Shown here: piece by piece, positions 1 to 64,000 of the stretch
Layout of the letters: every line of letters begins with the position of its first letter
Position numbering within the stretch: the stretch's first letter is position 1
From: Rhizobium sp. WYJ-E13
GTDB taxonomy: Bacteria; Pseudomonadota; Alphaproteobacteria; Rhizobiales; Rhizobiaceae
DNA: 64,000 nucleotides
Direction: 5' to 3'
Assembly (NCBI RefSeq): GCF_018987265.1
Contig: NZ_CP076854.1
Location: 1,736,001-1,800,000 of the forward strand
Notes under the pieces: generated by a model
Told to the model about the DNA's origin: nothing
Database searches by the model: none
What the model saw: only the letters and a program-made list of their open reading frames with translations
Translations under genes and position numbers: made by a program

Positions 1-276
1 ATAACAAGCCCGACCTACGCGACACCTCTTCCTGCGCGCCATCTCGCCACGATCTTCCGGGTGTGCCATTTCAGCGCCGCTGAACAGGAGCGCTTTCTGG
101 ATGCTTATCAAGCTGCACATCCAGGCAAGCTGCCGGAACTTGGCGCCTCGGAAAAACTGCGGCATCTTTCGCTGATGGTGCCCGATTTCGGCGACGAGAG
201 ACGCAACCGGCTACTGGAGGAAGCGATTGGCGATCTGGTGCAGAAGATTGCCGCAATTTCCGGGCTGTCGGATTAA
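1..276 (+). CDS. 3' end of an unidentified protein (cut by window edge)
   Basis: Frame 1 is open from the first base to a TAA stop at 274-276, giving 91 residues of a C-terminus whose start lies outside the window. The visible part is helical and charged, with phrases such as ARHLATIFRVCHF, FLDAYQAAHPGK and LLEEAIGDLVQKI. It superficially resembles the C-terminal part of small XRE-type helix-turn-helix proteins, but no DNA-binding helix is visible, so no function is assigned. It is not the DhaL partner of the dhaK gene that follows 59 nt downstream: the DhaL nucleotide-binding motifs are absent. The internal GTG at 61 is not needed as a start because the frame is open upstream. Confidence 0.5.
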   Translation: MTSPTYATPLPARHLATIFRVCHFSAAEQERFLDAYQAAHPGKLPELGASEKLRHLSLMVPDFGDERRNRLLEEAIGDLVQKIAAISGLSD

Positions 277-335
277 GCAAGCCCTTGTGGCAGACGCAAA
301 AGGATTGGCATGATCATCGCCTTGGGAGGGGCTTG

Positions 336-1328
336 ATGAAGAAATTCATGAACACAGCGGAGACTATGGTCGCCGAAAGCATCGAAGGCTTTGTGCGCGC
401 CCACCAGGAGTTCGTTGTGTTCGGCGCCGACCGCAAATGTATCCGCCGCCGTGAACTGGTTCCTGGCAAGGTCGCCATCATTTCGGGTGGTGGGGCAGGC
501 CATGAGCCGATGCATATCGGCTTCATCGGTCGCGGCATGCTCGATGCCGCCTGCGTAGGGCATATCTTCACGTCGCCCACGCCCAGCCAGATCGTTAGCG
601 CGATAGAGGAGGCAGACACCGGCGCCGGTTGCCTGCTTGTCGTCAAGAACTACGATGGCGACGTCATGAACTTCGAAATGGCCTCAGAGATGGCGTCTGA
701 CCGGCATAGAATTGAAATGGTCCTTGCCTGCGACGACATCGAAACGACGAGGAGCGGCGACAGTCGTGGGCGACGCGGGGTTGCCGGTACGCTGATCACA
801 GAAAGGCTACTTGGAGCAGCCGCCGAGCAGGGTCGTTCCCTTTCGGAACTGAAAGCCTTTGGCGACAGCCTCTCCTCACGCATCCGGTCGATGGGCGTTG
901 CCCTGACCGGTGTCGCGGTGCCGGACACCCAGCGCACGACCTTCGCGCTCGGACCGAATGAGGTAGAAATGGGCGTCGGCATTCACGGGGAGGCCGGGCA
1001 TTCGAGAGAACATTTCTCCAATGCCGACACGATCGTCAGGTATCTCAGCGAGACAATTCTCAACGATACCACCCGCAGCACAGACAAAGCATTTCTCTTC
1101 GTGAACGGACTTGGCGGCACACCGCCTGCGGAACTCTATCTTGCCTACAACTCAGCCCTTCGCATCATGTCGGAATACGGCCTCCGCATCGAGCGTTCGC
1201 TTGTTGGCACCTATGCCACTTCGCTCGACATGCAGGGCCTTTCCATCACGCTCGCATTCCTCACGGACGAGGAGCTTTCTCTATGGGATTCGCCCATTGC
1301 TACCGCTGCATTGCGCTGGAGATGCTAA
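336..1328 (+). CDS. dhaK: Dihydroxyacetone kinase subunit DhaK
   Basis: The product has 330 aa and is full length for DhaK, the subunit that binds dihydroxyacetone covalently as a hemiaminal on a histidine. Family signatures are visible: ISGGGAGHEPMH near residue 50, VKNYDGDVMNF near 110, and GVGIHGEAG, which carries the substrate-binding histidine. The C-terminus ALRW is the usual DhaK end. The ATG at 336 follows GGGAGGGGC; an in-frame ATG at 285 lacks such a site. DhaK needs DhaL (nucleotide or phosphoryl carrier subunit) to act, and neither DhaL nor DhaM is seen here. The gene is followed at once by a palindromic repeat. It may belong to an operon entering from the left or may be an orphan. 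Confidence 0.88.
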   Translation: MKKFMNTAETMVAESIEGFVRAHQEFVVFGADRKCIRRRELVPGKVAIISGGGAGHEPMHIGFIGRGMLDAACVGHIFTSPTPSQIVSAIEEADTGAGCLLVVKNYDGDVMNFEMASEMASDRHRIEMVLACDDIETTRSGDSRGRRGVAGTLITERLLGAAAEQGRSLSELKAFGDSLSSRIRSMGVALTGVAVPDTQRTTFALGPNEVEMGVGIHGEAGHSREHFSNADTIVRYLSETILNDTTRSTDKAFLFVNGLGGTPPAELYLAYNSALRIMSEYGLRIERSLVGTYATSLDMQGLSITLAFLTDEELSLWDSPIATAALRWRC

Positions 1329-1329
1329 T

Positions 1330-1430
1330 GCATGTCGCGCAAAACTGTGCAGCGGTTTCGCGATAACGACATGCGAAAACAAAAGCTTAAAGCGTGGCAA
1401 GCGAATCCTGGGGATCGCGACGCGCTTCAG
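1330..1430. repeat. RIME-like rhizobial intergenic palindromic repeat
   Basis: The segment holds two adjacent dyads. GCATGTCG (1330-1337) pairs with CGACATGC (1367-1374) around a second imperfect stem (CGCAAAAC with GGTTTCGCG). A second stem around AAGCGT...CGCGCTT follows at about 1390-1427. This layout and wording match the mosaic intergenic repeats familiar from Rhizobium genomes. It lies directly after dhaK and could form mRNA 3'-end structure. Assignment rests on memory of the repeat family, not on a search. Confidence 0.6.
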
Positions 1431-1498
1431 GATCCCGCGATCAGCTGGTTTTCCGGTGCGGAAATCTCGTGATCCCGATCAGGATCGGCTTTTGGACG

Positions 1499-2317
1499 TC
1501 AACGGGTATATGCGATCGTTTCGCTGAGGATACGACCGATAGCCGTTTCGGGAAGGCCAAGATCGCGAACGCTGCTCATATGATTGGAGCCTTCAAGCCT
1601 TTCGCTGGTGACTGACAATCCTTGCTGTCGCAAGCGCAATGAGAAGGCGTCCGCCTGCTCATGAAATGGCGGCGTTTCTTCGGTACCCACCGCGATAGTG
1701 ACGCGACAGCCCTGGTCAAAGGAGTGCAGCATCGGGGAAAAGTCAGCAACCTCCCTGTCGGTAATGGCGATCTCGGAGTGCAGAAACGATGATTGCAGGG
1801 GCTTCAGGTCGTAAAGGCCTCCAAGCAGGAGAGCCGCCGACACGCCCGAGAAAGCCTCGCGTCGATGAAACAGGAAGCTCGCAAGGTGCGCACCGGCGGA
1901 ATGACCGCTGACCGTAGAGCGCGAGGCGTCGCCGCCGTGGCTCGCGATGTGTTCGAGCACCCATTGCTTGGCCCGCTGAACCTGATCGACGAGCACGTCC
2001 ATCCTGACATGCGGCATCAGAGCGTAATCGACGATGACGGCGATCGCGCCCGTGCCGGTAATCGTGTCGGCAACATAGGAGTAGTCACGCTTGGAAAACA
2101 TCCGCCAGTAGCCGCCGTGGATGAACATGTGCACCGGCCGCCCGTCGCATGTACCGTCAGGATAGAAGATGTCTAGGGTTTCGCTTGCATCGTCCCCATA
2201 AGAGATTTCTCTCATGCGGAGCCTCGCCCGCGTCGAAGCACTCCTTGCCCTGATCTCCGCCACGATGGCGTCGAATTCGCGCACATGTCCCCGTATACGA
2301 AACGGATCGGTCTCCAA
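1499..2317 (-). CDS. Alpha/beta hydrolase (esterase / kynurenine-formamidase-like)
   Basis: A cytoplasmic alpha/beta hydrolase of 272 aa. The oxyanion-hole motif HGGYW is at residues 67-71 and the nucleophile elbow GHSAGA has Ser140; a C-terminal GSNH supplies a likely catalytic His. This HGG-type esterase group includes arylformamidase-like enzymes that cleave esters, amides or lactones. I choose a TTG start at 2317 because GGAGGA lies 7 nt upstream and the next gene's stop is at 2334; the longer open frame to 2428 would run far into the aldehyde dehydrogenase gene. It is last in a three-gene leftward operon with an aldehyde and an alcohol dehydrogenase, so it may release their substrate. 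The actual substrate is unknown. Confidence 0.8.
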   Translation of the reverse strand: METDPFRIRGHVREFDAIVAEIRARSASTRARLRMREISYGDDASETLDIFYPDGTCDGRPVHMFIHGGYWRMFSKRDYSYVADTITGTGAIAVIVDYALMPHVRMDVLVDQVQRAKQWVLEHIASHGGDASRSTVSGHSAGAHLASFLFHRREAFSGVSAALLLGGLYDLKPLQSSFLHSEIAITDREVADFSPMLHSFDQGCRVTIAVGTEETPPFHEQADAFSLRLRQQGLSVTSERLEGSNHMSSVRDLGLPETAIGRILSETIAYTR

Positions 2318-2333
2318 AAATGTCTCCTCCGCG

Positions 2334-3821
2334 TCAGAAGCTCGTTGCGATATATTTGGCTTCCATGAATTCGGCGATGCCGTGATGCTGCCCGCCCTCA
2401 CGGCCGAGACCACTTTGCTTGACGCCACCGAAGGGCGCCGCCGGATCGGAAACCAGCCCCCGGTTGAGCGCGATCATGCCTGCCTCCAAAGCGGAGGAAA
2501 CGCGCAACCCGCGTGCTATGTCGCGCGTGAAGACATAGGCGGCAAGACCGTATTCGGTGTCGTTGGCACGCCCTATCACCTCGTCTTCGGTCTCGAACCT
2601 GTAAAGAGGTGCAACCGGTCCGAAGATTTCCTCATGCGCCATCTCGACACCATCGGGCATGTCGACGAGAACTGTCGGCGGGTAAAAGTAACCCGGCCCG
2701 GCAGGGGTCTTACCGCCGCAGGTGACGCGCGCACCCTTAGCCTTGGCATCATCCACCAGGCGATCAATCTTCTCCACCGCCTTCGTCGTGATCATCGGCC
2801 CGCATTCGGCGAGGGCATCGACACCGGGACCAACGTTGAGAGCTGCCATTCTTTTGGTCAGCCCTTCTGCGAAAGACTCGTAGATTCCCGACTGGATGTA
2901 GAGACGGTTTGCGGCGGTACAGGCTTCGCCGGCATTGCGCATCTTCGCAACCATTGCGCCGTCGAGTGCCGTCTCCAGATCGGCGTCGTCAAACACGATG
3001 AACGGAGCGTTGCCGCCGAGCTCCATCGAACATGAGACGACATGCTTGGCCGCTTCGGCGAGAAGCAGGCGGCCAACGCCTGTGGAGCCCGTAAACGAAA
3101 GTTTTCTGACGCGCGGGTCCGCGAGAATGGTGGCGCTGAATGGGGCGGGAGTGCTTGTCGTCAAAACGTTGACGACGCCTGGCGGCACGCCGGCCTCTTC
3201 ATAGATCGAGGCCAGTGCGTAGGCCGTCAGCGGCGTCTCGCTTGCCGGCTTCAAGATCACGGTGCAGCCAGCGGCAAGCGCCGGGGCGATCTTGCGGGTG
3301 GCCATTGCAGCCGGGAAATTCCAAGGCGTGATCAGCAGGCAGATGCCGATCGGCTGGTAGTCGACGATGATCCGGTTGGCTCCCGACGGAGCGATGCCGA
3401 ATTCTCCCGTTATGCGCACGGCCTCTTCCGCATTCCAGCGAAAGAACTCGGCGGCATAGGCGACCTCGCCGCGGGCGTCGCGCAGCGCCTTGCCATTCTC
3501 CAGGGAGATCAAGGTGGCAAGCATTTCGGAACGCTCGATCATCAGTTCGAAACAGCGTCGCAAAATCTCCGAGCGCTTGCGCGGCGGTGTTGACCGCCAG
3601 CCAGGCGCAGCCCGGGATGCAGCCTCGACGCTCGCCTGCGCATCCTCGATGGTCGCGTCCGCTACAACAGCAAGAAGCGTCCCGGTCGAGGGGTCGGTCA
3701 CATCGATCTTGCGCCCGCTTTTGGATTGGCGCCAGCTCCCATCGATATAGAGGCCGCGGGCTGCGGCCTCAATGTCTAGCAGGTGGTGGGTGACCTGTGG
3801 CATTTGCTGGGCAATAGTCAT
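2334..3821 (-). CDS. NAD(P)-dependent aldehyde dehydrogenase, succinate-semialdehyde type
   Basis: A full-length ALDH-superfamily enzyme of 495 aa that oxidises an aldehyde to the acid. The cofactor/oxyanion segment TPWNFP (165-170), the nucleotide-binding FTGST (near 243), the general base Glu267 in MELGG and the nucleophile Cys301 in GEACTAANR are all present. Overall wording is closest to GabD-like succinate-semialdehyde dehydrogenases. The ATG at 3821 follows GAGGAATGAA; upstream in-frame ATGs overlap the preceding gene and lack a better site. It lies 16 nt after the Fe-alcohol dehydrogenase and 16 nt before the hydrolase, a tight operon consistent with stepwise alcohol to aldehyde to acid oxidation. 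Confidence 0.88.
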
Positions 3822-3837
3822 TTCATTCCTCGAATGT

Positions 3838-5064
3838 TTAAAGGGCGGAGGCGGCAAGATCGCCGTCATAGGCTGCACGAACGAGACGCTTCATGGCGTC
3901 GATGTCGAAGGGCCTCGGGTTATTCTTGATCAATCTGTCGATGCTGAGCGCCTGTTCGGCAATCCAGTCGAGTTTGTCGGCGGTAAGCCCGAGATCGGCG
4001 AGTGTCGGCGTGATGCCGATGGCCTGAAAGAGCCTGCGGATCTCCTCAATCGCCGCCCCCGCCATCTCCTGCTTCGTCCTGCCTGTTGAATCGAGGCCGA
4101 GCGCCTGGCCGATCTCGGCCAGCTCGGCCGTCGAGGCGGCTCGGTTATAGTTCATGACGTAGGGCATCATCGTCGCGACGCCGAGCCCGTGGGCGGTATG
4201 AGTCAATGCACCTGCCGGATACTGGATAGCATGCGCTGCTGCCGTGCCGGCCGTGCCGAATGCGCAACCGGCAGCCAGCGCACCCATCATGACGTCAGCG
4301 CGCGCATCCTCGTTCGTTCCCTCCTTGCACGCCGTCTCCAGGCTGCGTCCCAGGAGCTTTATGGCGAGAAGAGCGAAATTGTCGGTAAGCGCACTCTTAC
4401 CGATGAAAACATGGTTCTGAGGCAGCAACGGGTCAGTGCCGCGTCGGGCGGCCGTGAATGCCTCGATCGCATGGGTCAATGCGTCCGCGCCAGCGACAGC
4501 GGTCAGACCCGGCGGGCAGGACATCGTCAGCTCCGGATCGCAGAGGGCCGCTGCGGCGATGAGATATGGACTCGATATGCCGACCTTCAGCGTCCGATCC
4601 GGGTCGGAAATGACGGCAACCGGCGTCACCTCCGAACCGGTACCCGCTGTGGTCGGGACAGCGATGATCGGGATTGTCGGACCAGGAACCTTGAACTCAC
4701 CATAGTAGTCCGCAAGGCTTCCGCCATGGCTCAAAAGCAGGGCGGCGCATTTTGCCATGTCGAGGCAACTCCCCCCGCCTATCCCTATCACCATGTCGGG
4801 CGCGAAGCTCTGCGCCTCCTCAACGCATAGCGCAACGGTGTCACGCGGGACATCCGGCAGGACCCGGTCATGGACCAGTGTCTCGATCGATGCCACGTTC
4901 AACGCGGCGACGAGCTCGGCGAAAATGGACGTCCCAGCAAAGCGCTCATCCGTACAGATCAGCGCCCTTTGACCAAGCCGTTTGGCGACCGATGGCAGCG
5001 CGAAACGTTGGCCCTTGCCGAACAGGATTTCTTTCGGGAGCCGGATAGCTGCAAAGAGGGTCAT
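3838..5064 (-). CDS. Iron-containing alcohol dehydrogenase
   Basis: A group III (Fe-dependent) alcohol dehydrogenase of 408 aa. It has GGGSCLDMAK for cofactor binding, TTAGTGSEVT, and the metal-binding histidines in AAAHAIQYP...HTAHGLG. It probably oxidises a short-chain or omega-hydroxy alcohol to an aldehyde that the next gene product converts to an acid. The ATG at 5064 follows GAGAAGG; the frame is open to 5211, but that extension would cover the operator and promoter. It is the first gene of the leftward operon, divergent from the GntR gene. The pair with a GabD-like enzyme is the arrangement of gamma-hydroxybutyrate catabolism (AttL/AttK, BlcB/BlcA), but identity to those genes is not shown. 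Confidence 0.87.
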   Translation of the reverse strand: MTLFAAIRLPKEILFGKGQRFALPSVAKRLGQRALICTDERFAGTSIFAELVAALNVASIETLVHDRVLPDVPRDTVALCVEEAQSFAPDMVIGIGGGSCLDMAKCAALLLSHGGSLADYYGEFKVPGPTIPIIAVPTTAGTGSEVTPVAVISDPDRTLKVGISSPYLIAAAALCDPELTMSCPPGLTAVAGADALTHAIEAFTAARRGTDPLLPQNHVFIGKSALTDNFALLAIKLLGRSLETACKEGTNEDARADVMMGALAAGCAFGTAGTAAAHAIQYPAGALTHTAHGLGVATMMPYVMNYNRAASTAELAEIGQALGLDSTGRTKQEMAGAAIEEIRRLFQAIGITPTLADLGLTADKLDWIAEQALSIDRLIKNNPRPFDIDAMKRLVRAAYDGDLAASAL

Positions 5065-5182
5065 TGTGCTGACCTTCTCACCAGTTGTGGGATGAAGAAA
5101 GACCTTGAGGAAGCGTCGCAAAATTGGCGCTCGATTTCTTTTGCGCTCATCCAAATGACCCTCATGAAACCTCCGATATAAA

Positions 5183-5194
5183 ATCCTATAGGAT
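5183..5194. promoter_or_regulatory. Perfect palindrome, likely GntR operator
   Basis: ATCCTATAGGAT is a perfect 12-bp dyad in the divergent intergenic region between the Fe-ADH operon (start 5064, leftward) and the GntR gene (start 5273, rightward). FCD-type GntR proteins commonly bind short perfect palindromes of this size in such a position. It could repress both directions. Confidence 0.6.
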
Positions 5195-5272
5195 ATGGGA
5201 TTGCATATCACCGAGCATCATGTTAGCGATTGTTCCTGTCAAGAGGCAAAAGAAATACAGGGCCGGAATACG

Positions 5273-5956
5273 ATGATGCTCAATGCCACGCCTGCTCCGA
5301 GTGGTTTCATACAGCGCAGCAGCAGTCTCGCAGACAGCGTCTACGAGGTGATTTTTGCGCAGCTGATGTCTCTGAAGATCGCTCCGGGTGCGCGCATCAC
5401 CGTCGATAATCTGGTCAAGGAATTCAACGTTTCCCAGACCCCGATCCGCGAGGCGCTCGGCCGCCTCGAAGGAGAAGGGCTTGTCGTCAAGACGCATCTC
5501 ATCGGTTACAGCGCAGCCCCACAGATCACCCATCGGCGCTTCGATGAGCTCTATCATTTGCGGTTGCTTCTCGAGCCCGACGGTGCTGCGAGGGCGGCAA
5601 AGGCCATGGACGATGAAAAGCTCGCTATTCTCCGGGAGGCGGCCGGCGTCATGGGCCGCCGGGAAGGAGCCGATGAACGGCTGCGCTATTCCACCTTCGC
5701 GCGGCAGGACGCCGTTTTCCATGACAGGATCATGGAATTTGCCGGCAACGAACTCATTCGCCAAACCCTCAGCCACCAGCACACGCATTTTCACATCTTT
5801 CGACTGATGTTCCATTCCCGCGTTACCGAAGAGGCGCTGGATGAGCATGAGGCGCTTCTCTCCGCCTTTGCCGCAGGTGACCCATCGGCTGCGGAGAAGG
5901 CAATGAGAACGCATCTCGAACATTCACGGGACCGGCTCGTGCCGGCTTTCGATTGA
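5273..5956 (+). CDS. GntR-family transcriptional regulator (FadR/FCD type)
   Basis: The 227-aa product has an N-terminal winged helix (SVYEVIFAQLMSLKIAPG...TVDNLVKEFNVSQTPIREALGRLEGEGLV, about residues 20-75) and a C-terminal all-helical FCD ligand-binding domain (ELYHLRLLLEPDGA...QDAVFHDRIMEFAGN...EHEALLSAFAAGD). The FCD residues that usually hold a metal (Asp and several His) appear in QDAVFHD and in the following helices. I start at the ATG at 5273 because upstream codons of the same frame would overlap the operator. The gene is 10 nt upstream of the ABC ATPase gene and divergent from the dehydrogenase operon, so it probably controls both in response to a pathway intermediate. Confidence 0.87.
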   Translation: MMLNATPAPSGFIQRSSSLADSVYEVIFAQLMSLKIAPGARITVDNLVKEFNVSQTPIREALGRLEGEGLVVKTHLIGYSAAPQITHRRFDELYHLRLLLEPDGAARAAKAMDDEKLAILREAAGVMGRREGADERLRYSTFARQDAVFHDRIMEFAGNELIRQTLSHQHTHFHIFRLMFHSRVTEEALDEHEALLSAFAAGDPSAAEKAMRTHLEHSRDRLVPAFD

Positions 5957-5966
5957 GAGGCGGGCA

Positions 5967-7547
5967 ATGTCGAGCGTCATGACCATGGAGAGGAAGGGGA
6001 GGAGCGTGGTGTCCGAGACCGACGGCCTTGTCTCTCATCCGGTCCTTCGTGCAGAGGGCATGTCGAAGCGGTACGGACCGGTCACCGTACTCCAGGAAGT
6101 CACGCTCGATATCTTGCCCGGCGAGATCCATGCCATCATCGGCGAGAACGGCGCCGGCAAGTCGACATTCATGCGGCTCCTTTCCGGTTATGCCGAACCC
6201 ACTGCAGGAACGCTGTCGATGGGCGGCCGCAGGGTCGGCTTCTCAACGCCTGAGCAGGCGCAGGAAGCGGGTATTGTCCTGGTGCACCAGGAGATCCTGC
6301 TTGCGGACGCCCTGACCGTCGCCGAAAATCTTTTCCTCGGCCGTGAACTGATGCGTCATGGCCTGGTCGATGATCGGATGATGCGGCGCCTGGCCGTCGA
6401 AAAACTTCACGACCTTGGATGTCACGTATCGCCAAACGCTTTGGTGCGTGACATCTCGCTTGCGGATCGCCAGCTCGTGCAGATCGCGCGCGCACTCCTC
6501 GACGACTACAGGCTTGTCATTTTCGATGAGCCGACCGCAGTCTTAACGGGTGACGAGGTCGAGCGACTGCTTGCCATCATTCTGCAGCTGAAGGAGCAAG
6601 GAGCAGCCGTGCTCTACATCAGCCATCGCCTCGATGAAGTCCAGCGGCTTGCCGACAAGGTGACGGTGCTCAGAGACGGCAAGATGGTCGGCACATATCC
6701 CGGTCATAGCCTGACGCAGATGGACATGGCGCGGCTGATGGTCGGGCGCGATCTCGCCGCGCTTTATCCCGAAAAGACCGTAAAGCCAGCCCTGCAGGCG
6801 ATGCTTGAAGTCCAGGATCTCAGCGTTCCCGGCTTCGCAAGCGACATCACGTTTACCGCCCACAAAGGCGAGGTCCTCGGATTTGCCGGCATGATCGGTG
6901 CCGGTCGCACCGAAGTGTTCGAGGGCATCATGGGCTTGCGCCCTGCTGCCGGAACCGTAAAATTGCAAGGCAGGGCGATTGACATCAGGCGCCCCCGAGC
7001 AGCGATGGATGCCGGCATCGGTTACCTGACCGAGGATCGCAAAGGCAAGGGCCTGCTGCTGCAGGAGCGGCTTGCGCCGAACCTGACGCTGTCCGCCCTC
7101 GGCAGATTTCACCCCGGCCTTATGATGCGCCGCCGCCGTGAGCAGAGCGCGCTCGTCGAAGCCGTCAACACCTACGACATCCGCCTGAAAAGTTACGCCG
7201 TCAAGGCAGGCCAGCTTTCCGGCGGCAACCAGCAGAAGCTTCTGCTCGCCAAGGTGCTTCTCACCGATCCTTCGGTCGTGGTCATCGACGAGCCGACGCG
7301 CGGGATCGACATCGCGAACAAGGCCCAGATCTACGCCTTCATCGAGCGCCTCGTCGCAGAAGGCAGGACCTGCATCGTCATCTCGTCCGAAATGCAGGAG
7401 CTGATCGGGATCTGCGACCGGATTCTTGTGATGCGGGAGGGACGCATCACGGGGGAGGTGACGGGCGAGAAAATGACGGAACATGAGATTGCGCTTCTTG
7501 CCACCAGCAAAACGACGGTTGCGGCGAAGCAGGGAGGAAGACAATGA
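5967..7547 (+). CDS. Sugar ABC transporter ATP-binding protein (RbsA/MglA type)
   Basis: A double-NBD importer ATPase of 526 aa. The first domain has Walker A GENGAGKST, signature SLADRQLVQIARAL and Walker B VIFDEPTAVL. The second has the usual degenerate Walker A (GMIGAGRTE), signature LSGGNQQKLLLAKVL and VVIDEPTRGID. This tandem arrangement is typical of carbohydrate-uptake transporter class 2 systems. The ATG at 5967 follows GAGAGGCGGGCA. It overlaps the permease gene by ATGA. A homodimer of permeases and one such ATPase form the inner-membrane importer. The substrate is not evident from the sequence. Confidence 0.9.
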   Translation: MSSVMTMERKGRSVVSETDGLVSHPVLRAEGMSKRYGPVTVLQEVTLDILPGEIHAIIGENGAGKSTFMRLLSGYAEPTAGTLSMGGRRVGFSTPEQAQEAGIVLVHQEILLADALTVAENLFLGRELMRHGLVDDRMMRRLAVEKLHDLGCHVSPNALVRDISLADRQLVQIARALLDDYRLVIFDEPTAVLTGDEVERLLAIILQLKEQGAAVLYISHRLDEVQRLADKVTVLRDGKMVGTYPGHSLTQMDMARLMVGRDLAALYPEKTVKPALQAMLEVQDLSVPGFASDITFTAHKGEVLGFAGMIGAGRTEVFEGIMGLRPAAGTVKLQGRAIDIRRPRAAMDAGIGYLTEDRKGKGLLLQERLAPNLTLSALGRFHPGLMMRRRREQSALVEAVNTYDIRLKSYAVKAGQLSGGNQQKLLLAKVLLTDPSVVVIDEPTRGIDIANKAQIYAFIERLVAEGRTCIVISSEMQELIGICDRILVMREGRITGEVTGEKMTEHEIALLATSKTTVAAKQGGRQ

Positions 7548-8536
7548 GTGTGATTACGGGTTCGACGCCGGTTCGGCCGGAGCGGGAATGGAATATCGGC
7601 TGGTCGGATGTCGGTCCGTTCCTTGCGCTTGTGGCGTTGCTGCTGATCGGGTTTTCGATCAACCAGGATTTCCTCTCGGCGACCAATCTCAGCAATGTGA
7701 TCACGCGAAGCGCCTTCATCGCAATCATCGCCGTCGGTGCGACCTTCGTCATTTCGTCCGGCGGACTGGATCTTTCAGTCGGTTCGATGGCCGCATTCAT
7801 CACCGGCATAACCATCATGTTCATGAACAGGATGGCTGCCGACTGGGGTGTCCTGGCAATTCCCGCCGGCATGGCCATCGCGCTTGTCGTCGGGCTCCTC
7901 TGCGGGCTGATGAACGGGCTCATCGTTACCGTCGGAAAGATCGAGCCCTTCATCGCGACCCTCGGTACCATGGGGATCTTCCGCGCCCTCATCACCTATA
8001 TGTCGGATGGCGGGACGATCCCGATCGATCGCAGCCTCCGCGACGCCTATCGGCCTGTCTATTTCGGGACCTTTGGCGGTATTCCCTTTCCGATCCTCAT
8101 TTCGATTGCCGTTGCCGCCATCGCATCCTTCATCCTCTACAAGATGAAATATGGCCGCAAATGCGCTGCCGTTGGCGCGAATGAGGATGTCGCCCGCTAC
8201 TCAGGCATTTCCATCATCAAGACGCGCACGATCGCCTACGCGATCCAGGGCGTATGCGTTGCGATCGCCGCGATCTGCTATGTGCCGCGCCTCGGAGCAG
8301 CGACGCCGACCACCGGCGTGCTGTGGGAATTGCAGGTCATCACTGCGGTCGTCATCGGCGGAACTGCTCTTAGAGGTGGCAAGGGTCATGTCTGGGGCAC
8401 GGTAGCAGGAGCCGTCATCCTCGAACTCATAGCCAACCTCATGGTGCTCTCGGATTTCGTCTCCGAATATCTCGTCGCCGGCGTTCAGGGCGTCATCATC
8501 ATCATCGCCATGCTCATTCAGAGGTTCTCGAAGTAA
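7544..8536 (+). CDS. Sugar ABC transporter permease (RbsC type)
   Basis: The product is a 330-aa inner-membrane permease with about eight to ten hydrophobic segments. It carries the family phrases ATFVISSGGLDLSVGSM near residue 70, FIATLGTMGIFRALITY near 140 and VVIGGTALRGGKG near 265, the last being the coupling region of the RbsC/branched-chain permease family. Its start overlaps the ATPase stop in an ATGA, indicating translational coupling. It forms the channel of the importer with the upstream ATPase and downstream binding protein. Confidence 0.9.
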   Translation: MSVITGSTPVRPEREWNIGWSDVGPFLALVALLLIGFSINQDFLSATNLSNVITRSAFIAIIAVGATFVISSGGLDLSVGSMAAFITGITIMFMNRMAADWGVLAIPAGMAIALVVGLLCGLMNGLIVTVGKIEPFIATLGTMGIFRALITYMSDGGTIPIDRSLRDAYRPVYFGTFGGIPFPILISIAVAAIASFILYKMKYGRKCAAVGANEDVARYSGISIIKTRTIAYAIQGVCVAIAAICYVPRLGAATPTTGVLWELQVITAVVIGGTALRGGKGHVWGTVAGAVILELIANLMVLSDFVSEYLVAGVQGVIIIIAMLIQRFSK

Positions 8537-8589
8537 CCGCGTCCGGACCGCGCGGATTGATGTTTGTGGTCCGATTCTGGGAGGAATGA

Positions 8590-9537
8590 ATGTCTAGAAA
8601 ATGGATTGCGGCCCTGGCCGTCAGTACGGTGTTGCTCGCCGGCCAAGCCCTTTCGGCAGATAAGAAGGTTGTCGCCGTGTCGATCCCGGCAGCCGATCAT
8701 GGCTGGACGGCGGGCATCGTCTATCACGCACAGGCTGCCGCCAAGGAAGTCAATGCCGCCTTTCCGAATGTCGAGGTCGTCGTGAAGACTTCGCCCTCGG
8801 CGACGGCGCAGGTGAGCGCGCTTGAAGATCTTTCCGCAGGACGCAAGCTCGATGCGCTGGTCATCCTGCCCTATACGTCGGAGGAATTGACGACGCCGGT
8901 CAAGGCGGTCAAGGATGCCGGCACCTTCATCACCGTCGTGGATCGCGGCCTCAACGACCAATCCATCCAAGACCTCTACCTTGCCGGCGACAACATCGCA
9001 GTTGGCCGCAATACGGCGAAATTCATGATCGACAAGCTCGGCGGCAAAGGCAACCTCGTCATCTTGCGCGGCATTCCGACCGTCATCGACGATGAGCGCA
9101 TCCAGGGCTTTCAGGATGCAATCAAGGGAACCGATCTCAAGGTTCTGGACATCCAGTATGCGAACTGGAACAGTGATGACGCCTTCAAGCTGATGCAAGA
9201 CTATCTTGCCAAATACCCGCAGATCGACGCTGTCTGGGCAAATGACGACGACATGCTTCTTGGCGTGCTCGAGGCCGTCAAGGAATCGGGTCGCAAGGAC
9301 ATCAAGCTTGCCCTCGGCGGCAATGGCATGAAGGACATCGTCAAGAAGGTCATCGACGGCGATCCGATGACGCCGGTCGAGACACCTTATCCGCCCGCCA
9401 TGATCAAGACCGCCATCTACATGACCGTTGCCAATATTGTCGGCCAGGCGCCGGTGCGAGGCACTGTCAAGCTGGATGCGCCGCTGATCACGCAGGAGAA
9501 TGCGAAGGAATACTATTTCCCCGACTCTCCGTTCTGA
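8590..9537 (+). CDS. Periplasmic sugar-binding protein of ABC transporter
   Basis: A type I periplasmic binding protein of the ribose/galactose class, 315 aa, with an N-terminal signal peptide (MSRKWIAALAVSTVLLAGQALSA, cleavage after ALSA). The mature domain starts with the usual beta strand KKVVAVSIPAADHGWTAGIVYHAQ and contains LDALVILPYTSEEL, VDRGLN and the second-lobe DAVWANDDDMLLGVLEA. RBS GGGAGG precedes the ATG. The gene lies 53 nt after the permease gene and is followed by a GC-rich hairpin that may stabilise the high-copy binding-protein message. Substrate is probably a sugar, polyol or related small molecule; the sequence does not say which. Confidence 0.9.
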   Translation: MSRKWIAALAVSTVLLAGQALSADKKVVAVSIPAADHGWTAGIVYHAQAAAKEVNAAFPNVEVVVKTSPSATAQVSALEDLSAGRKLDALVILPYTSEELTTPVKAVKDAGTFITVVDRGLNDQSIQDLYLAGDNIAVGRNTAKFMIDKLGGKGNLVILRGIPTVIDDERIQGFQDAIKGTDLKVLDIQYANWNSDDAFKLMQDYLAKYPQIDAVWANDDDMLLGVLEAVKESGRKDIKLALGGNGMKDIVKKVIDGDPMTPVETPYPPAMIKTAIYMTVANIVGQAPVRGTVKLDAPLITQENAKEYYFPDSPF

Positions 9538-9550
9538 TGAGACCGAAACC

Positions 9551-9574
9551 GGGGGCGGCCGCAGCCGCCGCCCC
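9551..9574 (+). terminator. GC-rich stem-loop between binding protein and DJ-1 genes
   Basis: GGGGGCGGC (9551-9559), a 4-nt loop, then GCCGCC-g-CCCC (9564-9574) form a very stable hairpin 13 nt after the binding-protein stop. There is no T-run, so it is more likely an mRNA-stabilising or attenuating structure than a full terminator; the DJ-1 gene follows 25 nt later. Confidence 0.5.
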
Positions 9575-9599
9575 ATTGCATGAAGAAGAGGAGCAAATC

Positions 9600-10214
9600 A
9601 TGCCTGGTAAGAAGATACTGATGCTGACCGGTGAGTTTACCGAGGAATACGAAATCTATGTCTATCAGCAGGCGATGGAGGCAGTCGGCCATACCATCCA
9701 CGTGATCTGCCCCGACAAGAAGGCTGGCGATCTGATCAAGACCTCGCTCCACGATTTCGAAGGCGATCAAACGTATACGGAGAAGCTCGGGCACTTCTTC
9801 ACGATCAACAAGACCTTCTCGGAGGCCGAGGCGCAGCTCGATCAATATCATGCAGTCTACTGCGCAGGCGGTCGCGGCCCTGAATATATCCGCACCGATA
9901 AACGCGTTCAGGCAATCGTGCGGCATTTTCACGAGAAGCAGAAGCCGATCTTTACGATTTGCCACGGCGTCCAGATTCTGATTGCCGTTGACGGTGTGGT
10001 TCGCGGCAAAAAAGTGGGTGCTCTGGGGGCTTTCGAGCCGGAAGTTACGCTTGCAGGGGGCACGTATATCGATCTGTCGCCGACAGAAGCCTATGTCGAT
10101 GGCACCATGGTATCTGCGAAGGGATGGACCGCACTTGCAGCATTCATCCGCGAATGCCTGAAGGTGCTGGGCACGGAAATCCGTCACAGCGATGATATCG
10201 CCAACGCTGCCTGA
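9600..10214 (+). CDS. DJ-1/PfpI family protein
   Basis: A 204-aa glutamine-amidotransferase-fold protein of the DJ-1/PfpI/YhbO group. The nucleophile elbow is FTICHGVQIL, with Cys in the ICHG context, and an acidic residue in the YCAGGRGPEY loop is likely to poise it. Family members act as glyoxalases, deglycases, isomerases, hydratases or chaperones, so the reaction cannot be read from sequence. The start at 9600 follows GAAGAGGAGC; the frame is open to 9537 through a GC hairpin, which argues against the longer start. As the last gene of a GntR-ABC operon it probably acts on an imported carbonyl compound or repairs damage from the pathway aldehyde. Confidence 0.82.
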   Translation: MPGKKILMLTGEFTEEYEIYVYQQAMEAVGHTIHVICPDKKAGDLIKTSLHDFEGDQTYTEKLGHFFTINKTFSEAEAQLDQYHAVYCAGGRGPEYIRTDKRVQAIVRHFHEKQKPIFTICHGVQILIAVDGVVRGKKVGALGAFEPEVTLAGGTYIDLSPTEAYVDGTMVSAKGWTALAAFIRECLKVLGTEIRHSDDIANAA

Positions 10215-10461
10215 GCTCTCACTCCTGCTACGGCTTACGATCAGGCAACGCTTGCAAAACGCGGGGGTTGCCTTTCCAGGAACGACTATCCTGCAGCGGA
10301 GGCTGATAGCAGATAGATGCTCTGCATCATCTGCCGGCAGCAAAGTCATGGCGGCGGCGCAAGCGCAAGGCGTCAGTCCTTTCAAACTGACGCCCATCTG
10401 CGCGCATCTGGTTTGCCCGAGTACCCAACACATCCATCGAAATGCCCGGGCTGGCAGTTCT
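10215..10461. other. Convergent intergenic region
   Basis: 247 nt between the DJ-1 gene and the permease gene, whose 3' ends face each other. I see no plausible coding sequence and no clear intrinsic terminator with a T-run. Confidence 0.5.
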
Positions 10462-12246
10462 TTAAGCCGGCAATTGGAAGATCCAGTTGGCAATCAGCAC
10501 GATGGCGAGACCTGCGGCCAGTGCGAGGTACGGCAGCATGCCAGCCTTCTTGACGCCGAGGTCCTGGCCGACGAGCCCCAGGTCTTCCATGGCGCCGGGC
10601 GGGAACTTGCCGCCGTCGCGCACATAGTGGCGATAGGCGAAAACCGGCAGGATAAGCGCGGCGAAGATGAAGCCGACCCAGAGCGCATTGGCATAGCCCC
10701 AGACCTTGGCGCCGGCGCCGAGGAAGAGAGCGTTGACGAAGGCAAGCACGGTATTGACGCCGATCAGCCAGGTGGGGGCCTTCCAGGGGCGCTCGACATG
10801 ACCGGAATCCATGCGATGGATCCAGCCTGAATTCAGGTTCAGGAAGTTGAAGATGATGTAGCCGACATTGGAGACGGCAAGCACGAAGAAGTAGCCGCCG
10901 GCATCGGACGCGATCGCTAAAAGGAAAAGATTGAAGGCAAAGTCTGTCCACATCGCCCGGGTCGGGGCGCCGTTTTCATTGACATGGTCGAGATATTTCG
11001 GCAGCCAGCCATCCTTCGAGCCCTGGTAGAGCGTGCGCGAGGAGCCTGCCATGGCCGTCATGATGGCGAGGAAAAGCGCCATGATCATCAGCACGACGAG
11101 AAGCTGGGTGACAATGCGGCCGGCGCCGATCAGTCCGCCGAGTGCTTCGGCGACGCCCGTGCCGTCGACGATACCGGGCGCCAGCATGCCCGCATGACCG
11201 AGCACACCCTGGAAGGTGAAAGGTACGAGGAAGAAGAACAGGCAGCAGGCAAGGCCGGAATAGAAGATCGCCTTGAATGTGTCCGTCTTCGGGTTCTTCA
11301 GTTCGCGCGTATAGCAGACGGCGGTCTCGAAACCGTAGGTCGACCAGGCGGCGATATAGAGACCGCCGAGGAAGAGCGTCCAGCCGCCATTGCTCCAAGT
11401 ACCATCGGAGCCGGCATAGGCGGCCGTCGGCGGAACCAGCCCGGTGACGTTGGCGCTGACGATCTGGCCGCTGATGATCGGATAGAGACCAATGATAAGC
11501 AGCGGCACCAGCACGATGATCGCCAGCCATTTCTGGACGCTCGCCGTTTCGGAGATGCCGCGATGCTGGATCGCAAAAATGATCAGCATCAGGATGCCGC
11601 CGATGAAGAAGGTGGCGTTGATATTGGCGGTGGCGAGGAAAGGAATGCTGAAAGTGACGAGTGACCAGCTGCGGATTGCCGGCGTCAGCGCGGCGACACC
11701 GTCAGCACTCAGCAGCGCCTTGACTGCATCCTCGGGCGAAGTGCCGGCATGGGCAGCAATATATTCGGCGACGCGGGGGCTATCGGCCGTAATCGAAGCG
11801 GCATGCGCGCTGATCCAGGCGAGGACCGCCTGCGAATCCGCAGCCGGGATCGGGAAGAAGGCATTGAGAATATATCCGGCCGCAATGGCGCAGCCGAGCG
11901 AAAGCACCGGCGACCAGGCAAACCAGTTGCACCAGACGGACAGCGGCGCGATGAATTTCGAGTAACGCAGCCAGGCCGTGGCACCATAGACCGAGGCGCC
12001 GCCCGACTTGTTGCCGAACATGCCGGCGATTTCGGCATAGGTGAAAGATTGCAGGAAGCCCATGATCATCGAGATGATCCAGACGACAAAGGCAAGCTTG
12101 CCGGTCGTACCTGCAATACCGCCAAGGGAGAAGAGAACTAGCGGCGGCACGCCGGCTGCCACCCAGAACGCGCCCTTCCAGTCAAGCGCGCGTATAAGTT
12201 TACCTTCGGTGCCGGCGGCAACGCCGGCGTCCACGATATCCGTCAT
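10462..12246 (-). CDS. APC-superfamily amino acid/amine permease
   Basis: A 594-aa inner-membrane transporter with about twelve hydrophobic segments. The TM1 region VPPLVLFSLGGIAGTTGKLAFVVW and following FTYAEIAGMFGNKSGGASVYGATAW match the APC fold, and a TM6-like segment GGLYIAAWSTYGFETAVCYTRELKNPK is present. A periplasmic insert of about 70 residues sits between early helices. The ATG at 12246 follows GGGGAATTTC. It is divergent from tdm (12493) and inside the methylated-amine locus, so a methylated amine or its product is the likely cargo. TMAO uptake systems described in marine bacteria are ABC type (TmoXWV), so this would be a different solution. Confidence 0.82.
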   Translation of the reverse strand: MTDIVDAGVAAGTEGKLIRALDWKGAFWVAAGVPPLVLFSLGGIAGTTGKLAFVVWIISMIMGFLQSFTYAEIAGMFGNKSGGASVYGATAWLRYSKFIAPLSVWCNWFAWSPVLSLGCAIAAGYILNAFFPIPAADSQAVLAWISAHAASITADSPRVAEYIAAHAGTSPEDAVKALLSADGVAALTPAIRSWSLVTFSIPFLATANINATFFIGGILMLIIFAIQHRGISETASVQKWLAIIVLVPLLIIGLYPIISGQIVSANVTGLVPPTAAYAGSDGTWSNGGWTLFLGGLYIAAWSTYGFETAVCYTRELKNPKTDTFKAIFYSGLACCLFFFLVPFTFQGVLGHAGMLAPGIVDGTGVAEALGGLIGAGRIVTQLLVVLMIMALFLAIMTAMAGSSRTLYQGSKDGWLPKYLDHVNENGAPTRAMWTDFAFNLFLLAIASDAGGYFFVLAVSNVGYIIFNFLNLNSGWIHRMDSGHVERPWKAPTWLIGVNTVLAFVNALFLGAGAKVWGYANALWVGFIFAALILPVFAYRHYVRDGGKFPPGAMEDLGLVGQDLGVKKAGMLPYLALAAGLAIVLIANWIFQLPA

Positions 12247-12393
12247 CGATGAAATTCCCCATTCTATTTGTTCGGGACGTAGCTTTGCGTACGTCTCCCT
12301 GAACGTGCCTCCCGTGGCATGCATGGGCTGCCCGGCATTTTCTCGATCCGCGTTCCCGAGCGGATTTCCGAGTCTCGACCCTTTATGCATAGT

Positions 12394-12416
12394 GAAGATA
12401 TTTTCTTTTTAGTCAA
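12394..12416. promoter_or_regulatory. AT-rich motif in permease/tdm divergent promoter
   Basis: GAAGATATTTTC followed by TTTTTAGTCAA lies between the divergent permease and tdm genes. Allowing a two-base gap it resembles the AT-rich motifs upstream of mgsA (27209) and dmmD (20792). It may be a shared regulator site; low complexity makes this weak. Confidence 0.3.
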
Positions 12417-12492
12417 CATCCCTTTACTTTCGGGTGGCATTTTGTCAGCATGATTTGCGTGCCGGAGGGCACATCAATCCCATGAGGACCAC

Positions 12493-14862
12493 ATGCGAGA
12501 TCTCCATCCCGGGATGTCAGGGGTGCGACCGGTGTCAGCAAGCATCATCCGCTATCCCGGTATCTCCACGCTGCCCGAGGGTGTCGAGCGTTACCGCTGC
12601 AAGGGCGGCGGATCCCTTGTTGTTCGTGTCGAGGCCGGCGACCACGTTACCCTGATCGACAGCGAGGGAGGACAGGCTTGCGAGCTTTCCTTCCTCGACG
12701 AAAACGGCCGGTGTCAATCGGCCGGCCTCGGTGCAGCCTTCACCGGCTCGGCCGACGGGCTGAAGGCCATTCTCTCTTCGGGCGATGAGGGCGCCGCCCG
12801 GACGCGGACGGCGCTTCAGCGACGCGGAGCTGATCTCGCCACGGCAGGTGCAATCCGCATTTTCAGCGAAGCTTCCACTCCCGGCAGCAAGGCTGAATTT
12901 GTGATCACGATGAAGGGGCTGCTGATTGCCGCCGCACCCGCAGCAGCGATGTCGCCTGACGCGCAGGACACGGCAACACCGATCGAGATCCGTATCCGGC
13001 GCAGCAGCCTGATCCGCGACTACGCCGCGGCCCTCCCCGAGCCGATGGCCGATCCGATCGAAGATATCCGGATCAGGGCGGCGACCGCCTCGGCCTATTT
13101 CGTCCGTGCCGGAGAGTTCATCCAGATCATCGACGTCTACGGCCGGCAGTGCACCGATTTCCAGGCCTTTGCCGCCCGCAAGGTCGACAAGGGCCTCGAT
13201 CTCGCGCTGGATTCCACCGTCACCCGCACCCTGCTTGGCCGCAGCTATCCCGCCCCCGGCCTGCCGTCCAAAGCGTTCGACCGCGACTTCGAGCCGCTGG
13301 TGGAGATCGTCCAGGACACGGTTGGCCGCCATGACGCATTCGCGACCGCCTGCAACTCGCGCTACTACGACGACATGGGTTATCCCGGCCATGTCAATTG
13401 CACCGACAATTTCAATGCGGCGCTCGCGCCTTACGGCATACCCGGCCGCAAGGGCTGGGAGGCGCTCAACTATTTCTACAATACGAATATCGACCACAAC
13501 AACCAGCTCTACCTCGACGAGCCATGGTCTCGGCCGGGCGATTATGTCCTGATGCGGGCGTTGACCGATCTCGTCTGCGTCTCCTCCTCCTGCCCCGACG
13601 ATATCGATGCGGCCAATGGCTGGGACCCGACCGACATCCATGTCCGCACCTTCTCCGGAAAAGAAAAATTCTCAAGAGCGGTAGCCTATCGCATGACCCC
13701 TGACGCCGATGCAGAACTGACGCGGGAAACCGCCTTCCACCCTCGCCTTGCGGCACTGACGCGGGATTACACCGAATATCGCGGCTACTGGCTGCCGAAC
13801 CGATTTTCCTCTGAAGGTCCAGTCGAAGAATATTGGGCCTGCCGTGAAAGAGCTGCTGTCATCGACCTGTCGCCGTTGCGCAAGTTCGAGGTCACAGGCC
13901 CGGATGCCGAGGAATTGCTGCAATACTGCCTGACGCGCGACGTGCGCAAGCTGTCGACCGGACAGGTCGTCTATTCCGCCATGTGCTACGAGCACGGCGG
14001 CATGATCGACGACGGCACGCTCTTTCGCCTCGGCGACAAGAACTTCCGCTGGATCGGCGGCGACGACTATAGCGGCATATGGCTGCGCGAACAGGCCGAG
14101 AAGAAGGGCTTCAAGGCCTGGGTCCGCTCCTCGACAGACCAGATGCACAATATCGCGCTGCAGGGACCAAAGAGCCGCGACATTCTCAAGGAAATCATCT
14201 GGACGGCGCCACGCCAGCCCGATATCGGCGAGCTTGAATGGTTCCGCTTCACCGTCGGGCGCATCGGCGGCTTCGAAGGTGCCCCGGTCGTCGTCTCGCG
14301 CACCGGCTATACCGGCGAACTCGGCTACGAGATCTTCTGTCATCCGAAGGATGCGTTGAGCGTCTTCGATGCCGTCTGGAAGGCCGGCGAGCCTTATGGG
14401 CTGAAGCCGATGGGGCTTGAAGCGCTCGACATGGTCCGCATCGAGGCGGGCCTCGTCTTCGCCCATCACGAATTCGACGATCAGACCGATCCGTTCGAGG
14501 CCGGCATCGGCTTCACCGTGCCACTGAAATCCAAGCAGGACGATTTCATCGGCCGCGAGGCGCTCCTGCGGCGCAAGGAGCATCCGCGCCAACTGATGGT
14601 CGGCCTGGACGTGCGGGCGAACGAAGCTGTCGGCCACGGCGACTGCATCCATCTTGGCCGCGCCCAGATCGGCGTCGTTACCAGCGCGACGCGCTCTCCG
14701 ATCCTCGGCAAGACGATCGCACTCGCCCGCGTCGATGTGATCCATGCAGCCGTCGGCACCGAGGTCGAGATCGGCAAGCTCGACGGCCAGCAGAAGCGCC
14801 TGCCGGGGGTCGTAGTGCCGTTGTCGCACTACGACCCGCAGAAGACCCGGCCGCGTTCGTAA
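12493..14862 (+). CDS. tdm: Trimethylamine N-oxide demethylase (DUF1989-GcvT fusion)
   Basis: A 789-aa fusion. Residues about 15-370 are two DUF1989-like halves, and about 400-785 form a GcvT-type tetrahydrofolate-binding domain (YTEYRGYWLPN, RTGYTGELGYEIF, FIGREALLRRKEHP). Tdm splits TMAO into dimethylamine and formaldehyde, the latter captured on THF by the C-terminal domain. Cys287, Cys303 and Cys367 sit with spacings 16 and 64, the pattern I recall for the zinc ligands of Methylocella silvestris Tdm. The ATG at 12493 follows ATGAGGACC; an internal ATG at 12514 is an alternative. The neighbouring tmm, dmm and mgd/mgs genes strongly support the call over a plain aminomethyltransferase. Confidence 0.88.
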   Translation: MRDLHPGMSGVRPVSASIIRYPGISTLPEGVERYRCKGGGSLVVRVEAGDHVTLIDSEGGQACELSFLDENGRCQSAGLGAAFTGSADGLKAILSSGDEGAARTRTALQRRGADLATAGAIRIFSEASTPGSKAEFVITMKGLLIAAAPAAAMSPDAQDTATPIEIRIRRSSLIRDYAAALPEPMADPIEDIRIRAATASAYFVRAGEFIQIIDVYGRQCTDFQAFAARKVDKGLDLALDSTVTRTLLGRSYPAPGLPSKAFDRDFEPLVEIVQDTVGRHDAFATACNSRYYDDMGYPGHVNCTDNFNAALAPYGIPGRKGWEALNYFYNTNIDHNNQLYLDEPWSRPGDYVLMRALTDLVCVSSSCPDDIDAANGWDPTDIHVRTFSGKEKFSRAVAYRMTPDADAELTRETAFHPRLAALTRDYTEYRGYWLPNRFSSEGPVEEYWACRERAAVIDLSPLRKFEVTGPDAEELLQYCLTRDVRKLSTGQVVYSAMCYEHGGMIDDGTLFRLGDKNFRWIGGDDYSGIWLREQAEKKGFKAWVRSSTDQMHNIALQGPKSRDILKEIIWTAPRQPDIGELEWFRFTVGRIGGFEGAPVVVSRTGYTGELGYEIFCHPKDALSVFDAVWKAGEPYGLKPMGLEALDMVRIEAGLVFAHHEFDDQTDPFEAGIGFTVPLKSKQDDFIGREALLRRKEHPRQLMVGLDVRANEAVGHGDCIHLGRAQIGVVTSATRSPILGKTIALARVDVIHAAVGTEVEIGKLDGQQKRLPGVVVPLSHYDPQKTRPRS

Positions 14863-14867
14863 AACCT

Positions 14868-15467
14868 TTACTGCGCCCTGCGCTGGGCGCTGGTGATCGC
14901 CCTTGCGGCCTCTTCGGAGGAATTGGCAAGCTGGCGCATCTCGGCGGCAAGCACGGCGAAGCCGGATCCCGCCGTCCCCGCCCTTGCCGCCTCGATGCCG
15001 GCATTGACGGCAAGCAGCTTCAGGTAGCGCAGCGAGTGCAGGATCTCGTTGGTCTTCGAGGCGGTGATGCGCATACCGGCAGTCTGCTCGTCGATGCGCT
15101 GGTAGAGCGACTCGATGTTGATGATACTGCCCTCGAGATAGAGCAGCTCGCCATTTTCGTCCCAGACGCCTCCGCCCGTCTCCGTCACCCAGACATAATG
15201 TCCGTCACGGTGGCGGATCCGATATTCGATCGTCCAGTCGGTGCGGCTTTCGAGCGCCATGCCAACAACCTTGTCCATCAGCGGCACGTCCTCCTCGCAC
15301 ATGATCGAGGTGAACGTGCGTGTCGTGTTGCCGATGATTTCTTCGGCTGGATAGCCGAAGATGCGTTCGATGCCATCGGTCATCTCCAGCATCGTGTAGT
15401 TTTCGTCCGCGCGGCAGCGATAGAGAAAACCACTCATGCGGCCGAGAACACTGCTCTGAAAATCCAT
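14868..15467 (-). CDS. Small soluble PAS-domain chemoreceptor-like protein
   Basis: 199 aa with no membrane segment. Residues about 15-125 form one PAS domain with PAC end (GRMSGFLYRCRADENYTMLEMTDGIERIFGY...EYRIRHRDGHYVWV...GSIINI). Residues about 135-195 match the tip of a methyl-accepting chemotaxis protein: NEILHSLRYLKLLAVNAGIE, then EAARAGTAGSGFAVLAAEMR and LANSSEEAAR. The chemoreceptor hairpin is much shorter than in normal receptors. The start at 15467 is preceded by a weak GGCGTGG. It is convergent with tdm (5 nt between stops) and 114 nt downstream of tmm, so it may be the last gene of the dmm-tmm operon. It could couple a redox or ligand signal from amine oxidation to chemotaxis or another partner. 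Confidence 0.78.
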   Translation of the reverse strand: MDFQSSVLGRMSGFLYRCRADENYTMLEMTDGIERIFGYPAEEIIGNTTRTFTSIMCEEDVPLMDKVVGMALESRTDWTIEYRIRHRDGHYVWVTETGGGVWDENGELLYLEGSIINIESLYQRIDEQTAGMRITASKTNEILHSLRYLKLLAVNAGIEAARAGTAGSGFAVLAAEMRQLANSSEEAARAITSAQRRAQ

Positions 15468-15581
15468 GAAGACCACGCCTTGAGACAATGAGTTGCAGAT
15501 CGGGTTGCTTCGTCTCATTTCAAACACGCCGGAAAGGGCCGCGACGGACGACCCTTCTCGGTTACGCGGGAGCTGGAAAGA

Positions 15582-16919
15582 TCAGTTGCGCAGATATTCC
15601 TCCATGGAATCGTCGAGCGCCTCGACCCAGGGCGTGTGGTGCGTCGGCGACATGTTGCCGGTCATCAGCGAACGATAGGCGTGATCGCGGAAGCCCATGA
15701 TGTTTTCCGCCTTGTGGTGCTCCCACTCCATGAAGGTCCTGTTGGTTCCTTCGATGTCGAAGCTCGGATAATCGGTCTCGGCGAGCAGTTCCTTCACATA
15801 GTCGCCCTGGTACCAGATCATCTGCTCGGCATCTTCGAGCATCTCCTCGCGGGTCCGCCACATGTCGAAATTCGCCTTCAGTTCCTCTTCCGGCGGCAAT
15901 TTGATGCGGCCCATCATGACGTCGCGCGCCCACCAGGCCTGCACGTCGAACATGTTGAAGGTGTAGAACTGATCCTGCATGCCGATATAGAAAAGCTGTG
16001 GATTCCCGTCGAAGACCACGCCTTTGTAGAGGTGGTCGGCCCAGAGGCGGTTGGCAGTCTTGAGCCTCAGCTCGTCGGGCAGGAAGGGAAAGTGATGCTG
16101 GTATCCGGTGCACAGGATCAGCGCATCTACTTCCTTCGTCGAACCGTCGAGGAAATGAGCGGTGCGGTTTTCGAGCCTGGTGAGCAGCGGACGCTCTTCG
16201 AAATTGTCCGGCCAGTTGAACCCCATCGGCTTTGACCGATAGCTCGTGGTGACCGACTTGGCACCGTATTTCCAGCATTGCGAGCCGATATCTTCGGCCG
16301 AGTAACTGCGGCCGACGATGAGGATATCCTTGCCCTTGAATTCCAGCGCATCGCGGAAGTCGTGAGCATGCAGGACGCGGCCGTTGAAGGTCTTCACGCC
16401 CTCGAAATAAGGCACGTTCGGTGTCGAGAAGTGGCCGCTCGCCACCACGACATAGTCGAACTCCTCGTCGTACATATGGTCTTCGAGGCGGTTGTGTGCG
16501 GTGACCGTGAATTTCTTCGTGCCCTCATCGAAACGCACCATGCGAACGGGCGTATTGAAGCGCACCCAATGGCGGACATTCGCCTTCTCGACGCGGCCCT
16601 TGATATAATCCCAAAGCACGGCGCGCGGCGGATAGGAGGCGATCGGCTTGCCGAAATGCTCCTCGAAGGAATAGTCGGCAAATTCCAGGCATTCCTTCGG
16701 TCCGTTCGACCAGAGGTAACGATACATGCTGCCGTGAACCGGCTCGCCATATTCGTCGAGCCCGGTTCGCCAAGTATAGTTCCAGAGCCCGCCCCAGTCG
16801 GACTGCTTTTCGAAGCAGACGATCTCCGGGATCTCCGCACCCTTCTGCGCGGCCGACTGGAAGGCCCGCAACTGGGCAAGCCCGGAAGGACCGGCGCCGA
16901 TGACGGCAACTCTTGTCAT
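15582..16919 (-). CDS. tmm: Trimethylamine monooxygenase (flavin-containing monooxygenase)
   Basis: A class B flavin monooxygenase of 445 aa. It has an N-terminal FAD Rossmann motif GAGPSG at residues 8-13, the FMO identifying sequence [13 protein letters not shown], and the NADPH site [19 protein letters not shown]. The wording YSAEDIGSQ is characteristic of bacterial Tmm, which oxidises trimethylamine to its N-oxide with NADPH and O2. The ATG at 16919 follows AAGGGGAA. It lies 64 nt downstream of the dimethylamine monooxygenase genes in the same direction, and the product TMAO is the substrate of Tdm encoded 3 kb away. Confidence 0.92.
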
Positions 16920-16983
16920 GAAGCATTCCCCTTTCGATGTATCGACGTTTTATCTCATGCAGTCGTTCGTCACCGTTGCGACA

Positions 16984-18024
16984 TCAGTCCGGAAAGATGC
17001 CGGGGCTCGTCGGCGCGCCGTCGTCATATCCGGAAAGCCAGTCGATGGTCGTCTGGCGGTAGCGGGTCAGTCCCTTGTAGTCGATGAGCTCTGCTGGCAG
17101 GGTTTTCAGCACGCGCGGAAAGCGGCGCGCCCATTTCGGCACCGTCACCAGCTCCTCCATATTCATCAGGTAGCAACGGATGACGAAGAGGATCGCGTTC
17201 GAGCGCGGCAGGCGCCAGAGGCTCTGCAGCTCAACGCGCAGATGCACCTTCTCGCCGACATTCTCCGATGTCACCGTCGTACGGTCCGGTCCCCATTTGT
17301 GATAATTCTCCGGACTGGTATCCAGTCTCGGATTGATGGTCATCGTCCAGTTGAAACGGCGCGTCGGCTTGCCCTGCTGCAGGTTCAGGAGGAATTTCAG
17401 CGCCCTGTCGAAGACGCCGATCTGGTGGGCGAGCGGCACCGGACCGTGCCATTCCATGAAATTCATGCCGATATCGAAATCGAGCGACCAGTCGGCCTGG
17501 GTCGTCACCATGCCGGCATCCATCCAGAGATTGCCGTCACGCTGGTCGACGATGCAGAAATCTCCCTGAGCCTGGCGAGTGATGTATTCGAGCGGCTCAT
17601 ATGGCAGCGTCGAACGGTCGCCGAAGGTGAATGTGTCGTCGATGCCGAGCGGCCGGTTGATCCAGCGCCACTGGTCGCCGTTCCTGATCAGCGTGAAATG
17701 CTCGGGATAGCCGGCAGCCTGTTCCTCCATCAGGAGCTCCAGCGTATCCCATTGCGCCGTCATCATATGCGGCAGCGCCTGGTAGCGCAGCGGGTCCTCT
17801 TTCAGCACCAGCGCCCTGTCCTGCATCTCGGCGACGTAATGCTCGTCGACATCGATGAGGCTTTCAAACACGGTGCCCTCGCGGCCCTTCACATGCGGCT
17901 CCATATTGACCGAATACATGTATTCGTCGCGATCGAATGGAAACGGAAAGCGCCGGATGTTTTCCGGGCTGTTGCGATAGGTGAAGTCGTCGCGGAAGGT
18001 TTCCTGTTTGAAGACGATGGCCAT
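16984..18024 (-). CDS. dmmC: Dimethylamine monooxygenase catalytic subunit (DUF3445, heme-dependent N-demethylase)
   Basis: A DUF3445 protein of 346 aa, the PAS-fold heme subunit of heme-dependent oxidative N-demethylase that removes a methyl group from dimethylamine. Family phrases include NSPENIRRFPFPFDRDEYMYSVN near the N-terminus and the region LGIDDTFTFGDRSTLPYEPLEYITRQAQGDFCIVDQRDGNLWMDAG (given as a span, about 140-185). The ATG at 18024 follows AAGGAG. The order D-A-B-C on this strand matches the dmmDABC operon described in marine bacteria. Oxygen and electrons from DmmB are needed, and the formaldehyde probably passes to THF on DmmD. Confidence 0.87.
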   Translation of the reverse strand: MAIVFKQETFRDDFTYRNSPENIRRFPFPFDRDEYMYSVNMEPHVKGREGTVFESLIDVDEHYVAEMQDRALVLKEDPLRYQALPHMMTAQWDTLELLMEEQAAGYPEHFTLIRNGDQWRWINRPLGIDDTFTFGDRSTLPYEPLEYITRQAQGDFCIVDQRDGNLWMDAGMVTTQADWSLDFDIGMNFMEWHGPVPLAHQIGVFDRALKFLLNLQQGKPTRRFNWTMTINPRLDTSPENYHKWGPDRTTVTSENVGEKVHLRVELQSLWRLPRSNAILFVIRCYLMNMEELVTVPKWARRFPRVLKTLPAELIDYKGLTRYRQTTIDWLSGYDDGAPTSPGIFPD

Positions 18025-18052
18025 GTCCGTTCTCCTTGTTCCGCTTTCAGCT

Positions 18053-19018
18053 CTAGAGGTCGAGGCTGAGCCTGTTTCCCTCAAAGCGGGAGACACAGAT
18101 CATCACCTTGCGGCCGGAGGCCTTTTCTTCATCGCTCAGATAGACGTCGTGATGCAGGAGCCTGCCCTCGCAGGCCGCGACTGCCGTTTCGCATTGTCCG
18201 CAGGCGCCTCCCCGACAGAGGAAGGGAGCGTCAACGCCTGCCGCCTCGATCGCCTCCAGGATGCTCTCGTGGTGACCGACATGAACCGTCTTTTCCGACC
18301 GCAGCAGCTCTATGTCGAAGGGCTTGCCGGGCTGGGAGGATAGAAACCGGTCCGAATGCAGGTTTTGCTCCGGCCAGCCGGCCTCGAGACCGGCCCTCAG
18401 CACGCCATCAATCATGCCGGAGGGGCCGCAGACATAAAGGTGCGTGCCGAGCGGCTGGCTGTCGAGCAGGCGGGCGAGAGGAATGAAGTTGCTCTCCGCA
18501 TCGCAATAGATCTTCACCCGATGCGAACCGTAGCGGTCGACCAGTTCCCGGCAATAAGCGCCGCGGTCGTGGGAGCGCACCGCATAATGCAGCTCGAAAT
18601 TGGCACCCTCGCGCGAAAACTGTTCCATCATCGCGATGAAGGGCGTGATACCGATTCCGCCGGCGATCAGAAGGTGCTTGCGGGCACGCCAGTCCGGCTG
18701 GAAGAGGTTGACGGGATAGGAGACCTTCATCTCGTCGCCCTCGCGCACCCTCTCGTGCATGAAGGCCGAACCGCCGCGAGAATTCTCGACGTGCAACACG
18801 CTGATCTCATAGGCAGAGCAATCCTGCGGCGGCGACATCAGCGAATAGGCGTTGCGCCGCATATGGCCTTCGTCATTCATCGAGACGATCACATGCGCGC
18901 CGCCCGAAAAATAGGGCATCGGCCGGCCATCCAGGCGTTCGAAGCGGAAGCGCTTGATGCGCTCGGCCACCTGCGTCACCTCCGTCACGCGGACGGGAAT
19001 TTCTGTACCACCGCTCAC
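18053..19018 (-). CDS. dmmB: Dimethylamine monooxygenase reductase subunit (FMN/NAD, 2Fe-2S)
   Basis: A 321-aa phthalate-dioxygenase-reductase/VanB-type protein. The flavin-binding domain has RNAYSLMSPP and the NAD domain has AGGIGITPFIAMM and CGPSGM. The C-terminal plant-type ferredoxin domain binds 2Fe-2S through CRGGACGQC plus a later Cys (MICVSR). It passes electrons from NAD(P)H to the heme subunit. It overlaps dmmA by an ATGA (19015-19018) and precedes dmmC by 28 nt, consistent with a stoichiometric complex. Confidence 0.88.
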   Translation of the reverse strand: MSGGTEIPVRVTEVTQVAERIKRFRFERLDGRPMPYFSGGAHVIVSMNDEGHMRRNAYSLMSPPQDCSAYEISVLHVENSRGGSAFMHERVREGDEMKVSYPVNLFQPDWRARKHLLIAGGIGITPFIAMMEQFSREGANFELHYAVRSHDRGAYCRELVDRYGSHRVKIYCDAESNFIPLARLLDSQPLGTHLYVCGPSGMIDGVLRAGLEAGWPEQNLHSDRFLSSQPGKPFDIELLRSEKTVHVGHHESILEAIEAAGVDAPFLCRGGACGQCETAVAACEGRLLHHDVYLSDEEKASGRKVMICVSRFEGNRLSLDL

Positions 19019-19620
19019 AGGAACAATTCCTCCGGATCTGGGGCGCTGCCGGGCTCCTCGGCGTCGATATTGACGCCCTGGAAGGCACCGAGCCGGCGGG
19101 AATAATGGTCACGCACGAGGAGCGGCAGGCCACAATGGCTGCAGGTGAAGGGACTGTGCGTGACGTTGTCGGTAATGCCCTTGCAATGGACGCATTGCAC
19201 CCGCCGCGCGAGCGACCCTCGATGCTCCGTAATGATCGAGGCGTGGTCCATGCCGTGGTCGAGGGCGACCATCATCGCCTGGCCAATGAAACCTTCGGTG
19301 CCTGCAAGATAGAGCCGCGTACCCATGCGGGCGGTCGTCAGCGATCCCTTCAGTCGGAAGAGCAGCGTGGGGATCGTCGGGGCGACAAAGAACATGTCGG
19401 CGTCGAGGCGGCGAAGTGCCTCGTCATGGCCCTTTCCCTGCGAAGCGCGGGCGACATAGAGGATCTCGCTGCGGGAAAGGATGCCTGTATCGAGCCCCGC
19501 CGTCTGGTCGAGAAGGGCATTCGCACCCTCCCCCTCCAGCACGAAAATGTGATGCCGGGCCTGCGGCTGGATCGTCAGACCCTTGTAGACCGGCCGGCTC
19601 TTGATGCCTTCGACAAGCAT
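19015..19620 (-). CDS. dmmA: Dimethylamine monooxygenase small subunit
   Basis: A 201-aa protein of the DmmA family. The first 130 residues form an alpha/beta domain (HIFVLEGEGANALLDQ, GTRLYLAGTEGFIGQAMMVALDHGMD given in parts). The C-terminus carries a rubredoxin-like zinc ribbon of four cysteines, CVHCKGI...FTCSHCGLPL, followed by the conserved DHYSRRLGAFQGV. It is a structural or electron-transfer partner of the heme and reductase subunits. The ATG at 19620 is 12 nt downstream of the dmmD stop and its stop overlaps dmmB. Subunit lettering follows the dmmDABC gene order. Confidence 0.83.
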   Translation of the reverse strand: MLVEGIKSRPVYKGLTIQPQARHHIFVLEGEGANALLDQTAGLDTGILSRSEILYVARASQGKGHDEALRRLDADMFFVAPTIPTLLFRLKGSLTTARMGTRLYLAGTEGFIGQAMMVALDHGMDHASIITEHRGSLARRVQCVHCKGITDNVTHSPFTCSHCGLPLLVRDHYSRRLGAFQGVNIDAEEPGSAPDPEELFL

Positions 19621-19632
19621 GCCTGCGCCTCC

Positions 19633-20766
19633 TTAACCGACTGCCGTCCTCTTCTTCTTTTCCGGATCGTCGAAGGGCAGCGTATGAGCGATCGCGCTGG
19701 TCTTCAGGGTCTTGCCGCGCACCTCGAGCTTCGTGCCCTGGATGGCCTTGTCGACGTCGAGGCGGGCGATCGCCATCGACTTCTTCGTCAGCGCGGAATA
19801 GCTCGGGCAGGTGATGACGCCGACCTTCTTTCCGTCGGCATAGACTTCGTCGCCGAGATCGGCCGGACCGTCGGCATCGATCAGCATGCCGAAGATCTTG
19901 AAGCGTTCCTTGCCCTTTAGCCGCGCATGTTCCTCGGCGCCGCGGAAGCCGGTCTTGCCGGGGCTGACTGTGAAATCGAGGCCGAGTTCCCACAGGCTGT
20001 CGCCAGGCGGCTGGTCGGCAAAGGGATACATTTGCGAGTTGTCGTAGGGATAGAAGAGCAGGTAGCTCTCGACGCGCAACATGTCGAGCACAGAGAAGCA
20101 GCAGGGGATGATGCCCATATCGGCGCCTTCGTCGACGATGCGGTCCCAGACCATGACGGCGTCCTGGCCGCGTACGAAGATCTCGTAGCCGCGCTCGCCG
20201 GTATAGCCGGTGCGCGAGATCATGACGGGCGCGCCGAACAGCGTCGTCTGCATGTGATGGAAATATTTGAGGTCGCGGATGCCGGGCACATATTTGGCGA
20301 GGTAGTCGACCGCGAGCGGCCCCTGCAGCGACAGATCATGCAGGTCGTCATCGAAGAGCACGGCGCAGTTGCGGCCGGCCGCCTGTTTGACGATCTCCTC
20401 GTGGCCGGAGCCGGAGCCGTGCACCAGCATCCAGGAATTCGGGCCGGTGCGGTAGACGATGCAATCATCGGTGAAGTGGCCGCGGTCATTCAGCATGGTC
20501 GCGTAGACCGAGCGACCGGGATAGATCTTCGTCATGTCGCGGGTGGTGATATAGTCGAGCACGGCGATCGCATGCGGGCCGACCAGATGCACCTTCTTCA
20601 GGCCCGAGACATCCATGATGCCGGCCTTGGTGCGGACCGCGATATGTTCCTCCGACATGTCCTTGTCGTAGGTCCAAGCGGTTCCCATGCCGCTCCAGTC
20701 CTCGAGCTTCGATCCCAGAGCGCGATGCCGATCCGCCAAGGCGGAGAAACGCCAAGATAATGCCAT
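19633..20766 (-). CDS. dmmD: Dimethylamine monooxygenase THF-binding subunit (GcvT-like)
   Basis: A 377-aa glycine-cleavage T-protein homologue with the standard three-domain wording: AGIMDVSGLKKVHLVGPHA, SLQGPLAVDYLAKYVPG, SRTGYTGERGYEIFV and TGFRGAEEHARLKG. It should capture the formaldehyde made by N-demethylation as methylene-THF. The ATG at 20766 is preceded by GAGGGAACGGAA. It is the first gene of the dmmDABC-tmm operon. The upstream region carries an AT-rich motif also found before mgsA. Confidence 0.86.
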   Translation of the reverse strand: MALSWRFSALADRHRALGSKLEDWSGMGTAWTYDKDMSEEHIAVRTKAGIMDVSGLKKVHLVGPHAIAVLDYITTRDMTKIYPGRSVYATMLNDRGHFTDDCIVYRTGPNSWMLVHGSGSGHEEIVKQAAGRNCAVLFDDDLHDLSLQGPLAVDYLAKYVPGIRDLKYFHHMQTTLFGAPVMISRTGYTGERGYEIFVRGQDAVMVWDRIVDEGADMGIIPCCFSVLDMLRVESYLLFYPYDNSQMYPFADQPPGDSLWELGLDFTVSPGKTGFRGAEEHARLKGKERFKIFGMLIDADGPADLGDEVYADGKKVGVITCPSYSALTKKSMAIARLDVDKAIQGTKLEVRGKTLKTSAIAHTLPFDDPEKKKRTAVG

Positions 20767-20791
20767 TTCCGTTCCCTCTTATTTCCTCTAC

Positions 20792-20805
20792 GGAATATTT
20801 ATTTC
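20792..20805 (-). promoter_or_regulatory. Motif GGAATATTTATTTC upstream of dmmDABC
   Basis: Plus-strand GGAATATTTATTTC, 26 nt before the dmmD start. It matches 13 of 14 bases with GGAATATTTTTTTC upstream of mgsA (27209-27222), in the same orientation relative to its operon. It could be a site for a shared regulator of the methylated-amine genes. Confidence 0.45.
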
Positions 20806-20880
20806 CTGACTATATTCGTCTTTCACGCTGTGGCAAGCCGATCCCGATGATTTTTGTCGGCGGTCCCAACGGCATTTTCA

Positions 20881-21780
20881 CTAGAATACCGGCGGCGTCA
20901 GTGCTGCCGAACGATGGGCGGCAATCACCGTATTGGCCATCAGCATGGCGATCGTCATCGGGCCGACGCCGCCCGGCACCGGGGTGATGACGGCAGCAAC
21001 CGGGGCGACCTCGGCAAAGGCGACATCGCCGACGAGGCGGGTCTTGCCCTCGCCGCGTTCGGGGGCCGCGATGCGATTGATGCCGACGTCGATGACGGTC
21101 GCGCCGGGCTTGACCCAGCCGGCCTTGACCATTTCCGGCCGGCCGACGGCCGCCACCAGAATATCGGCATTGCGGCAGATCTCGGCCAGGTCCTTCGTGC
21201 GCGAATGAGCGATGGTGACCGTCGCATTGGCGTTGAGCAGAAGCTGCGCCATCGGCTTGCCGAACAGGTTGGAGCGACCGATGACGACAGCGTTGAGGCC
21301 CGACAGGTCCTCGCCATGGGTGCGGCGCACGAACACCATGGCGCCGGCCGGCGTGCAGGAGACGAGGCCGGTCTTCAGGTCGCCGGTCGCAAGCTTGCCG
21401 GCATTGACGACGCTCAGGCCGTCGACATCCTTTTGCGGCAGGATCGACTGGATGATCGGCTCGCTGTCGAGATGTTTGGGCAACGGCAGCTGCACGAGAA
21501 TGCCGTGGATCGAGGGATCGGCATTGAGCGAAGCGACAAGGGTTGCAAGCTCGCCCTGGCTCGTTTCGACGGGCAGCGTGTGCTGGACGGACTTGAAGCC
21601 GCATTCCTTGGCCATGCGGCTCTTGGAGCTGACATAGGTGTGGCTCGCCAGATCATCACCGACGATGATGACGGCAAGCCCCGTCTGGATGCCCTTGGCG
21701 GCTTCCAGCGCAGCATTTGCCGATTTCACGGTTTCGATTACGGAAGCGGCAACCTGCTTGCCGTCGATGACCTCGACCAT
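20881..21780 (-). CDS. folD: Bifunctional methylene-THF dehydrogenase / methenyl-THF cyclohydrolase
   Basis: A 299-aa FolD that converts 5,10-methylene-THF to 10-formyl-THF with NADP. Visible motifs are [17 protein letters not shown] (substrate region with the catalytic Lys), [10 protein letters not shown], the NADP-binding [16 protein letters not shown] and PGGVGPMT at the C-terminus. It lies 3 nt after purU and reads in the same direction as gmaS and mgsABC. In this setting it oxidises the one-carbon units that Tdm, Dmm and Mgd load onto THF, rather than serving only biosynthesis. Confidence 0.93.
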
Positions 21781-21783
21781 GGC

Positions 21784-22668
21784 TCAGCCCATGCGCTCGG
21801 AAGCGTAGCTGCCCGGACTTGCCGGGAAAACGACGGTGCGATTGCCGTTGATGAAGGTACGGTGATGGATATGGGCGTGGATCGCGCGCGCCAGCACCTG
21901 GCTTTCGACATCGCGGCCGATCGAAACGTAGTCGTCCGGGCTCTGTGCATGGGTGATGCGGGCGGTGTCCTGCTCGATGATCGGGCCTTCGTCAAGATCG
22001 GCTGTCACATAATGCGCCGTCGCACCGATCAGCTTCACGCCACGCTGATAGGCCTGCTTGTAGGGGTTGGCACCCTTGAAGCTTGGCAGGAAGGAATGGT
22101 GGATGTTGATGATGCGGCCCGACATTTTCTGGCACATCTCGTCTGACAGGATCTGCATGTAGCGGGCGAGCACGATCAGTTCCGTGCCGGTCTGCTCGGC
22201 CACTTCCATGATATGGGCTTCCGCCTGCACCTTGTTGGCCTTGGTGACGGGAATATGGTGGAAGGGAATGTCGTGGTTGACGACGACCTTCTGGTATTCG
22301 AAATGGTTGGAGACGACGCCGACGATGTCGATCGGCAGCGCGCCGATCTTCCAGCGATAGAGCAGGTCGTTGAGACAATGGCCAAAGCGCGACACCATGA
22401 GCAGCACCTTCATGCGCTTCTCGCTGTCGTGAAAATCGTAAGTCATGCCGAAACGCGTCGCGATGCTGGTGAAGCCGGCGCGGATATCGGCCTCGGAGAT
22501 GCCCTCTTCGGACATGAAGGAGACGCGCATGAAGAACTGGCCGGCGTCCAGATCGTCGAATTGCGAGCTGTCGACGATGTTGCAGCCCTGTTCGGCGAGA
22601 TAACCCGAGATCGCCGCAACGATGCCGCGCGTCGACTTGCAGGATACCGTCAGTACGTAGCTCTTCAT
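21784..22668 (-). CDS. purU: Formyltetrahydrofolate deformylase
   Basis: 294 aa: an N-terminal ACT domain (YVLTVSCKSTRGIVAAISGYLAEQG) followed by a formyltransferase-fold hydrolase domain with VSRFGHCLNDLLYRW, the catalytic HHSFLPSFKGANPY and ATAHYVTADLDEGPIIEQD. It releases formate and THF from 10-formyl-THF. The start at 22668 follows GGAAGAGAT; the open frame to 22743 lacks a similar site. Together with folD 3 nt downstream it closes the C1 branch from methylated amines to formate. The locus shows no formate dehydrogenase. Confidence 0.92.
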   Translation of the reverse strand: MKSYVLTVSCKSTRGIVAAISGYLAEQGCNIVDSSQFDDLDAGQFFMRVSFMSEEGISEADIRAGFTSIATRFGMTYDFHDSEKRMKVLLMVSRFGHCLNDLLYRWKIGALPIDIVGVVSNHFEYQKVVVNHDIPFHHIPVTKANKVQAEAHIMEVAEQTGTELIVLARYMQILSDEMCQKMSGRIINIHHSFLPSFKGANPYKQAYQRGVKLIGATAHYVTADLDEGPIIEQDTARITHAQSPDDYVSIGRDVESQVLARAIHAHIHHRTFINGNRTVVFPASPGSYASERMG

Positions 22669-22770
22669 GCCATCTCTTCCTTCGTCTTTTGAAGCATAGG
22701 CCACCAGCCGGGCCGGTGCGCTAATGCTCCGACCCGTCGGCACGTGATGTCAAAACCTCAACCGGTCGGC

Positions 22771-24078
22771 TCAGATATCGAGCGTACTGTCGCGTTCCCA
22801 CTGGGTGAAATGCGAGCAGTAGGCATTCCACTCCTGGTGCTTGAGCTTGAGATAGGCGGCGGAGAACTCGGTTCCGATCGCAGCCTTCAGACCCTCGTCG
22901 GCGTCATAGGCACGCAGCGCATCGAGCAGGTTCAGCGGCAGACGCGGCGCATTCTTCACGAGATGGCCCTCCGCATACATGTCGATGTCGTGGTGCGGGC
23001 CAGGATCGGCCCTGTCCTCAAGGCCGTCGAGGCCGGCGGCGATGATGATCGCCTGCAGCAGGTAGGGGTTGACCGCACCATCAGGCAGGCGCAGCTCGAA
23101 GCGGCCGGGGCCTGGCACGCGCACCATGTGGGTGCGGTTGTTGCCGGTCCAGGTTACCGTGTTCGGCGACCATGTGGCGCCCGAGGTCGTGCGCGGCGCA
23201 TTGATGCGCTTGTAGGAGTTGACGGTCGGGTTGGTGATCGCGGCAAGTGCCGAGGCGTGCTTCATGATGCCGCCGAGGAAGTGCCTGCCTTCCGCCGACA
23301 GGCCGAATTCGGCTGTCCTGTCGGCGAAGACGTTGACCTTGCCATCATTGTCCCAGACCGAGATATGGCAATGGCAGCCATTGCCGGTCAGGCCCTTGAA
23401 GGGCTTTGGCATGAAGGTAGCGCGAAGCCCATGCTTCTCGGCGATCGACTTGACCATGAACTTGAAGAAGGAATGCTTGTCGGCCGTCTTCAATGCGTCG
23501 TCGAATTCCCAGTTCATCTCGAACTGGCCGTTGGCATCTTCATGGTCGTTCTGGTAGGCGCCCCAGCCGAGCTCCAGCATATAGTCGCAGATCTCGGCAA
23601 TGACGTCGTAGCGGCGCATGACGGCCTGCTGGTCGTAGCACGGCTTTTCAGCCGTGTCGCGGCCATCGGAAATCTGTTCGCCGTCGGCGGTGATCAGGAA
23701 GAATTCGGCCTCGACGCCGGTCTTGACCCGCTTGCCCGCCGCTTCGGCTTTACCGACAAGCTTCTTCAGCACATTGCGCGGCGCCTGCGCCACGAGCGTA
23801 CCATCCATCATGCAATCGGCAGCTACCCAGGCGACGTCCTTCTTCCAGGGAAGCTGGATGACGGAGGCGGCATCGGGAACGGCAAAGAGGTCGGGATGGG
23901 CGGGCGTCATGTCGAGCCAGGTGGCAAACCCGGCAAAACCCGCGCCCTCTTCCTGCATTCCGCCAATCGCCTGCGCCGGCACCAGCTTAGCGCGCTGGCC
24001 GGAGAAGAGGTCGGTATAGCTGATCATGAAATATTTGATGCCTTTGTCTTTCGCAAAAGCAGCAAGGTCCAGTGTCAT
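22771..24078 (-). CDS. gmaS: Gamma-glutamylmethylamide synthetase
   Basis: A 435-aa glutamine-synthetase-fold enzyme. It has the beta-grasp N-domain (KYFMISYTDLFSGQRAKLV) and catalytic GS motifs such as GVEAEFFLI, GNGCHCHISVWD and the RVPGPGRFELRLPDG region. Its length and lack of a C-terminal adenylylation-site context fit GmaS, which condenses methylamine with glutamate using ATP. The ATG at 24078 is preceded by AAAGGGGAACG. Lying between mgsC and purU in a run of N-methylglutamate genes makes GmaS far more likely than a general glutamine synthetase or a gamma-glutamylpolyamine synthetase. Confidence 0.88.
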   Translation of the reverse strand: MTLDLAAFAKDKGIKYFMISYTDLFSGQRAKLVPAQAIGGMQEEGAGFAGFATWLDMTPAHPDLFAVPDAASVIQLPWKKDVAWVAADCMMDGTLVAQAPRNVLKKLVGKAEAAGKRVKTGVEAEFFLITADGEQISDGRDTAEKPCYDQQAVMRRYDVIAEICDYMLELGWGAYQNDHEDANGQFEMNWEFDDALKTADKHSFFKFMVKSIAEKHGLRATFMPKPFKGLTGNGCHCHISVWDNDGKVNVFADRTAEFGLSAEGRHFLGGIMKHASALAAITNPTVNSYKRINAPRTTSGATWSPNTVTWTGNNRTHMVRVPGPGRFELRLPDGAVNPYLLQAIIIAAGLDGLEDRADPGPHHDIDMYAEGHLVKNAPRLPLNLLDALRAYDADEGLKAAIGTEFSAAYLKLKHQEWNAYCSHFTQWERDSTLDI

Positions 24079-24159
24079 TCTCGTTCCCCTTTGGATTTCT
24101 CAGAGACACTTTGGTTATGGATGCGAAGCGGCCGGACTTTTTTGCCCGGCCGGTAGAAA

Positions 24160-25488
24160 TCAGTAACCTCCCTTGCCCGGTATCCAGCTCGTTCCCGCGA
24201 GCGGTACCTGCGCCATCGCAGAAGCCTCGATCGTCAATGCGCAGAGGTCTTCCGGTTCCAGATTGTGGACATGATTCTTGCCGCAGGCGCGCGCGATCGT
24301 CTGCGCCTCCAGCGCCATGACCTTGAGGTAATTGGCGAGGCGGCGACCGGCGGTAATCGGATCGACGCGCTTCATCAGTTCCGGATCCTGCGTTGTGATG
24401 CCGGCCGGATCCTTGCCTTCGTGCCAGTCGTCATAGGCGGCCGCCGTCGTATGCAGCGCCTCATATTCGGCCGCCCAGCGCGGATCATTCTCACCAATGG
24501 CGATGAGGGCGGCCGTGCCGATGGAGACGGCATCGGCACCGAGCGCGAGCGCCTTCGCCACGTCAGCGCCATTCCTGATGCCGCCCGAAACGATGAGTTG
24601 CACCTTGCGGTGCATGTCGAGGTCCTGCAGCGCCTGCACAGCCGGGCGGATGCAGGCGAGCGTCGGCATGCCAACATGCTCGATGAAGACCTCCTGCGTT
24701 GCCGCAGTGCCGCCCTGCATGCCATCGAGCACAACGACATCGGCACCTGCCTTCACGGCAAGGGCCGTGTCGTAATAGGGGCGCGCACCGCCGACCTTCA
24801 CATAGATCGGTTTTTCCCAGTTGGTGATCTCGCGCAGTTCGAGGATCTTGATCTCGAGGTCGTCGGGACCGGTCCAGTCGGGATGACGGCTTGCCGAACG
24901 CTGGTCGATACCCTTCGGCAGGGTGCGCATCTCGGCGACGCGGTCGGAGATCTTCTGACCGAGCAGCATGCCACCGCCACCGGGCTTGGCACCCTGGCCA
25001 ACCACGATCTCGATCGCGTCGCAGCGGCGCAGATCCCGCGGGTTCATGCCGTAGCGCGACGGCAGGTACTGATAGACGAGCGTCTGAGAATGCCCGCGCT
25101 CTTCCTCCGTCATGCCGCCATCGCCTGTTGTCGTCGAGGTACCGGCAATCGTGGCACCACGGCCGAGCGCTTCCTTGGCAGGCCCGGAAAGCGAGCCGAA
25201 GCTCATGCCGGCAATCGTGATCGGGATCTTGAGTTCGATCGGCTTCTTGGCATAACGCGAGCCGAGCACGACGTTTGTGCCACATTTCTCGCGGTAGCCT
25301 TCGAGCGGATAACGCGAGATCGAGGCGCCGAGGAACAGGAGGTCGTCGAAATGCGGCAGCTTGCGCTTGGCGCCGCCGCCGCGGATATCATAGATGCCGG
25401 TTGCTGCGGCGCGGCGGATTTCCGACATCGTGTATTCGTCGAAGGTTGCCGAAAGGCGAGGCTTTGTGGGCGGGTTGTGATAGCTCAT
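24160..25488 (-). CDS. mgsC: N-methylglutamate synthase subunit C (GltB-like FMN domain)
   Basis: A 442-aa stand-alone version of the FMN/Fe-S synthase domain of glutamate synthase. It has GMSFGSLSGPAKEALGRGA, TGDGGM, GQGAKPGGGGMLLGQK, DGMQGGTAATQ and a GGIRNGADVAKALALGADAVSIGTAALIA FMN-phosphate region (given in parts, about 310-340). It transfers nitrogen and methyl between methylamine-derived intermediates to make N-methylglutamate together with MgsA and MgsB. The start at 25488 follows GAGG; the MSLSRFS extension is weaker and overlaps mgsB. It is 17 nt after mgsB. Confidence 0.89.
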   Translation of the reverse strand: MSYHNPPTKPRLSATFDEYTMSEIRRAAATGIYDIRGGGAKRKLPHFDDLLFLGASISRYPLEGYREKCGTNVVLGSRYAKKPIELKIPITIAGMSFGSLSGPAKEALGRGATIAGTSTTTGDGGMTEEERGHSQTLVYQYLPSRYGMNPRDLRRCDAIEIVVGQGAKPGGGGMLLGQKISDRVAEMRTLPKGIDQRSASRHPDWTGPDDLEIKILELREITNWEKPIYVKVGGARPYYDTALAVKAGADVVVLDGMQGGTAATQEVFIEHVGMPTLACIRPAVQALQDLDMHRKVQLIVSGGIRNGADVAKALALGADAVSIGTAALIAIGENDPRWAAEYEALHTTAAAYDDWHEGKDPAGITTQDPELMKRVDPITAGRRLANYLKVMALEAQTIARACGKNHVHNLEPEDLCALTIEASAMAQVPLAGTSWIPGKGGY

Positions 25489-25505
25489 GGAAAACCTCGA
25501 TAAAC

Positions 25506-26192
25506 TCAATAGGCGTCGGCATTGTCGACGTTGAAATTGTAGAGCTTGCGGGAGGAACCGTAGCGGCTGAACTCCTCCGGCCGCACATCGGTGATTCCGG
25601 CCTCTTTGAGCAGAGCCGAGAGAAGCTCGATATGTTCTGCCCGCATTTCCTTCTCGATACAGTCGGCACCAAGGCTCTCGACCTTGCCGCGCACGAAGAT
25701 GCGGGCCTCGTAAAGGGAGTCTCCGAGCGCATCGCCGGCGTCGCCGAGCACGACGAGGTTGCCGGCCTGCGCCATGAAAGCGGACATGTGGCCGATATTG
25801 CCACGCACGACGATGTCGATGCCCTTCATCGAGATGCCGCAGCGTGAAGAGGCATTGCCCTCGATGACGAGCAGGCCGCCGCAGCCAGTGGCTCCCGCAT
25901 ATTGGCTGGCGTCACCCTTGATGGTGATGCGGCCGGACATCATGTTTTCGGCAACACCGGGACCCGCCGAGCCGTGCACGGTGATGACGGCCTCCTCGTT
26001 CATGCCACCGCAGTAATAGCCGACGCTGCCGTGGATATCGATGCTGACGGGAGCATGCACGCCGGCGGCGACAGCATGGTGGCCGCGCGGATTGATGACA
26101 TCGAACTGCAGGTCGTTGTCGCCTGACGCCACGTCATGCAGGGCTTGGTTGAGGTCACGAAGCGGGGTCACCGCAAGATCGAATGTGGGCAT
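25506..26192 (-). CDS. mgsB: N-methylglutamate synthase subunit B (GXGXG domain)
   Basis: A 228-aa protein consisting of the right-handed beta-helix GXGXG domain found at the C-terminus of glutamate synthase. Repeating turns include GSVGYYCGGMNEEAVITVHGSAG, ISGRITIKGDASQYAGATGCGG-type strands and VRGNIGHMSAFMAQAGNLVVLGDAGDALGDSLY (spans shortened). It is a structural subunit of the MgsABC complex. The ATG at 26192 follows CAGGACG and excludes an upstream low-complexity extension. It sits between mgsA and mgsC in the same orientation. Confidence 0.87.
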   Translation of the reverse strand: MPTFDLAVTPLRDLNQALHDVASGDNDLQFDVINPRGHHAVAAGVHAPVSIDIHGSVGYYCGGMNEEAVITVHGSAGPGVAENMMSGRITIKGDASQYAGATGCGGLLVIEGNASSRCGISMKGIDIVVRGNIGHMSAFMAQAGNLVVLGDAGDALGDSLYEARIFVRGKVESLGADCIEKEMRAEHIELLSALLKEAGITDVRPEEFSRYGSSRKLYNFNVDNADAY

Positions 26193-26247
26193 GAAATCGT
26201 CCTGAAATGAGATCGAGCCGATGGGATGAAGGCAGAAGAAGCAGCCC

Positions 26248-27144
26248 TCAGCGTTCCCAGAAGTAGACGGTCGCGGGCTCCGGCTCCCAGATGCGTGCGG
26301 CCTCGATACCGGGCAGACTGACGAGCGCGCGGTATTCCGAGCCGAAGGCGACGTAACGGTCGGTCTCTGCCATGACGGCAGGCTTGCAGGCGATGGCATC
26401 GCGCACGACGCCGAAGCCGGACTTGGTGCCGACGACGAAGGTGAAGAAGCCGTCGAGATCGTCGACGGCGCCCTCGAGCGCCTCGCCGAGATTCTTGCCC
26501 TTGGCCATTTCGGCGGTCAGGTAGGCGGCGGCGACTTCCGTGTCGTTCTCGGTCTCGAACATCATGCCTTCGCGCTTGAGTTCGCGGCGCAGGTTGTTGT
26601 GGTTGGAAAGCGAGCCGTTATGGACGAGGCACTGGTCGGAGCCGGTGGAAAAGGGATGGGCACCGAGCGTGGTGACTGCCGATTCCGTCGCCATACGGGT
26701 GTGGCCGATACCATGTGTTCCGGCCATGGCATTGACGGCGAAACGGGAAACGACGTCCTTCGGCAGGCCGGTTTCCTTGTAGATCTCGATCGCGTCGCCG
26801 CTGCTCATGATGCGGATGTCGGGGCGCAGATCAGCGATGGCAGCGCGACCCTCTTCGAGCATGTCCTTCGGCAGGGTGACGACGGCATGGGTGCTCTTGA
26901 TATCGATTGAGACCCCTGCACCGAGTTCCTTCATGAGCTCGGCTTCAAGACCGGAGAAATCCTTCTTCGGTCTGGCGGACTGGATGGTGATCTTGGCGCT
27001 ATTGCCGCTGCTTGCGCCATAGATCGCAATGCCGGCGCTATCAGGTCCGCGGTCCGTCATCGTCACCAGCATCGATGACAGCATCGCACCGAGCTCCGGC
27101 TCCAGGCTTTTATCCTTCAGGAAGAGACCCACAATTCCGCACAT
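26248..27144 (-). CDS. mgsA: N-methylglutamate synthase subunit A (class II glutamine amidotransferase)
   Basis: A 298-aa glutaminase domain of the Ntn-hydrolase (class II) type. The protein begins MCGIVGLF, so removal of Met exposes the catalytic Cys. GHTRMATESAVT, HNGSLSNHNNLRR and the ENDTEV motif follow in the usual order. In the Mgs complex it handles gamma-glutamyl substrates for N-methylglutamate formation. The start at 27144 is fixed by the need for Cys2 and by GGAGGGT upstream. It is the first gene of the mgsABC-gmaS-purU-folD run, with an AT-rich motif 65 nt upstream. Confidence 0.89.
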   Translation of the reverse strand: MCGIVGLFLKDKSLEPELGAMLSSMLVTMTDRGPDSAGIAIYGASSGNSAKITIQSARPKKDFSGLEAELMKELGAGVSIDIKSTHAVVTLPKDMLEEGRAAIADLRPDIRIMSSGDAIEIYKETGLPKDVVSRFAVNAMAGTHGIGHTRMATESAVTTLGAHPFSTGSDQCLVHNGSLSNHNNLRRELKREGMMFETENDTEVAAAYLTAEMAKGKNLGEALEGAVDDLDGFFTFVVGTKSGFGVVRDAIACKPAVMAETDRYVAFGSEYRALVSLPGIEAARIWEPEPATVYFWER

Positions 27145-27208
27145 GACAGACCCTCCATTTCGCGTCTGCAAACTGACTATCAGGTCTGCTTTGGCTTTTC
27201 AACCTGCA

Positions 27209-27222
27209 GGAATATTTTTTTC
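27209..27222 (-). promoter_or_regulatory. Motif GGAATATTTTTTTC upstream of mgsABC
   Basis: Plus-strand GGAATATTTTTTTC in the short gap between the XRE-cupin gene and mgsA. It matches 13 of 14 bases with the element before dmmD and lies about 65 nt before the mgsA start. Its place next to a regulator gene makes that regulator the first candidate. Confidence 0.45.
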
Positions 27223-27234
27223 TTTTAAGGCAAG

Positions 27235-27918
27235 TCAGTCATTCTTGCCGCGTTGCGGATAGCTGATGATGGAAAGGTAGCGGCTTGGGAGTTTCACGAG
27301 TTCTTCCGGCCCGTGCGGCGCATCGGCGTCGAAGAACAGGCTGTCGCCCGGCTGCATCGGGAAAAGCTGGTCGCCATGGCGATAGACGACCTCACCTTCC
27401 AGCATGTAGATCAGCTCCATGCCCTCGTGCTGGAAGGTCGGAAAGACATCCGAATCCGTCGTCAGCGTAATGAGATAGGGTTCGACGACCACGCCGCTGC
27501 TGTTGTTGTCGATATGGCCGAGCAGATTATACTGATGGCCGGCGCGCGTGCCGCGCCGCTCAAGCTCGATGCCCTGCCCCGCCTTGACGAAGACGGCGTT
27601 GTGCGGTTCCTCGTAGCGGCGGAAGAAGGCCGTCAACGGCACGCCGAGGGCGCGCGACAGCGACTGCAAGGTCGTCAGCGATGGCGAGATATTGCCGTTT
27701 TCGATCTTTGACAGCATGCCGAGCGAAATGCCGGTCGCCGCCGCAAGGTCGGTGACGGTTATGCCGAGCTTCTTGCGATAGGCGCGCACCTCATGGCCAA
27801 TCGCCATTTCGAGATTGTTTTCCTTCGGCTCGCGCACCGCATGCGGATTCTGGGACAGGGCCTGACGCGCCGCTTGGGCATGCTCCTGGCTCGACGCTTC
27901 ATCCAGTTTGATCTTCAT
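27235..27918 (-). CDS. XRE-family regulator with C-terminal cupin sensor
   Basis: 227 aa. An N-terminal helix-turn-helix spans about residues 38-95 (RAYRKKLGITVTDLAAATGISLGMLSKIENG, NISPSLTTLQSLSRALGVPL). A C-terminal cupin (about 150-222) has QHEGMELIYMLEGEVVYRHGD and MQPGDSLFFDADAPHGPEEL, with histidines that may bind metal or ligand. This class (like PuuR-type regulators) often controls amine and amino acid catabolism. It lies 90 nt upstream of mgsA in the same direction, so it may be cotranscribed and regulate the methylated-amine genes. Confidence 0.86.
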   Translation of the reverse strand: MKIKLDEASSQEHAQAARQALSQNPHAVREPKENNLEMAIGHEVRAYRKKLGITVTDLAAATGISLGMLSKIENGNISPSLTTLQSLSRALGVPLTAFFRRYEEPHNAVFVKAGQGIELERRGTRAGHQYNLLGHIDNNSSGVVVEPYLITLTTDSDVFPTFQHEGMELIYMLEGEVVYRHGDQLFPMQPGDSLFFDADAPHGPEELVKLPSRYLSIISYPQRGKND

Positions 27919-27991
27919 TCACGGTCCTTCGTACACTCGCTCTTTACAATAGCCTATCGCCAGAGTGAAATCTTCTCAACCCTGAAGAAAG

Positions 27992-28951
27992 TCAGAGCTT
28001 GCGGACCGAACTCGGACTAGTGCCGTAAAAGCCGCGAAAGAGGCGCGAAAAATGCGCAGCGCCGGAAAAACCTGTCGCAATGGCGATCTCGGAGATCGAC
28101 AGCGGGCTCTGCTCAAGGAGCCTTCGGGCATGCTGCAGCCTGATGCGTCTGTATTGCTCGATAAAGGTCGTATCGAGGTGAGTGGCGAACAGCCGGTCGA
28201 GATGGCGCGGTGTCACCCCGGCAATACGGGCCATGGCTGCACGATTGAGCGGCATCTCGATGGTTTCCTCCATCTTTTCCAGGACGCTCAGCAGACCCGG
28301 ATGGTGCACGCCGTAGCGCTCGGCAAGGGAAGCGCGCTGCGGCGCTGTCGGCTGACCGACCTCGGTATGCAGGAACCAGTCGCTGACCCGGCGGGCAAAA
28401 TCCGGCCCCAAGTGCTCGCCTATCAACGCATGCATCATATCGAGCGGCGCAATGCCGCCGCCGCAGGTAATGCGATTGCCGTCGACGACGAAACGCGCCT
28501 GACGCGGCGACAGGTCGGGAAAGGCTTCGAGAAGTGCCGGCGCATGCTCCCAATGGATTGTAAAGTCACGGCCTGCCAGCAGCCCGGCCGCAGCCAGCAG
28601 ATATGGGCCGCCCGAAATGCCGCCGATGCGCACGCCTTCGCGCGCTAGCTGCCTTATGCAGGAAAGCACAGCCGGATAGTGCCAGTCGCGCGGCGAACCG
28701 CCGGCGCAGACGAAAACAGTGCCGAGCCCAAAACCGCGACCGGGAAGCGGTGCGGCCGGAACGGGGACGCCACCGGAAGACAACACCGCCCCACCCTCAG
28801 GCGAAAAGCACGAGATGCGGTAGATTTCCCGCCCGGCAAGCAGATTGGCGGCCCGCAGCGGCTCGCTCGCCGAGGCATAGGACATCAGGGCAAATCCCGG
28901 CAGAAGGATGAAACCGATGGAATGCAGGTTTTTTGCTTCGATCAACGCCAT
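27992..28951 (-). CDS. GlxA/GbdR-type AraC-family regulator
   Basis: 319 aa. The N-terminal half is a class I glutamine-amidotransferase-like domain without the catalytic cysteine context (SIGFILLPGFALMSYASASEPLRAAN ... GGISGGPYLLAAAGLL, shortened). The C-terminal half has two AraC helix-turn-helix motifs (MARIAGVTPRHLDRLFATHL and SISEIAIATGFSGAAHFSRLFR). This subgroup includes GbdR, SouR and CdhR, regulators of glycine betaine, sarcosine and carnitine catabolism. It is divergent from mgdA with an 88-nt gap, so control of mgdABCD in response to a methylated amine or N-methylglutamate is likely. Confidence 0.88.
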   Translation of the reverse strand: MALIEAKNLHSIGFILLPGFALMSYASASEPLRAANLLAGREIYRISCFSPEGGAVLSSGGVPVPAAPLPGRGFGLGTVFVCAGGSPRDWHYPAVLSCIRQLAREGVRIGGISGGPYLLAAAGLLAGRDFTIHWEHAPALLEAFPDLSPRQARFVVDGNRITCGGGIAPLDMMHALIGEHLGPDFARRVSDWFLHTEVGQPTAPQRASLAERYGVHHPGLLSVLEKMEETIEMPLNRAAMARIAGVTPRHLDRLFATHLDTTFIEQYRRIRLQHARRLLEQSPLSISEIAIATGFSGAAHFSRLFRGFYGTSPSSVRKL

Positions 28952-29039
28952 GTCCCGTTCTTATCGATAAACGTCCCAAACAGGCAAGTCGCCTCTTGCC
29001 TTTGTGGCATCATGGCACCAGTTCCCACCGGATCCATCC

Positions 29040-30290
29040 ATGCGCTATTCCGCTCTTTCCATCTTCCTAAACGGGCTTCGCGGCAACAAGGACTGGGCAC
29101 CTGCCTGGCGCCAGCCTTCGCCGAAGCCACATTATGACGTGATCATCGTGGGTGGCGGCGGCCATGGCCTTTCGACGGCCTATTATCTCGCCAGGACATT
29201 CGGCATCACCAATGTCGCCGTGCTGGAGAAGGGCTATCTCGGCTCCGGCAATATCGGCCGCAACACGACGATCATCCGCTCCAATTACCTGCTGCCCGGC
29301 AACAACCCTTTCTACGAGCTCTCGATGAAGCTCTGGGAAGGCCTGGAACAGGACTTCAACTTCAACGCCATGGTCTCGCAGCGCGGCGTGCTGAACCTCT
29401 TCCATTCCGATGCGCAGCGCGATGCCTACACAAGACGCGGCAATGCTATGCGCCTGCACGGCGTCGATGCAGAACTCCTCGACCGGGCGGCGGTCCGCAA
29501 GATGCTGCCCTTCCTCGATTTCGACAATGCCCGTTTCCCCGTCATGGGCGGTCTCCGTCAGCCGCGCGGCGGCACGGTACGCCACGATGCGGTCGCCTGG
29601 GGCTATGCCCGCGGCGCCGACAGCCGCGGCGTCGACATCATCACCCAGTGCGAGGTCACCGGCATTCGCTGCGAGAATGGCAGGGTGACAGGCGTCGAGA
29701 CCACCAGGGGCTTCATCGGTTGCGGCAAGCTGGCGCTTGCTGCCGCCGGCAATTCCACCGTGGTCGCCGATATGGCGGGCCTGCGCCTGCCGATCGAGAG
29801 CCATGTGCTGCAGGCCTTCGTCACCGAAGGGCTGAAGCCTTTCATCGATACCGTCGTCACCTTCGGCGCCGGCCATTTCTACGTTTCGCAATCGGACAAG
29901 GGTGGCCTCGTCTTCGGCGGCGATATCGACGGCTACAATTCCTATGCCCAGCGCGGCAATCTCGCCACTGTCGAGCACGTCGCCGAAGCCGGCGTCGCGA
30001 TGATCCCGTCGCTGACGCGGGTCAGATATCTGCGCAGCTGGGGCGGCGTGATGGACATGAGCATGGACGGCTCGCCGATCATCGACCGAACCCATATCGA
30101 CAATCTCTACCTGAATGCCGGCTGGTGCTATGGCGGCTTCAAGGCGACACCCGCCTCCGGCTATTGCTACGCCCATCTGATCGCCCGCAACGAGCCGCAC
30201 GAGACGGCGCGCGAGCTGCGCCTCGACCGCTTCCGGCGCGGCTATCAGATCGACGAAAAGGGCGTCGGCGCCCAGCCCAACCTGCATTGA
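29040..30290 (+). CDS. mgdA: N-methylglutamate dehydrogenase subunit A (sarcosine-oxidase-beta-like)
   Basis: A 416-aa FAD-dependent amine oxidase of the DAO superfamily, homologous to the beta subunit of heterotetrameric sarcosine oxidase. The dinucleotide motif VIIVGGGGHGLSTAYYLAR is at about residue 33, followed by GSGNIGRNTTIIRSNY near the flavin. It oxidises the N-methyl group of N-methylglutamate. The start at 29040 gives the N-terminus MRYSALSIFLNGLRGNK usual for this family. Gene order A-B-C-D equals soxBDAG, and the surrounding gmaS and mgs genes decide for Mgd over sarcosine oxidase. Confidence 0.87.
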   Translation: MRYSALSIFLNGLRGNKDWAPAWRQPSPKPHYDVIIVGGGGHGLSTAYYLARTFGITNVAVLEKGYLGSGNIGRNTTIIRSNYLLPGNNPFYELSMKLWEGLEQDFNFNAMVSQRGVLNLFHSDAQRDAYTRRGNAMRLHGVDAELLDRAAVRKMLPFLDFDNARFPVMGGLRQPRGGTVRHDAVAWGYARGADSRGVDIITQCEVTGIRCENGRVTGVETTRGFIGCGKLALAAAGNSTVVADMAGLRLPIESHVLQAFVTEGLKPFIDTVVTFGAGHFYVSQSDKGGLVFGGDIDGYNSYAQRGNLATVEHVAEAGVAMIPSLTRVRYLRSWGGVMDMSMDGSPIIDRTHIDNLYLNAGWCYGGFKATPASGYCYAHLIARNEPHETARELRLDRFRRGYQIDEKGVGAQPNLH

Positions 30291-30302
30291 GGATATGAGA
30301 CC

Positions 30303-30581
30303 ATGGCAAGCCTGATTTCCTGCCCTCATTGCGGGGTCCGCCCCAGGGAAGAATTCACCATCCGGGGCGATGCGAGCCTGACCCGACCGGCAGCCGATGC
30401 CGGCGGTGACGCCTGGTACGAGTACATCTATCTGCGCGACAATCCGAGGGGGCGGCACAAGGAGTACTGGCACCACTCCTCCGGCTGCCGGCGCTGGCTG
30501 ATTGTCGAGCGCGACACCGTCACCCACGCCGTTCACACCGTCTGCGATGCCGCGCTTGCCAAGCTCGGAGGTGCGGCATGA
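30303..30581 (+). CDS. mgdB: N-methylglutamate dehydrogenase subunit B (sarcosine-oxidase-delta-like)
   Basis: A 92-aa zinc-binding small subunit. It carries the family pattern CPHCGVRPREEF, then YEYIYLRDNPRGRHKEYWHHSSGCRRW (shortened) and ERDT; the Cys-x2-Cys, a His and a later Cys are the expected zinc ligands. It is structural in the heterotetramer. It lies 12 nt after mgdA and overlaps mgdC by ATGA (30578-30581). Confidence 0.88.
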   Translation: MASLISCPHCGVRPREEFTIRGDASLTRPAADAGGDAWYEYIYLRDNPRGRHKEYWHHSSGCRRWLIVERDTVTHAVHTVCDAALAKLGGAA

Positions 30582-33511
30582 CGAGTTCGCGGCTTCCCAG
30601 CGGTGGCCGGATCGACCGGTCGCGCACCTTGAACTTTACCTTCGACGGCAGACAACTGACCGGCCATCCCGGCGATACGCTCGCCTCCGCCCTTCTTGCC
30701 AATGGCATCCAGCTCGTCGGCCGCAGTTTCAAGTATCATCGGTCGCGCGGCATCCTGACGGCGGGCGCGGCCGAGCCCAACGCACTGGTCACGACGGGTA
30801 CGGGCGGCCGCACAGAGGCCAATACGCGTGCGACGACGATCGAGCTCCATGAGGGGCTCATCGCCCGCAGCCAGAACCGCTGGCCCTCGCTCGACTTCGA
30901 CATTGGCGCCGTCAACGGCCTGCTGTCGCCCTTCCTGAGTGCAGGCTTCTACTACAAGACCTTCATGTGGCCGGCCGCCCTTTGGGAAAAGCTCTACGAG
31001 CCGCTGATCCGCAAGGCCGCCGGCCTCGGCAAGGCTTCCTACGAACCGGATCCGGATTCCTACGAGAAATGCTGGGCTCACTGCGACTTGTTCGTCATTG
31101 GCGCGGGGCCTGCCGGCCTTGCCGCGGCGCTGACGGCCGGACGCGCCGGTGCCCGCGTCATCCTCGCCGACGAAGGTTTTGCGCTCGGCGGCAGCCTGCT
31201 TCTCGAAAACGGGACCGCACTTCAGGACATGCTCAATGAGCTCGAAGGCCTGCCGAACGTCCGTCTCCTGGCGCGCACCACCGTCGTCGGCTGGTACGAC
31301 GACAATGTCTTCGGCGCTGTCGAGCGCGTGCAAAAACATGTGGCACTGCCGGATCCGCATCGGCCCGTCGAGCGCCTCTGGCGCATCATCGCCAAACAGG
31401 CGATCCTCGCCTCGGGCGCCGAAGAGCGGCCGCTCGTCTTCGGCGGCAACGATATTCCAGGCGTGATGATGGCGGGCGCGATGCACAGCTATCTCAGCCG
31501 GCAAGCGGTGACGCCCGGCGCCCGCACCGTGATCTTCACCAGCAATGCGTTCGGCTACCGCACGGCAGCCGCGCTCGAAGCCGCCGGTGTCGATGTCGCC
31601 GCCATCGTCGACAGCCGCGACGCGGCCAACAATACCTGGTCCGGACGCGCCCGCGTGCTGAACGGCAGCCGGGTGCGCGACGCGCATGGCGGCAAGCGCC
31701 TGCGCCATGTCACGATCGAGACCGCTTCGGCAACACAGCGCATCGAGGCGGATGCGCTTGCCATGTCCGGCGGCTGGAGCCCGATCATCCACCTTGCCTG
31801 CCATCGCGGCGCCAAGCCGGTCTGGTCGGAGGAAAAGGCAGCCTTTCTGGCGCCGGAACGCCAGCAGGGCCTGTCGATTGCCGGCTCTGCGGCCGGGCTC
31901 GGCTCGACGGAAGCCTGCCTCGGCGACGGCGCGGCCAAGGCAGTCGAGGCGCTGCAGGCGATCGGCTTCGTCAAGGTCGCGGCCGCCTTCGCGCCCGTCG
32001 AGGACACCGCGGCGGCATCGAAGCCGCTCTGGTTCGTCAAGGGCGCAAAGGGCAAGGCCTTCGTCGATTATCAAAACGACGTACACCTCAAGGATCTCGG
32101 CCTTGCCGTTCGCGAGGGATATGGGCATGTCGAGCTTGCCAAACGCTACACGACAAGCGGCATGGCGACCGACCAGGGGAAGCTCGCCAATATCAATGCG
32201 ATCGGCATCCTGGCCGAGGCGCGCGGCGTGTCGCCTGCCGAAGTCGGCACCACCACATTCCGTCCCTTCTATACGCCTGTCTCCTTCGGCGCCCTGACAG
32301 GCGCCTCGCGCGGCCGCGATTTTCAGCCAGTGCGCAGGTCGCCACTACATGGCTGGGCCAAGAAGAATGGCGCCGTCTTCGTCGAGACCGGGCTCTGGTA
32401 CCGCTCCTCCTGGTTTCCACGCGCAGGGGAGACGAACTGGCGCGAGAGCGTCGACCGCGAGGTGTTGAACATCCGGCAGAATGCCGGCATCTGCGACGTC
32501 TCCACCCTCGGCAAGATCGAGATCTTCGGCAGGGATGCCGCTGCCTTCCTCGACCGCGTCTACTGCAACGGCTTTGCCAAACTGCCGGTCGGCCGGGCGC
32601 GCTACGGCATCATGCTGCGCGAGGATGGCATGATCTACGACGACGGCACGACGAGCCGTTTCGCCAACGACCATTTCTTCATGACGACGACGACGGCGCT
32701 CGCCGCCGGCGTGTTGACCCATCTCGAATTCTGCGCCCAGACGCTCTGGCCGGAGCTCGACGTCCGTTTTGCCTCCTCGACCGACCAATGGGCGCAAATG
32801 GCGGTTGCCGGCCCGAAATCGCGCGCGATCCTCTCCGAGATCGTCGACGAGGATATTTCCGATGCCGCCTTTCCCTTCATGAGTGCTCGCACGGTCTCGC
32901 TCTTCGGCGGCGCGCTCGAAGGCCGGCTCTTTCGGATCTCTTTCTCCGGCGAACTCGCCTATGAACTTGCCGTGCCGGCCGGCTACGGCGAATGGGTCGC
33001 CGATCGGATCATGCAGGCTGGTGAAAAACACGGCATCTGCCCTTATGGCGCCGAGGCCCTCGGTGTCATGCGCATAGAGAAGGGCCATGTCACCCATGCC
33101 GAGATCAACGGCACGGTGACGCCTGGCGACCTCGGATTCGCCCGCATGGTTTCCACCACCAAGCCTGATTTCATCGGTAAGGCAATGCTCGCCCGCGAAG
33201 GTTTGCAGGCAAAGGACCGCCCCCGCCTCGTCGGCGTCAAGCCGCTCGATCCGGCGACGAGCTTTCGCACCGGTTCGCATATCCTTGCCGAACATGCCAC
33301 GGCGACCCTTGAAAACGATCAGGGTTACGTGACCTCGAGCGCATTCTCGCCAAGCCTTGGCCACACGATCGGCCTTGCGCTCGTCAGGCGCGGGCCGGAA
33401 CGGTTGGGGGAAAAGGTCGTGGTTTGGAACGGCCTCAGAAATGAATTCACCGAAGCGGTGCTTTGCAGTCCCGTCTTCGTCGATCCCGACAATGAGAAAC
33501 TCCATGTCTGA
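30578..33511 (+). CDS. mgdC: N-methylglutamate dehydrogenase subunit C (sarcosine-oxidase-alpha-like)
   Basis: A large 977-aa subunit. The N-terminal domain resembles a ferredoxin-like fold (FDGRQLTGHPGDTLASALLANG); a nucleotide-binding domain has FVIGAGPAGLAAALTAGRAGA near residue 170. The C-terminal third is a GcvT-type THF-binding domain (ISFSGELAYELAVPAGY, RIEKGHVTH). In sarcosine-oxidase relatives the formaldehyde produced at one site reaches THF on this domain. It starts inside the mgdB stop (ATGA) and overlaps mgdD by 8 nt, so the four subunits are translationally coupled. Confidence 0.9.
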   Translation: MTSSRLPSGGRIDRSRTLNFTFDGRQLTGHPGDTLASALLANGIQLVGRSFKYHRSRGILTAGAAEPNALVTTGTGGRTEANTRATTIELHEGLIARSQNRWPSLDFDIGAVNGLLSPFLSAGFYYKTFMWPAALWEKLYEPLIRKAAGLGKASYEPDPDSYEKCWAHCDLFVIGAGPAGLAAALTAGRAGARVILADEGFALGGSLLLENGTALQDMLNELEGLPNVRLLARTTVVGWYDDNVFGAVERVQKHVALPDPHRPVERLWRIIAKQAILASGAEERPLVFGGNDIPGVMMAGAMHSYLSRQAVTPGARTVIFTSNAFGYRTAAALEAAGVDVAAIVDSRDAANNTWSGRARVLNGSRVRDAHGGKRLRHVTIETASATQRIEADALAMSGGWSPIIHLACHRGAKPVWSEEKAAFLAPERQQGLSIAGSAAGLGSTEACLGDGAAKAVEALQAIGFVKVAAAFAPVEDTAAASKPLWFVKGAKGKAFVDYQNDVHLKDLGLAVREGYGHVELAKRYTTSGMATDQGKLANINAIGILAEARGVSPAEVGTTTFRPFYTPVSFGALTGASRGRDFQPVRRSPLHGWAKKNGAVFVETGLWYRSSWFPRAGETNWRESVDREVLNIRQNAGICDVSTLGKIEIFGRDAAAFLDRVYCNGFAKLPVGRARYGIMLREDGMIYDDGTTSRFANDHFFMTTTTALAAGVLTHLEFCAQTLWPELDVRFASSTDQWAQMAVAGPKSRAILSEIVDEDISDAAFPFMSARTVSLFGGALEGRLFRISFSGELAYELAVPAGYGEWVADRIMQAGEKHGICPYGAEALGVMRIEKGHVTHAEINGTVTPGDLGFARMVSTTKPDFIGKAMLAREGLQAKDRPRLVGVKPLDPATSFRTGSHILAEHATATLENDQGYVTSSAFSPSLGHTIGLALVRRGPERLGEKVVVWNGLRNEFTEAVLCSPVFVDPDNEKLHV

Positions 33512-34031
33512 ACGCCCCGAACACAAGCCGGCCCTTGCCGGCAAAGCCACAACGGAAGGGTCCGGCATCCGGCTGGAGCCCTTGCCGGAGGGTCACCTTC
33601 TGCATGTCATGGGTGCGTTCGACGGCGACACGCTTGCAGAATCGCTTACTGCGGCTGGACTGGCAAAGAGCGCGATCCAACGGGCGGGCTATCAACAATG
33701 GTACGTAACAGGAGATGAAATCCTCCCACCCGCGCAAATCGCGCTGCTTGCCGATCACTTGAGAGGCAAGGGTTTCGTCTGCGACCAGAGCCACGGCCGC
33801 ATCCGCATCGCTCTGTCCGGTTTCCGCGCCCTAGAACTGCTTTCTCAGGGGACGGCAGTCGATCTTGACCCCGCCGCCTTCCCCGTCGGACACTCGGCAG
33901 TCACACTCTTCGGACATATCTCGGTGCAGCTGACGCGCACGCACGCCACACGCTTCGAGTTCGCAGCGTTGCGCAGCTTTGCCGAAAATCTCTACGACAT
34001 GCTCGAACATGCCGCCCTCGCCTCAGCGTAA
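33504..34031 (+). CDS. mgdD: N-methylglutamate dehydrogenase subunit D (sarcosine-oxidase-gamma-like)
   Basis: A 175-aa gamma-type subunit, GcvT-related but short. Typical C-terminal wording is FRALELLSQGTAVDLDPAAFPVGHSAVTLFGHISVQL, shortened here, and FAALRSFAENLYDMLEHA. The ATG at 33504 lies within the last codons of mgdC (8-nt overlap); a longer frame from 33357 would be embedded in mgdC and is rejected. It is the last gene of mgdABCD and a hairpin follows at 34075-34093. Confidence 0.87.
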   Translation: MSERPEHKPALAGKATTEGSGIRLEPLPEGHLLHVMGAFDGDTLAESLTAAGLAKSAIQRAGYQQWYVTGDEILPPAQIALLADHLRGKGFVCDQSHGRIRIALSGFRALELLSQGTAVDLDPAAFPVGHSAVTLFGHISVQLTRTHATRFEFAALRSFAENLYDMLEHAALASA

Positions 34032-34074
34032 GCCAGCGATCGGATCGATGACGACAGCCCTCCCATAAGACCCA

Positions 34075-34093
34075 GCAGCCTTGCGCGGGCTGC
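34075..34093 (+). terminator. Stem-loop after mgdABCD
   Basis: GCAGCC (34075-34080), a 7-nt loop and GGCTGC (34088-34093), followed by GTTATTG. It lies 43 nt after the mgdD stop and is a plausible weak intrinsic terminator; the T-run is poor. Confidence 0.45.
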
Positions 34094-34201
34094 GTTATTG
34101 CATCTCGATTTGTCGGCCATGAAAATCAGGGCTTTTCGGGCTGCAAATCAACCGGTCGAGGGCAAATGAACGCAATCGGTTTTATCTGATCGCGTCGAAG
34201 A

Positions 34202-34215
34202 TTGATGCTGGTCAA
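34202..34215 (+). promoter_or_regulatory. FNR/FixK-type box
   Basis: TTGATGCTGGTCAA fits TTGAY-N4-RTCAA. Its centre is 70 nt before the start at 34279, and GAAAAT lies 21 nt downstream as a weak -10. Confidence 0.6.
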
Positions 34216-34278
34216 AGCATCATCCTTGGCATGTGTGAAAATGGCCATCAAGGATCACACTGGAGGAAAGGAACCGTC

Positions 34279-34656
34279 ATGCTGGCCCGGTCAACAATGG
34301 CGCTCAATCGTCCCGCAATCAGGACCGGAGCGACGACTCGAGATGTGACCAAACTCACGCCTTCGCTTTATGGAGGCTTTCACACGACGGGCGATGAAGG
34401 TGGCGCGCACGGAACTGTCGTAAAGGGCGACCTGATCATGCGCCGAGAGATCAAGGCAGTTCCATCGGAAGATCGCAACTGCGGCGCCGAGTTCGAGCTC
34501 GTACGCGACATCCCGAGTAACCGCTCGTCCATAGGGGACATCATCCTGCCTGTCGTCGTGGAAGAGGATGTTGAGGCGATGCGCGGCGTCGTCACCGGCT
34601 ACACTGACAGGCTGCAGGTTTCGTCCGCAGACATGCTTCATGGACGCCAATCCTGA
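34279..34656 (+). CDS. Hypothetical protein in FixK-box operon
   Basis: 125 aa, not recognised. It has no signal peptide or membrane segment and is rather charged, with phrases TRDVTKLTPSLYGGFHTTGDEGG and GDIILPVVVEEDVEAMRGVVTGYTDRL. The ATG at 34279 follows TGGAGGAAAGGAACC, a strong site, so translation is likely. It overlaps the start of the next gene by 17 nt, and an upstream FixK-type box suggests expression under low oxygen. A functional link with the membrane protein that follows is likely from the overlap, but its nature is unknown. Confidence 0.65.
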   Translation: MLARSTMALNRPAIRTGATTRDVTKLTPSLYGGFHTTGDEGGAHGTVVKGDLIMRREIKAVPSEDRNCGAEFELVRDIPSNRSSIGDIILPVVVEEDVEAMRGVVTGYTDRLQVSSADMLHGRQS

Positions 34657-35656
34657 CAATTATGTTGAAGTCCCTCCCAAGGAGTCGATGCCACGGAACC
34701 TGCTCGGTTTCGTGCTTCTGATGGGCCGATCCCATCAACTGGCTTTGGCTGCAATTTCGGTGCTTCTCTTTCTTGCCGGAACAGCGCCCCTGGAAATCCA
34801 GAGGCGAGTCATCAATGCGGCAACGCAGGGCGGCGCCTACCCGACCATCTTCGCTCTTGTCCTTGCTTATCTCGGCCTCGTCCTGCTGGAAGGACTGACT
34901 AAGCTCGGCTTGAACCTCTATCGCGGCTGGATCGGTGAGGTAGCGATCCGCTGGCTGCGGATGACGGTACTGTCAGCCTCCGATCAGTCGCGCAGGCATC
35001 CTCCCGACGCACTGGCAGAGGGCGTGCAGCTATCAATCGTTCTGGCCGAAGCCGAGCCGGTCGGCGGCTTCGTCGGCACGAGTATTTCCGAGCCGCTTCT
35101 ACAGGTCGGCATTCTCTGTGCGGTCGGGGGTTACATGATCTTCCTGCAGCCGCTCATGGCACTTGCCGTCGCCGTCGTCTTCTTGCCGCAGGTCGGCTTC
35201 GTGCCGCTCATGCAGCACGCCATTAACCGGCTCGTTGCAAGCAAGATTGCTATCATGCGGCATGTCAGCGAGGGAATGATTGAGCATGTCACTGGCAGCG
35301 ATCTGAGTGATGTCCAGGCCGATCGCGTGCAATCGCTTTTCGTCACCAACATGACGATCTACAAATTCAAGTTTTCGATGAATTTCCTTATGAACCTGAT
35401 GACGCAGCTGGGTTACGCCGGCATTTTCGCGCTCGGTGGCTACTACGTCGTCACCGGAAAGACCGAGATCGGCACGATCGTTGCGTTCGTGTCAGGGCTG
35501 TCGAAGATAACCGACCCTTGGGGGGCTTTGATCGACTGGTACCGCGACCTCACGGTTACTCAGGTCAAATACGCGATGATCCGTGATGCAAACGCCGATC
35601 AGGAGGCGCCAAAAGATCAGAATGATGCCGGGGCGAAGCGACGGACGATCACATAA
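34640..35656 (+). CDS. ABC-exporter-type transmembrane protein without ATPase domain
   Basis: 338 aa with about six hydrophobic segments, for example LALAAISVLLFLAGTAPLEI, FALVLAYLGLVLLEGL, LQVGILCAVGGYMIFL and LGYAGIFALGGYYVVTGKTEIGTIVAF. The order and the phrase GKTEIGTIVAFVSGLSKITDP match the type 1 exporter TMD (compare the usual G-x-(L/M)-T-x-G-x-(L/V)-x-A-F segment). The protein ends where the nucleotide-binding domain would begin; no Walker A or signature follows in any frame up to 35790. Either it pairs with a separate ATPase or it has another role. The ATG at 34640 lies inside the preceding gene. Confidence 0.72.
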   Translation: MDANPDNYVEVPPKESMPRNLLGFVLLMGRSHQLALAAISVLLFLAGTAPLEIQRRVINAATQGGAYPTIFALVLAYLGLVLLEGLTKLGLNLYRGWIGEVAIRWLRMTVLSASDQSRRHPPDALAEGVQLSIVLAEAEPVGGFVGTSISEPLLQVGILCAVGGYMIFLQPLMALAVAVVFLPQVGFVPLMQHAINRLVASKIAIMRHVSEGMIEHVTGSDLSDVQADRVQSLFVTNMTIYKFKFSMNFLMNLMTQLGYAGIFALGGYYVVTGKTEIGTIVAFVSGLSKITDPWGALIDWYRDLTVTQVKYAMIRDANADQEAPKDQNDAGAKRRTIT

Positions 35657-35697
35657 CTCTGGAAGCTCGTCATAAATGGCGCTCACGGGGCGCTGCT

Positions 35698-35711
35698 TTG
35701 ATGAAGCTCAA
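35698..35711 (+). promoter_or_regulatory. Possible FNR/FixK-type box
   Basis: TTGATGAAGCTCAA has one mismatch to TTGAY-N4-RTCAA. It lies 85 nt (centre to start) upstream of the universal stress gene at 35790, and GAAGAT occurs at the -10 spacing. Confidence 0.4.
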
Positions 35712-35789
35712 AGACGACCGCGCCAAAAGACAGAAGATGTTCGGCGGGACTGTCGCAATCCATCGCGGCGGCGTTGAGGGAGACCTGAC

Positions 35790-36314
35790 ATGTTCAAGAA
35801 CATTCTCATAGCGACGGACGGCTCCGAACATTCGAAAAAGGCCGTCGAGTTAGGAGCAGCTCTTGCGGCGGGGAGTGGCGGGCAGGTCGTTCTCGTGCAT
35901 GTTCTCCTCGTCGGAGAGGTCGATACTGATGTACAGCGGATGATCGACGCTGAATTTCCGGGAGCAGAACCAGCACTGGGCTCGGCCGATGACATCATGA
36001 GCACGAGGCTGGCAGCGCCGCGTTTTGATATTTCTCTTCATCGGGCGACCTCCTACCGGATTTTTCGCATCTTGGGCGATCAAATCATCGAGCAGGCCAT
36101 CAAGGTCGTCAAAGCGGAAGGCGTTGATCAGGTTTCAACGCTGCTGTTGGAAGGAAATCCTGCGGAGCAAATTCTCAACTCGGTCACCGACGTGCAGGCC
36201 GACGTCGTCATCTGTGGCGCTCGCGGCCTTTCCAGGTTCTCGGCGCTGCTCCTCGGCAGCGTATCCAACAAGATCGCGCAGCTTTGCCCTGTGACCTGCG
36301 TGACGGTTCGCTGA
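35790..36314 (+). CDS. Universal stress protein (single UspA domain)
   Basis: 174 aa. The N-terminus KNILIATDGSEHSKKAVELGAALA and the C-terminal nucleotide-binding motif GARGLSRFSALLLGSVS (G-x2-G-x9-GS) identify an ATP-binding UspA-family protein. Relative to minimal UspA it has an insert of about 25 residues in the middle. The ATG follows GGGAGACC. It is the first of three Usp genes in this island (also 39331 and 52269); such clusters are typical of oxygen-limitation regulons. Confidence 0.88.
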   Translation: MFKNILIATDGSEHSKKAVELGAALAAGSGGQVVLVHVLLVGEVDTDVQRMIDAEFPGAEPALGSADDIMSTRLAAPRFDISLHRATSYRIFRILGDQIIEQAIKVVKAEGVDQVSTLLLEGNPAEQILNSVTDVQADVVICGARGLSRFSALLLGSVSNKIAQLCPVTCVTVR

Positions 36315-36439
36315 TGGTGATCGCGTCGCTCCACACAATCTGTGACGAATCCAGGTCGATCGAAAGAAAAGACCAGCATTCGATTTCAATCCGAGGCATC
36401 TTGATGGCGCGATAGCGTCGGGTGCATCAGGAGGCCCGC

Positions 36440-39124
36440 ATGGTGAACGTTCATTTCGCCAATGGACCACTAAGGTTGCCCGAAACCCCTCACGCATTGG
36501 CGCCGGAGGCGCTGACCGCCATGCTTGGCGTGTCGGAAGAGGTGGGGTTGTCTCGTGAAGACGCTGAAAAAAGGCGTCGGGCCGTTGGCTCGAACGCCAT
36601 TCAGGCGCGACCCGCCGCAACGTGGTTTAAACTTCTTTTGCACCAGTTCATGACCCCTGTGGTTTATCTGCTGGCCGGTGCAGCTGGATTAGCTTTTTAT
36701 TTCAACGAGCTGGAAGAAGGCGGCGCCATCGTTGCCGTCCTTGCCGTCAATGCTGTCATCGGGTTTTACACCGAGCTCAAAGCCGTACGTTCAATCGAGG
36801 CGTTGCGTGCACTGGGAGCCCATACCGTCCGGGTACTTCGTAACCGAGTTGTCAGCCGTGTGCCGGCAGAGGATCTGGTCCCAGGTGATGTCGTGGTCAT
36901 TGAAGCGGGCGAAGCGGTCTGCGCCGACCTCCGACTGATTGAAGCTTCCAGGCTGGCCGCGGATGAGTCGACCCTGACAGGCGAATCCGTGCCTGTGGAA
37001 AAGGATGTCCAGTCCGTCTCGCGAGACGCACGCCTTTCGGAGCGTCGGTCGATGTTATTCAAAGGAACAACTATCACACGAGGAAGCGGCCGAGGCGTCG
37101 TGACGGCAACGGGGCTCGCCACCGAACTCGGCACGGTATCGCGGCTGATCATGGAGGTTGACGCCGGCAACTCACCAATGGAGCGAAAGCTATCTCGTCT
37201 TTCGACACAGCTTGTCGGAGCCACGCTGGTTGTCGCCTGCGCAATCGCTGCTCTTGGCCTCGTCTCTGGCCAGGATGAACTCCTGGTCATCGAGGCCGCA
37301 ATTGCTCTTGCGGTCGCCGCTATTCCAGAAGGACTTCCGATTGTCGCAACGCTCGCTCTGGCGAGAGGAATGTGGCGTATGGCGGAGCAGAACGCCTTAA
37401 TCGAGCGCCTTTCGGCTGTGGAGACGCTCGGCGCCACGACCGTCATCCTGACGGACAAGACCGGAACGCTGACGGAAAACCGCATGACCGTCCAGCAGCT
37501 TTTGACCTCTTCTGGAGAAGTCGTGGTCAACGCGAATCCGCCGGAGAACACACTTCTTTTGCGGGCCGGCGCCGATCAGGAACTCTCATTGTTGTTGACG
37601 GTGGCTGTGCTGTGCAATGACGCAGATCTTGAGAATGCCGACGCCGAGGGGACAGGCGATCCAATGGAAATCGCACTTTTGCGCGCCGGTCTGACAGCGA
37701 ATATGAACCGGTCCGACCTCCTGTTCAAATACCCGCTTCTGCGCAAACACGCCTTCAATCCCACTACGAAGATGATGGGAACGGTCCATTCCAGTCGAGA
37801 TGGCATTCTCATCGCAGTCAAAGGAGCGCCGGAGCCGATTATCAATTCTGCAACCGGGGTGCTGCACGAGGGAAGCGAAATCCGGTTTGACGAAGAAACG
37901 CGCTCGAAATGGAATAATTACGTCGGACGTCTCGCCGACCACGGCCTGCGCGTTCTCGCCTGCGCTATCAGACACCAGCCTCAAGAGCCCGATGATCCGT
38001 TTCATAAACTGATCCTGGTCGGCCTAATCGGCCTTCAGGATCCTGCTCGTGCAGACGTACCGGAAGCGATCCGAGACTGCCAGAATGCAGGAATACGGGT
38101 GGTCATGGTAACCGGCGATCATGTTGCAACGGCCAGAAGCATTGGTCGCGCCGTGGGCCTCGACACATCTGGAGGCAATGTGGTTGAGGGGCGAGAGCTC
38201 CACGAGATGCTGAGGACAGGTGCGCCTGCTCTACGCGATGTCGGCATCTTTGCCCGGGTCGATCCCTCTGAAAAGCTCACTCTTGTGCGAGCCTATCAGA
38301 ATGCCGGCGATATCGTGGCGATGACGGGGGACGGCGTCAATGACGCTCCAGCCCTGCGGCAGGCAGATATCGGCGTTTCGATGGGACTGCGCGGCACCGA
38401 CGTCGCCCGCGAAGCGGCGGCAATGATCCTCCTTGACGACAGATTTTCGACGATCGTCAAGGCAATCCGTGAAGGCCGCATTATCTTTGCCAATATCCGC
38501 CGGCTTGTCGCCTATCTGCTATCGTGCAATCTCAGTGAACTGATGGTGATCGGTCTGGCAGTTGCCGGATCTCTGCCACTGCCTTTGCTGCCGCTGCAGA
38601 TTCTCTATCTGAACCTCGTGACCGACGTGTTTCCGGCCTTCGCGCTCGCGATGGGCGAAGGAGAGCACCGAGTGCTCAACAGACCGCCCCGCGATCCGAA
38701 GGAGGCTATTCTTGGCCGCGCCCAATGGCGCGCAGTCATTCTCCACGCGACGGCGCTGAGTGCCGCTACCTTTGCAGCTCTCGGTATCGGAAAATGGCTA
38801 GGCTTCGATCAACGCGCAAGCGTGACCGTGACATTCCTAACCCTTGCCTTTGCTCAACTATGGCATGTCTTCAACTTGCGCAGTCGTGGAACGAGCATTT
38901 TCGTCAATGATATGACTGGAAACCGATGGCTCTGGTTTGCCCTTGGCCTTTGCACCCTGCTATTGGCTCTCCCCCCTTATGTGGGTCCGGCTGCTCACCT
39001 TCTGCAACTCGTCCCGCCAACTGCTCAGATGTGGCTTGTCGTCCTGTTTTCCAGCACCGCGCCGCTGATCGCGACACAGATCGTCATGTTCGCACTATCC
39101 GGAACGAGACCCAATCGCTCCTGA
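36440..39124 (+). CDS. Cation-transporting P-type ATPase (P2A, Ca2+-type)
   Basis: An 894-aa P-type ATPase. It has an N-terminal cation ATPase domain (LTAMLGVSEEVGLSREDAEKRRRAVGSNAI), the actuator motif LTGESVPVEK and the ion-binding TM4 segment AAIPEGLP. The phosphorylation site DKTGTLTEN begins at residue 339, followed by MVTGDH and the hinge TGDGVNDAPALRQADIGV. The IPEGLP motif is that of Ca2+/secretory-pathway-type pumps rather than heavy-metal P1B pumps. The ATG at 36440 follows CAGGAGGCCCGC; a GTG at 36422 is an inferior alternative. It follows the Usp gene after 125 nt and may be cotranscribed. Confidence 0.9.
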   Translation: MVNVHFANGPLRLPETPHALAPEALTAMLGVSEEVGLSREDAEKRRRAVGSNAIQARPAATWFKLLLHQFMTPVVYLLAGAAGLAFYFNELEEGGAIVAVLAVNAVIGFYTELKAVRSIEALRALGAHTVRVLRNRVVSRVPAEDLVPGDVVVIEAGEAVCADLRLIEASRLAADESTLTGESVPVEKDVQSVSRDARLSERRSMLFKGTTITRGSGRGVVTATGLATELGTVSRLIMEVDAGNSPMERKLSRLSTQLVGATLVVACAIAALGLVSGQDELLVIEAAIALAVAAIPEGLPIVATLALARGMWRMAEQNALIERLSAVETLGATTVILTDKTGTLTENRMTVQQLLTSSGEVVVNANPPENTLLLRAGADQELSLLLTVAVLCNDADLENADAEGTGDPMEIALLRAGLTANMNRSDLLFKYPLLRKHAFNPTTKMMGTVHSSRDGILIAVKGAPEPIINSATGVLHEGSEIRFDEETRSKWNNYVGRLADHGLRVLACAIRHQPQEPDDPFHKLILVGLIGLQDPARADVPEAIRDCQNAGIRVVMVTGDHVATARSIGRAVGLDTSGGNVVEGRELHEMLRTGAPALRDVGIFARVDPSEKLTLVRAYQNAGDIVAMTGDGVNDAPALRQADIGVSMGLRGTDVAREAAAMILLDDRFSTIVKAIREGRIIFANIRRLVAYLLSCNLSELMVIGLAVAGSLPLPLLPLQILYLNLVTDVFPAFALAMGEGEHRVLNRPPRDPKEAILGRAQWRAVILHATALSAATFAALGIGKWLGFDQRASVTVTFLTLAFAQLWHVFNLRSRGTSIFVNDMTGNRWLWFALGLCTLLLALPPYVGPAAHLLQLVPPTAQMWLVVLFSSTAPLIATQIVMFALSGTRPNRS

Positions 39125-39330
39125 GCTGGCTGGCCGTATTTCCCGGTCGAGCTCATGTTGAACGGCGCTGTGAGCTCGGCTCGGTTAGTGGGCAACTGCA
39201 CGCGCTTCCAGCGCTCCCTATTACTTTCATGGTCACATATAACCGGCGTCCGCGCATGCGTTAGATCAATGCGACCGACAACGAAGACAAATAGATATTA
39301 TACTGCGAAAGGTGGAGAGGTGGAGAAGAC

Positions 39331-40164
39331 ATGATACCACAGTATTTTCTTCCGCTGGCGACGTATCCCGATCCGAGTTCGGGATTGATCATTTCGAATG
39401 CCATCGCGTTCGCCGAGTTCTGCGGCGCAAATCTTCACGTCTGCGCGCAAAGAGTTGAGATTCCGCACATCCCCGACGCCTGGTCATCGCTGCTGCTCGA
39501 TACGCCAAAGATGATCGAGCAAGCCGAAAGCTTGAGCCGTGACCGGGCTGCAACGCTGATCGCCGCGGCGGAAAATCTGAGCGCAGGCACGGAAATTAAG
39601 GTGTTTACTCGAACGTTGAAGACCGCTTTGCCTTGGCTGCATGAAACAGTGACCACGCAAGCACGTTTCTTCGATCTCGCAACCCTCGAATGTATCGCCA
39701 GTATTCCGGACACCCGCATCGTCGCTGAAGCCGTCATATTCGGCTCAGGCCGACCGACCGTCATTTTTCCCAATAAGACTGTCGCCGGCAAGATCGATCA
39801 TCTGGTGATTGCATGGGATGGGAGCCGCGCAGCCGCTCGCGCCGTCAGCGATGCGCACGAGCTCATCCGGATGGCCCGGACCGTATCGGTCCTGTCGGTC
39901 ACTGGCGAAAAATCGCTTCCAGCCGACAGCGGAACGCACCTTGCTGAAATCTTGAGGTCGAGCGGCGTCGATGCCAAGGCAATGTTGGCCCAAGGTAGCG
40001 GGTCATCTATCGGCCAGAGCATCCAGCAGGCCGCACTCGAACTGGGCGGCGATTTTTTGGTCATGGGAGCATTCGGGCATTCTCGATTGCGAGACTTTGT
40101 CTTGGGCGGAGCAACTGGTGGGGTCTTGGACGAGCCGGCCTTGCCAGTTCTCATGTCCCATTGA
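39331..40164 (+). CDS. Universal stress protein, two-domain
   Basis: 277 aa. The N-terminal half (residues 1-140) is a divergent Usp domain, and the C-terminal half begins KIDHLVIAWDGSRAAARAVSDA and ends with the nucleotide-binding motif MGAFGHSRLRDFVLGGATGG. The ATG at 39331 is preceded by GGAGAGGTGGAGAAG. It is a close relative in layout of the protein at 52269-53102. It converges on the hybrid FixL gene. No clear FixK box was found in the 206 nt upstream. Confidence 0.86.
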   Translation: MIPQYFLPLATYPDPSSGLIISNAIAFAEFCGANLHVCAQRVEIPHIPDAWSSLLLDTPKMIEQAESLSRDRAATLIAAAENLSAGTEIKVFTRTLKTALPWLHETVTTQARFFDLATLECIASIPDTRIVAEAVIFGSGRPTVIFPNKTVAGKIDHLVIAWDGSRAAARAVSDAHELIRMARTVSVLSVTGEKSLPADSGTHLAEILRSSGVDAKAMLAQGSGSSIGQSIQQAALELGGDFLVMGAFGHSRLRDFVLGGATGGVLDEPALPVLMSH

Positions 40165-40278
40165 CGAACGGGAGGATTGGTCTCTCTATCCCACCCTTTG
40201 GGCCCAGGCGGGAAACTGCCGTTACGCCGGAAGCCTCAGCCGATCTTCACCGAGCCTTCGCCGATGCTCGCTATGAGA

Positions 40279-42180
40279 TTAATCAAGCAATTCGCGCAGA
40301 CGGATCGCAAGTTCGCGGGCCGTGTAGGGCTTCTTCAGCAAGCTTGTGGAGGGGGAAAGCTCGCGGCCGGCGATCGTCGGCTCGGCATAACCAGATGTGA
40401 AAAGGATCTTAATACCCGGCTTCAGCGTCCGCACGATATCCGCCAATTCGTCCCCGGTCATGCCGCCGGGCATGACGATATCGGTAAACAGCAGCGCGAC
40501 ATCAGGATAATCCTCAAGCCGGTCCAGTGCCTCGTGACCGTTTGCCGCTTCTATGACTTCGTAACCGGCACTGATGAGGCGGGAAACCGCAACACGGCGC
40601 ACGCGCGCATCGTCCTCCACGACGAGGATCGTCTCAAAACCGCGTGGAATGTGGGGCTCCGACCGTCCAGCCTGCGATTCCTGATCCGTGCCATCCTCTG
40701 CCACCTTGGGAACTGCCGGAACAAAGATGCGCACAGTCGTTCCCTGGCCCACCTCGCTATAAAGCTGAATATGGCCGCCGGATTGCTTGGCGAATCCGTA
40801 GACCATTGAAAGGCCGAGCCCCGTGCCGGAACCAAGGCCCTTGGTCGTGAAGAAGGGTTCGAAGGCCCGCTGCTTGACCTCCGCCGTCATGCCGCTGCCG
40901 GTGTCCGTCACCGAGATCAGCACATAGTCGCCAGTGCGCACCTGTGGATACATCTGCGCATAATCGGCGTCGAGCTTGACGCGCGAGATCTCGACCGAGA
41001 GCTTGCCGCCGCGCGGCATGGCATCTCGAGCGTTGAGCACAAGATTCAAAAGAGCGTTCTGTAACTGCGATCCATCAACCAGCGCGCTGTTGGACGAGCC
41101 AATCACGGTGGTGCGAAATTCGATCGCTTCGCCGAGCGTACGTCGCAGCAGGTCGGAAAAACCGGAAATAAGCTGCCCGACGTCGACGGGTTTCGGATTG
41201 AGCGGCTGGCGCCGACCGAAGGCGAGCAACTGGCCCGTAAGTTTCGCCCCGTCCTCCGCCGCCTCCTGCGCCTCACGCAGCAGCGGTCGCAGCCTTTCGT
41301 CCGTCAGTTTGTCCTCGATCATCTCGAGATTGCCGCTGATGACGGTAAGCAGATTGTTGAAGTCATGCGCAAGCCCGCCGGTCAGTTGGCCGATCGCTTC
41401 CATCTTCTGCGACTGGCGCAACTCCTCCTCGGTCTTGTGGCGGCTCGTGAGGTCGCGGATGAAGCCGGTGAAGATGCGTTTGCCATTGGTGACCGCCTCG
41501 CCGACGGAAAGCTCCATCGGAAAGACCGAACCATCCTTACGCTGCCCGGTCACCAGTCTACCATAACCAATAATCCGGCGCTCGCCGGTCATCAAGTATC
41601 GGGAGAGATGGCCGTCATGGGCGTCGCGATCCGGCTGCGACATCAGGATCTTGACGTTGCGCCCGCAGACTTCCGCGGAAGGATAACCGAAAAGCCGCTC
41701 TGCCGCAGCGCTGAAGGAGGAGATCCTGCCGGCATCGTCAATGACAATCATCGCTTCGGGAACCGTGGCCAGGATGGAGCGCAGATGTGCTTCCCTCTCC
41801 GCCAGATCATCCTGCATTCTCTTCATGCCGGTTACATCGTTGTTCGTTTGGATAATCATCGCTGTTTTGCCGAGCGATGGATTGAAGAGGGACCAGCGCG
41901 TGGCAATGAAAAGCGTTTGGCCGTTATTGTGTCGGTGCGTCACCTCCCCTTCCCACGCCCCTTGCCTTCGAACGGTTTCGCGGATTTCTTCCAAGGGTGT
42001 CGGAAACTGCGTTGCGAGAAGTTCGTGGACGACCTTTCCGACAGCCTCGTTTCGTGGCCATCCATAGAGAGCCTCGCAGCCACTGGTCCAGCGGTTGATT
42101 ATCCCGTCGAAACCGTGAACGACCACGTTTGCTCCGTCGAACATCAGGGCAATCTGGTCAAGCTCCGTCTCAATCGTCAT
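40279..42180 (-). CDS. fixL: Hybrid oxygen-sensor histidine kinase, FixL type (PAS - heme PAS - kinase - receiver)
   Basis: 633 aa, no membrane segments. PAS1 covers about 8-120 and PAS2 about 130-245. PAS2 is of the heme FixL kind: His188 in the DRDAHDG loop and Arg208 in RRIIGYGRLVTGQRKDG are 20 residues apart, as are His200 and Arg220 of Bradyrhizobium FixL. A HisKA helix has GGLAHDFNNLL with His272. The HATPase domain has NLVLNARDAM, DTGSGM and GLGSGTGLGLSMVYGF. A C-terminal receiver (ETILVVEDDARVRR ... LLFTDIVMPGG) makes it a hybrid, as reported for R. etli and R. leguminosarum. It lies 33 nt downstream of fixK, same direction. Its usual partner FxkR is not in the window. Confidence 0.9.
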   Translation of the reverse strand: MTIETELDQIALMFDGANVVVHGFDGIINRWTSGCEALYGWPRNEAVGKVVHELLATQFPTPLEEIRETVRRQGAWEGEVTHRHNNGQTLFIATRWSLFNPSLGKTAMIIQTNNDVTGMKRMQDDLAEREAHLRSILATVPEAMIVIDDAGRISSFSAAAERLFGYPSAEVCGRNVKILMSQPDRDAHDGHLSRYLMTGERRIIGYGRLVTGQRKDGSVFPMELSVGEAVTNGKRIFTGFIRDLTSRHKTEEELRQSQKMEAIGQLTGGLAHDFNNLLTVISGNLEMIEDKLTDERLRPLLREAQEAAEDGAKLTGQLLAFGRRQPLNPKPVDVGQLISGFSDLLRRTLGEAIEFRTTVIGSSNSALVDGSQLQNALLNLVLNARDAMPRGGKLSVEISRVKLDADYAQMYPQVRTGDYVLISVTDTGSGMTAEVKQRAFEPFFTTKGLGSGTGLGLSMVYGFAKQSGGHIQLYSEVGQGTTVRIFVPAVPKVAEDGTDQESQAGRSEPHIPRGFETILVVEDDARVRRVAVSRLISAGYEVIEAANGHEALDRLEDYPDVALLFTDIVMPGGMTGDELADIVRTLKPGIKILFTSGYAEPTIAGRELSPSTSLLKKPYTARELAIRLRELLD

Positions 42181-42213
42181 CTCCTCGCCGTTCTCCCTTG
42201 ATCGCTGACGCTC

Positions 42214-42966
42214 TCAGTGGCGCGGCCGCCTTTCACATGCAGCCTGCTTCCACCCGTCCCCCGCCAATTCGTCGTCACTTCCTGACAATTGCACAAGCGC
42301 AGACCGCTTCACGACGCGAAGGGAATGACGTCCCACAGGCGCAAGCACGCCCTTATTCGTCAGCTTCGTGATAGAACGGGAAACCGTCTCGATGGTGAGG
42401 CCGAGATAGTCGGCGATGTCCAGTCGGGTCATTGGCAGCTCGATCACGAAATCGCCCTGCCCTTCCGAGACCGCGCGAAGAAGCTCTCTTAGAAGAAAAG
42501 TGCAAATCCGCTCTTCGGCGCTCTTGCAGGACAGGAGGACCATCTGATCTTGGGCAGCGGCCATTTCGTCGCAGAGACGGGCGAAGACCTCCGGCCGCAA
42601 CTCCGACGAACTGGCGACTTCGCTATCGAATGCCTTGCGCGAGAAACGTCGTACCTTCGTGTTGGTAATGGCTTCGGCACTGTAGAGATAGTGGTCCTTC
42701 AGCGAGACGCCGACGATGTCGCCGGCGTGCAGAAATCCTGTGATGACGCGGCGGCCATCCGAGATGATCTTGAAGATGCGAAGGGTCCCTTCGACGACTT
42801 CGAACAGGTGCTTGGCAGCGTCGCCTTCGAAAAAAAGGGACTGGCCGGCGACCAGACGTTCGACAGGTTGTCTCCTAAAAAGCTCCTGAATGCAATTCGG
42901 CTCGGAGCCAAGGAGCACCGCATTGTTGATCTGCTTGTCTTGATGAAAAGTGGCGCCCTGCAGCAT
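42214..42966 (-). CDS. fixK: CRP/FNR-family regulator, FixK type
   Basis: 250 aa. A cyclic-nucleotide-binding-like sensor domain (about 30-140, AGQSLFFEGDAAKHLFEVVEGTLRI given in part) precedes a winged helix with LDIADYLGLTIETVSRSI. The recognition residues E-x-x-S-R equal those of FNR and FixK, which read TTGAT half-sites. The N-terminus has only one cysteine (EPNC), so it cannot hold the FNR-type 4Fe-4S cluster; this argues for FixK rather than FnrN. The ATG at 42966 follows CGGAGGGACGAAG; a longer frame to 43233 runs through the promoter. It probably activates the many boxes in this region. Confidence 0.87.
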   Translation of the reverse strand: MLQGATFHQDKQINNAVLLGSEPNCIQELFRRQPVERLVAGQSLFFEGDAAKHLFEVVEGTLRIFKIISDGRRVITGFLHAGDIVGVSLKDHYLYSAEAITNTKVRRFSRKAFDSEVASSSELRPEVFARLCDEMAAAQDQMVLLSCKSAEERICTFLLRELLRAVSEGQGDFVIELPMTRLDIADYLGLTIETVSRSITKLTNKGVLAPVGRHSLRVVKRSALVQLSGSDDELAGDGWKQAACERRPRH

Positions 42967-43050
42967 CTTCGTCCCTCCGCGCTGTGGATGAGGCCAATAA
43001 AAGGTCTCAGGGTGACATGCGGATGCCGCGTGTGTAAAAGACAATGCGAA

Positions 43051-43070
43051 TTTGTAACAGTTTGTAACAA
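43051..43070 (-). promoter_or_regulatory. Direct repeat upstream of fixK (candidate K-box)
   Basis: Plus strand has two exact tandem copies of TTTGTAACA spaced 10 bp. Read toward fixK this is GTTACA-N4-GTTACA, one helical turn apart, as expected for an OmpR-type response regulator. It ends 85 nt before the fixK start. I recall the FxkR-binding K-box of R. etli fixK as this kind of repeat. Confidence 0.65.
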
Positions 43071-43145
43071 ATGTCGGCGCAACGCCGTATTGCCGTAGCC
43101 ACCTCCCCCATTCTGCCAGACGGTCAGAACCGCCCGGAAAGGCAA

Positions 43146-43577
43146 TCAAAGGCGATAGATGACGCCGTGGTCCCATCGATGACGGAACTCCTGATCGTCG
43201 AGCACACTCCAAATCTCGGGTCGAAGAGACCAAAATCGCAGATATTTGCTCTTCGCATCGATCGCCTGTCTCTCGATACAGGCAAACAGGGCTGCCGCGA
43301 TTTCATGTTCGTGGAGCGGGCTTATGACAATGAACATCGCTACGTCGAACAGCGGCCCGGCAACAGGGTGCTTTTCGAGGCGAACATGGCAAAGGCCGCG
43401 AGAGTAACCCCTGGTGTCGGTCGCTACGATAAAGTTGCGCCGCTCCGAGCCGCCGGTTACCCGGCGCCAGGAATCAAGTGTCAGATCAGGCATTGCCGCC
43501 TGCGCTATGACGTAAGTGCGGTCAATCTGGTCTTTCTGCAGAGGGCCGATGACAAAACCGCTATTGTTAGGCGTCAT
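43146..43577 (-). CDS. GNAT-like hypothetical protein
   Basis: 143 aa, soluble. The layout (GFVIGPLQKDQIDRTYVIAQAAMPDLTL, then beta strands NFIVATDTRGYSRGLCHVRLE, then HEHEIAAALFACIERQAIDAKSKYLRFW) resembles an N-acetyltransferase fold, but the acetyl-CoA pyrophosphate loop is not clear. The ATG at 43577 follows CGGAGACCTCAG. It is 180 nt upstream of fixK and 22 nt downstream of a 50-aa open frame headed by a FixK-type box, suggesting a small oxygen-regulated unit. Confidence 0.6.
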   Translation of the reverse strand: MTPNNSGFVIGPLQKDQIDRTYVIAQAAMPDLTLDSWRRVTGGSERRNFIVATDTRGYSRGLCHVRLEKHPVAGPLFDVAMFIVISPLHEHEIAAALFACIERQAIDAKSKYLRFWSLRPEIWSVLDDQEFRHRWDHGVIYRL

Positions 43578-43599
43578 CTGAGGTCTCCGTTACATTGGA

Positions 43600-43752
43600 C
43601 TACACCCTGGCGCTTTGCCAGTGATGGACGTGACGCTCCGTATTCGATGGTCTGACAAATGCCGCCACCTGCCGAAGAACATCGCCAGCACATCCCCGCC
43701 CGTTAGAGCCGCCAATCTCGCCGAGATCAACGTGCTCCGCAGGCTCCGTCAT
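43600..43752 (-). CDS. Possible 50-aa protein headed by a FixK box
   Basis: An open frame of 50 codons starting at ATG 43752 and ending TAG at 43600, encoding MTEPAEHVDLGEIGG... with GGC- and GCG-rich codons like its neighbours. AGGTGTA precedes the ATG closely. A box TTGACCCGCATCAA (43815) lies 70 nt upstream in the right orientation, and its stop is 22 nt before the GNAT-like gene. No similarity is recognised. It could be a true small gene or a leader segment. Confidence 0.4.
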   Translation of the reverse strand: MTEPAEHVDLGEIGGSNGRGCAGDVLRQVAAFVRPSNTERHVHHWQSARV

Positions 43753-43814
43753 TACACCTGTGAGACTTTGCTAACAGCAGTACAAAACCCTAGACCGATG
43801 GTGAGCTTACCGCG

Positions 43815-43828
43815 TTGACCCGCATCAA
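43815..43828 (-). promoter_or_regulatory. FNR/FixK-type box
   Basis: TTGACCCGCATCAA fits TTGAY-N4-RTCAA. In the leftward direction TAGGGT lies near the -10 spacing; rightward the same position is GC-rich, so it more likely serves the 50-aa frame and GNAT-like gene. Confidence 0.55.
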
Positions 43829-44068
43829 ACTCGACCGGTCAATCAGAAGATCGCGAGCACAAGCACGCTGCTGAAAATCGTGTTGCGTTAGCGCCACCCA
43901 TCTCAGCGGATTGACAATCAGCGCTCGGTACCGGGATTGAACGGCTACGCCTCTAGGCTTCGCGCTGAATGTTCCGCGTCACCAGCCTTGGTGCATTTAC
44001 AATCATCAATGACATATCATTGGGGCTTGACGGTCGCGAACGGCGGCAACCGCGCCATGCATCGCACA
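43829..44068. other. Intergenic segment between oppositely read genes
   Basis: The 386 nt between the small leftward frame (43752) and the CBS gene (44139) contain two FixK-type boxes (43815 and 44069). Apart from those I see no supported gene; short frames here have irregular codon use. Confidence 0.5.
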
Positions 44069-44082
44069 TTGAGGTATGTCAA
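44069..44082 (+). promoter_or_regulatory. FNR/FixK-type box
   Basis: TTGAGGTATGTCAA differs from TTGAY-N4-RTCAA at one position. Its centre is 63 nt before the CBS gene start, and TATCCT lies 22 nt downstream as -10. Confidence 0.6.
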
Positions 44083-44138
44083 GGCGGCCGCCAAGCCGGC
44101 CCGGTATCCTGCATTCTCTTCTAGCTGGAGCCGTACAC

Positions 44139-44621
44139 ATGACGATCCCCGCTAAATCGGTAATGACAACGGATTTAATTACGGTGTCGCCTGAGACCAC
44201 CGTAGCCGAGGCCGCCCGGCGCATGCTGATCCATCACGTCACCGCCGTACCTGTGGTGGACCCCGATAACCGGCCGCTTGGATTGGTCAGCGAAGGCGAC
44301 GTGATGCGCCACTTCGGCGCGCAGTTTCAAAGTAAGCGAGCGGAATGGCTACGCCTGCTGGCGGAAGGCGAGACACTCGCGCCGGAGTTTCTTGCCGAAA
44401 TCCGCCTCAACCAGCAACGCGTCCGCGAGATTATGCATTCAACCATCATCTCCGCTGATCAGGAAACCTCTCTTGCAGAGTTGGCTGATCTGATGCTGAA
44501 ACATGGGATCAAGCGCGTTCTTATCCTGCGTGACGGCGTGTTGGTTGGCATCGTCAGCCGCGCCGATGTGGTTCGGGCCGTGGTGGAAAAACTGGACGAC
44601 TTGCTTGAGCCGACGGACTAG
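44139..44621 (+). CDS. CBS-domain protein
   Basis: 160 aa, essentially two CBS motifs: AKSVMTTDLITVSPETTVAEAARRML with VVDPDNRPLGLVSEGDVMRHF, then REIMHSTIISADQETSLAELADLMLKHGIKRVLILRDGVLVGIVSRADVVRAV, given as spans. CBS pairs bind adenine nucleotides and sense energy state. No catalytic domain is attached. The start at 44139 is supported by AGCTGGAGCC upstream and by the box geometry. It belongs with the CBS-BON protein at 60731 in the FixK-box set. Confidence 0.85.
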   Translation: MTIPAKSVMTTDLITVSPETTVAEAARRMLIHHVTAVPVVDPDNRPLGLVSEGDVMRHFGAQFQSKRAEWLRLLAEGETLAPEFLAEIRLNQQRVREIMHSTIISADQETSLAELADLMLKHGIKRVLILRDGVLVGIVSRADVVRAVVEKLDDLLEPTD

Positions 44622-44939
44622 CGCCGGAAGTTGGTGGAGCAAACCTACCCGACAATCATCTCCTTCCAGTTTTTCCTGATCGCTGAGGCCGCGAGTCCTT
44701 GGCTTTACCGGTTTAGATGAGCCTGTGCGGGTCTTTTCCGCTGTTGCGCCCGATGACGTCGACAGCATTGATGCCGGTCACATCGACAACACGTCAGATA
44801 GCGCCGGCTCTTTGAGATCGATCAACGACGACCCGCGGCAAATGATTTAGCTCAATTTGCCAATGAGATTGCATGGCGCGATTCATGCCGGTCAGCGATA
44901 CGCGTCGTGACTTTAGGTGTTCTTTCGAGGGAGATTGAC
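44622..44939. other. Intergenic region with two FixK-like boxes
   Basis: 318 nt. It holds TTGATGCCGGTCAC (44768-44781, one mismatch) and TTGAGATCGATCAA (44812-44825, one mismatch). A 21-codon frame (44874-44939) runs from ATG to a TGA that abuts the next start and might be a leader peptide. Nothing else is supported. Confidence 0.45.
44812..44825 (+). promoter_or_regulatory. FNR/FixK-type box
   Basis: TTGAGATCGATCAA, one mismatch. TTAGCT occurs 21 nt after the box as -10. The centre is 121 nt before the start at 44940, so a leader of about 80 nt is implied. A second weaker copy sits 44 nt upstream (44768). Confidence 0.5.
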
Positions 44940-45116
44940 ATGCAAATGGACCATATCGCCCGCATGCCCGCTCAGAAAGTCTACAAGGTTACCGAGCTCG
45001 CCCGCGCGCTGCATATCCGAGATGAACAGGAACAAGAGTTGAAGACGCTTTTCGGCGAATTCGTCACGAGGCAGGAATTCTTATCCAATGTGGAGCCACC
45101 ACCGCGCTTTCGGTGA
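44940..45116 (+). CDS. Small hypothetical protein (58 aa)
   Basis: 58 aa beginning MQMDHIARMPAQKVYKVTELARALHIRDEQEQELKTLF (shortened), predicted helical and soluble. AGGGAG sits 4 nt before the ATG. It is preceded by two FixK-like boxes and followed by 162 nt without a gene. No family is recognised; length and helix pattern would fit a small regulator or modulator. Confidence 0.55.
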   Translation: MQMDHIARMPAQKVYKVTELARALHIRDEQEQELKTLFGEFVTRQEFLSNVEPPPRFR

Positions 45117-45278
45117 CGGTCCTAGCGACACCGATGCTGGCGGAAGTCCCCCTCGCGAAGACGGGCCTGACAGTGGCTTCCGGCTTACCTCCGCGCGCTC
45201 TCGGGTCCGTCGTCGTGCCAGAATGCTTCGAGCGGATCTATTTCCGCGCCAGATCGGCAGTGCTCGATATCACCCATT

Positions 45279-46331
45279 TCACGCCTGGCGGCGCTCGCCT
45301 GTCGCGGTCAGTCGGACTTCGGCATGCATAAAGATCAGTCCTGGGACCATCGGCAACCAGAATGTCAGTCCGCGGAAGACAAGCGTGGCGGCAAGCGCCT
45401 CCTCCACCCGGATCCCAAGCAGGTGCAACAGTCCCACACAGGCACCCTCGAAAGATCCGAGGCCAAGCGGAAGCGGTGAGACGGTTCCAACGACCGAGGC
45501 GAGAACGAAGCTCAGGAAGGCCGCGCCAGGTGAGGCAGCAACGCCCAGTGCATGCAGAACAACCCAGAGGGTCGCCGCATCGAGCAAAAAGATGGATGCT
45601 TGAAGAAGAATGCTCTTCGCGAGCAGTCTATTATCGCCAAGCACGCGATGATCCACCTTCGCCAACAGATCGGCAAGGCGTGTTACCGGGCGCAACGAGC
45701 GGATGCGGTGCGGAATGAAGCTCAGTCTGGTGCGCACTGTCATTATAAGAACGGAAGGAGCCGCGATGATCAACAGGGAAAAGACGATGCAAAGCCATGC
45801 CCACTTTTCGTCCAGCTTGCCGGTGCTCCAAAGTGCTGCGAAAGCGGCCGATGCCATGAGAAGATAGGCTGAGTAATAGGCGATGGTCGCACTCAAAAGG
45901 GCGGTAACCGTTGCCGCGGCCGAGACGCCGCGGCGGATCAAACCCTGCGCGACGACGAGGCCGCCGCTGACGCCTCCGGTCGGTACTGCCTGGTTTGCAA
46001 AGAGCTCGACGACGGCAAGGCGAAAAAGAGCACCCAAGGGAGGCCTGAAGCCCTGTCTGCGTAAGACGAGGAGCCAGATCATCGCGGCGCAGGCATAGGT
46101 CGCAAGCTGAAACGCGATACCAGGCAAAAGCCAGCCAAGCGATGTTCTGCCGAGCGCGGCAAGAAAGATCTCGATCTCTCCGAAATGCAGAACGGCTGCG
46201 ACCAAAGTCCCTAGCCCGAGCACGCCGATTGCCCAGCCGGCAATGATGGCTGGCGAAAGCTTCAGCGCCGCCTTGGCCGTTGAGTCGACGGTGGGGTGGC
46301 TTATCCGATCCGATGGCATCTCCTCGGTCAT
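45279..46331 (-). CDS. UPF0104 / LPG-synthase-TM-like integral membrane protein
   Basis: 350 aa with about seven or eight hydrophobic helices, such as IIAGWAIGVLGLGTLVAAVL, LLPGIAFQLATYACAAMIWLLVL and FLSFVLASVVGTVSPLPLGLGSFEGACVGLL, written in parts. The motifs NQAVPTGGVSGG and SPLPLGLGSFEG are typical of the flippase-like (lysylphosphatidylglycerol synthase TM, YbhN) family, which moves or modifies membrane lipids. The start overlaps the ftsH-like stop by ATGA, so the two are translationally coupled and likely FixK-regulated. Confidence 0.82.
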   Translation of the reverse strand: MTEEMPSDRISHPTVDSTAKAALKLSPAIIAGWAIGVLGLGTLVAAVLHFGEIEIFLAALGRTSLGWLLPGIAFQLATYACAAMIWLLVLRRQGFRPPLGALFRLAVVELFANQAVPTGGVSGGLVVAQGLIRRGVSAAATVTALLSATIAYYSAYLLMASAAFAALWSTGKLDEKWAWLCIVFSLLIIAAPSVLIMTVRTRLSFIPHRIRSLRPVTRLADLLAKVDHRVLGDNRLLAKSILLQASIFLLDAATLWVVLHALGVAASPGAAFLSFVLASVVGTVSPLPLGLGSFEGACVGLLHLLGIRVEEALAATLVFRGLTFWLPMVPGLIFMHAEVRLTATGERRQA

Positions 46332-48175
46332 GGTCGGTTTGATGCCACAGATAGGCCCTGGACGGGCAAGACCGCTGCCTCTTCGCGCCGAATTGCCGGA
46401 AAATCGGCGGGTGTGATCGTCTCGCGCTCCAGCAGAAGGCGAGCGCCAGCCTTCAGGTCCACGATCCGGGCGGCCAGAACGTTCCTGGCGTCCTGATAGG
46501 CCGTTTCCAGTATCTCCCGGATTGCCAGATCAACGTCGCGGGCTGTCGCATCGGCATAGTCGCGCTGCATGGAGGCTGCTCGCACATCGTCCAGCCATTG
46601 CAGCCGCGGTGCCTCCAGGACCGCTTGCCCGAGCCGGCTCATGCCAAAGCGCGTAACATAACTGCGAGCGATGTCAGTGGCTTTCGCGAGATCGTCGGCC
46701 GCCCCCGTCGAGATTTCCGAAAAGACCAGTTCCTCGGCCGCACGACCTGCCAACAATGCGACGATCCTCTCCAGCAACTCCGGTGCGGTGACGAGAAAAC
46801 GATCGTCGGTCGGCCTCTGCAAGGTGTAGCCGAGTGCACCCACGCTGCGTGGAATAATCGACACTTTCTGCACCGGGTCGGTGCGCCGCAACGCGGCTGC
46901 GGCAATCGCATGCCCCATTTCGTGGACGGCGACCCTTTCGCGCTCGGGCGCTGCCAGAAGCCGGCTTCGCCTTTCGGCGCCCGCCACGATCCGTTCCATG
47001 GCTCTCGTGAAGTCGTCCATCTCGACGCAGTCCGCATTGCGGCGCGTTGCAAAGATTGCAGCTTCGTTGACGAGGTTTGCCAGATCGGCTCCGGTGAAGC
47101 CTGGCGTCAGGCGCGCCACGTCGTCCAGCTCGACTGTCTTCGACAGCAGGATCTTGCGGCAATGCAGGGCAAGGATTGCAGTGCGGCCCGGCCGGTCCGG
47201 GCGATCGACGACAATCTGCCGGTCGAAGCGGCCCGACCGAAGCAACGCAGCATCAAGAATCTCGGGACGGTTCGTTGCAGCAAGCAGAACGATGCCGGAA
47301 CCGGGATCGAAACCATCGAGTTCGGCAAGCAGCTGGTTGAGTGTCTGCTCCTTTTCGTCTCCCGCGCCGAAAGACCCAAGCGCGCTTCGTGCCCGTCCCA
47401 ACGCGTCGAGTTCGTCGATGAAGATGATGCAGGGTGCTGCGGCGCGCGCCTGTTGAAACAGGTCGCGAACGCGAGCGGCACCGACACCCACGAACATTTC
47501 GACAAATTCCGATCCTGTAATGGAAAAGAAAGCGACGTCGGCCTCTCCGGCGACCGCTCGTGCCAGAAGGGTCTTGCCGGTTCCGGGCGGACCGACAAGC
47601 AGCACGCCTTTCGGCACGCGCGCGCCAAGGCGCGAGTACCGGTCCTTCTCCTTGAGAAACGAGACGACCTCCTGCAGTTCGGCCTTGGCCTCGTCGGCGC
47701 CGGCAACGTCCTGGAAGGTCACACCCGTCTTCCGTTCGAGATAGACCTTGGCTTTGGACCTGCCGATCGTCACGAGCCCGCCCATGCCCTGCTGTTCGGC
47801 GAACCTTCGGAAGAAGAAGAACCAGATTGCGAGAAAGGCGACAGTCGGAACGATCCAGGACAGAAGTGTTGTCAGCCAGTTGCTGTCACTGGCACCAGTA
47901 ATCTCGACGCCAGCCCTTTCAAAGGTTTCTGCTGCCGCCGGATCGACGCGATGGGTTGCAAAGAAGGTCTTTCCATCGAGCGGCTGTTTGAACTTTCCCT
48001 CGACCATCGTCTCGGTGATCGTCACAGACTGGATCTTGCCCTCGCTCGCCATGCGAACGAGATCACTATAGGACGGCTGCGCAATGTCACGCGTCGCAAA
48101 CCACACTTGGAACAGTCCGATCAGGAGCAATGCCACGAAAAGGTATCCGAGGTTGAAGCCGTGCTTGCGTTCCAT
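46328..48175 (-). CDS. ftsH: FtsH-type AAA+ membrane metalloprotease (secondary paralogue)
   Basis: 615 aa. Two N-terminal membrane helices (about 10-27 and 105-122) flank a periplasmic domain. The AAA module has Walker A GPPGTGKT (195-202), Walker [12 protein letters not shown] and SRH residues in [19 protein letters not shown]. The zinc site is HEMGH (418-422), where housekeeping FtsH has HEAGH; the acidic third ligand follows in [12 protein letters not shown]. The protein is slightly shorter than housekeeping FtsH and lacks its long acidic tail. A perfect FixK-type box is 63 nt upstream of the ATG. It overlaps the flippase-like gene downstream. It probably degrades membrane proteins under oxygen limitation. 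Confidence 0.9.
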
Positions 48176-48231
48176 GTCCGCCTCCTTTGCGCCCTTTGGT
48201 ATCGTCTTCCCACGAACGACGCGAACAATCC

Positions 48232-48245
48232 TTGATAGGGATCAA
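48232..48245 (-). promoter_or_regulatory. FNR/FixK-type box (perfect)
   Basis: TTGATAGGGATCAA is a perfect TTGAT-N4-ATCAA dyad. Its centre is 63 nt before the FtsH start at 48175. Confidence 0.75.
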
Positions 48246-48539
48246 CATTGAGCAATCGGGGAGCCGGGCAGCATTCATCGGTATGGTGAGAGACCGGCGC
48301 AGCGCATCTTCAACGCGGCGTGCCGTTCAGGCTGACACGGGTTTCTCGAAGGTCGGCAGCGAACGAGTCAAGGTCCCGATTGGCCGCATCCGTCTAGGGC
48401 TTCGTTACCGGCCAGGCTGGAGGGGCTGCCGCAGCAACCCATCTATTTCAATCTCCGGCGCGCCCTCTTTCAAGCGTGCTCGACTGCCCGCTGTCTCCAT
48501 CGCCGCAAACCTGCCAACGGCCGTAGATCTCTCCTCATT
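48246..48539. other. Divergent intergenic region
   Basis: About 294 nt between two back-to-back FixK-type boxes (48232 leftward, 48540 rightward). No supported gene is seen; GC-rich short frames exist in several readings without ribosome-binding sites. Confidence 0.5.
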
Positions 48540-48553
48540 TTGACAGGGATCAA
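48540..48553 (+). promoter_or_regulatory. FNR/FixK-type box
   Basis: TTGACAGGGATCAA fits TTGAY-N4-RTCAA. Centre is 59 nt before the BON gene start at 48606, and CTAACA lies at the -10 spacing. Confidence 0.68.
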
Positions 48554-48605
48554 CGACGAACGACCGGTACGATCCTAACAAAGAAATGATCGGAAGGAGA
48601 ATGTC

Positions 48606-48857
48606 ATGAACGACCAAATCTTGAGACCGAGCGTGATAGAAGAGCTCGATTTCGAACCGGGCCTAGATTTCGAACCGGGCCTTGACTCGACCAATATCGC
48701 CATCGCCGTCGAGGGAAGCATCGTTCGACTTTCCGGAAAGGTCGGAACATCTGGCGAGGTTGAGCTTGCGGAACGCGCGGCGAGCCGTGTGGGGGCGTTC
48801 GTGGCATCATTCAAGGCTGGGGTCCGCGCCACCCATGAGCAGATCATGATTGCATAA
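48606..48857 (+). CDS. Short BON-domain protein with duplicated segment
   Basis: 83 aa resembling one BON domain (SVIEELDFEPG ... NIAIAVEGSIVRLSGKVGTSGEVELAERAASRV), the kind repeated in the protein at 56859. The sequence DFEPGL occurs twice in tandem because of an 18-nt duplication (48648-48683). The BON fold ends earlier than usual, after GAFVASFKAGVRATHEQIMIA. The ATG follows GGAAGGAGAATGTC. BON domains bind membranes or other surface components; there is no signal peptide, so its location is unclear. Confidence 0.7.
   Translation: MNDQILRPSVIEELDFEPGLDFEPGLDSTNIAIAVEGSIVRLSGKVGTSGEVELAERAASRVGAFVASFKAGVRATHEQIMIA
48648..48683 (+). repeat. 18-nt tandem duplication inside BON gene
   Basis: Two copies of GATTTCGAACCGGGCCTW, 17 of 18 bases identical, in frame. 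They insert six residues (DFEPGL) and look recent. Confidence 0.85.
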
Positions 48858-48903
48858 CTTACCACCACCGTCTTGCACAGGTGTCTTATAAGGAGTCCTT
48901 GTC

Positions 48904-49218
48904 ATGCTACATCATCGAGACACAAGCCGCGTCACGGAAGCTCTGATGTCGGCTGCCGGCTGCGCTCCGCCCTCTTACGATAGCCGGACGAATGGCGATA
49001 TCTTGCTTGAGCGCGACGATGCCGATCACTGGGACATCGAGATCATCTCGCCGCGCGCTAGAGAATGGGCGGCGTCCGAACTCTGTTGCCCGCTCCGGCA
49101 GTGTTTCGCCGGCAGGATGCGTCTCGACATAATGAGCGCAGACCGGCTCCTGAAGATGGCCCATGATCGGGGATTCCGGACGGAGTTCGTCACCCGAAGC
49201 GGCAGGGACGTTTTTTGA
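48904..49218 (+). CDS. Hypothetical protein (104 aa)
   Basis: 104 aa, soluble, with AAGGAG 8 nt before the ATG, so translation is likely. Phrases are TSRVTEALMSAAGCAPPSYDS, DHWDIEIISPRAREWAASELCC and LDIMSADRLLKMAHDRGFRTEFVTR. No family is recognised. It lies 46 nt after the short BON gene in the same direction and probably shares its FixK-type promoter. Confidence 0.62.
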   Translation: MLHHRDTSRVTEALMSAAGCAPPSYDSRTNGDILLERDDADHWDIEIISPRAREWAASELCCPLRQCFAGRMRLDIMSADRLLKMAHDRGFRTEFVTRSGRDVF

Positions 49219-49502
49219 TGTTCAATACCGTCGTCTGCGCGCGATCAGCATGGGGTCACGCAGCAGGACGTTCCAGAAATTGTCGCAGGCGAAAGCCCAA
49301 TGGAAATCCCGAACTCGGCCGATGGTCTCGTACGGGCGATCGTGCCGGTCCCGGAGCGCTTGGTTGTGGCATGCGCAACTCCAACAGCGGACCGATGTTC
49401 GATTGGCGCGGCAACCCCTCCGACATGACCCCATCCAAGATCGCTTTCCGCTGGAGGTTGACCGCTCGGAACCCGCTTGCCGCGTGGTCTTATTCAAGCA
49501 GT
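49219..49502. other. Non-coding stretch before the Hsp20 promoter
   Basis: About 280 nt. Frames exist on both strands but their codon use is irregular and none has a convincing ribosome-binding site. No remnant could be recognised. Confidence 0.45.
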
Positions 49503-49516
49503 TTGATGCGCGTCAA
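49503..49516 (+). promoter_or_regulatory. FNR/FixK-type box upstream of hsp20
   Basis: TTGATGCGCGTCAA fits the consensus. TCTAAT lies 23 nt after it. It is 125 nt (centre to start) before hsp20, implying a leader of about 80 nt. Confidence 0.6.
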
Positions 49517-49605
49517 TGTCGTTGTCCCATTCCATCGCTCTAATGCAACGGCTCGCTAATGAGTGAACATGGACTGCACCAGGTCCTTGGGACGCTTTGA
49601 TGCAG

Positions 49606-49628
49606 TCTCCTTTGCCAAACGTAGGAGA
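49606..49628 (+). promoter_or_regulatory. Candidate RNA thermometer sequestering the hsp20 ribosome-binding site
   Basis: TCTCCT (49606-49611) is complementary to AGGAGA (49623-49628), the Shine-Dalgarno of hsp20. Inside come a U-U mismatch, a U-G pair and a G-C pair closing a 5-nt loop. Weak pairs opposite the Shine-Dalgarno and a TTTGC segment recall ROSE-type thermometers of rhizobial small heat-shock genes. Confidence 0.5.
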
Positions 49629-49633
49629 AAATC

Positions 49634-50161
49634 ATGGCTGACACAGCAACGAAGCTTCCGGTCAAGACTGAAGAAAAGTCTGCATTGCCGACCGGCAACC
49701 TCTGGTCCCCGTTTGAAGCATTTCGCTCGGAGATCGACCGTCTGTTTGACGATTTCACGCCTTTTTCGCGTCGCTCGTCGGATCGCCCATTATTCGGGCG
49801 CGTTCTGCCGGCGCTTGGTGCCTGGCCGACGGTCCCCGCAGTCGATGTCATCGAGAGGGACGATGCGTTCGAGCTCACCGCCGAGGTGCCCGGGCTCGAT
49901 GAGAAGAACATCGAGGTCAAGCTGTCCAACGGCATGCTGACGATCCGGGGCGAGAAGCAGGAAGAAAAAGAGACAAAAGAAAAAGAATATCATATCTCCG
50001 AACGCCGCTTCGGCTCATTCCAGCGCAATTTCCAACTTCCCGACGGCGTCGATGCCCAAAAAGTGGAAGCAAGCTTTGCCAAGGGCATCCTGAAGGTCAA
50101 ACTGCCGAAGAGCGCCGAAGCGAAAAAGAATGAGCGGAAGATCGAGATCAAGGCCTCGTGA
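49634..50161 (+). CDS. Small heat-shock protein, Hsp20 family
   Basis: 175 aa. N-terminal FRSEIDRLFDDFTPFSRR precedes an alpha-crystallin domain (about 65-160): VDVIERDDAFELTAEVPGLDEKNIEVKLSNGMLTIRGEK (span), YHISERRFGSFQRNFQLP and the closing ASFAKGILKVKLPK with the A-x-x-x-G-I-L signature. It is an ATP-independent holdase. The ATG follows GTAGGAGAAAATC, whose AGGAGA is complementary to an upstream segment. It is a single gene, with a stable hairpin after it. Confidence 0.92.
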   Translation: MADTATKLPVKTEEKSALPTGNLWSPFEAFRSEIDRLFDDFTPFSRRSSDRPLFGRVLPALGAWPTVPAVDVIERDDAFELTAEVPGLDEKNIEVKLSNGMLTIRGEKQEEKETKEKEYHISERRFGSFQRNFQLPDGVDAQKVEASFAKGILKVKLPKSAEAKKNERKIEIKAS

Positions 50162-50182
50162 TCCAACAGCGCCTTCGATAAG

Positions 50183-50207
50183 GCGGCGCGCAGATATCGC
50201 GCGCCGC
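50183..50207 (+). terminator. Perfect hairpin after hsp20
   Basis: GCGGCGCGC (50183-50191), a 7-nt loop and GCGCGCCGC (50199-50207) form a 9-bp GC stem 22 nt after the hsp20 stop. No T-run follows, so it may be a factor-assisted terminator or mRNA 3' stabiliser. Confidence 0.6.
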
Positions 50208-50721
50208 GTCAACCGAGGAGGCTCACCAACACGCAATCAAGCATGGTGTGCCACCAAAGCAGGGTACTTGGCGGTCGCAAACGCGTCAGCGTTGCTGTTG
50301 ATCCTGTTCAGAGAGCCCATCTGCAAGGCGGCAACACCGGTAAAGATCACGCGCCGGACAAGGCGCGGACGATGAAAGCATTACCGTCAGAAGCTGCTTG
50401 CGGCCTACCGTTTGGCTTTATCCCACAATATCCGGCGCTGATGTCGACACCCAAGCTGGATTCCTCAGAAAATAGTCCGCTGAAACATGGCTAGAAATTC
50501 CCGCCGCCGTTTGAAACGCCGCGGGTCCACGCCAGCACGCATTTCCAACGAGTCAGCATCTGCTTTTGTCAGATTGAAACCAGCAGCGGAGCCAGATGCA
50601 ACTCGTTCGGAGGATCCGTCAACGATCACACGACCATCTGCCGCCGACCGGCAACCCCGCCAAGCCGACAGCATCCTTATGGCGACCCCGACAACTCGCC
50701 GACGAGCCGTTATTCCGTTCG
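50208..50721. other. Long region without a supported gene
   Basis: 514 nt between hsp20 and the convergent host-attachment gene. Frames at 50487-50771 (plus) and 50465-50674 (minus) lack clear ribosome-binding sites and show mixed codon use, so they are not called. No repeat or insertion-sequence end was seen. Confidence 0.45.
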
Positions 50722-51171
50722 TCAGCGCTCTGAGACAAGGTGTCTCTGAATTTCGTCGATTGGCAGATTGACGAGATCTTTGTCGTATTCGGCAATGACG
50801 CGCTTGCTGAGGCTTTCAGACATGGCCTGTCTCAGGTTGGCTAGCGATTTCGGAGCCGCGGCGATGACGAGTTTGCCGATAGCCCCTTCCGCGCAGATGG
50901 TCTCAAGCCGCTCTGCTACGATTGTCGAGAAACGCTGCTCCTCCAAGTCGTGAAAGTCGGTCTCATCGACACTGCTGCGATGGCTCCCCGCCCAGGTCCG
51001 GCCCGGTCGGTCCGTTCCCTGTTCATGGCTGGGCGGGTTGGCGCTCGCTTCAATGACCTGCTCGACTTCGAGCATCAGCTGATAAGCTGTCCCGATGTTA
51101 CGCAACAAAAGAGCCTTCTTTCCGTCGGCAACCAAAACACATGCGTCGTGGGGAATGATCTCGCTCTTCAT
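50722..51171 (-). CDS. Host-attachment family protein (eRF1/Dom34-like fold)
   Basis: 149 aa of the Host_attach family, first named from Agrobacterium attachment genes and later related to archaeal release-factor domains. Motifs include ACVLVADGKKALLLRNIG, the variable acidic middle (HEQGTDRPGR), FSTIVAERLETICAEGAIGKLVIAAAPKSLANLRQ (span) and the tail EYDKDLVNLPIDEIQRHL. The ATG at 51171 follows CCAGGAGGGCTCA; an open frame to 51459 would cover the promoter. A FixK-type box is 62 nt upstream with TACAAT at the -10. The name should not be taken as proof of a role in attachment. Confidence 0.85.
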   Translation of the reverse strand: MKSEIIPHDACVLVADGKKALLLRNIGTAYQLMLEVEQVIEASANPPSHEQGTDRPGRTWAGSHRSSVDETDFHDLEEQRFSTIVAERLETICAEGAIGKLVIAAAPKSLANLRQAMSESLSKRVIAEYDKDLVNLPIDEIQRHLVSER

Positions 51172-51226
51172 TGAGCCCTCCTGGCTTTGAGTGTTTTTCA
51201 TTGTAGACGTGCAGGAAAAATGCAGT

Positions 51227-51240
51227 TTGACCAGCGTCAA
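51227..51240 (-). promoter_or_regulatory. FNR/FixK-type box
   Basis: TTGACCAGCGTCAA fits the consensus (reads TTGACGCTGGTCAA toward the gene). Exactly 21 nt after it comes TACAAT, and the start codon at 51171 is 62 nt from the centre. Confidence 0.75.
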
Positions 51241-51657
51241 AAAGGGACGAAGTTCGCAGCGTTTGGCTAAGACCAAGTGACGAGGCTTTTTCTGGTTACT
51301 GCCGCTTGTTCGGCTTGGTCTTCTGGGTTGCCCGTCCCGGAAGCGACCTACACTGCCGCGGTGATGACACCGCTCCATCCAGCGCTCCCAGGTCGAGCCG
51401 TTGACGAAGAGGAGCTTCGTGCGATGACGAATGAAATGATGTTCGAGGCCGCCGCGCAACTCGAGGCCGAAAACGCAAGCTGAGGATTGCAGTCAATCTC
51501 AACTGATCCGGCCACCGATCTTGCGCCAGTTCCTCCGCCGGGGTGAATCTTCAAAAGACGACAGACCCCGGCCGGCGCGCCGCTTAGATGCCGGCGCGTT
51601 TAGCGAAGCCGTCGCAGCAATTGTCTGGCCGACGTGCTTCACCACGCGCTGTTCATA
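51241..51657. other. Region without a firm gene
   Basis: About 417 nt between the host-attachment promoter and the 3' end of the next leftward gene. A 40-codon plus-strand frame (51363-51485, MTPLHPALPGRAVDEEE...) has coding-like composition but no ribosome-binding site, so it is not called. Confidence 0.4.
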
Positions 51658-51948
51658 TCATTTGCCAGCCGCCCGCCTCGCAGCTTCATCAAACACCTGG
51701 AGCGCATATTCGCAAGTGGCGCTCATGTCGTCGCCGCAAAGCTTCAAGTTCTTGCATCCGGAGGAAACCTTCCGGGCGATCGTTTCGCGGAAGGCGGAAA
51801 GGTCGTGCGCGTCCGGGTGCTTGAGGATCTCCTGCAGGCAGGCGACGGTAATCGTTTCGTAGACCAGCAGCTTGCCCTCGATTTCTCCGATTGTCGGCAC
51901 CGCGAAGCACTCGCCTCCGCGCTTGTTGTCTCGTTCAACAGTCAGCAT
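51658..51948 (-). CDS. Hypothetical protein (96 aa), cysteine-containing
   Basis: 96 aa with the phrases CFAVPTIGEIEGKLLVYETITVACLQEILKHPDAHDLSAFRE (span) and SGCKNLKLCGDDMSATCEYALQVFDEAARRA. Five cysteines are scattered through it. The ATG at 51948 follows GGGAGATGCGCT, so the longer frame to 52152 is rejected. No family is recognised and no box is evident directly upstream. Its neighbours are stress genes. Confidence 0.6.
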   Translation of the reverse strand: MLTVERDNKRGGECFAVPTIGEIEGKLLVYETITVACLQEILKHPDAHDLSAFRETIARKVSSGCKNLKLCGDDMSATCEYALQVFDEAARRAAGK

Positions 51949-52199
51949 AGCGCATCTCCCTTTGTCCAGCGATGATCGAATCCTGCATCTGCAAGCCCCT
52001 GCTGGCTCGGCTGCCGACAATCGTTTTCGACACGGCAAAATGATCCTGTAATCTCCACCCTGGCACCGCGCGCCTTGATCTTCAGATGCGCGAGCGAGAG
52101 GCACTTTTGACGAAACCTGGGTTCGTCCAGCCTTCAGATGGCGATACGACATCGCTTCCAGTAATCTAACAACGATATCCGCACTGCGGCGCGCAAACG
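51949..52199. other. Divergent intergenic region
   Basis: About 250 nt before the FixK-type box of the next gene. No gene, repeat or hairpin could be supported. Confidence 0.45.
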
Positions 52200-52213
52200 T
52201 TGACGAAGGTCAA
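52200..52213 (+). promoter_or_regulatory. FNR/FixK-type box
   Basis: TTGACGAAGGTCAA fits the consensus. TATTCT begins 21 nt (plus one) after it and the Usp start at 52269 is 62 nt from the centre. Confidence 0.75.
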
Positions 52214-52268
52214 AGACCGTCCAGCAGAAGAGAATATTCTCATCGCATTCAGCCAAGAGGTGATCGCG

Positions 52269-53102
52269 ATGACAATCAAGACGGTATTGAGCATTCTCAA
52301 CGTCGAACATTTCGATGAAGATCTGAAAGCGGCGGCTGCATTCTGTGAGATCTACGGAGCGCATCTCAGCGCGCTCGTCATTTCAATGGGTTCAGCGGGG
52401 GCGATAGGCGAATACAATGCCATGTCGACCGTCTGGCTCGATGAACGGCAGCGCGAGATCGAGGAACTTGCAGAAGCCGCAGACAGGGTGAAAGACATAA
52501 TTGGCCGCGCGGACCTGTCCTGCGATGTCGACCACGTCTATACGGAATTTGCATGGGCCGACCAGGACATAGCGGAACGGGCGCTCTACGCGGATGTCGT
52601 GCTCGTCGGTCGGCAGGCGGCCGATGATGAAGACCTTCGCAAGCGGATCTTCGACGGCGCTCTCTTCCAAACGCCAACTCCCATCCTCATCAATCGCGGC
52701 CCGCGCGCCATCTCCTCAGCTGCAAAATCAATCCTCGTCGCGTGGGACTCCAGCAATGAAGCCTCTCGTGCAGCGCGCCAATCGCTCGAGCTTCTGAAAC
52801 AGGCGGACGTGGTTTACATCACGCTGATAGACCCGGTCGCCAGTATGAGGGCGAATGGCGAGGAGCCGGGAGCCGACATTGCAGCCTACCTTGCCCGCCA
52901 CGGTGTGAAAGTGCAGGTGGATCGCCTGGCCAGCGGCGGGCGGAGCGCGGACGAAGTCCTAAGACAACACGCGGTCGATGTTGCCGCCGATCTTATCGTC
53001 ATGGGCGCCTTCAGCCATCCACGCTGGCAGCAAACGCTGTTTGGCGGGGTGACCCGTAGCATGATCGAGGAGACCAGCATCCCAATTCTCATGGCGCACT
53101 GA
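52269..53102 (+). CDS. Universal stress protein, two-domain
   Basis: 277 aa, two Usp halves. The second half starts SILVAWDSSNEASRAARQSLELL and ends with MGAFSHPRWQQTLFGGVTRSMIEE, which has the nucleotide-binding spacing but with Ser for the first glycine of the usual GHSR. The ATG at 52269 follows AAGAGGTGATCGCG; an upstream frame beginning at 52200 coincides with the FixK-type box and is rejected. It resembles the protein at 39331 in length and domain order. Confidence 0.86.
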   Translation: MTIKTVLSILNVEHFDEDLKAAAAFCEIYGAHLSALVISMGSAGAIGEYNAMSTVWLDERQREIEELAEAADRVKDIIGRADLSCDVDHVYTEFAWADQDIAERALYADVVLVGRQAADDEDLRKRIFDGALFQTPTPILINRGPRAISSAAKSILVAWDSSNEASRAARQSLELLKQADVVYITLIDPVASMRANGEEPGADIAAYLARHGVKVQVDRLASGGRSADEVLRQHAVDVAADLIVMGAFSHPRWQQTLFGGVTRSMIEETSIPILMAH

Positions 53103-53487
53103 GACGGGCCGGAAGTAAGATCGATCATAGCATCGTCGCGATGGACAAGACTAAAACCCCCGAATTCTACGGGGGGTGCTTTGTCGTGTGCGCCAGCGGA
53201 TCGACATCGTCGTCTTAACCGAAATCGCTCCCAACACGCTGACATGGCCCGGTCGCCCTGTCGCTCTTACTGATAAAGGACGGCATCGCCCAGCGAACTC
53301 AAGCGCTGCGATGACAAATTCGACCGGTCCTCCTGATCGACCTCCGCCGCTGTTCGAAAGCCCAGCCTGCGCAGATCGGCGGCGTCGGGCGCCACCCCTG
53401 TATAGCGTGTTGGAAGAGGAAATCCGCTTGTTCCCTCGAGCATGGAAATCACGACAAAAAAGTTCCACGCCCGATCTTGAAGATATG
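53103..53487. other. Intergenic region, no firm gene
   Basis: 385 nt between the Usp gene and the BigR operator. A minus-strand frame (53267-53452, 61 codons, MISMLEGTSGFPLPTRY...) has coding-like third positions but a weak start and no recognised family; it may be a degraded gene. Confidence 0.4.
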
Positions 53488-53518
53488 TTATTCTATATTA
53501 TAATATAATGTATAATAA
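53488..53518 (+). promoter_or_regulatory. AT-rich palindromic operator/promoter of the blh-bigR operon
   Basis: TTATTCTATATTAT (53488-53501), AAT, then ATAATGTATAATAA (53505-53518): the arms match at 11 of 14 positions. It contains TATAAT and ends 20 nt before the blh ATG. Position and character fit the BigR box of Agrobacterium and Xylella. Confidence 0.72.
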
Positions 53519-53538
53519 AATCTAGCACGGAGTTGGCA

Positions 53539-54837
53539 ATGCCTGTCACCGCAATATCCGAGAAACTGTCGGTCTCGCCGCAGCCGAGCATCGAGACCAT
53601 CCAGTCGCTTTACGACAGAGGCTTTAGGACACTGATCAACAACCGGCCGGATGATGAAGATTCTGCCCAGCCAGGAACGCAGGGCGAAAGCCAGGAAGCA
53701 AAGCACTGCAAACTGTCCTATGCATTCATTCCGGTCACACTTGGTGCGATCACCGAGGCGGACGTCCGTGCGTTTCAGCGCGCAGTCGACGAATCCGAAG
53801 GGCCGGTGTTCGCCCATTGCAAGACCGGCACCCGATCACTCAGCCTCTACCTGATCGGTGAGGTTCTTGACGGCCGGATGCCTGCAGACGCGGTGGTCGA
53901 GTTCGGACACGTCCGGGGCTTCGACACAAGCGGCGCCGCAGCCTGGCTTAAGACACATGCCGCGCGCCGACCGCAGGTGAAGGGCTTTTTCGACAAGCGC
54001 ACCTGGAGCGTCCAGTACGTGGTGTCCGATCCGGCGACCGGCAAGTGCGCCATCGTGGATCCGGTCCTGGACTTCGATGAGAAGGCGGGCGCGACAGCGA
54101 CCACCAATGCCGACGCAATCCTCGAATACGTCCGCAGCCGGGGGCTGACCGTCGAGTGGATCCTAGATACCCATCCGCATGCCGACCACTTCTCGGCCGC
54201 CCAGTATCTTAAGGAGAAGACCGGGGCTCCGACAGCCATCGGCGAGCGCGTCGTCGACGTCCAGAAGCTGTGGAAGGGCATCTACAACTGGCCTGAACTT
54301 GCGACCGACGGCTCGCAATGGGACCGTTTGTTCGCCCACGGTGAAACCTTCAAGGTCGGCTCGATCGATGCCAAGGTGCTGTTCTCGCCCGGACATACGC
54401 TCGCCTCCATCACCTATGTGATCGGCGACGCAAGCTTCGTGCACGACACGCTCTTCATGCCCGACAGCGGCACGGCGCGCGCCGACTTCCCCGGGGGCGA
54501 TGCCCGCATTTTATGGAATTCGATCCAGGAGATCCTCACCCTCCCCGACGAGATGCGGATCTTCACGGGCCACGACTATCAGCCAAAGGGCCGTGCACCC
54601 CGTTGGGAAAGCACGGTGGCCGACCAGAAGAAGTCCAACCCGCATCTTGCCGGCGTGACGGAGGAAGAATTCGTGGCGCTCAGGACGAAGCGGGACAAGA
54701 CGCTGCCAATGCCGAAGCTCATCCTGCACGCCCTGCAGGTGAACATCCGCGGCGGGCGCCTGCCGGAGCCTGAAGCCAACGGCAAGCGCTACCTCAAATT
54801 TCCACTCGATGCATTGGAGGGAGCAGCATGGGAATGA
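53539..54837 (+). CDS. blh: Blh: DUF442 phosphatase-like domain fused to persulfide dioxygenase
   Basis: 432 aa. Residues 1-135 form a DUF442 cysteine-phosphatase/rhodanese-like domain with HCKTGTRS (Cys-x5-Arg). Residues about 148-432 form an ETHE1-like metallo-beta-lactamase domain with the metal motif HPHADHFSAAQYL, FSPGHTLASITY and FTGHDYQP. The enzyme oxidises glutathione persulfide from H2S to sulfite. The ATG at 53539 follows CACGGAGTTGGC. It is the first gene of a five-gene operon with coupled starts, downstream of the AT-rich operator. Confidence 0.91.
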   Translation: MPVTAISEKLSVSPQPSIETIQSLYDRGFRTLINNRPDDEDSAQPGTQGESQEAKHCKLSYAFIPVTLGAITEADVRAFQRAVDESEGPVFAHCKTGTRSLSLYLIGEVLDGRMPADAVVEFGHVRGFDTSGAAAWLKTHAARRPQVKGFFDKRTWSVQYVVSDPATGKCAIVDPVLDFDEKAGATATTNADAILEYVRSRGLTVEWILDTHPHADHFSAAQYLKEKTGAPTAIGERVVDVQKLWKGIYNWPELATDGSQWDRLFAHGETFKVGSIDAKVLFSPGHTLASITYVIGDASFVHDTLFMPDSGTARADFPGGDARILWNSIQEILTLPDEMRIFTGHDYQPKGRAPRWESTVADQKKSNPHLAGVTEEEFVALRTKRDKTLPMPKLILHALQVNIRGGRLPEPEANGKRYLKFPLDALEGAAWE

Positions 54838-55175
54838 CGTCCGATCTGAAGGCGATGATGAAGGCGGGGGTTGCCCGCGCCGAAATGGCTACCCGGGCCG
54901 GCGAAGTTGCGGATCTATTGAAGACGCTGTCCCATCCGGCCCGCCTGATGATCGTCTGCACGCTCATCGAAGGCGAGTATTCGGTCGGCGAACTTGAAGA
55001 GAAACTCGACGTGCACCAGCCGCATCTGTCGCAGCACCTGACTGTGCTGCGTGGCTCCGGCATCGTCGAAACGCGACGGGAAGGAAAGCAGATCTTCTAC
55101 CGCCTGACCGAGGCAAAGGCTGCCCGACTGGTCGCCGCCCTCTATGACATCTTCTGCGTGAAGGAAGAAGAATGA
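54828..55175 (+). CDS. bigR: BigR-type ArsR-family repressor
   Basis: 115 aa winged-helix repressor: EVADLLKTLSHPARLMIVCTLIEGE, SVGELEEKLDVHQPHLSQHLTVLRGSGIVETRREGK and IFYRL in the wing (spans). Two cysteines (44 and 110 from this start) form the redox switch that releases DNA upon sulfide or persulfide; from the alternative ATG at 54834 they are Cys42 and Cys108, as in the characterised BigR. GGAGGGAGCAGC favours 54828. It overlaps the blh stop, and its own stop overlaps the next gene by ATGA. Confidence 0.92.
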   Translation: MGMTSDLKAMMKAGVARAEMATRAGEVADLLKTLSHPARLMIVCTLIEGEYSVGELEEKLDVHQPHLSQHLTVLRGSGIVETRREGKQIFYRLTEAKAARLVAALYDIFCVKEEE

Positions 55176-55582
55176 ACACCTATCTCCCATCCCTGGCCGG
55201 CGGCATACTCATCGGCGCGTCCGCTACCATGCTTCTTCTTCTCAACGGCCGGATCGCCGGGATCAGCGGGATTGTCGGGCATCTCGCTCAGGGCGTCGGA
55301 GTGACCACCAATCTTGCCTTCGTGCTTGGGCTGCTGCTCGGGCCGATTGCCTACCTGCTCGTCTTCGGCGATTGGCCAGTGGTCGACATCACCGCAGGCT
55401 GGCCGCTCATCATCGTCGCGGGGCTGCTCGTCGGCTTCGGCGCGCGGATGGGCTCCGGCTGCACGAGCGGGCACGGCGTGCTGGGCCTCGCCCGCCTGTC
55501 GCCGCGCTCCATGGTGGCCGTCGCTACTTTCCTGACGGCCGGCATGGTCGCCGTCACAGTTTTGCGGAGCCTTGGAATATGA
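55172..55582 (+). CDS. YeeE/YedE-family membrane protein (sulfur transport, first half)
   Basis: 136 aa with four hydrophobic helices. It contains the YeeE signature GFGARMGSGCTSGHGVLGLARLS with a conserved Cys in SGCTSGHG, which in the related YeeE lies in the thiosulfate path. It overlaps bigR by ATGA upstream and the second half protein by ATGA downstream, so both halves are probably made in equal amounts. Confidence 0.85.
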   Translation: MNTYLPSLAGGILIGASATMLLLLNGRIAGISGIVGHLAQGVGVTTNLAFVLGLLLGPIAYLLVFGDWPVVDITAGWPLIIVAGLLVGFGARMGSGCTSGHGVLGLARLSPRSMVAVATFLTAGMVAVTVLRSLGI

Positions 55583-56010
55583 ACAGGAACATCTACCGGT
55601 TCGCGGCCGCTCTCGTCTCCGGCGTCGTCTTCGGATTGGGCCTGTCGCTCTCCGGCATGCTGAACCCGGCTCGCATCCAAGGCTTCCTCGACGTCTTCGG
55701 CGCATGGGATCCGAGCCTCGCCTTCGTTCTTGGCGGCGCTGTCGCCATTGCCTTCGTTGGCGTGCAGGTGATGAACCGGATACGACATCCTGCCTTCGAC
55801 GACAGCTTCCATGTCCCAACGAGCCGGCGGGTCGACGCGCCGCTGGTCGTCGGCTCGGCCTTGTTTGGTCTCGGCTGGGGGATCGGCGGCTTCTGTCCCG
55901 GCCCGGCCGTCGCCTCCCTGTCGCTCGGTATTCCGCAAACCGTCCTGTTCGTCATCGCCATGCTGGTCGGGATGACCTTGTACGACAGAGTATGGAGCAG
56001 ACGGGCATGA
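55579..56010 (+). CDS. YeeE/YedE-family membrane protein (second half, DUF6691-like)
   Basis: 143 aa with four hydrophobic helices: YRFAAALVSGVVFGLGLSLSGML, LAFVLGGAVAIAFVGVQV, LVVGSALFGLGWGIGGFCPGPA and TVLFVIAMLVGMTLY. GGFCPGPA is the second conserved cysteine motif of the YeeE family. Starts and stops overlap with both neighbours by ATGA. With the preceding protein it should form one sulfur-compound transporter. Confidence 0.85.
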   Translation: MNRNIYRFAAALVSGVVFGLGLSLSGMLNPARIQGFLDVFGAWDPSLAFVLGGAVAIAFVGVQVMNRIRHPAFDDSFHVPTSRRVDAPLVVGSALFGLGWGIGGFCPGPAVASLSLGIPQTVLFVIAMLVGMTLYDRVWSRRA

Positions 56011-56768
56011 GCACTTCCATCCTCGCGGCAGTCGGCTCCGGCGGGATCGTCGGGTTCATGCTCGGCCTACTCGGCGGCGGAGGCTCCATTCTGGCCACTC
56101 CGCTGCTCCTCTACGTCGTTGGTGTGAGCCAGCCTCATATCGCAATCGGAACGGGGGCGCTTGCGGTCTCGGTGAACGCGTTCGCGAACTTTGCAAGCCA
56201 CGCGATCAAGGGGCACGTCTGGTGGCGCTGCGCAGCCGTCTTCTCGGCACTTGGCGTTCTCGGAGCGCTCGCCGGATCCAGCCTCGGCAAGGCGATGGAC
56301 GGAGGCCGTCTGATCTTCCTGTTCGCAGTCCTGATGGTCGTCGTCGGCGCCTTGATGCTAAAGCCCCGCAAGGCGGTGACGGCGGAGTGCCGGCCGGTCG
56401 ACCTCAAGATGTGCCTCGCGACTGCGGTCGTGGCACTCGCCGCCGGCGCTGCATCCGGTTTCTTCGGAATCGGCGGCGGCTTCCTGATCGTTCCCGGCCT
56501 GATGCTGGCGACAGGCATGCCGATGATCAACGCGATCGGGACATCTCTGCTCTCCGTCGGTGCGTTCGGACTGGCGACGGCGTTGAATTATGCCAGTTCA
56601 GGATTGGTGGATTGGTGGCTTGCCGCGGAGTTCATCGGGGGCGGCATCACCGGCGGTTTGCTCGGCATGCTGGCCGCCACACGACTAAGCGGCTACAAGA
56701 ACGTCCTCAACCGCCTCTTCGCGGTGCTGATCTTCGTAGTCGCCGCGTACATCTTCTATCGCAACTAG
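56007..56768 (+). CDS. TauE/SafE-family sulfite exporter
   Basis: 253 aa with about eight helices. The two family repeats are visible: GFMLGLLGGGGSILATPLLLYVVGV near the start and AGAASGFFGIGGGFLIVPGLMLATGMP in the middle. Members export sulfite or sulfoacetate. As the last gene of the blh operon it would remove the sulfite made by persulfide oxidation. The start overlaps the previous stop by ATGA; no clear terminator follows. Confidence 0.87.
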   Translation: MSTSILAAVGSGGIVGFMLGLLGGGGSILATPLLLYVVGVSQPHIAIGTGALAVSVNAFANFASHAIKGHVWWRCAAVFSALGVLGALAGSSLGKAMDGGRLIFLFAVLMVVVGALMLKPRKAVTAECRPVDLKMCLATAVVALAAGAASGFFGIGGGFLIVPGLMLATGMPMINAIGTSLLSVGAFGLATALNYASSGLVDWWLAAEFIGGGITGGLLGMLAATRLSGYKNVLNRLFAVLIFVVAAYIFYRN

Positions 56769-56858
56769 GGAACGTTGATGAAAGGCTGAGTGGGCGCCGA
56801 CGTCGGAGTGGCGGCGCTTGGCGTGGCATTCCGACGGGAGCCAACGTCCCGAGGCCGA

Positions 56859-57506
56859 TCATGCGATCGTCAGGCGGTCTTCCAGCGTGCTGATACCCGG
56901 TGCCGACCAAGCGGCACGCTCAGCCGCGCGGCGTTGGGACCAGGTGGCGACCTTGCCGGACAAGATGACCTTTCGGCCCTGGACATCGACGCTAATATGG
57001 TTGGATTCGATTTCCGCGTCCCGTTCGAAGGCATCCTCGATGCGTTTCTTTATGTCCATAGCGCTCAGTTGTGGCTTGATTTCGATGAGATTGGAGACGC
57101 CGACAACACCGGCAAGGCTCTTCACGGAGGCGTAGGCCGCGTCCTTTTGATACTGCCACTCAACTTTGCCGGTGAGCGTGATCCAGCCTTTGAAAACCCT
57201 CACCTGGACGGTGTCCTTCGGCACACACACGTCCCAATCGAGCATCTTGACGGCTCTGGCGGCGATGTCATCGTCGTCAGTCGCGGCCGCGCCAAATATC
57301 CGCACCTCGATTTCCTGCGCGATCCCCCTGACGCCCTTGACCCGGCTAACGACCTGCTCGGCCGCTTCCCTCTCGGCATAGTTCGCAACATGGCCTGTCA
57401 GCGTAATGATGCCCTTCTCGACGATCACGCCGATTTCGGCCGCGTTGACCCTGGGATCAAACTCCAGTTCATCCAGAATATGCTGACGGAGTGAAAGATC
57501 GTTCAT
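56859..57506 (-). CDS. Triple BON-domain protein
   Basis: 215 aa containing three BON domains of about 65 residues each: LRQHILDELEFDPRVNAAEIGVIVEKGIITLTGHV (first), VPKDTVQVRVFKGWITLTGKVEWQYQKDAAYASV (second) and IEDAFERDAEIESNHISVDVQGRKVILSGKV (third), given as spans. No signal peptide is present, unlike periplasmic OsmY. The ATG at 57506 follows AAGGAGGGTGTT. A FixK-type box is 63 nt upstream. The protein at 48606 is a one-domain relative and that at 60731 ends in the same domain. Confidence 0.86.
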   Translation of the reverse strand: MNDLSLRQHILDELEFDPRVNAAEIGVIVEKGIITLTGHVANYAEREAAEQVVSRVKGVRGIAQEIEVRIFGAAATDDDDIAARAVKMLDWDVCVPKDTVQVRVFKGWITLTGKVEWQYQKDAAYASVKSLAGVVGVSNLIEIKPQLSAMDIKKRIEDAFERDAEIESNHISVDVQGRKVILSGKVATWSQRRAAERAAWSAPGISTLEDRLTIA

Positions 57507-57562
57507 AACACCCTCCTTGGAATGGTCGACGCCATATACTGCCATAGGCGGAGCCGGCATCG

Positions 57563-57576
57563 TTGACCCTTGTCAA
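57563..57576 (-). promoter_or_regulatory. FNR/FixK-type box
   Basis: TTGACCCTTGTCAA fits the consensus. The centre is 63 nt before the BON gene start at 57506, and TATATG occurs 24 nt downstream of the box. Confidence 0.72.
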
Positions 57577-57735
57577 GATTGGCAGGACCAATAGCGCAAC
57601 GCGGTCAGGAGGGTTGCTCGCCGGCATGACCGGCGAAAAAACACTCCGCCCGAGCCAGAAAACGGTGCGCATGAGACGATACCCGTGACTGAAGCGAGCG
57701 CTGAACAGGCACTCAGTGCCGCTCATGGAAGAGCA

Positions 57736-58107
57736 TCAGGATACCGTTTTTGCTCCAATGTCATCGGCGACATCATCGGCGAGCTTCCGAGCCAAGCGAG
57801 CGCCTTCCGCTTCCATGCTCGAAGCGACAGCAGCCATCTTCGCGAACGCGCGCGGATAGTCCGCAAAAGAGCTCTGGAAATAGTCCGCCAGCACATCGAA
57901 TGAATCGTTCAACTCGATACTCTCGACCAAGTCGCGCAGGCAAGTGTCGAACAGCTTCGTTCGATGCTGCAGGAAGCCCATGAGCTCGGCCTGACAGCGC
58001 AGGCCGATCCTGCATGACAGGACGAAAAGTCTCGCCTGTACGACAAGAGGATTTGCCGCGAGAGGGGTGTCCATTTGTGCAGAAAGTGGAAAGGCGGTTT
58101 TAAACAT
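57736..58107 (-). CDS. Phasin-like protein
   Basis: 123 aa, all helical and soluble, with the amphipathic pattern of phasins: LFVLSCRIGLRCQAELMGFLQHRTKLFDTCLRDLVE and FDVLADYFQSSFADYPRAFAKMAAVASSMEAEGARLARK (spans). Phasins coat polyhydroxybutyrate granules, which accumulate when oxygen is limiting. ATG at 58107 follows GGAGGATTGTCG. No FixK-type box was found nearby. The assignment is by helical pattern and context, not a firm signature. Confidence 0.55.
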   Translation of the reverse strand: MFKTAFPLSAQMDTPLAANPLVVQARLFVLSCRIGLRCQAELMGFLQHRTKLFDTCLRDLVESIELNDSFDVLADYFQSSFADYPRAFAKMAAVASSMEAEGARLARKLADDVADDIGAKTVS

Positions 58108-58310
58108 CGACAATCCTCCAAAACAAGGTTGGCGCGGAAGGCCAAAGATCCGAAATCTCGGTCAATCGAGATTCCTGTCGAGGGCCGAGCCAGCGTGGCG
58201 TTGCACATGCGAATATATCCGCACATTCACGCGCCACTTTGATCCGCCGCAATGAAATGCGCCAAAACTTTGTGGAACTATCTTTTCGAAGATGAAGAGG
58301 GAGCGGAACA

Positions 58311-58490
58311 ATGCTGAGGTTTTTTGCAGTAGGGGTTATGATCGCGACTGCCGTTCTAATTGGCTATGCCGGTGCAACGAAACCGGTTGGACAAAAGCAA
58401 GCCAGCGCCGACAGCCAGACCGACAAGAAGCCTCCGAAGGCGGGTTATCCGAACCTTTTCATTCCGCCGACAAAAGGCAACGGCTTTTGA
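58311..58490 (+). CDS. Small membrane-anchored or exported protein (59 aa)
   Basis: 59 aa: an N-terminal hydrophobic stretch (LRFFAVGVMIATAVLIGYAG) then a basic, proline-rich tail (QTDKKPPKAGYPNLFIPPTKGNGF). GAGGGAGCGG precedes the ATG at good distance. The hydrophobic segment could be a signal peptide or a single membrane anchor facing the periplasm. It ends 44 nt before the stop of the convergent DegP gene. No family is recognised. Confidence 0.55.
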   Translation: MLRFFAVGVMIATAVLIGYAGATKPVGQKQASADSQTDKKPPKAGYPNLFIPPTKGNGF

Positions 58491-58533
58491 CCTGTAGTCT
58501 CGACCTGACAAATCCCTGGATGATTTGGGCGGT

Positions 58534-59910
58534 TTATCTGATCACGATGAAGCGCGTGTGTCCGTCCCTGTAAATTCCTAGCAGTAGAAGATCCTTCGCG
58601 CGCCGGGTGAGTTCGACGACGGCTTGCGGTGATTTTGCCGGCTTGCGGTCGACGCTGACGATGACGTCTCCGGCTTCGAGGCCGGCAATTGAGGCCCGGC
58701 TGCGATCGCTCATTGATTTCACCAACGCCCCTTCAACCTTGCCATAAGCATCCGAAGCTTGATCGAGAACCTGCAGGGTGACGAGGGAAAGAAGGCCGTC
58801 GCCTTCCATGGTCAAGGGAAGCGGAGCTGGAGGGGGTTCGCTTTCGGCGGCAAGCGTGGCGCGCAGATCGAATTTCCCCTCTGGCCGAAAGATGGAAACG
58901 GTCACCGTGGCGCCGGGTGGATAGGAGGCGACCTTCGTCCGCAACTCGCGCGCTGTATGAACGGGAGCACCGTCGATCCCGACGATGACGTCGGCGACCC
59001 GGACACCTGCCCGGCTCGCGGGCGAATCCGGGACAACCTCGCCGACGAGAGCCCCGGTTGACGTCCTGATGGCAAGCGCCTGTTCGAAGTCACGATCATT
59101 GTCCTGAACTGCAACGCCGAGCTGCCCACGGCGAACTTCCCCATAGGTAACCAGTTGTTTGACGACACCGCGGGCAATGTTGACCGGGATGGAGAAGCCG
59201 ACGCCGACATTCGTGTCGGATGGTCCCATGATCGCCGTGTTGATACCAACCAGTTCGCCGTCGAGGTTGACCAAAGCCCCGCCCGAGTTTCCCGGGTTCA
59301 TCGAGGCGTCGGTTTGAATGAAATCCTCATAGCCTTCAAGACCGAATCCCCCGCGCCCGAGAGCGCCGACGATGCCAAGGGTGGCGGTCTCTCCCAGGCC
59401 AAATGGGTTACCGATCGCCACGACATAGTCACCGACATGCAGCGCGCCGGAATCGCCGAGTGCCATTGCCGTCAAACCCGAGGCCCTGATCCTTACGACG
59501 GCAAGATCCGTTTGAGGATCGCTGCCGACAAGTTCGCCATCATAGGTGTCGGCGGTGAAAAGCCGGATGGTAATCTTCGTGGCATTTGCAACGACATGAT
59601 AGTTCGTCAGAACAAAGCCTTGCCCGGCGTCGATAATGACGCCCGAGCCGGTCGTCTGCGTTGGATCGGACGTCCCGTCCTCCTCTAACGCGCTGTCGGC
59701 ACCGGCGGACGCTTGGACATTGATGGATACCACGCTTGGAAGGACGCGCTCGAGCATCGGTGCCAAGGAGGGCTGGCCCTGGGCGAATGCTGCAGTGCCG
59801 CATCCCCAGGCGAGAAATACGGCGACCTGCAGGAGTCTGAGAAGGACTGTTCCATAAACCTTAGGCGCATAGCGACTATTATTCGGACAATGACTTGCAT
59901 GCGCCGGCAT
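58534..59910 (-). CDS. DegP/HtrA-type periplasmic serine protease with two PDZ domains
   Basis: 458 aa. A signal peptide or anchor (VLLRLLQVAVFLAWGCGTAAFAQG) is followed by a trypsin-like domain with His in VLTNYHVV, Asp in QTDLAVVRI and Ser in MNPGNSGGALVN. Two PDZ domains follow, about 265-355 (GQLGVAVQDNDRDF ... GIDGAPVHTARELRTKV) and 375-458 (IAGLEAGDVIVSVDRKPAKS). It degrades or refolds misfolded periplasmic proteins. The ATG at 59910 follows GGGGAGGACCAGTC. The promoter region overlaps the 5' end of the pta remnant. Confidence 0.9.
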   Translation of the reverse strand: MPAHASHCPNNSRYAPKVYGTVLLRLLQVAVFLAWGCGTAAFAQGQPSLAPMLERVLPSVVSINVQASAGADSALEEDGTSDPTQTTGSGVIIDAGQGFVLTNYHVVANATKITIRLFTADTYDGELVGSDPQTDLAVVRIRASGLTAMALGDSGALHVGDYVVAIGNPFGLGETATLGIVGALGRGGFGLEGYEDFIQTDASMNPGNSGGALVNLDGELVGINTAIMGPSDTNVGVGFSIPVNIARGVVKQLVTYGEVRRGQLGVAVQDNDRDFEQALAIRTSTGALVGEVVPDSPASRAGVRVADVIVGIDGAPVHTARELRTKVASYPPGATVTVSIFRPEGKFDLRATLAAESEPPPAPLPLTMEGDGLLSLVTLQVLDQASDAYGKVEGALVKSMSDRSRASIAGLEAGDVIVSVDRKPAKSPQAVVELTRRAKDLLLLGIYRDGHTRFIVIR

Positions 59911-59978
59911 GACTGGTCCTCCCCAGCAACTTTCCTTGCAGCTTCGCCGAGAATAAGAGGCGATCCGACATCGCGACA

Positions 59979-59992
59979 TTGACCAAGCGCAA
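59979..59992 (-). promoter_or_regulatory. Possible FNR/FixK-type box upstream of degP
   Basis: TTGACCAAGCGCAA matches TTGAY-N4-RTCAA except one base in the second half-site. The centre is 75 nt before the degP start, longer than the common 60-63. Confidence 0.35.
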
Positions 59993-60470
59993 TCTCGATT
60001 ATCCTTCGTTGCAAGAAAGTGGAGCATCTGCCGTCAATCTCCTGCGCTCGCTCGGCATCGGAAAACCGCGTGTTGCCGTGCTTGCGGCGGGCGAAACGGT
60101 CAATAGCAAGATGCAGGCGACGCTGGACGCCGCTGCGCTGACTGTGATGGCGGCACGCGGCCAGATCAATGGTGCGGTCGTCGATGGCCCCCTCGCTTTC
60201 GACAATGCGATCAGCGCCGAAGCCGGCCGGGCAAAATCTATCGACTATGCAGTGGCCGGTCAGGCAGACATCTTCCTCGTACCGGATCTGGAGGTCGGCA
60301 ATATGCTGGCCAAGCAGCTCATCTATTTCGCCGGGACCCATGCCGCCGGCCCGGTGCTTGGTGCTCGTATTCCCATCATCGCGACCAGCCGAGCCGATCC
60401 GCTCAAAGTGCGCACCGCTTCAGCGGCCTTGGCTAAACTCCTGGCCGCCGCCATATCAGACAGTCCTTGA
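59979..60470 (+). pseudogene. C-terminal remnant of phosphotransacetylase (PTA/PTB family)
   Basis: 163 codons are readable. They match only the C-terminal half of phosphate acetyl/butyryltransferases: PRVAVLAAGETVNSKMQATLDAAAL, GAVVDGPLAFDNAISAEAGRAK, VAGQADIFLVPDLEVGNMLAKQL and GARIPIIATSRAD, as spans. The N-terminal half (about 150 residues) is missing, and upstream DNA belongs to the degP promoter. The first usable codon, TTG at 59979, is inside a FixK-like sequence and has no ribosome-binding site. In related islands pta is followed by ackA; no acetate kinase is found here. A functional short protein is unlikely. Confidence 0.75.
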
Positions 60471-60668
60471 AGCAGGATCAGCAATGGCGCAGCCTCGCTT
60501 CTTCCACCCTTATCGCAAACGTGCGAATGAAGACCCTTCTTTGGTTGGAAGGCAAGACAGAGGCTGACTTCGATCCTCCGGGCTGGCATCCGTAACCGGA
60601 GCTTGCCTTGCAGGGCCGTTTGGCCTGCGGGTCTCAGCAAGCGGGCGCCAGACCTGTTTGGGTGCTCG

Positions 60669-60682
60669 TTGATCAAGGTCAA
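60669..60682 (+). promoter_or_regulatory. FNR/FixK-type box
   Basis: TTGATCAAGGTCAA fits the consensus. TAGTCT begins 21 nt (plus one) after it, and the CBS-BON start is 55 nt from the centre. Confidence 0.72.
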
Positions 60683-60730
60683 TGAACTTGCCGCTCATCA
60701 ATTTAGTCTGTGTCTGTACAGGAGGCAAAA

Positions 60731-61438
60731 ATGTCGACAGTGCAGACCATCATGACGCCAAACCCCGTGACGATCGGCGCGGAGGCGCGGATCTGGGAGG
60801 CGGCAAACTTGATGCTTGACCATGGCATCAGTGGTCTGCCCGTGACGCACGAGGCCGGACAGCTGGCCGGCGTCATCAGCGAAAGCGACTTCTTGCTGCG
60901 TGGAGAACTGCACACGGATCCGGCAAAAAGCTTCTGGCAACGGTTGTTTTCCACACGCGGCGCCCTGGCGGAAGACTATTCCAAGGCGTTCGGGCGAAAG
61001 GTCGGAGAGGTCATGTCCTCTCCGGCTGTCACCATCGGGGCCGAGGAGGCGGTCGGCGCCGCAGCTCTTCTCATGGCCGAGCGCAACATCAAGCGCCTGC
61101 CCGTCATTGCGGACGACAAGGTCGTCGGCGTCCTGACGCGATCCGACATCATGCGCTCGATGATCAAGGAGATGGCTGCACGTTCGGTCGAGAGGATCGA
61201 TGCGGATATCCGCCGCGCCCTGGAGGGCGAGCTCGATCATCAGCGGTGGGGCGACAACATTACGGTGCACGTGAAGGAAGCCATTGTCACACTCGAGGGG
61301 AAGGTCCTCGACTTAAGGGAGAAAACTGCGGCGCGCGTGGCGGCAGAAAATACACTGGGCGTGATTCAAGTCATCGACAACCTGCAGGTGGTTGTGCTGC
61401 CTGACATGCCTGTCCCGCCGCCTGGTTTTTACCCTTGA
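60731..61438 (+). CDS. CBS-pair and BON-domain protein
   Basis: 235 aa. Two CBS motifs (VQTIMTPNPVTIGAEARIWEAANLMLDHGISGLPVT near the start; VGEVMSSPAVTIGAEEAVGAAALLMAERNIKRLPVI in the middle, as spans) are followed by a C-terminal BON domain (about 160-225: DADIRRALEGELDHQRWGDNITVHVKEAIVTLEGKV). The ATG at 60731 follows AGGAGGCAAAA. It likely links adenylate sensing to a membrane- or surface-binding module. A FixK-type box lies upstream. The region 60471-60668 between it and the pta remnant shows no supported gene. Confidence 0.87.
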   Translation: MSTVQTIMTPNPVTIGAEARIWEAANLMLDHGISGLPVTHEAGQLAGVISESDFLLRGELHTDPAKSFWQRLFSTRGALAEDYSKAFGRKVGEVMSSPAVTIGAEEAVGAAALLMAERNIKRLPVIADDKVVGVLTRSDIMRSMIKEMAARSVERIDADIRRALEGELDHQRWGDNITVHVKEAIVTLEGKVLDLREKTAARVAAENTLGVIQVIDNLQVVVLPDMPVPPPGFYP

Positions 61439-61540
61439 ACCGAGAAGCTCTGGCAATCGGTCTTTCGGGTGGCGAGCTGGAGAGCCCACTCCGGAAGGGA
61501 TCGCAGGTTTCCGCAAACTTGGTTATCGAAGGAGATGGAA

Positions 61541-61981
61541 ATGAGTGACACGCAAGTCGCAGCATTGGACCATACGGTCCAGCTCACAAATCTATGGCTG
61601 AAAAAGCTTGTGGATCAACACCGTTTCAGCGACCGGCACGAAGCATACAACGCTTTGAGAGCCGTCCTCCACGCGTTGCGCGACCAACTGACGGTAGAGC
61701 AGGCGGTTCATCTGTCGGCACAACTGCCGATGCTGGTGCGCGGGATCTATTTCGAAAATTGGCACATCGGCGCTGAAAAGAAGCGCATGCGGAGTATCGA
61801 CGACTTCACGCAGCAGGTAGCAAACCACCTTCCGCCACAGTTTCCACGCGACCCCAAAGCGACCAGCAGGGCTGTATTCGATCTCCTGTGGCAGGAGATC
61901 GACCCGGGTCTGTCGGAAAAGTTGATCGACGAATTACCCGATGTCCTGCGCCCCCTTTGGCTGTCCGTTATAGAGCGATAA
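61541..61981 (+). CDS. DUF2267 protein
   Basis: 146 aa, helical. Family features are HEAYNALRAVLHALRDQLTVEQAVHLSAQLPMLVRGIYFENW (span) near residues 32-75 and the second copy PRDPKATSRAVFDLLWQEIDPGLSEKLIDELPDVLRPLW. The repeated layout is typical of DUF2267, a family found with stress genes and of unknown role. The ATG at 61541 follows GAAGGAGATGGAA. It is 102 nt after the CBS-BON gene, same direction, probably one transcription unit. Confidence 0.83.
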   Translation: MSDTQVAALDHTVQLTNLWLKKLVDQHRFSDRHEAYNALRAVLHALRDQLTVEQAVHLSAQLPMLVRGIYFENWHIGAEKKRMRSIDDFTQQVANHLPPQFPRDPKATSRAVFDLLWQEIDPGLSEKLIDELPDVLRPLWLSVIER

Positions 61982-62076
61982 TTGCCCATCACGAGAAACG
62001 ACAAGCCGCGGTCACACAGGCTTGAAGAGGGATTATCAGTTTTAAGGATGTTGAGCACACAGAGGAGGAGAAGAAG

Positions 62077-62349
62077 ATGTCAGTCCCTAACGAGCTCGTC
62101 GAACCTTGGCATGAGCCGGTATATGTGCAGGTCGAGGCGCGAGGGCCGCAGATCATTCACAATCCGGCCGAAGCACTCGAGTTTCTCGCAAACGATTGGG
62201 TCGGATCGCGTCGAAAGCACTCATTCGCGCGGGAAATCTGTTCGGCTGCCGTGCGAAATCAAATTTCCAGCGACACCGCGCGCGAGGCGTTCTTGCAAGC
62301 AGTTCTCGATGCCAAAATAAACACCCGCGCCCCGGACAGTCAGCAGTAA
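62077..62349 (+). CDS. DUF982 protein
   Basis: 90 aa. The sequence EPVYVQVEARGPQIIHNPAEALEFLANDW and the closing AAVRNQISSDTAREAFLQAVLDAKI are characteristic of DUF982, a family of small proteins expanded in Rhizobiaceae with no known function. GGAGGAGAAGAAG precedes the ATG. It follows the DUF2267 gene by 95 nt and converges with the kinase-like gene (114 nt apart). Confidence 0.84.
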   Translation: MSVPNELVEPWHEPVYVQVEARGPQIIHNPAEALEFLANDWVGSRRKHSFAREICSAAVRNQISSDTAREAFLQAVLDAKINTRAPDSQQ

Positions 62350-62463
62350 ATTCCGGAGAGCCGCTTCGCCCGCCTCGAGAAGCCTTCCGGCAAGCATTAT
62401 GCGTCAAAAGCGATCCTGGCCGGCACGCGCCCCCGACGGCCGCTAGACGACGGCGCTCCAAAT

Positions 62464-63492
62464 TCAACGCGCCATTTTCGAGCCCACGCTGAAACCTGAA
62501 TACAAAGCGGCCTGCGCCAAGCTAACATACCTGTCCGTCTTCTGCTCCCATACGCTCGTTTCCTTTGCGCTGCCGTCAATCAGATGAGAATAGCTCATGC
62601 GTGCCCGCAGCGTTGCTCGAAAGGCCACGTAGAAGAACCACAGACTGTCGGGAATTTGATCGGCGAGCGCATGTTGCAGAAGACCTCGTATAGTCTCGCC
62701 TGCATCTCCCGCGCCTGAAAAGGCGCATTCCATCGCAAGAAAAGCAACCTCATCGAAGGGATCGATGAAGCGAAGTCGAGGATTGAACTCCAGGCAATCA
62801 AAAATCACGAGCGGGTCGCAGAAACATATGTGCTCGGGGCGCAGGTCGCCATGTCCCTCCACATAATGTCCACTCTCGATCCGTTGGACGATCGCATTCT
62901 GTACAGCATAAAAGGCGCAATCGAGGTCATTCAACACATGCGCAATTGCTCGATGATCGACGTCGAAACCCTCATGTCTCAACGTCTCCCTGGTGATGTC
63001 CTTCTGGCACTCGAGCGTGCGAAGATGGTCGCGAGGATCGATCGCTGGCCGAGCGCCCGTTCGATAGAAGTCGGCTAGCCGATCCACGAGCCCTGTCATA
63101 TGCCCCGGCGTGACGGCCCCGGTCTCAAGAAGCCGGTCAAGCATCAGCTTGTCTGGAAGGCGACGCATTTCCACCAGCCACTCGACCGCCTTGCCGCTTC
63201 CATCGAGACAGAGCGATCCATCCGCCTGCAATGTTACGGGTAGCACCGAGAGATACGTGTCCGGCGCCAGGCGCCGGTTGAGGCGCACCTCCTCACGACA
63301 ATTGACCTCGCGTGCGGCGAGCGTCGAAAAGTTCATGAAAGGACCCGTTACCGGCTTCTTCAGCTTGTAAACCCTGTCATCATGCAAGAAGACGAAGGAC
63401 ATATGGGTTTCGCGAACGGTGACCGGAAAGTCCGGCTTGCCGTAGGTGGACGGTTCGCTCAGAAAGCTGACAATCTCGTTCAGGGTCGCCAA
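62464..63492 (-). CDS. Aminoglycoside-phosphotransferase-fold (COG2187-like) protein
   Basis: 342 aa. It has a kinase-like fold with VFLHDDRVYKLKKPV near residue 35 (Lys for ATP), the catalytic loop HGDLRPEHICF with Asp, and the metal-binding DCLEFNPRLRFIDPFDEVAFLAMEC region (span). Longer relatives carry a second P-loop kinase domain after this; here the frame ends without one. I choose TTG at 63492: GAGGAG precedes it by 6 nt and the FixK-type box then sits at the usual 63 nt; the alternative TTG at 63510 has no such site. Substrate unknown. Confidence 0.75.
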   Translation of the reverse strand: MATLNEIVSFLSEPSTYGKPDFPVTVRETHMSFVFLHDDRVYKLKKPVTGPFMNFSTLAAREVNCREEVRLNRRLAPDTYLSVLPVTLQADGSLCLDGSGKAVEWLVEMRRLPDKLMLDRLLETGAVTPGHMTGLVDRLADFYRTGARPAIDPRDHLRTLECQKDITRETLRHEGFDVDHRAIAHVLNDLDCAFYAVQNAIVQRIESGHYVEGHGDLRPEHICFCDPLVIFDCLEFNPRLRFIDPFDEVAFLAMECAFSGAGDAGETIRGLLQHALADQIPDSLWFFYVAFRATLRARMSYSHLIDGSAKETSVWEQKTDRYVSLAQAALYSGFSVGSKMAR

Positions 63493-63548
63493 AGAAAACT
63501 CCTCAAGCAAGTATCGAACAATCTTAATCGAAAGAGCGTCTTCTCCGG

Positions 63549-63562
63549 TTGATGTCGGTCAA
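63549..63562 (-). promoter_or_regulatory. FNR/FixK-type box (leftward)
   Basis: TTGATGTCGGTCAA fits the consensus. Read leftward, TTAAGA lies 21 nt after it and the TTG start at 63492 is 63 nt from the centre. Confidence 0.7.
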
Positions 63563-63576
63563 TCCGCTTTCCCGTT

Positions 63577-63590
63577 TTGACTTCGATCAT
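63577..63590 (+). promoter_or_regulatory. FNR/FixK-type box (rightward)
   Basis: TTGACTTCGATCAT, one mismatch at the last base. TATTCT follows after 21 nt and the ATG at 63642 is 58 nt from the centre. It lies 15 nt from the leftward box, giving a divergent promoter pair. Confidence 0.6.
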
Positions 63591-63641
63591 GGCAGTGGCG
63601 CTGGGCCAGCTTATTCTCTCTGGCGTTTAGAGGAGGGTGCC

Positions 63642-64000
63642 ATGACCATGTTCGCGAAAGTCGATAAGCGTCTGACGCGTCTGTTCCGTCGTCTTGACAG
63701 TGCTCTTACGTCCACCGACGAACACGTCAATCTGCTTCATCAGGCCTGGCTCGACCGACGAGGTCAGAAAATAGCGCCAGATCCAGAGCCTTTCCTGTCG
63801 CCGTCGTCCGAAGCCCCCGGTGGTGGCCTCGTCTTGCGCGCGGAACCGGACAATCGCTATCGGTTGGTCTCGGGACTGGCAGCGGCAAAGGATCTTCTCG
63901 GCTCATGTCCGGGCGAAGGACATCTAGAGAAGGCAGCGGACAAACGAGGGGCCGTGCGTCTTCGAAGCCTGATGCGCTTCATCGAGCAGACCGGAGAGCC
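63642..64000 (+). CDS. 5' part of an unidentified protein (cut by window edge)
   Basis: The frame from ATG 63642 is open to the window end (119 codons). AGGAGGG lies 5 nt before the ATG, a strong site, and a FixK-type box with TATTCT is upstream. The start reads MTMFAKVDKRLTRLFRRLDS, followed by a basic, proline-containing stretch and ALTSTDEHVNLLHQAWLDRRG. No membrane segment or known motif is visible in the part available. Confidence 0.65.
   Translation, partial: MTMFAKVDKRLTRLFRRLDSALTSTDEHVNLLHQAWLDRRGQKIAPDPEPFLSPSSEAPGGGLVLRAEPDNRYRLVSGLAAAKDLLGSCPGEGHLEKAADKRGAVRLRSLMRFIEQTGE

Follow-up and report, generated by a model that had tools for sequence, protein, structure and literature searches.

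The right half of a 64-kb stretch of Rhizobium sp. WYJ-E13 DNA (the window, meaning the whole stretch analysed) very probably belongs to a microoxic (low-oxygen) stress island on the 2.15-Mb megaplasmid, carrying FixK/FnrN-type operator boxes and with a likely hFixL-FxkR-FixK input. The motifs, their enrichment and spacing, their partial conservation and the identities of the genes are observations, from which we infer binding, activation, oxygen dependence, phosphotransfer and feedback. The genes behind nine exact boxes encode a universal stress protein (Usp), Hsp20, a BON, a CBS-BON and a triple-BON protein, FtsH, a host-attachment-type protein and two others.

We scanned the window and the genome for the anaerobox, the FNR/FixK-type operator, using the pattern TTGAY-N4-RTCAA (Table 1). 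The window contained 10 exact matches, none of them within a called gene, against an expectation of 0.13 and a maximum of 2 among 100 dinucleotide shuffles. TTGAT/C-N4-A/GTCAA was thus present above chance, as in an FNR/FixK (anaerobox) regulon, and the box density claimed in the initial annotation stood up against shuffled sequence. When one mismatch was allowed, 20 sites were found (expected, 4.98; shuffle maximum, 13), including 44069 and 63577, the latter reading TTGAC...ATCAT. There were 14 TTGA-N6-TCAA cores, whereas other gaps between the same half-sites gave 0 (N4), 0 (N5), 1 (N7) and 1 (N8) sites. The earlier count of about fourteen noncoding boxes equals this number of cores, but one of these cores (52287) lies in coding sequence, and 63577 does not match the core. 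The 6.9-Mb genome contained 59 exact boxes, 52 of them outside called genes, versus 4 matches to the reversed pattern. One 40.7-kb stretch held 14 exact boxes (expected, 0.35; its bounds were set after inspection), and a single 30-kb stretch held 12, versus at most 5 across 2,000 uniform placements. Among the island genes, the Usp gene at 39331, the Blh-BigR operon and the DegP gene at 58534 had no exact box nearby.

No box had been noticed in the intergenic DNA of the first 34 kb. No exact box was found there, but this is weak evidence because the left half (1-34 kb) has only 2,170 bp of noncoding DNA by our own gene calls, against 6,897 bp in the right half; compared per noncoding base, 0 versus 10 boxes gives a p of about 0.065. 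What argues strongly for enrichment is how the window compares with shuffled sequence and with the genome, not the left/right contrast. That the gene-dense left half explains most of this contrast would suit a reading in which the boxes are an effect of chance or composition, or hairpin-like repeats without regulatory function. An origin by chance or composition was ruled out by the shuffles, the reversed-pattern control, the clustering and the specificity for the N6 gap, and the -10 register and interspecies conservation described below also speak against this reading, which we consider almost certainly wrong.

Table 1. Boxes, regulatory genes and associated genes in the window. Distances run from the box centre to the start codon; hexamer positions are given in nt past the box.
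Feature	Coordinates	Strand	Distance (nt)	Gene or detail	-10-like hexamer
Anaerobox, exact	34202..34215	+	70.5	34279-34656, uncharacterised protein	
Gene	34640-35656			follows 34279-34656; weak ABC_membrane match	
TTGA-N6-TCAA core, one mismatch to full pattern	35698..35711	+	85.5	35790-36314, universal stress protein	
hFixL-type hybrid histidine kinase	40279..42180	-		Pfam PAS-PAS-HisKA-HATPase-REC; downstream of fixK	
fixK	42214..42966	-		Pfam cNMP_binding, HTH_Crp_2, Crp; recognition helix LGLTIETVSR (E-x-x-S-R)	
K-box GTTACA-N4-GTTACA (FxkR operator), exact	43053..43068	-	94	fixK (ATG)	
Anaerobox, exact	43815..43828	-	244.5	nearest start	TAGGGT, 22
Anaerobox, one mismatch (TTGAG)	44069..44082	+	63.5	44139-44621, CBS domain	TATCCT, 22
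LPG-synthase-TM gene	45279-46319			downstream of ftsH 46328-48175	
Anaerobox, exact	48232..48245	-	63.5	46328-48175, island-type ftsH	none good
Anaerobox, exact	48540..48553	+	59.5	48606-48857, BON domain	TAACAA, 22
Anaerobox, exact	49503..49516	+	124.5	49634-50161, Hsp20	TCTAAT, 22
Anaerobox, exact	51227..51240	-	62.5	50722-51171, host-attachment/baeRF12 type	TACAAT, 21
Anaerobox, exact	52200..52213	+	62.5	52269-53102, universal stress protein	TATTCT, 21
Anaerobox, exact	57563..57576	-	63.5	56859-57506, triple BON	
Anaerobox, exact	60669..60682	+	55.5	60731-61438, CBS-BON	TAGTCT, 21
Anaerobox, exact	63549..63562	-	63.5	62464-63492 (TTG start; sub-threshold APH-fold match)	TAAGAT, 22
Anaerobox, one mismatch	63577..63590	+	58.5	gene from 63642, running past window end	TATTCT, 21

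Gene starts and noncoding totals came from a home-made Markov gene caller and are approximate; the caller missed the Usp gene 39331-40164, which was added by hand for the noncoding totals. For fixK and several neighbours, the starts of the initial ORF list were replaced by gene-model starts, the fixK start moving from TTG 43233 to ATG 42966. With these calls, nine exact boxes lie within 125 nt of a start, box 43815 being the exception, and 8 of the 10 lie at 55-71 nt. Five exact boxes and one with a mismatch are centred 62.5-63.5 nt from the start codon. The distances given previously, for every box of Table 1 except 35698, 43815 and 49503, agree with our recomputed values. Across the genome, 27 of 52 boxes had their nearest start at a distance of 54-80 nt, versus 8.9% of random noncoding sites. 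The "fixed" geometry of 62-64 nt that had been proposed is tight within the window but loose elsewhere: of 97 promoters of relatives, chosen for a distance of 45-135 nt to a start, 47 fell at 55-80 nt.

A -10-like score peaked exactly 22 nt past the box when 41 box-gene orientations, of which the window contributed 10, were pooled; it reached -0.01, whereas the shuffle maxima had their 99.9th percentile at -1.64, and the opposite sides of the boxes (n = 23) showed no such peak. In relatives (97 nonredundant orientations from 78 loci), the peak stood at 22 and then at 21 nt. Strict TANNNT hexamers were scarce: 4 of the 41 orientations had one at 22 nt and 4 had one at 21 nt. Boxes 48232 and 57563 had no good hexamer 20-23 nt past the box, the nearest best for 57563 being TATATG at 24. 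All four hexamers reported earlier at 21 nt (boxes 51227, 52200, 60669 and 63577) are present. These data fit class II-like spacing with short predicted leaders, although the modal spacing is 22 nt and not the 21 nt first proposed, and a box centre at -41.5 would follow here from the hexamer spacing only. Mapped starts of two anaerobox promoters of R. johnstonii 3841 (Rlv3841; PMC7888657) put the box centre at -38.5 in one and -39.5 in the other, and the hexamers found there 22 nt past the box are poor.

The boxes at 34202, 43815, 44069, 48232, 48540, 49503, 51227, 52200 and 60669 were compared with those of relatives. In the 12 comparisons that could be aligned, made with two near relatives, 0 of 96 TTGA/TCAA positions had changed, with 5 changes at degenerate positions; the core was kept across species while N4 varied. 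Boxes 43815 (flanks 79-81% identical) and 49503 were identical in two relatives, 34202 in Rhizobium sp. BK316 and 48540 in R. mesosinicum, and the core was kept in two relatives for 44069 and 51227 and in BK316 for 52200. Of 29 fetched CBS-BON homologues other than the window gene itself, 17 had an exact box upstream, among them all of the 14 that scored best, and 12 had none; among the best 14 the box lay 96-194 nt from the projected start in 12 and 59.5-60.5 nt in 2. For the island-type ftsH, three of four relatives had an exact upstream box (L162, 66.5 nt; L016, 66.5 nt; L017, 64.5 nt), which was absent at the L163 orthologue, and housekeeping ftsH had a box in 0 of 27 cases. The box was thus kept before orthologues of CBS-BON and island ftsH and in all 12 alignable comparisons. 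No exact box was found at any of 29 fetched homologues of the host-attachment gene, which were uninformative as a conservation test, only distant copies (about 43% identity or less) having been found.

A FixK with an FNR-type recognition helix had been noted in the middle of the region, and the helix was recovered in the fixK product. This protein has the Crp/FNR fold and the E-x-x-S-R motif and lacks an N-terminal cysteine cluster, as a FixK without an FeS cluster should. It is 74% identical to the fixK9b product of Rlv3841 and 50% to its own paralog (C2:1626k), and its best NCBIfam match was a Caulobacter FixK model at 137 bits, under the cut-off of 300. Exact K-boxes occur twice in the 6.9-Mb genome, each before fixK and then hfixL. 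Among 80 related loci, the 250 nt upstream of fixK contained a K-box with at most one mismatch in 73 and with at most two in all 80, compared with 13 of 400 random 250-nt stretches of the same loci at two mismatches, some of which may be the K-box itself; hfixL lay directly 3' of fixK in 72 of the 80. The window hFixL aligns with hFixL9 of Rlv3841, including a His-containing PAS stretch that presumably has a heme role, and is 63% identical to its own paralog (C2:1626914). An FxkR gene, whose product is 64% identical to FxkR9 of Rlv3841, was found at C2:1616489-1617199, about 160 kb away. The ORF 43071-43655 beside fixK was rejected as fxkR, since it had no Pfam match and FxkR found its best match at C2:1616489 instead. 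The genome therefore has a K-box upstream of fixK, a receiver-bearing hybrid FixL adjoining it and an FxkR. Because an exact K-box lies upstream of fixK and hFixL is encoded downstream, the input chain is likely to be hFixL-FxkR-FixK; the K-box and the receiver-bearing kinase favour FxkR over FixLJ. The first reading overlooked both the K-box and the hFixL gene, the two elements that define the input.

In the mechanism that we propose, the PAS domain of hFixL would sense low oxygen and hFixL would pass phosphate to the distant FxkR, which would activate fixK-hfixL through the K-box. Sensor and activator would then raise each other in a positive feedback, and FixK would switch the island on through its anaeroboxes. 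Most boxes have a weak -10 element about 22 nt downstream. This fits a class II layout, where the FixK or FnrN dimer on the box would contact RNA polymerase and transcription would start as oxygen falls.

The E-x-x-S-R helix is also found in the second FixK (C2:1626k), in FnrN (C1:2333k) and in the Crp/FNR protein C1:2917k. Because these proteins have the same recognition helix, the boxes cannot be assigned to the window FixK alone, and the FixK-box regulon of the initial annotation holds as an FNR/FixK-type operator cluster. These boxes are probably also used by chromosomal FnrN and by the second FixK. The boxes may even be real operators mainly of FnrN, the second FixK or the C1:2917k protein, the window FixK being minor for most. 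FnrN carries a cysteine cluster (CxxCx7C) and its gene is preceded by two boxes 31 bp apart; the sites of FNR, FixK and DNR are described as virtually identical in a published analysis (PMC2908626); and in R. leguminosarum UPM791, the Hsp20 gene RLV_1399 (sHSP) follows an anaerobox, as in the window, and is reported to be microaerobic and to require FnrN, its box centre lying 87.5 nt from the translation start versus 124.5 nt here (PMC11784457). The K-box-fixK-hfixL arrangement, however, lies mid-cluster and is kept in relatives, and free-living microaerobic expression in Rlv3841 is reported to be mainly hFixL-FxkR-dependent (PMC7888657), so that we give a minor role of the window FixK real weight while leaning against it.

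Some boxes might instead be repressor or distant sites, and the island might not be uniformly activated by low oxygen. Boxes 43815 and 49503 are the farthest from a start, and in Rlv3841 a repressing anaerobox is reported at fnrN and one is proposed at fxkR9 (PMC7888657). This seems unlikely to us, given that most exact boxes lie at the common distance and that the pooled -10 register fits activation. Box 43815 could possibly serve 43146-43577, encoding an uncharacterised protein, via a long leader, but this is uncertain.

The region clearly exemplifies a type of system that has been described before and whose parts are themselves known, and it stands close to the stress clusters of R. leguminosarum pRL9 and of Bradyrhizobium FixK2. 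The pRL9-type island of R. johnstonii 3841/R. leguminosarum contains fixNOQP, fixK9a-hfixL9, hemN, fixK9b/fxkR9, adhP, CBS, USP, host-attachment and ftsH genes. It resembles the window in its gene kinds, in its exact boxes (15 in 40 kb of pRL9, 11 in 29 kb of strain 22B), in its FixK9b and in a one-mismatch K-box upstream of fixK9b. It differs in that the window pairs a fixK9b-type fixK with hfixL, the distant fxkR lying near a separate fix cluster that holds a fixK9a-type gene. In R. leguminosarum, hFixL-FxkR-FixK is reported to activate anaerobox genes at 1% oxygen (PMC7888657). The B. diazoefficiens cluster bll4634-blr4655 likewise groups box-bearing Hsp20, USP, host-attachment, GroEL and PpsA genes that are FixK2-dependent by expression (PMC9104804); Table 2 of that report gives decreases of about 11- to 111-fold without fixK2 for box-bearing Hsp20, USP, host-attachment, CBS, GroEL, PpsA and nitroreductase genes. 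FixK2 is switched on there by FixLJ, whereas the window K-box points to hFixL-FxkR.

We suggest tentatively, and with more doubt than confidence, that a portable module for persistence at low oxygen exists in rhizobia and brings its own amplifier, a fixK-hfixL pair driven by a K-box amid the module's anaerobox targets and fed by one shared distant FxkR, and that its target set (Usp, Hsp20, CBS, BON, FtsH and host-attachment type, with PpsA, GroEL, cation ATPase and nitroreductase added in sister clusters) is common to Rhizobium and Bradyrhizobium. In function, such a module may correspond to the dormancy regulons of actinobacteria, built under a different regulator: the mycobacterial DosR hypoxia regulon contains comparable genes (Usp, Hsp20, CBS, cation ATPase and nitroreductase), although its regulator and operator are unrelated. 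Our literature search found related clusters, and we noticed in it no account of the WYJ-E13 genome and no comparison with DosR. The shared-target reading opposes the published inference (PMC2908626) that, apart from those of Nitrobacter, Bradyrhizobium and Rhodopseudomonas, FixK orthologues have no common target set. The region supports the view that the response of rhizobia through FixK/FnrN serves protein protection (Usp, Hsp20, FtsH, CBS and BON) as much as respiration, and that protein-protection genes gather in plasmid islands, with targets resembling those of Bradyrhizobium FixK2. Since around a dozen promoters share their operator type and their register, and the input is mapped, the set lends itself to sharp tests.

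The window was found to hold ten exact TTGAY-N4-RTCAA sites (FNR/FixK-type operators, named here by their window start coordinates) between 34202 and 63549, whereas dinucleotide shuffling gave an expectation of 0.13; when one mismatch was allowed, there were 20 sites versus 4.98 expected. The dense box cluster proposed in the initial annotation therefore stands. The whole 6.9-Mb genome (three contigs) carries 59 exact boxes versus 4 for the backwards-read control pattern: 19 on C1, 40 on C2 (2,149,667 bp, with the window at 1736001-1800000) and none on C3, with 52 of the 59 outside genes and 7 inside by our own gene calls. Four C2 clusters, which together span 102 kb or 1.5% of the genome, contain 34 of the 59 sites, and the one in and just past the window has 14 boxes in 40.7 kb against 0.35 expected, all with bounds set post hoc. 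Counts in 24 sampled same-genus genomes ranged from 16 to 57, so WYJ-E13 tops those examined. The exact search found no box in 1-34 kb, as had been noticed, but this half is gene-dense (2,170 bp noncoding versus 6,897 bp on the right, by our own calls), and with equal density per noncoding base assumed, all ten boxes fall on the right with p ~0.065. The box-free left half, though real, is thus weak evidence.

We asked whether the boxes keep a fixed promoter geometry. The earlier box-to-start distances proved correct on re-measurement. Genome-wide, with the window's ten boxes included, 27 of 52 noncoding boxes had a nearest start 54-80 nt from their centre, versus 8.9% of random noncoding sites; for a distance of 61.5-64.5 nt the figures were 8 of 52 and 1.2%. 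Among relatives' boxes (a set restricted to 45-135 nt), 47 of 97 lay at 55-80 nt, so the tight 62-64 nt spacing is peculiar to the window.

A -10-like score was computed with a rough weight table made for this analysis and averaged over 41 box-gene orientations (10 within the window). The mean peaked exactly 22 nt past the box (-0.01 versus -1.64, the 99.9th percentile of shuffle maxima), and 23 opposite sides scored in the same way gave no comparable peak. Single hexamers were weak: of the 41 orientations, 4 had a strict TANNNT at 22 nt and 4 had one at 21 nt. In a replication set drawn from 78 loci of relatives (97 nonredundant orientations, the two nearest loci excluded), the peak was again at 22 (-0.71), then 21 (-1.2), versus -2.94. 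The hexamer proposed at 21 nt is therefore better placed at 22 in the pooled data. Given a standard -12 to -7 hexamer the box centre would sit at -41.5, the class II position, but the mapped starts of Rlv3841 (R. leguminosarum) listed in Table 1 of PMC7888657 place it at -39.5 (fixNOQP9) and -38.5 (fixGHIS9), and these two promoters have poor hexamers at 22 nt. Of the 12 boxes examined, 10 have predicted leaders of 15-32 nt; those of 49503 (84-86 nt) and 43815 (204-206 nt) are far longer.

Among the matches listed, the named relatives with the closest FixK were Rhizobium sp. BK316 (98% identity) and R. mesosinicum (91%), with which eight window boxes (seven of the ten exact ones, and 44069) were compared. 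The 12 alignable comparisons showed no change at 96 TTGA/TCAA positions and five at degenerate positions, in flanks 79-97% identical; no alignment was obtained for 34202 and 52200 in R. mesosinicum or for 48232 and 48540 in BK316. For the CBS-BON gene (60731), 17 of 29 non-self fetched homologues had an exact upstream box, including all 14 best-scoring, in which the box lay 59.5-60.5 nt from the projected start in only 2 and 96-194 nt in 12. An exact box was found at 66.5 nt before the island-type ftsH orthologue of fetched locus L162, and before annotated ftsH copies of R. leguminosarum 22B (66.5 nt) and Rhizobium sp. NLR16a (64.5 nt); there was none before ftsH at locus L163 or at 27 housekeeping copies, and none before 29 distant homologues of the host-attachment gene. 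Island content is variable, given the LPG-synthase/ftsH block that is mostly missing at the BK316 locus.

Control genes, neighbouring features and their positions (window coordinates unless a contig is named)
Feature	Position	Remark
hFixL gene	40279-42180 (-)	downstream of fixK
fixK	42214-42966 (-)	
K-box, GTTACA-N4-GTTACA	43053-43068 (-)	FxkR operator
Best FxkR match	C2:1616489-1617199	64% identity to FxkR9
fnrN dual anaeroboxes	C1:2332721-2332765	upstream of C1:2332961 (locus L035)
Locus L039, with Crp/FNR gene	C1:2916991	E-A-L-S-R helix; box 86.5 nt before gene
Left half	1-34000	tightly packed, 6% noncoding versus 23% in right half (own gene calls)
LPG-synthase/ftsH/BON block	45139-49433	BK316 locus otherwise collinear
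Blh-BigR-YeeE-YeeE-TauE sulfide module	53539-56768	inside island; 80-90% identity in many rhizobial plasmids
Phosphotransacetylase-family protein	59979-60470	C-terminal part only (PTA_PTB profile 182-308 of 319)
Island past window (locus L011)	C2:1798001-1818000	boxes before Usp gene, PEP synthase, glucokinase, GroEL

The central Crp/FNR gene, fixK, most likely starts at 42966. As the initial annotation held, its product has an FNR-type helix (LGLTIETVSR); it lacks the N-terminal cysteine cluster and is 74% identical to Rlv3841 FixK9b. The centre of an exact K-box lies 94 nt upstream of this start. The genome has just two exact K-boxes, and each precedes a fixK that is itself followed by an hFixL gene. 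When the 250 nt upstream of fixK were scanned in 80 related loci, the best K-box had at most one mismatch in 73 and at most two in all 80; hFixL directly follows fixK in 72. In a circuit of this kind, hFixL would sense oxygen and pass phosphate to FxkR, which at the K-box would activate fixK-hfixL in positive feedback, and FixK and FnrN would activate the island; PMC7888657 describes the same hFixL-FxkR input in R. leguminosarum.

FnrN on C1 has a CxxCx7C motif and two upstream boxes 31 bp apart, resembling the dual anaerobox layout reported for Rlv3841 fnrN, and the Crp/FNR protein of L039 is a possible further user. With FixK, FnrN and related control genes present, three or four regulators may use the boxes, consistent with PMC2908626 and PMC4999443. 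The operators, the pooled register, the conservation of some promoters and the control genes are matters of observation; that the boxes form a regulon we hold to be highly probable, and that the window FixK is its main activator, less so.

Window targets with Pfam matches are Usp, Hsp20, CBS-BON, BON and triple BON proteins, FtsH with its LPG-synthase-TM partner, a baeRF12/host-attachment protein and, behind a one-mismatch box, a CBS protein. Elsewhere in the genome, boxes accompany genes for FixG, CcoN, pseudoazurin, a P-type cation ATPase, APH-AAA, inositol-phosphatase family, CBS, GYD and nitroreductase-family proteins, an alcohol dehydrogenase and a phosphoribosyltransferase. For B. diazoefficiens, PMC9104804 reports that the FixK2-box genes which drop ~11- to 111-fold on loss of fixK2 include Hsp20, USP, host attachment, GroEL5, PpsA, nitroreductase and CBS. 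Proteins of several of these kinds are higher in microoxia according to PMC6515984. By its target kinds, the window is thus a sister of the FixK2 programme. The original observation is confirmed and its interpretation right in outline; to it we add this match, an input through the K-box and hFixL, the overlap among regulators, the replicated 22-nt register and the limits of fixed start-codon spacing.

The sulfide module has neither an exact nor a one-mismatch anaerobox. The phosphotransacetylase-family gene is possibly a remnant or has a misread start.
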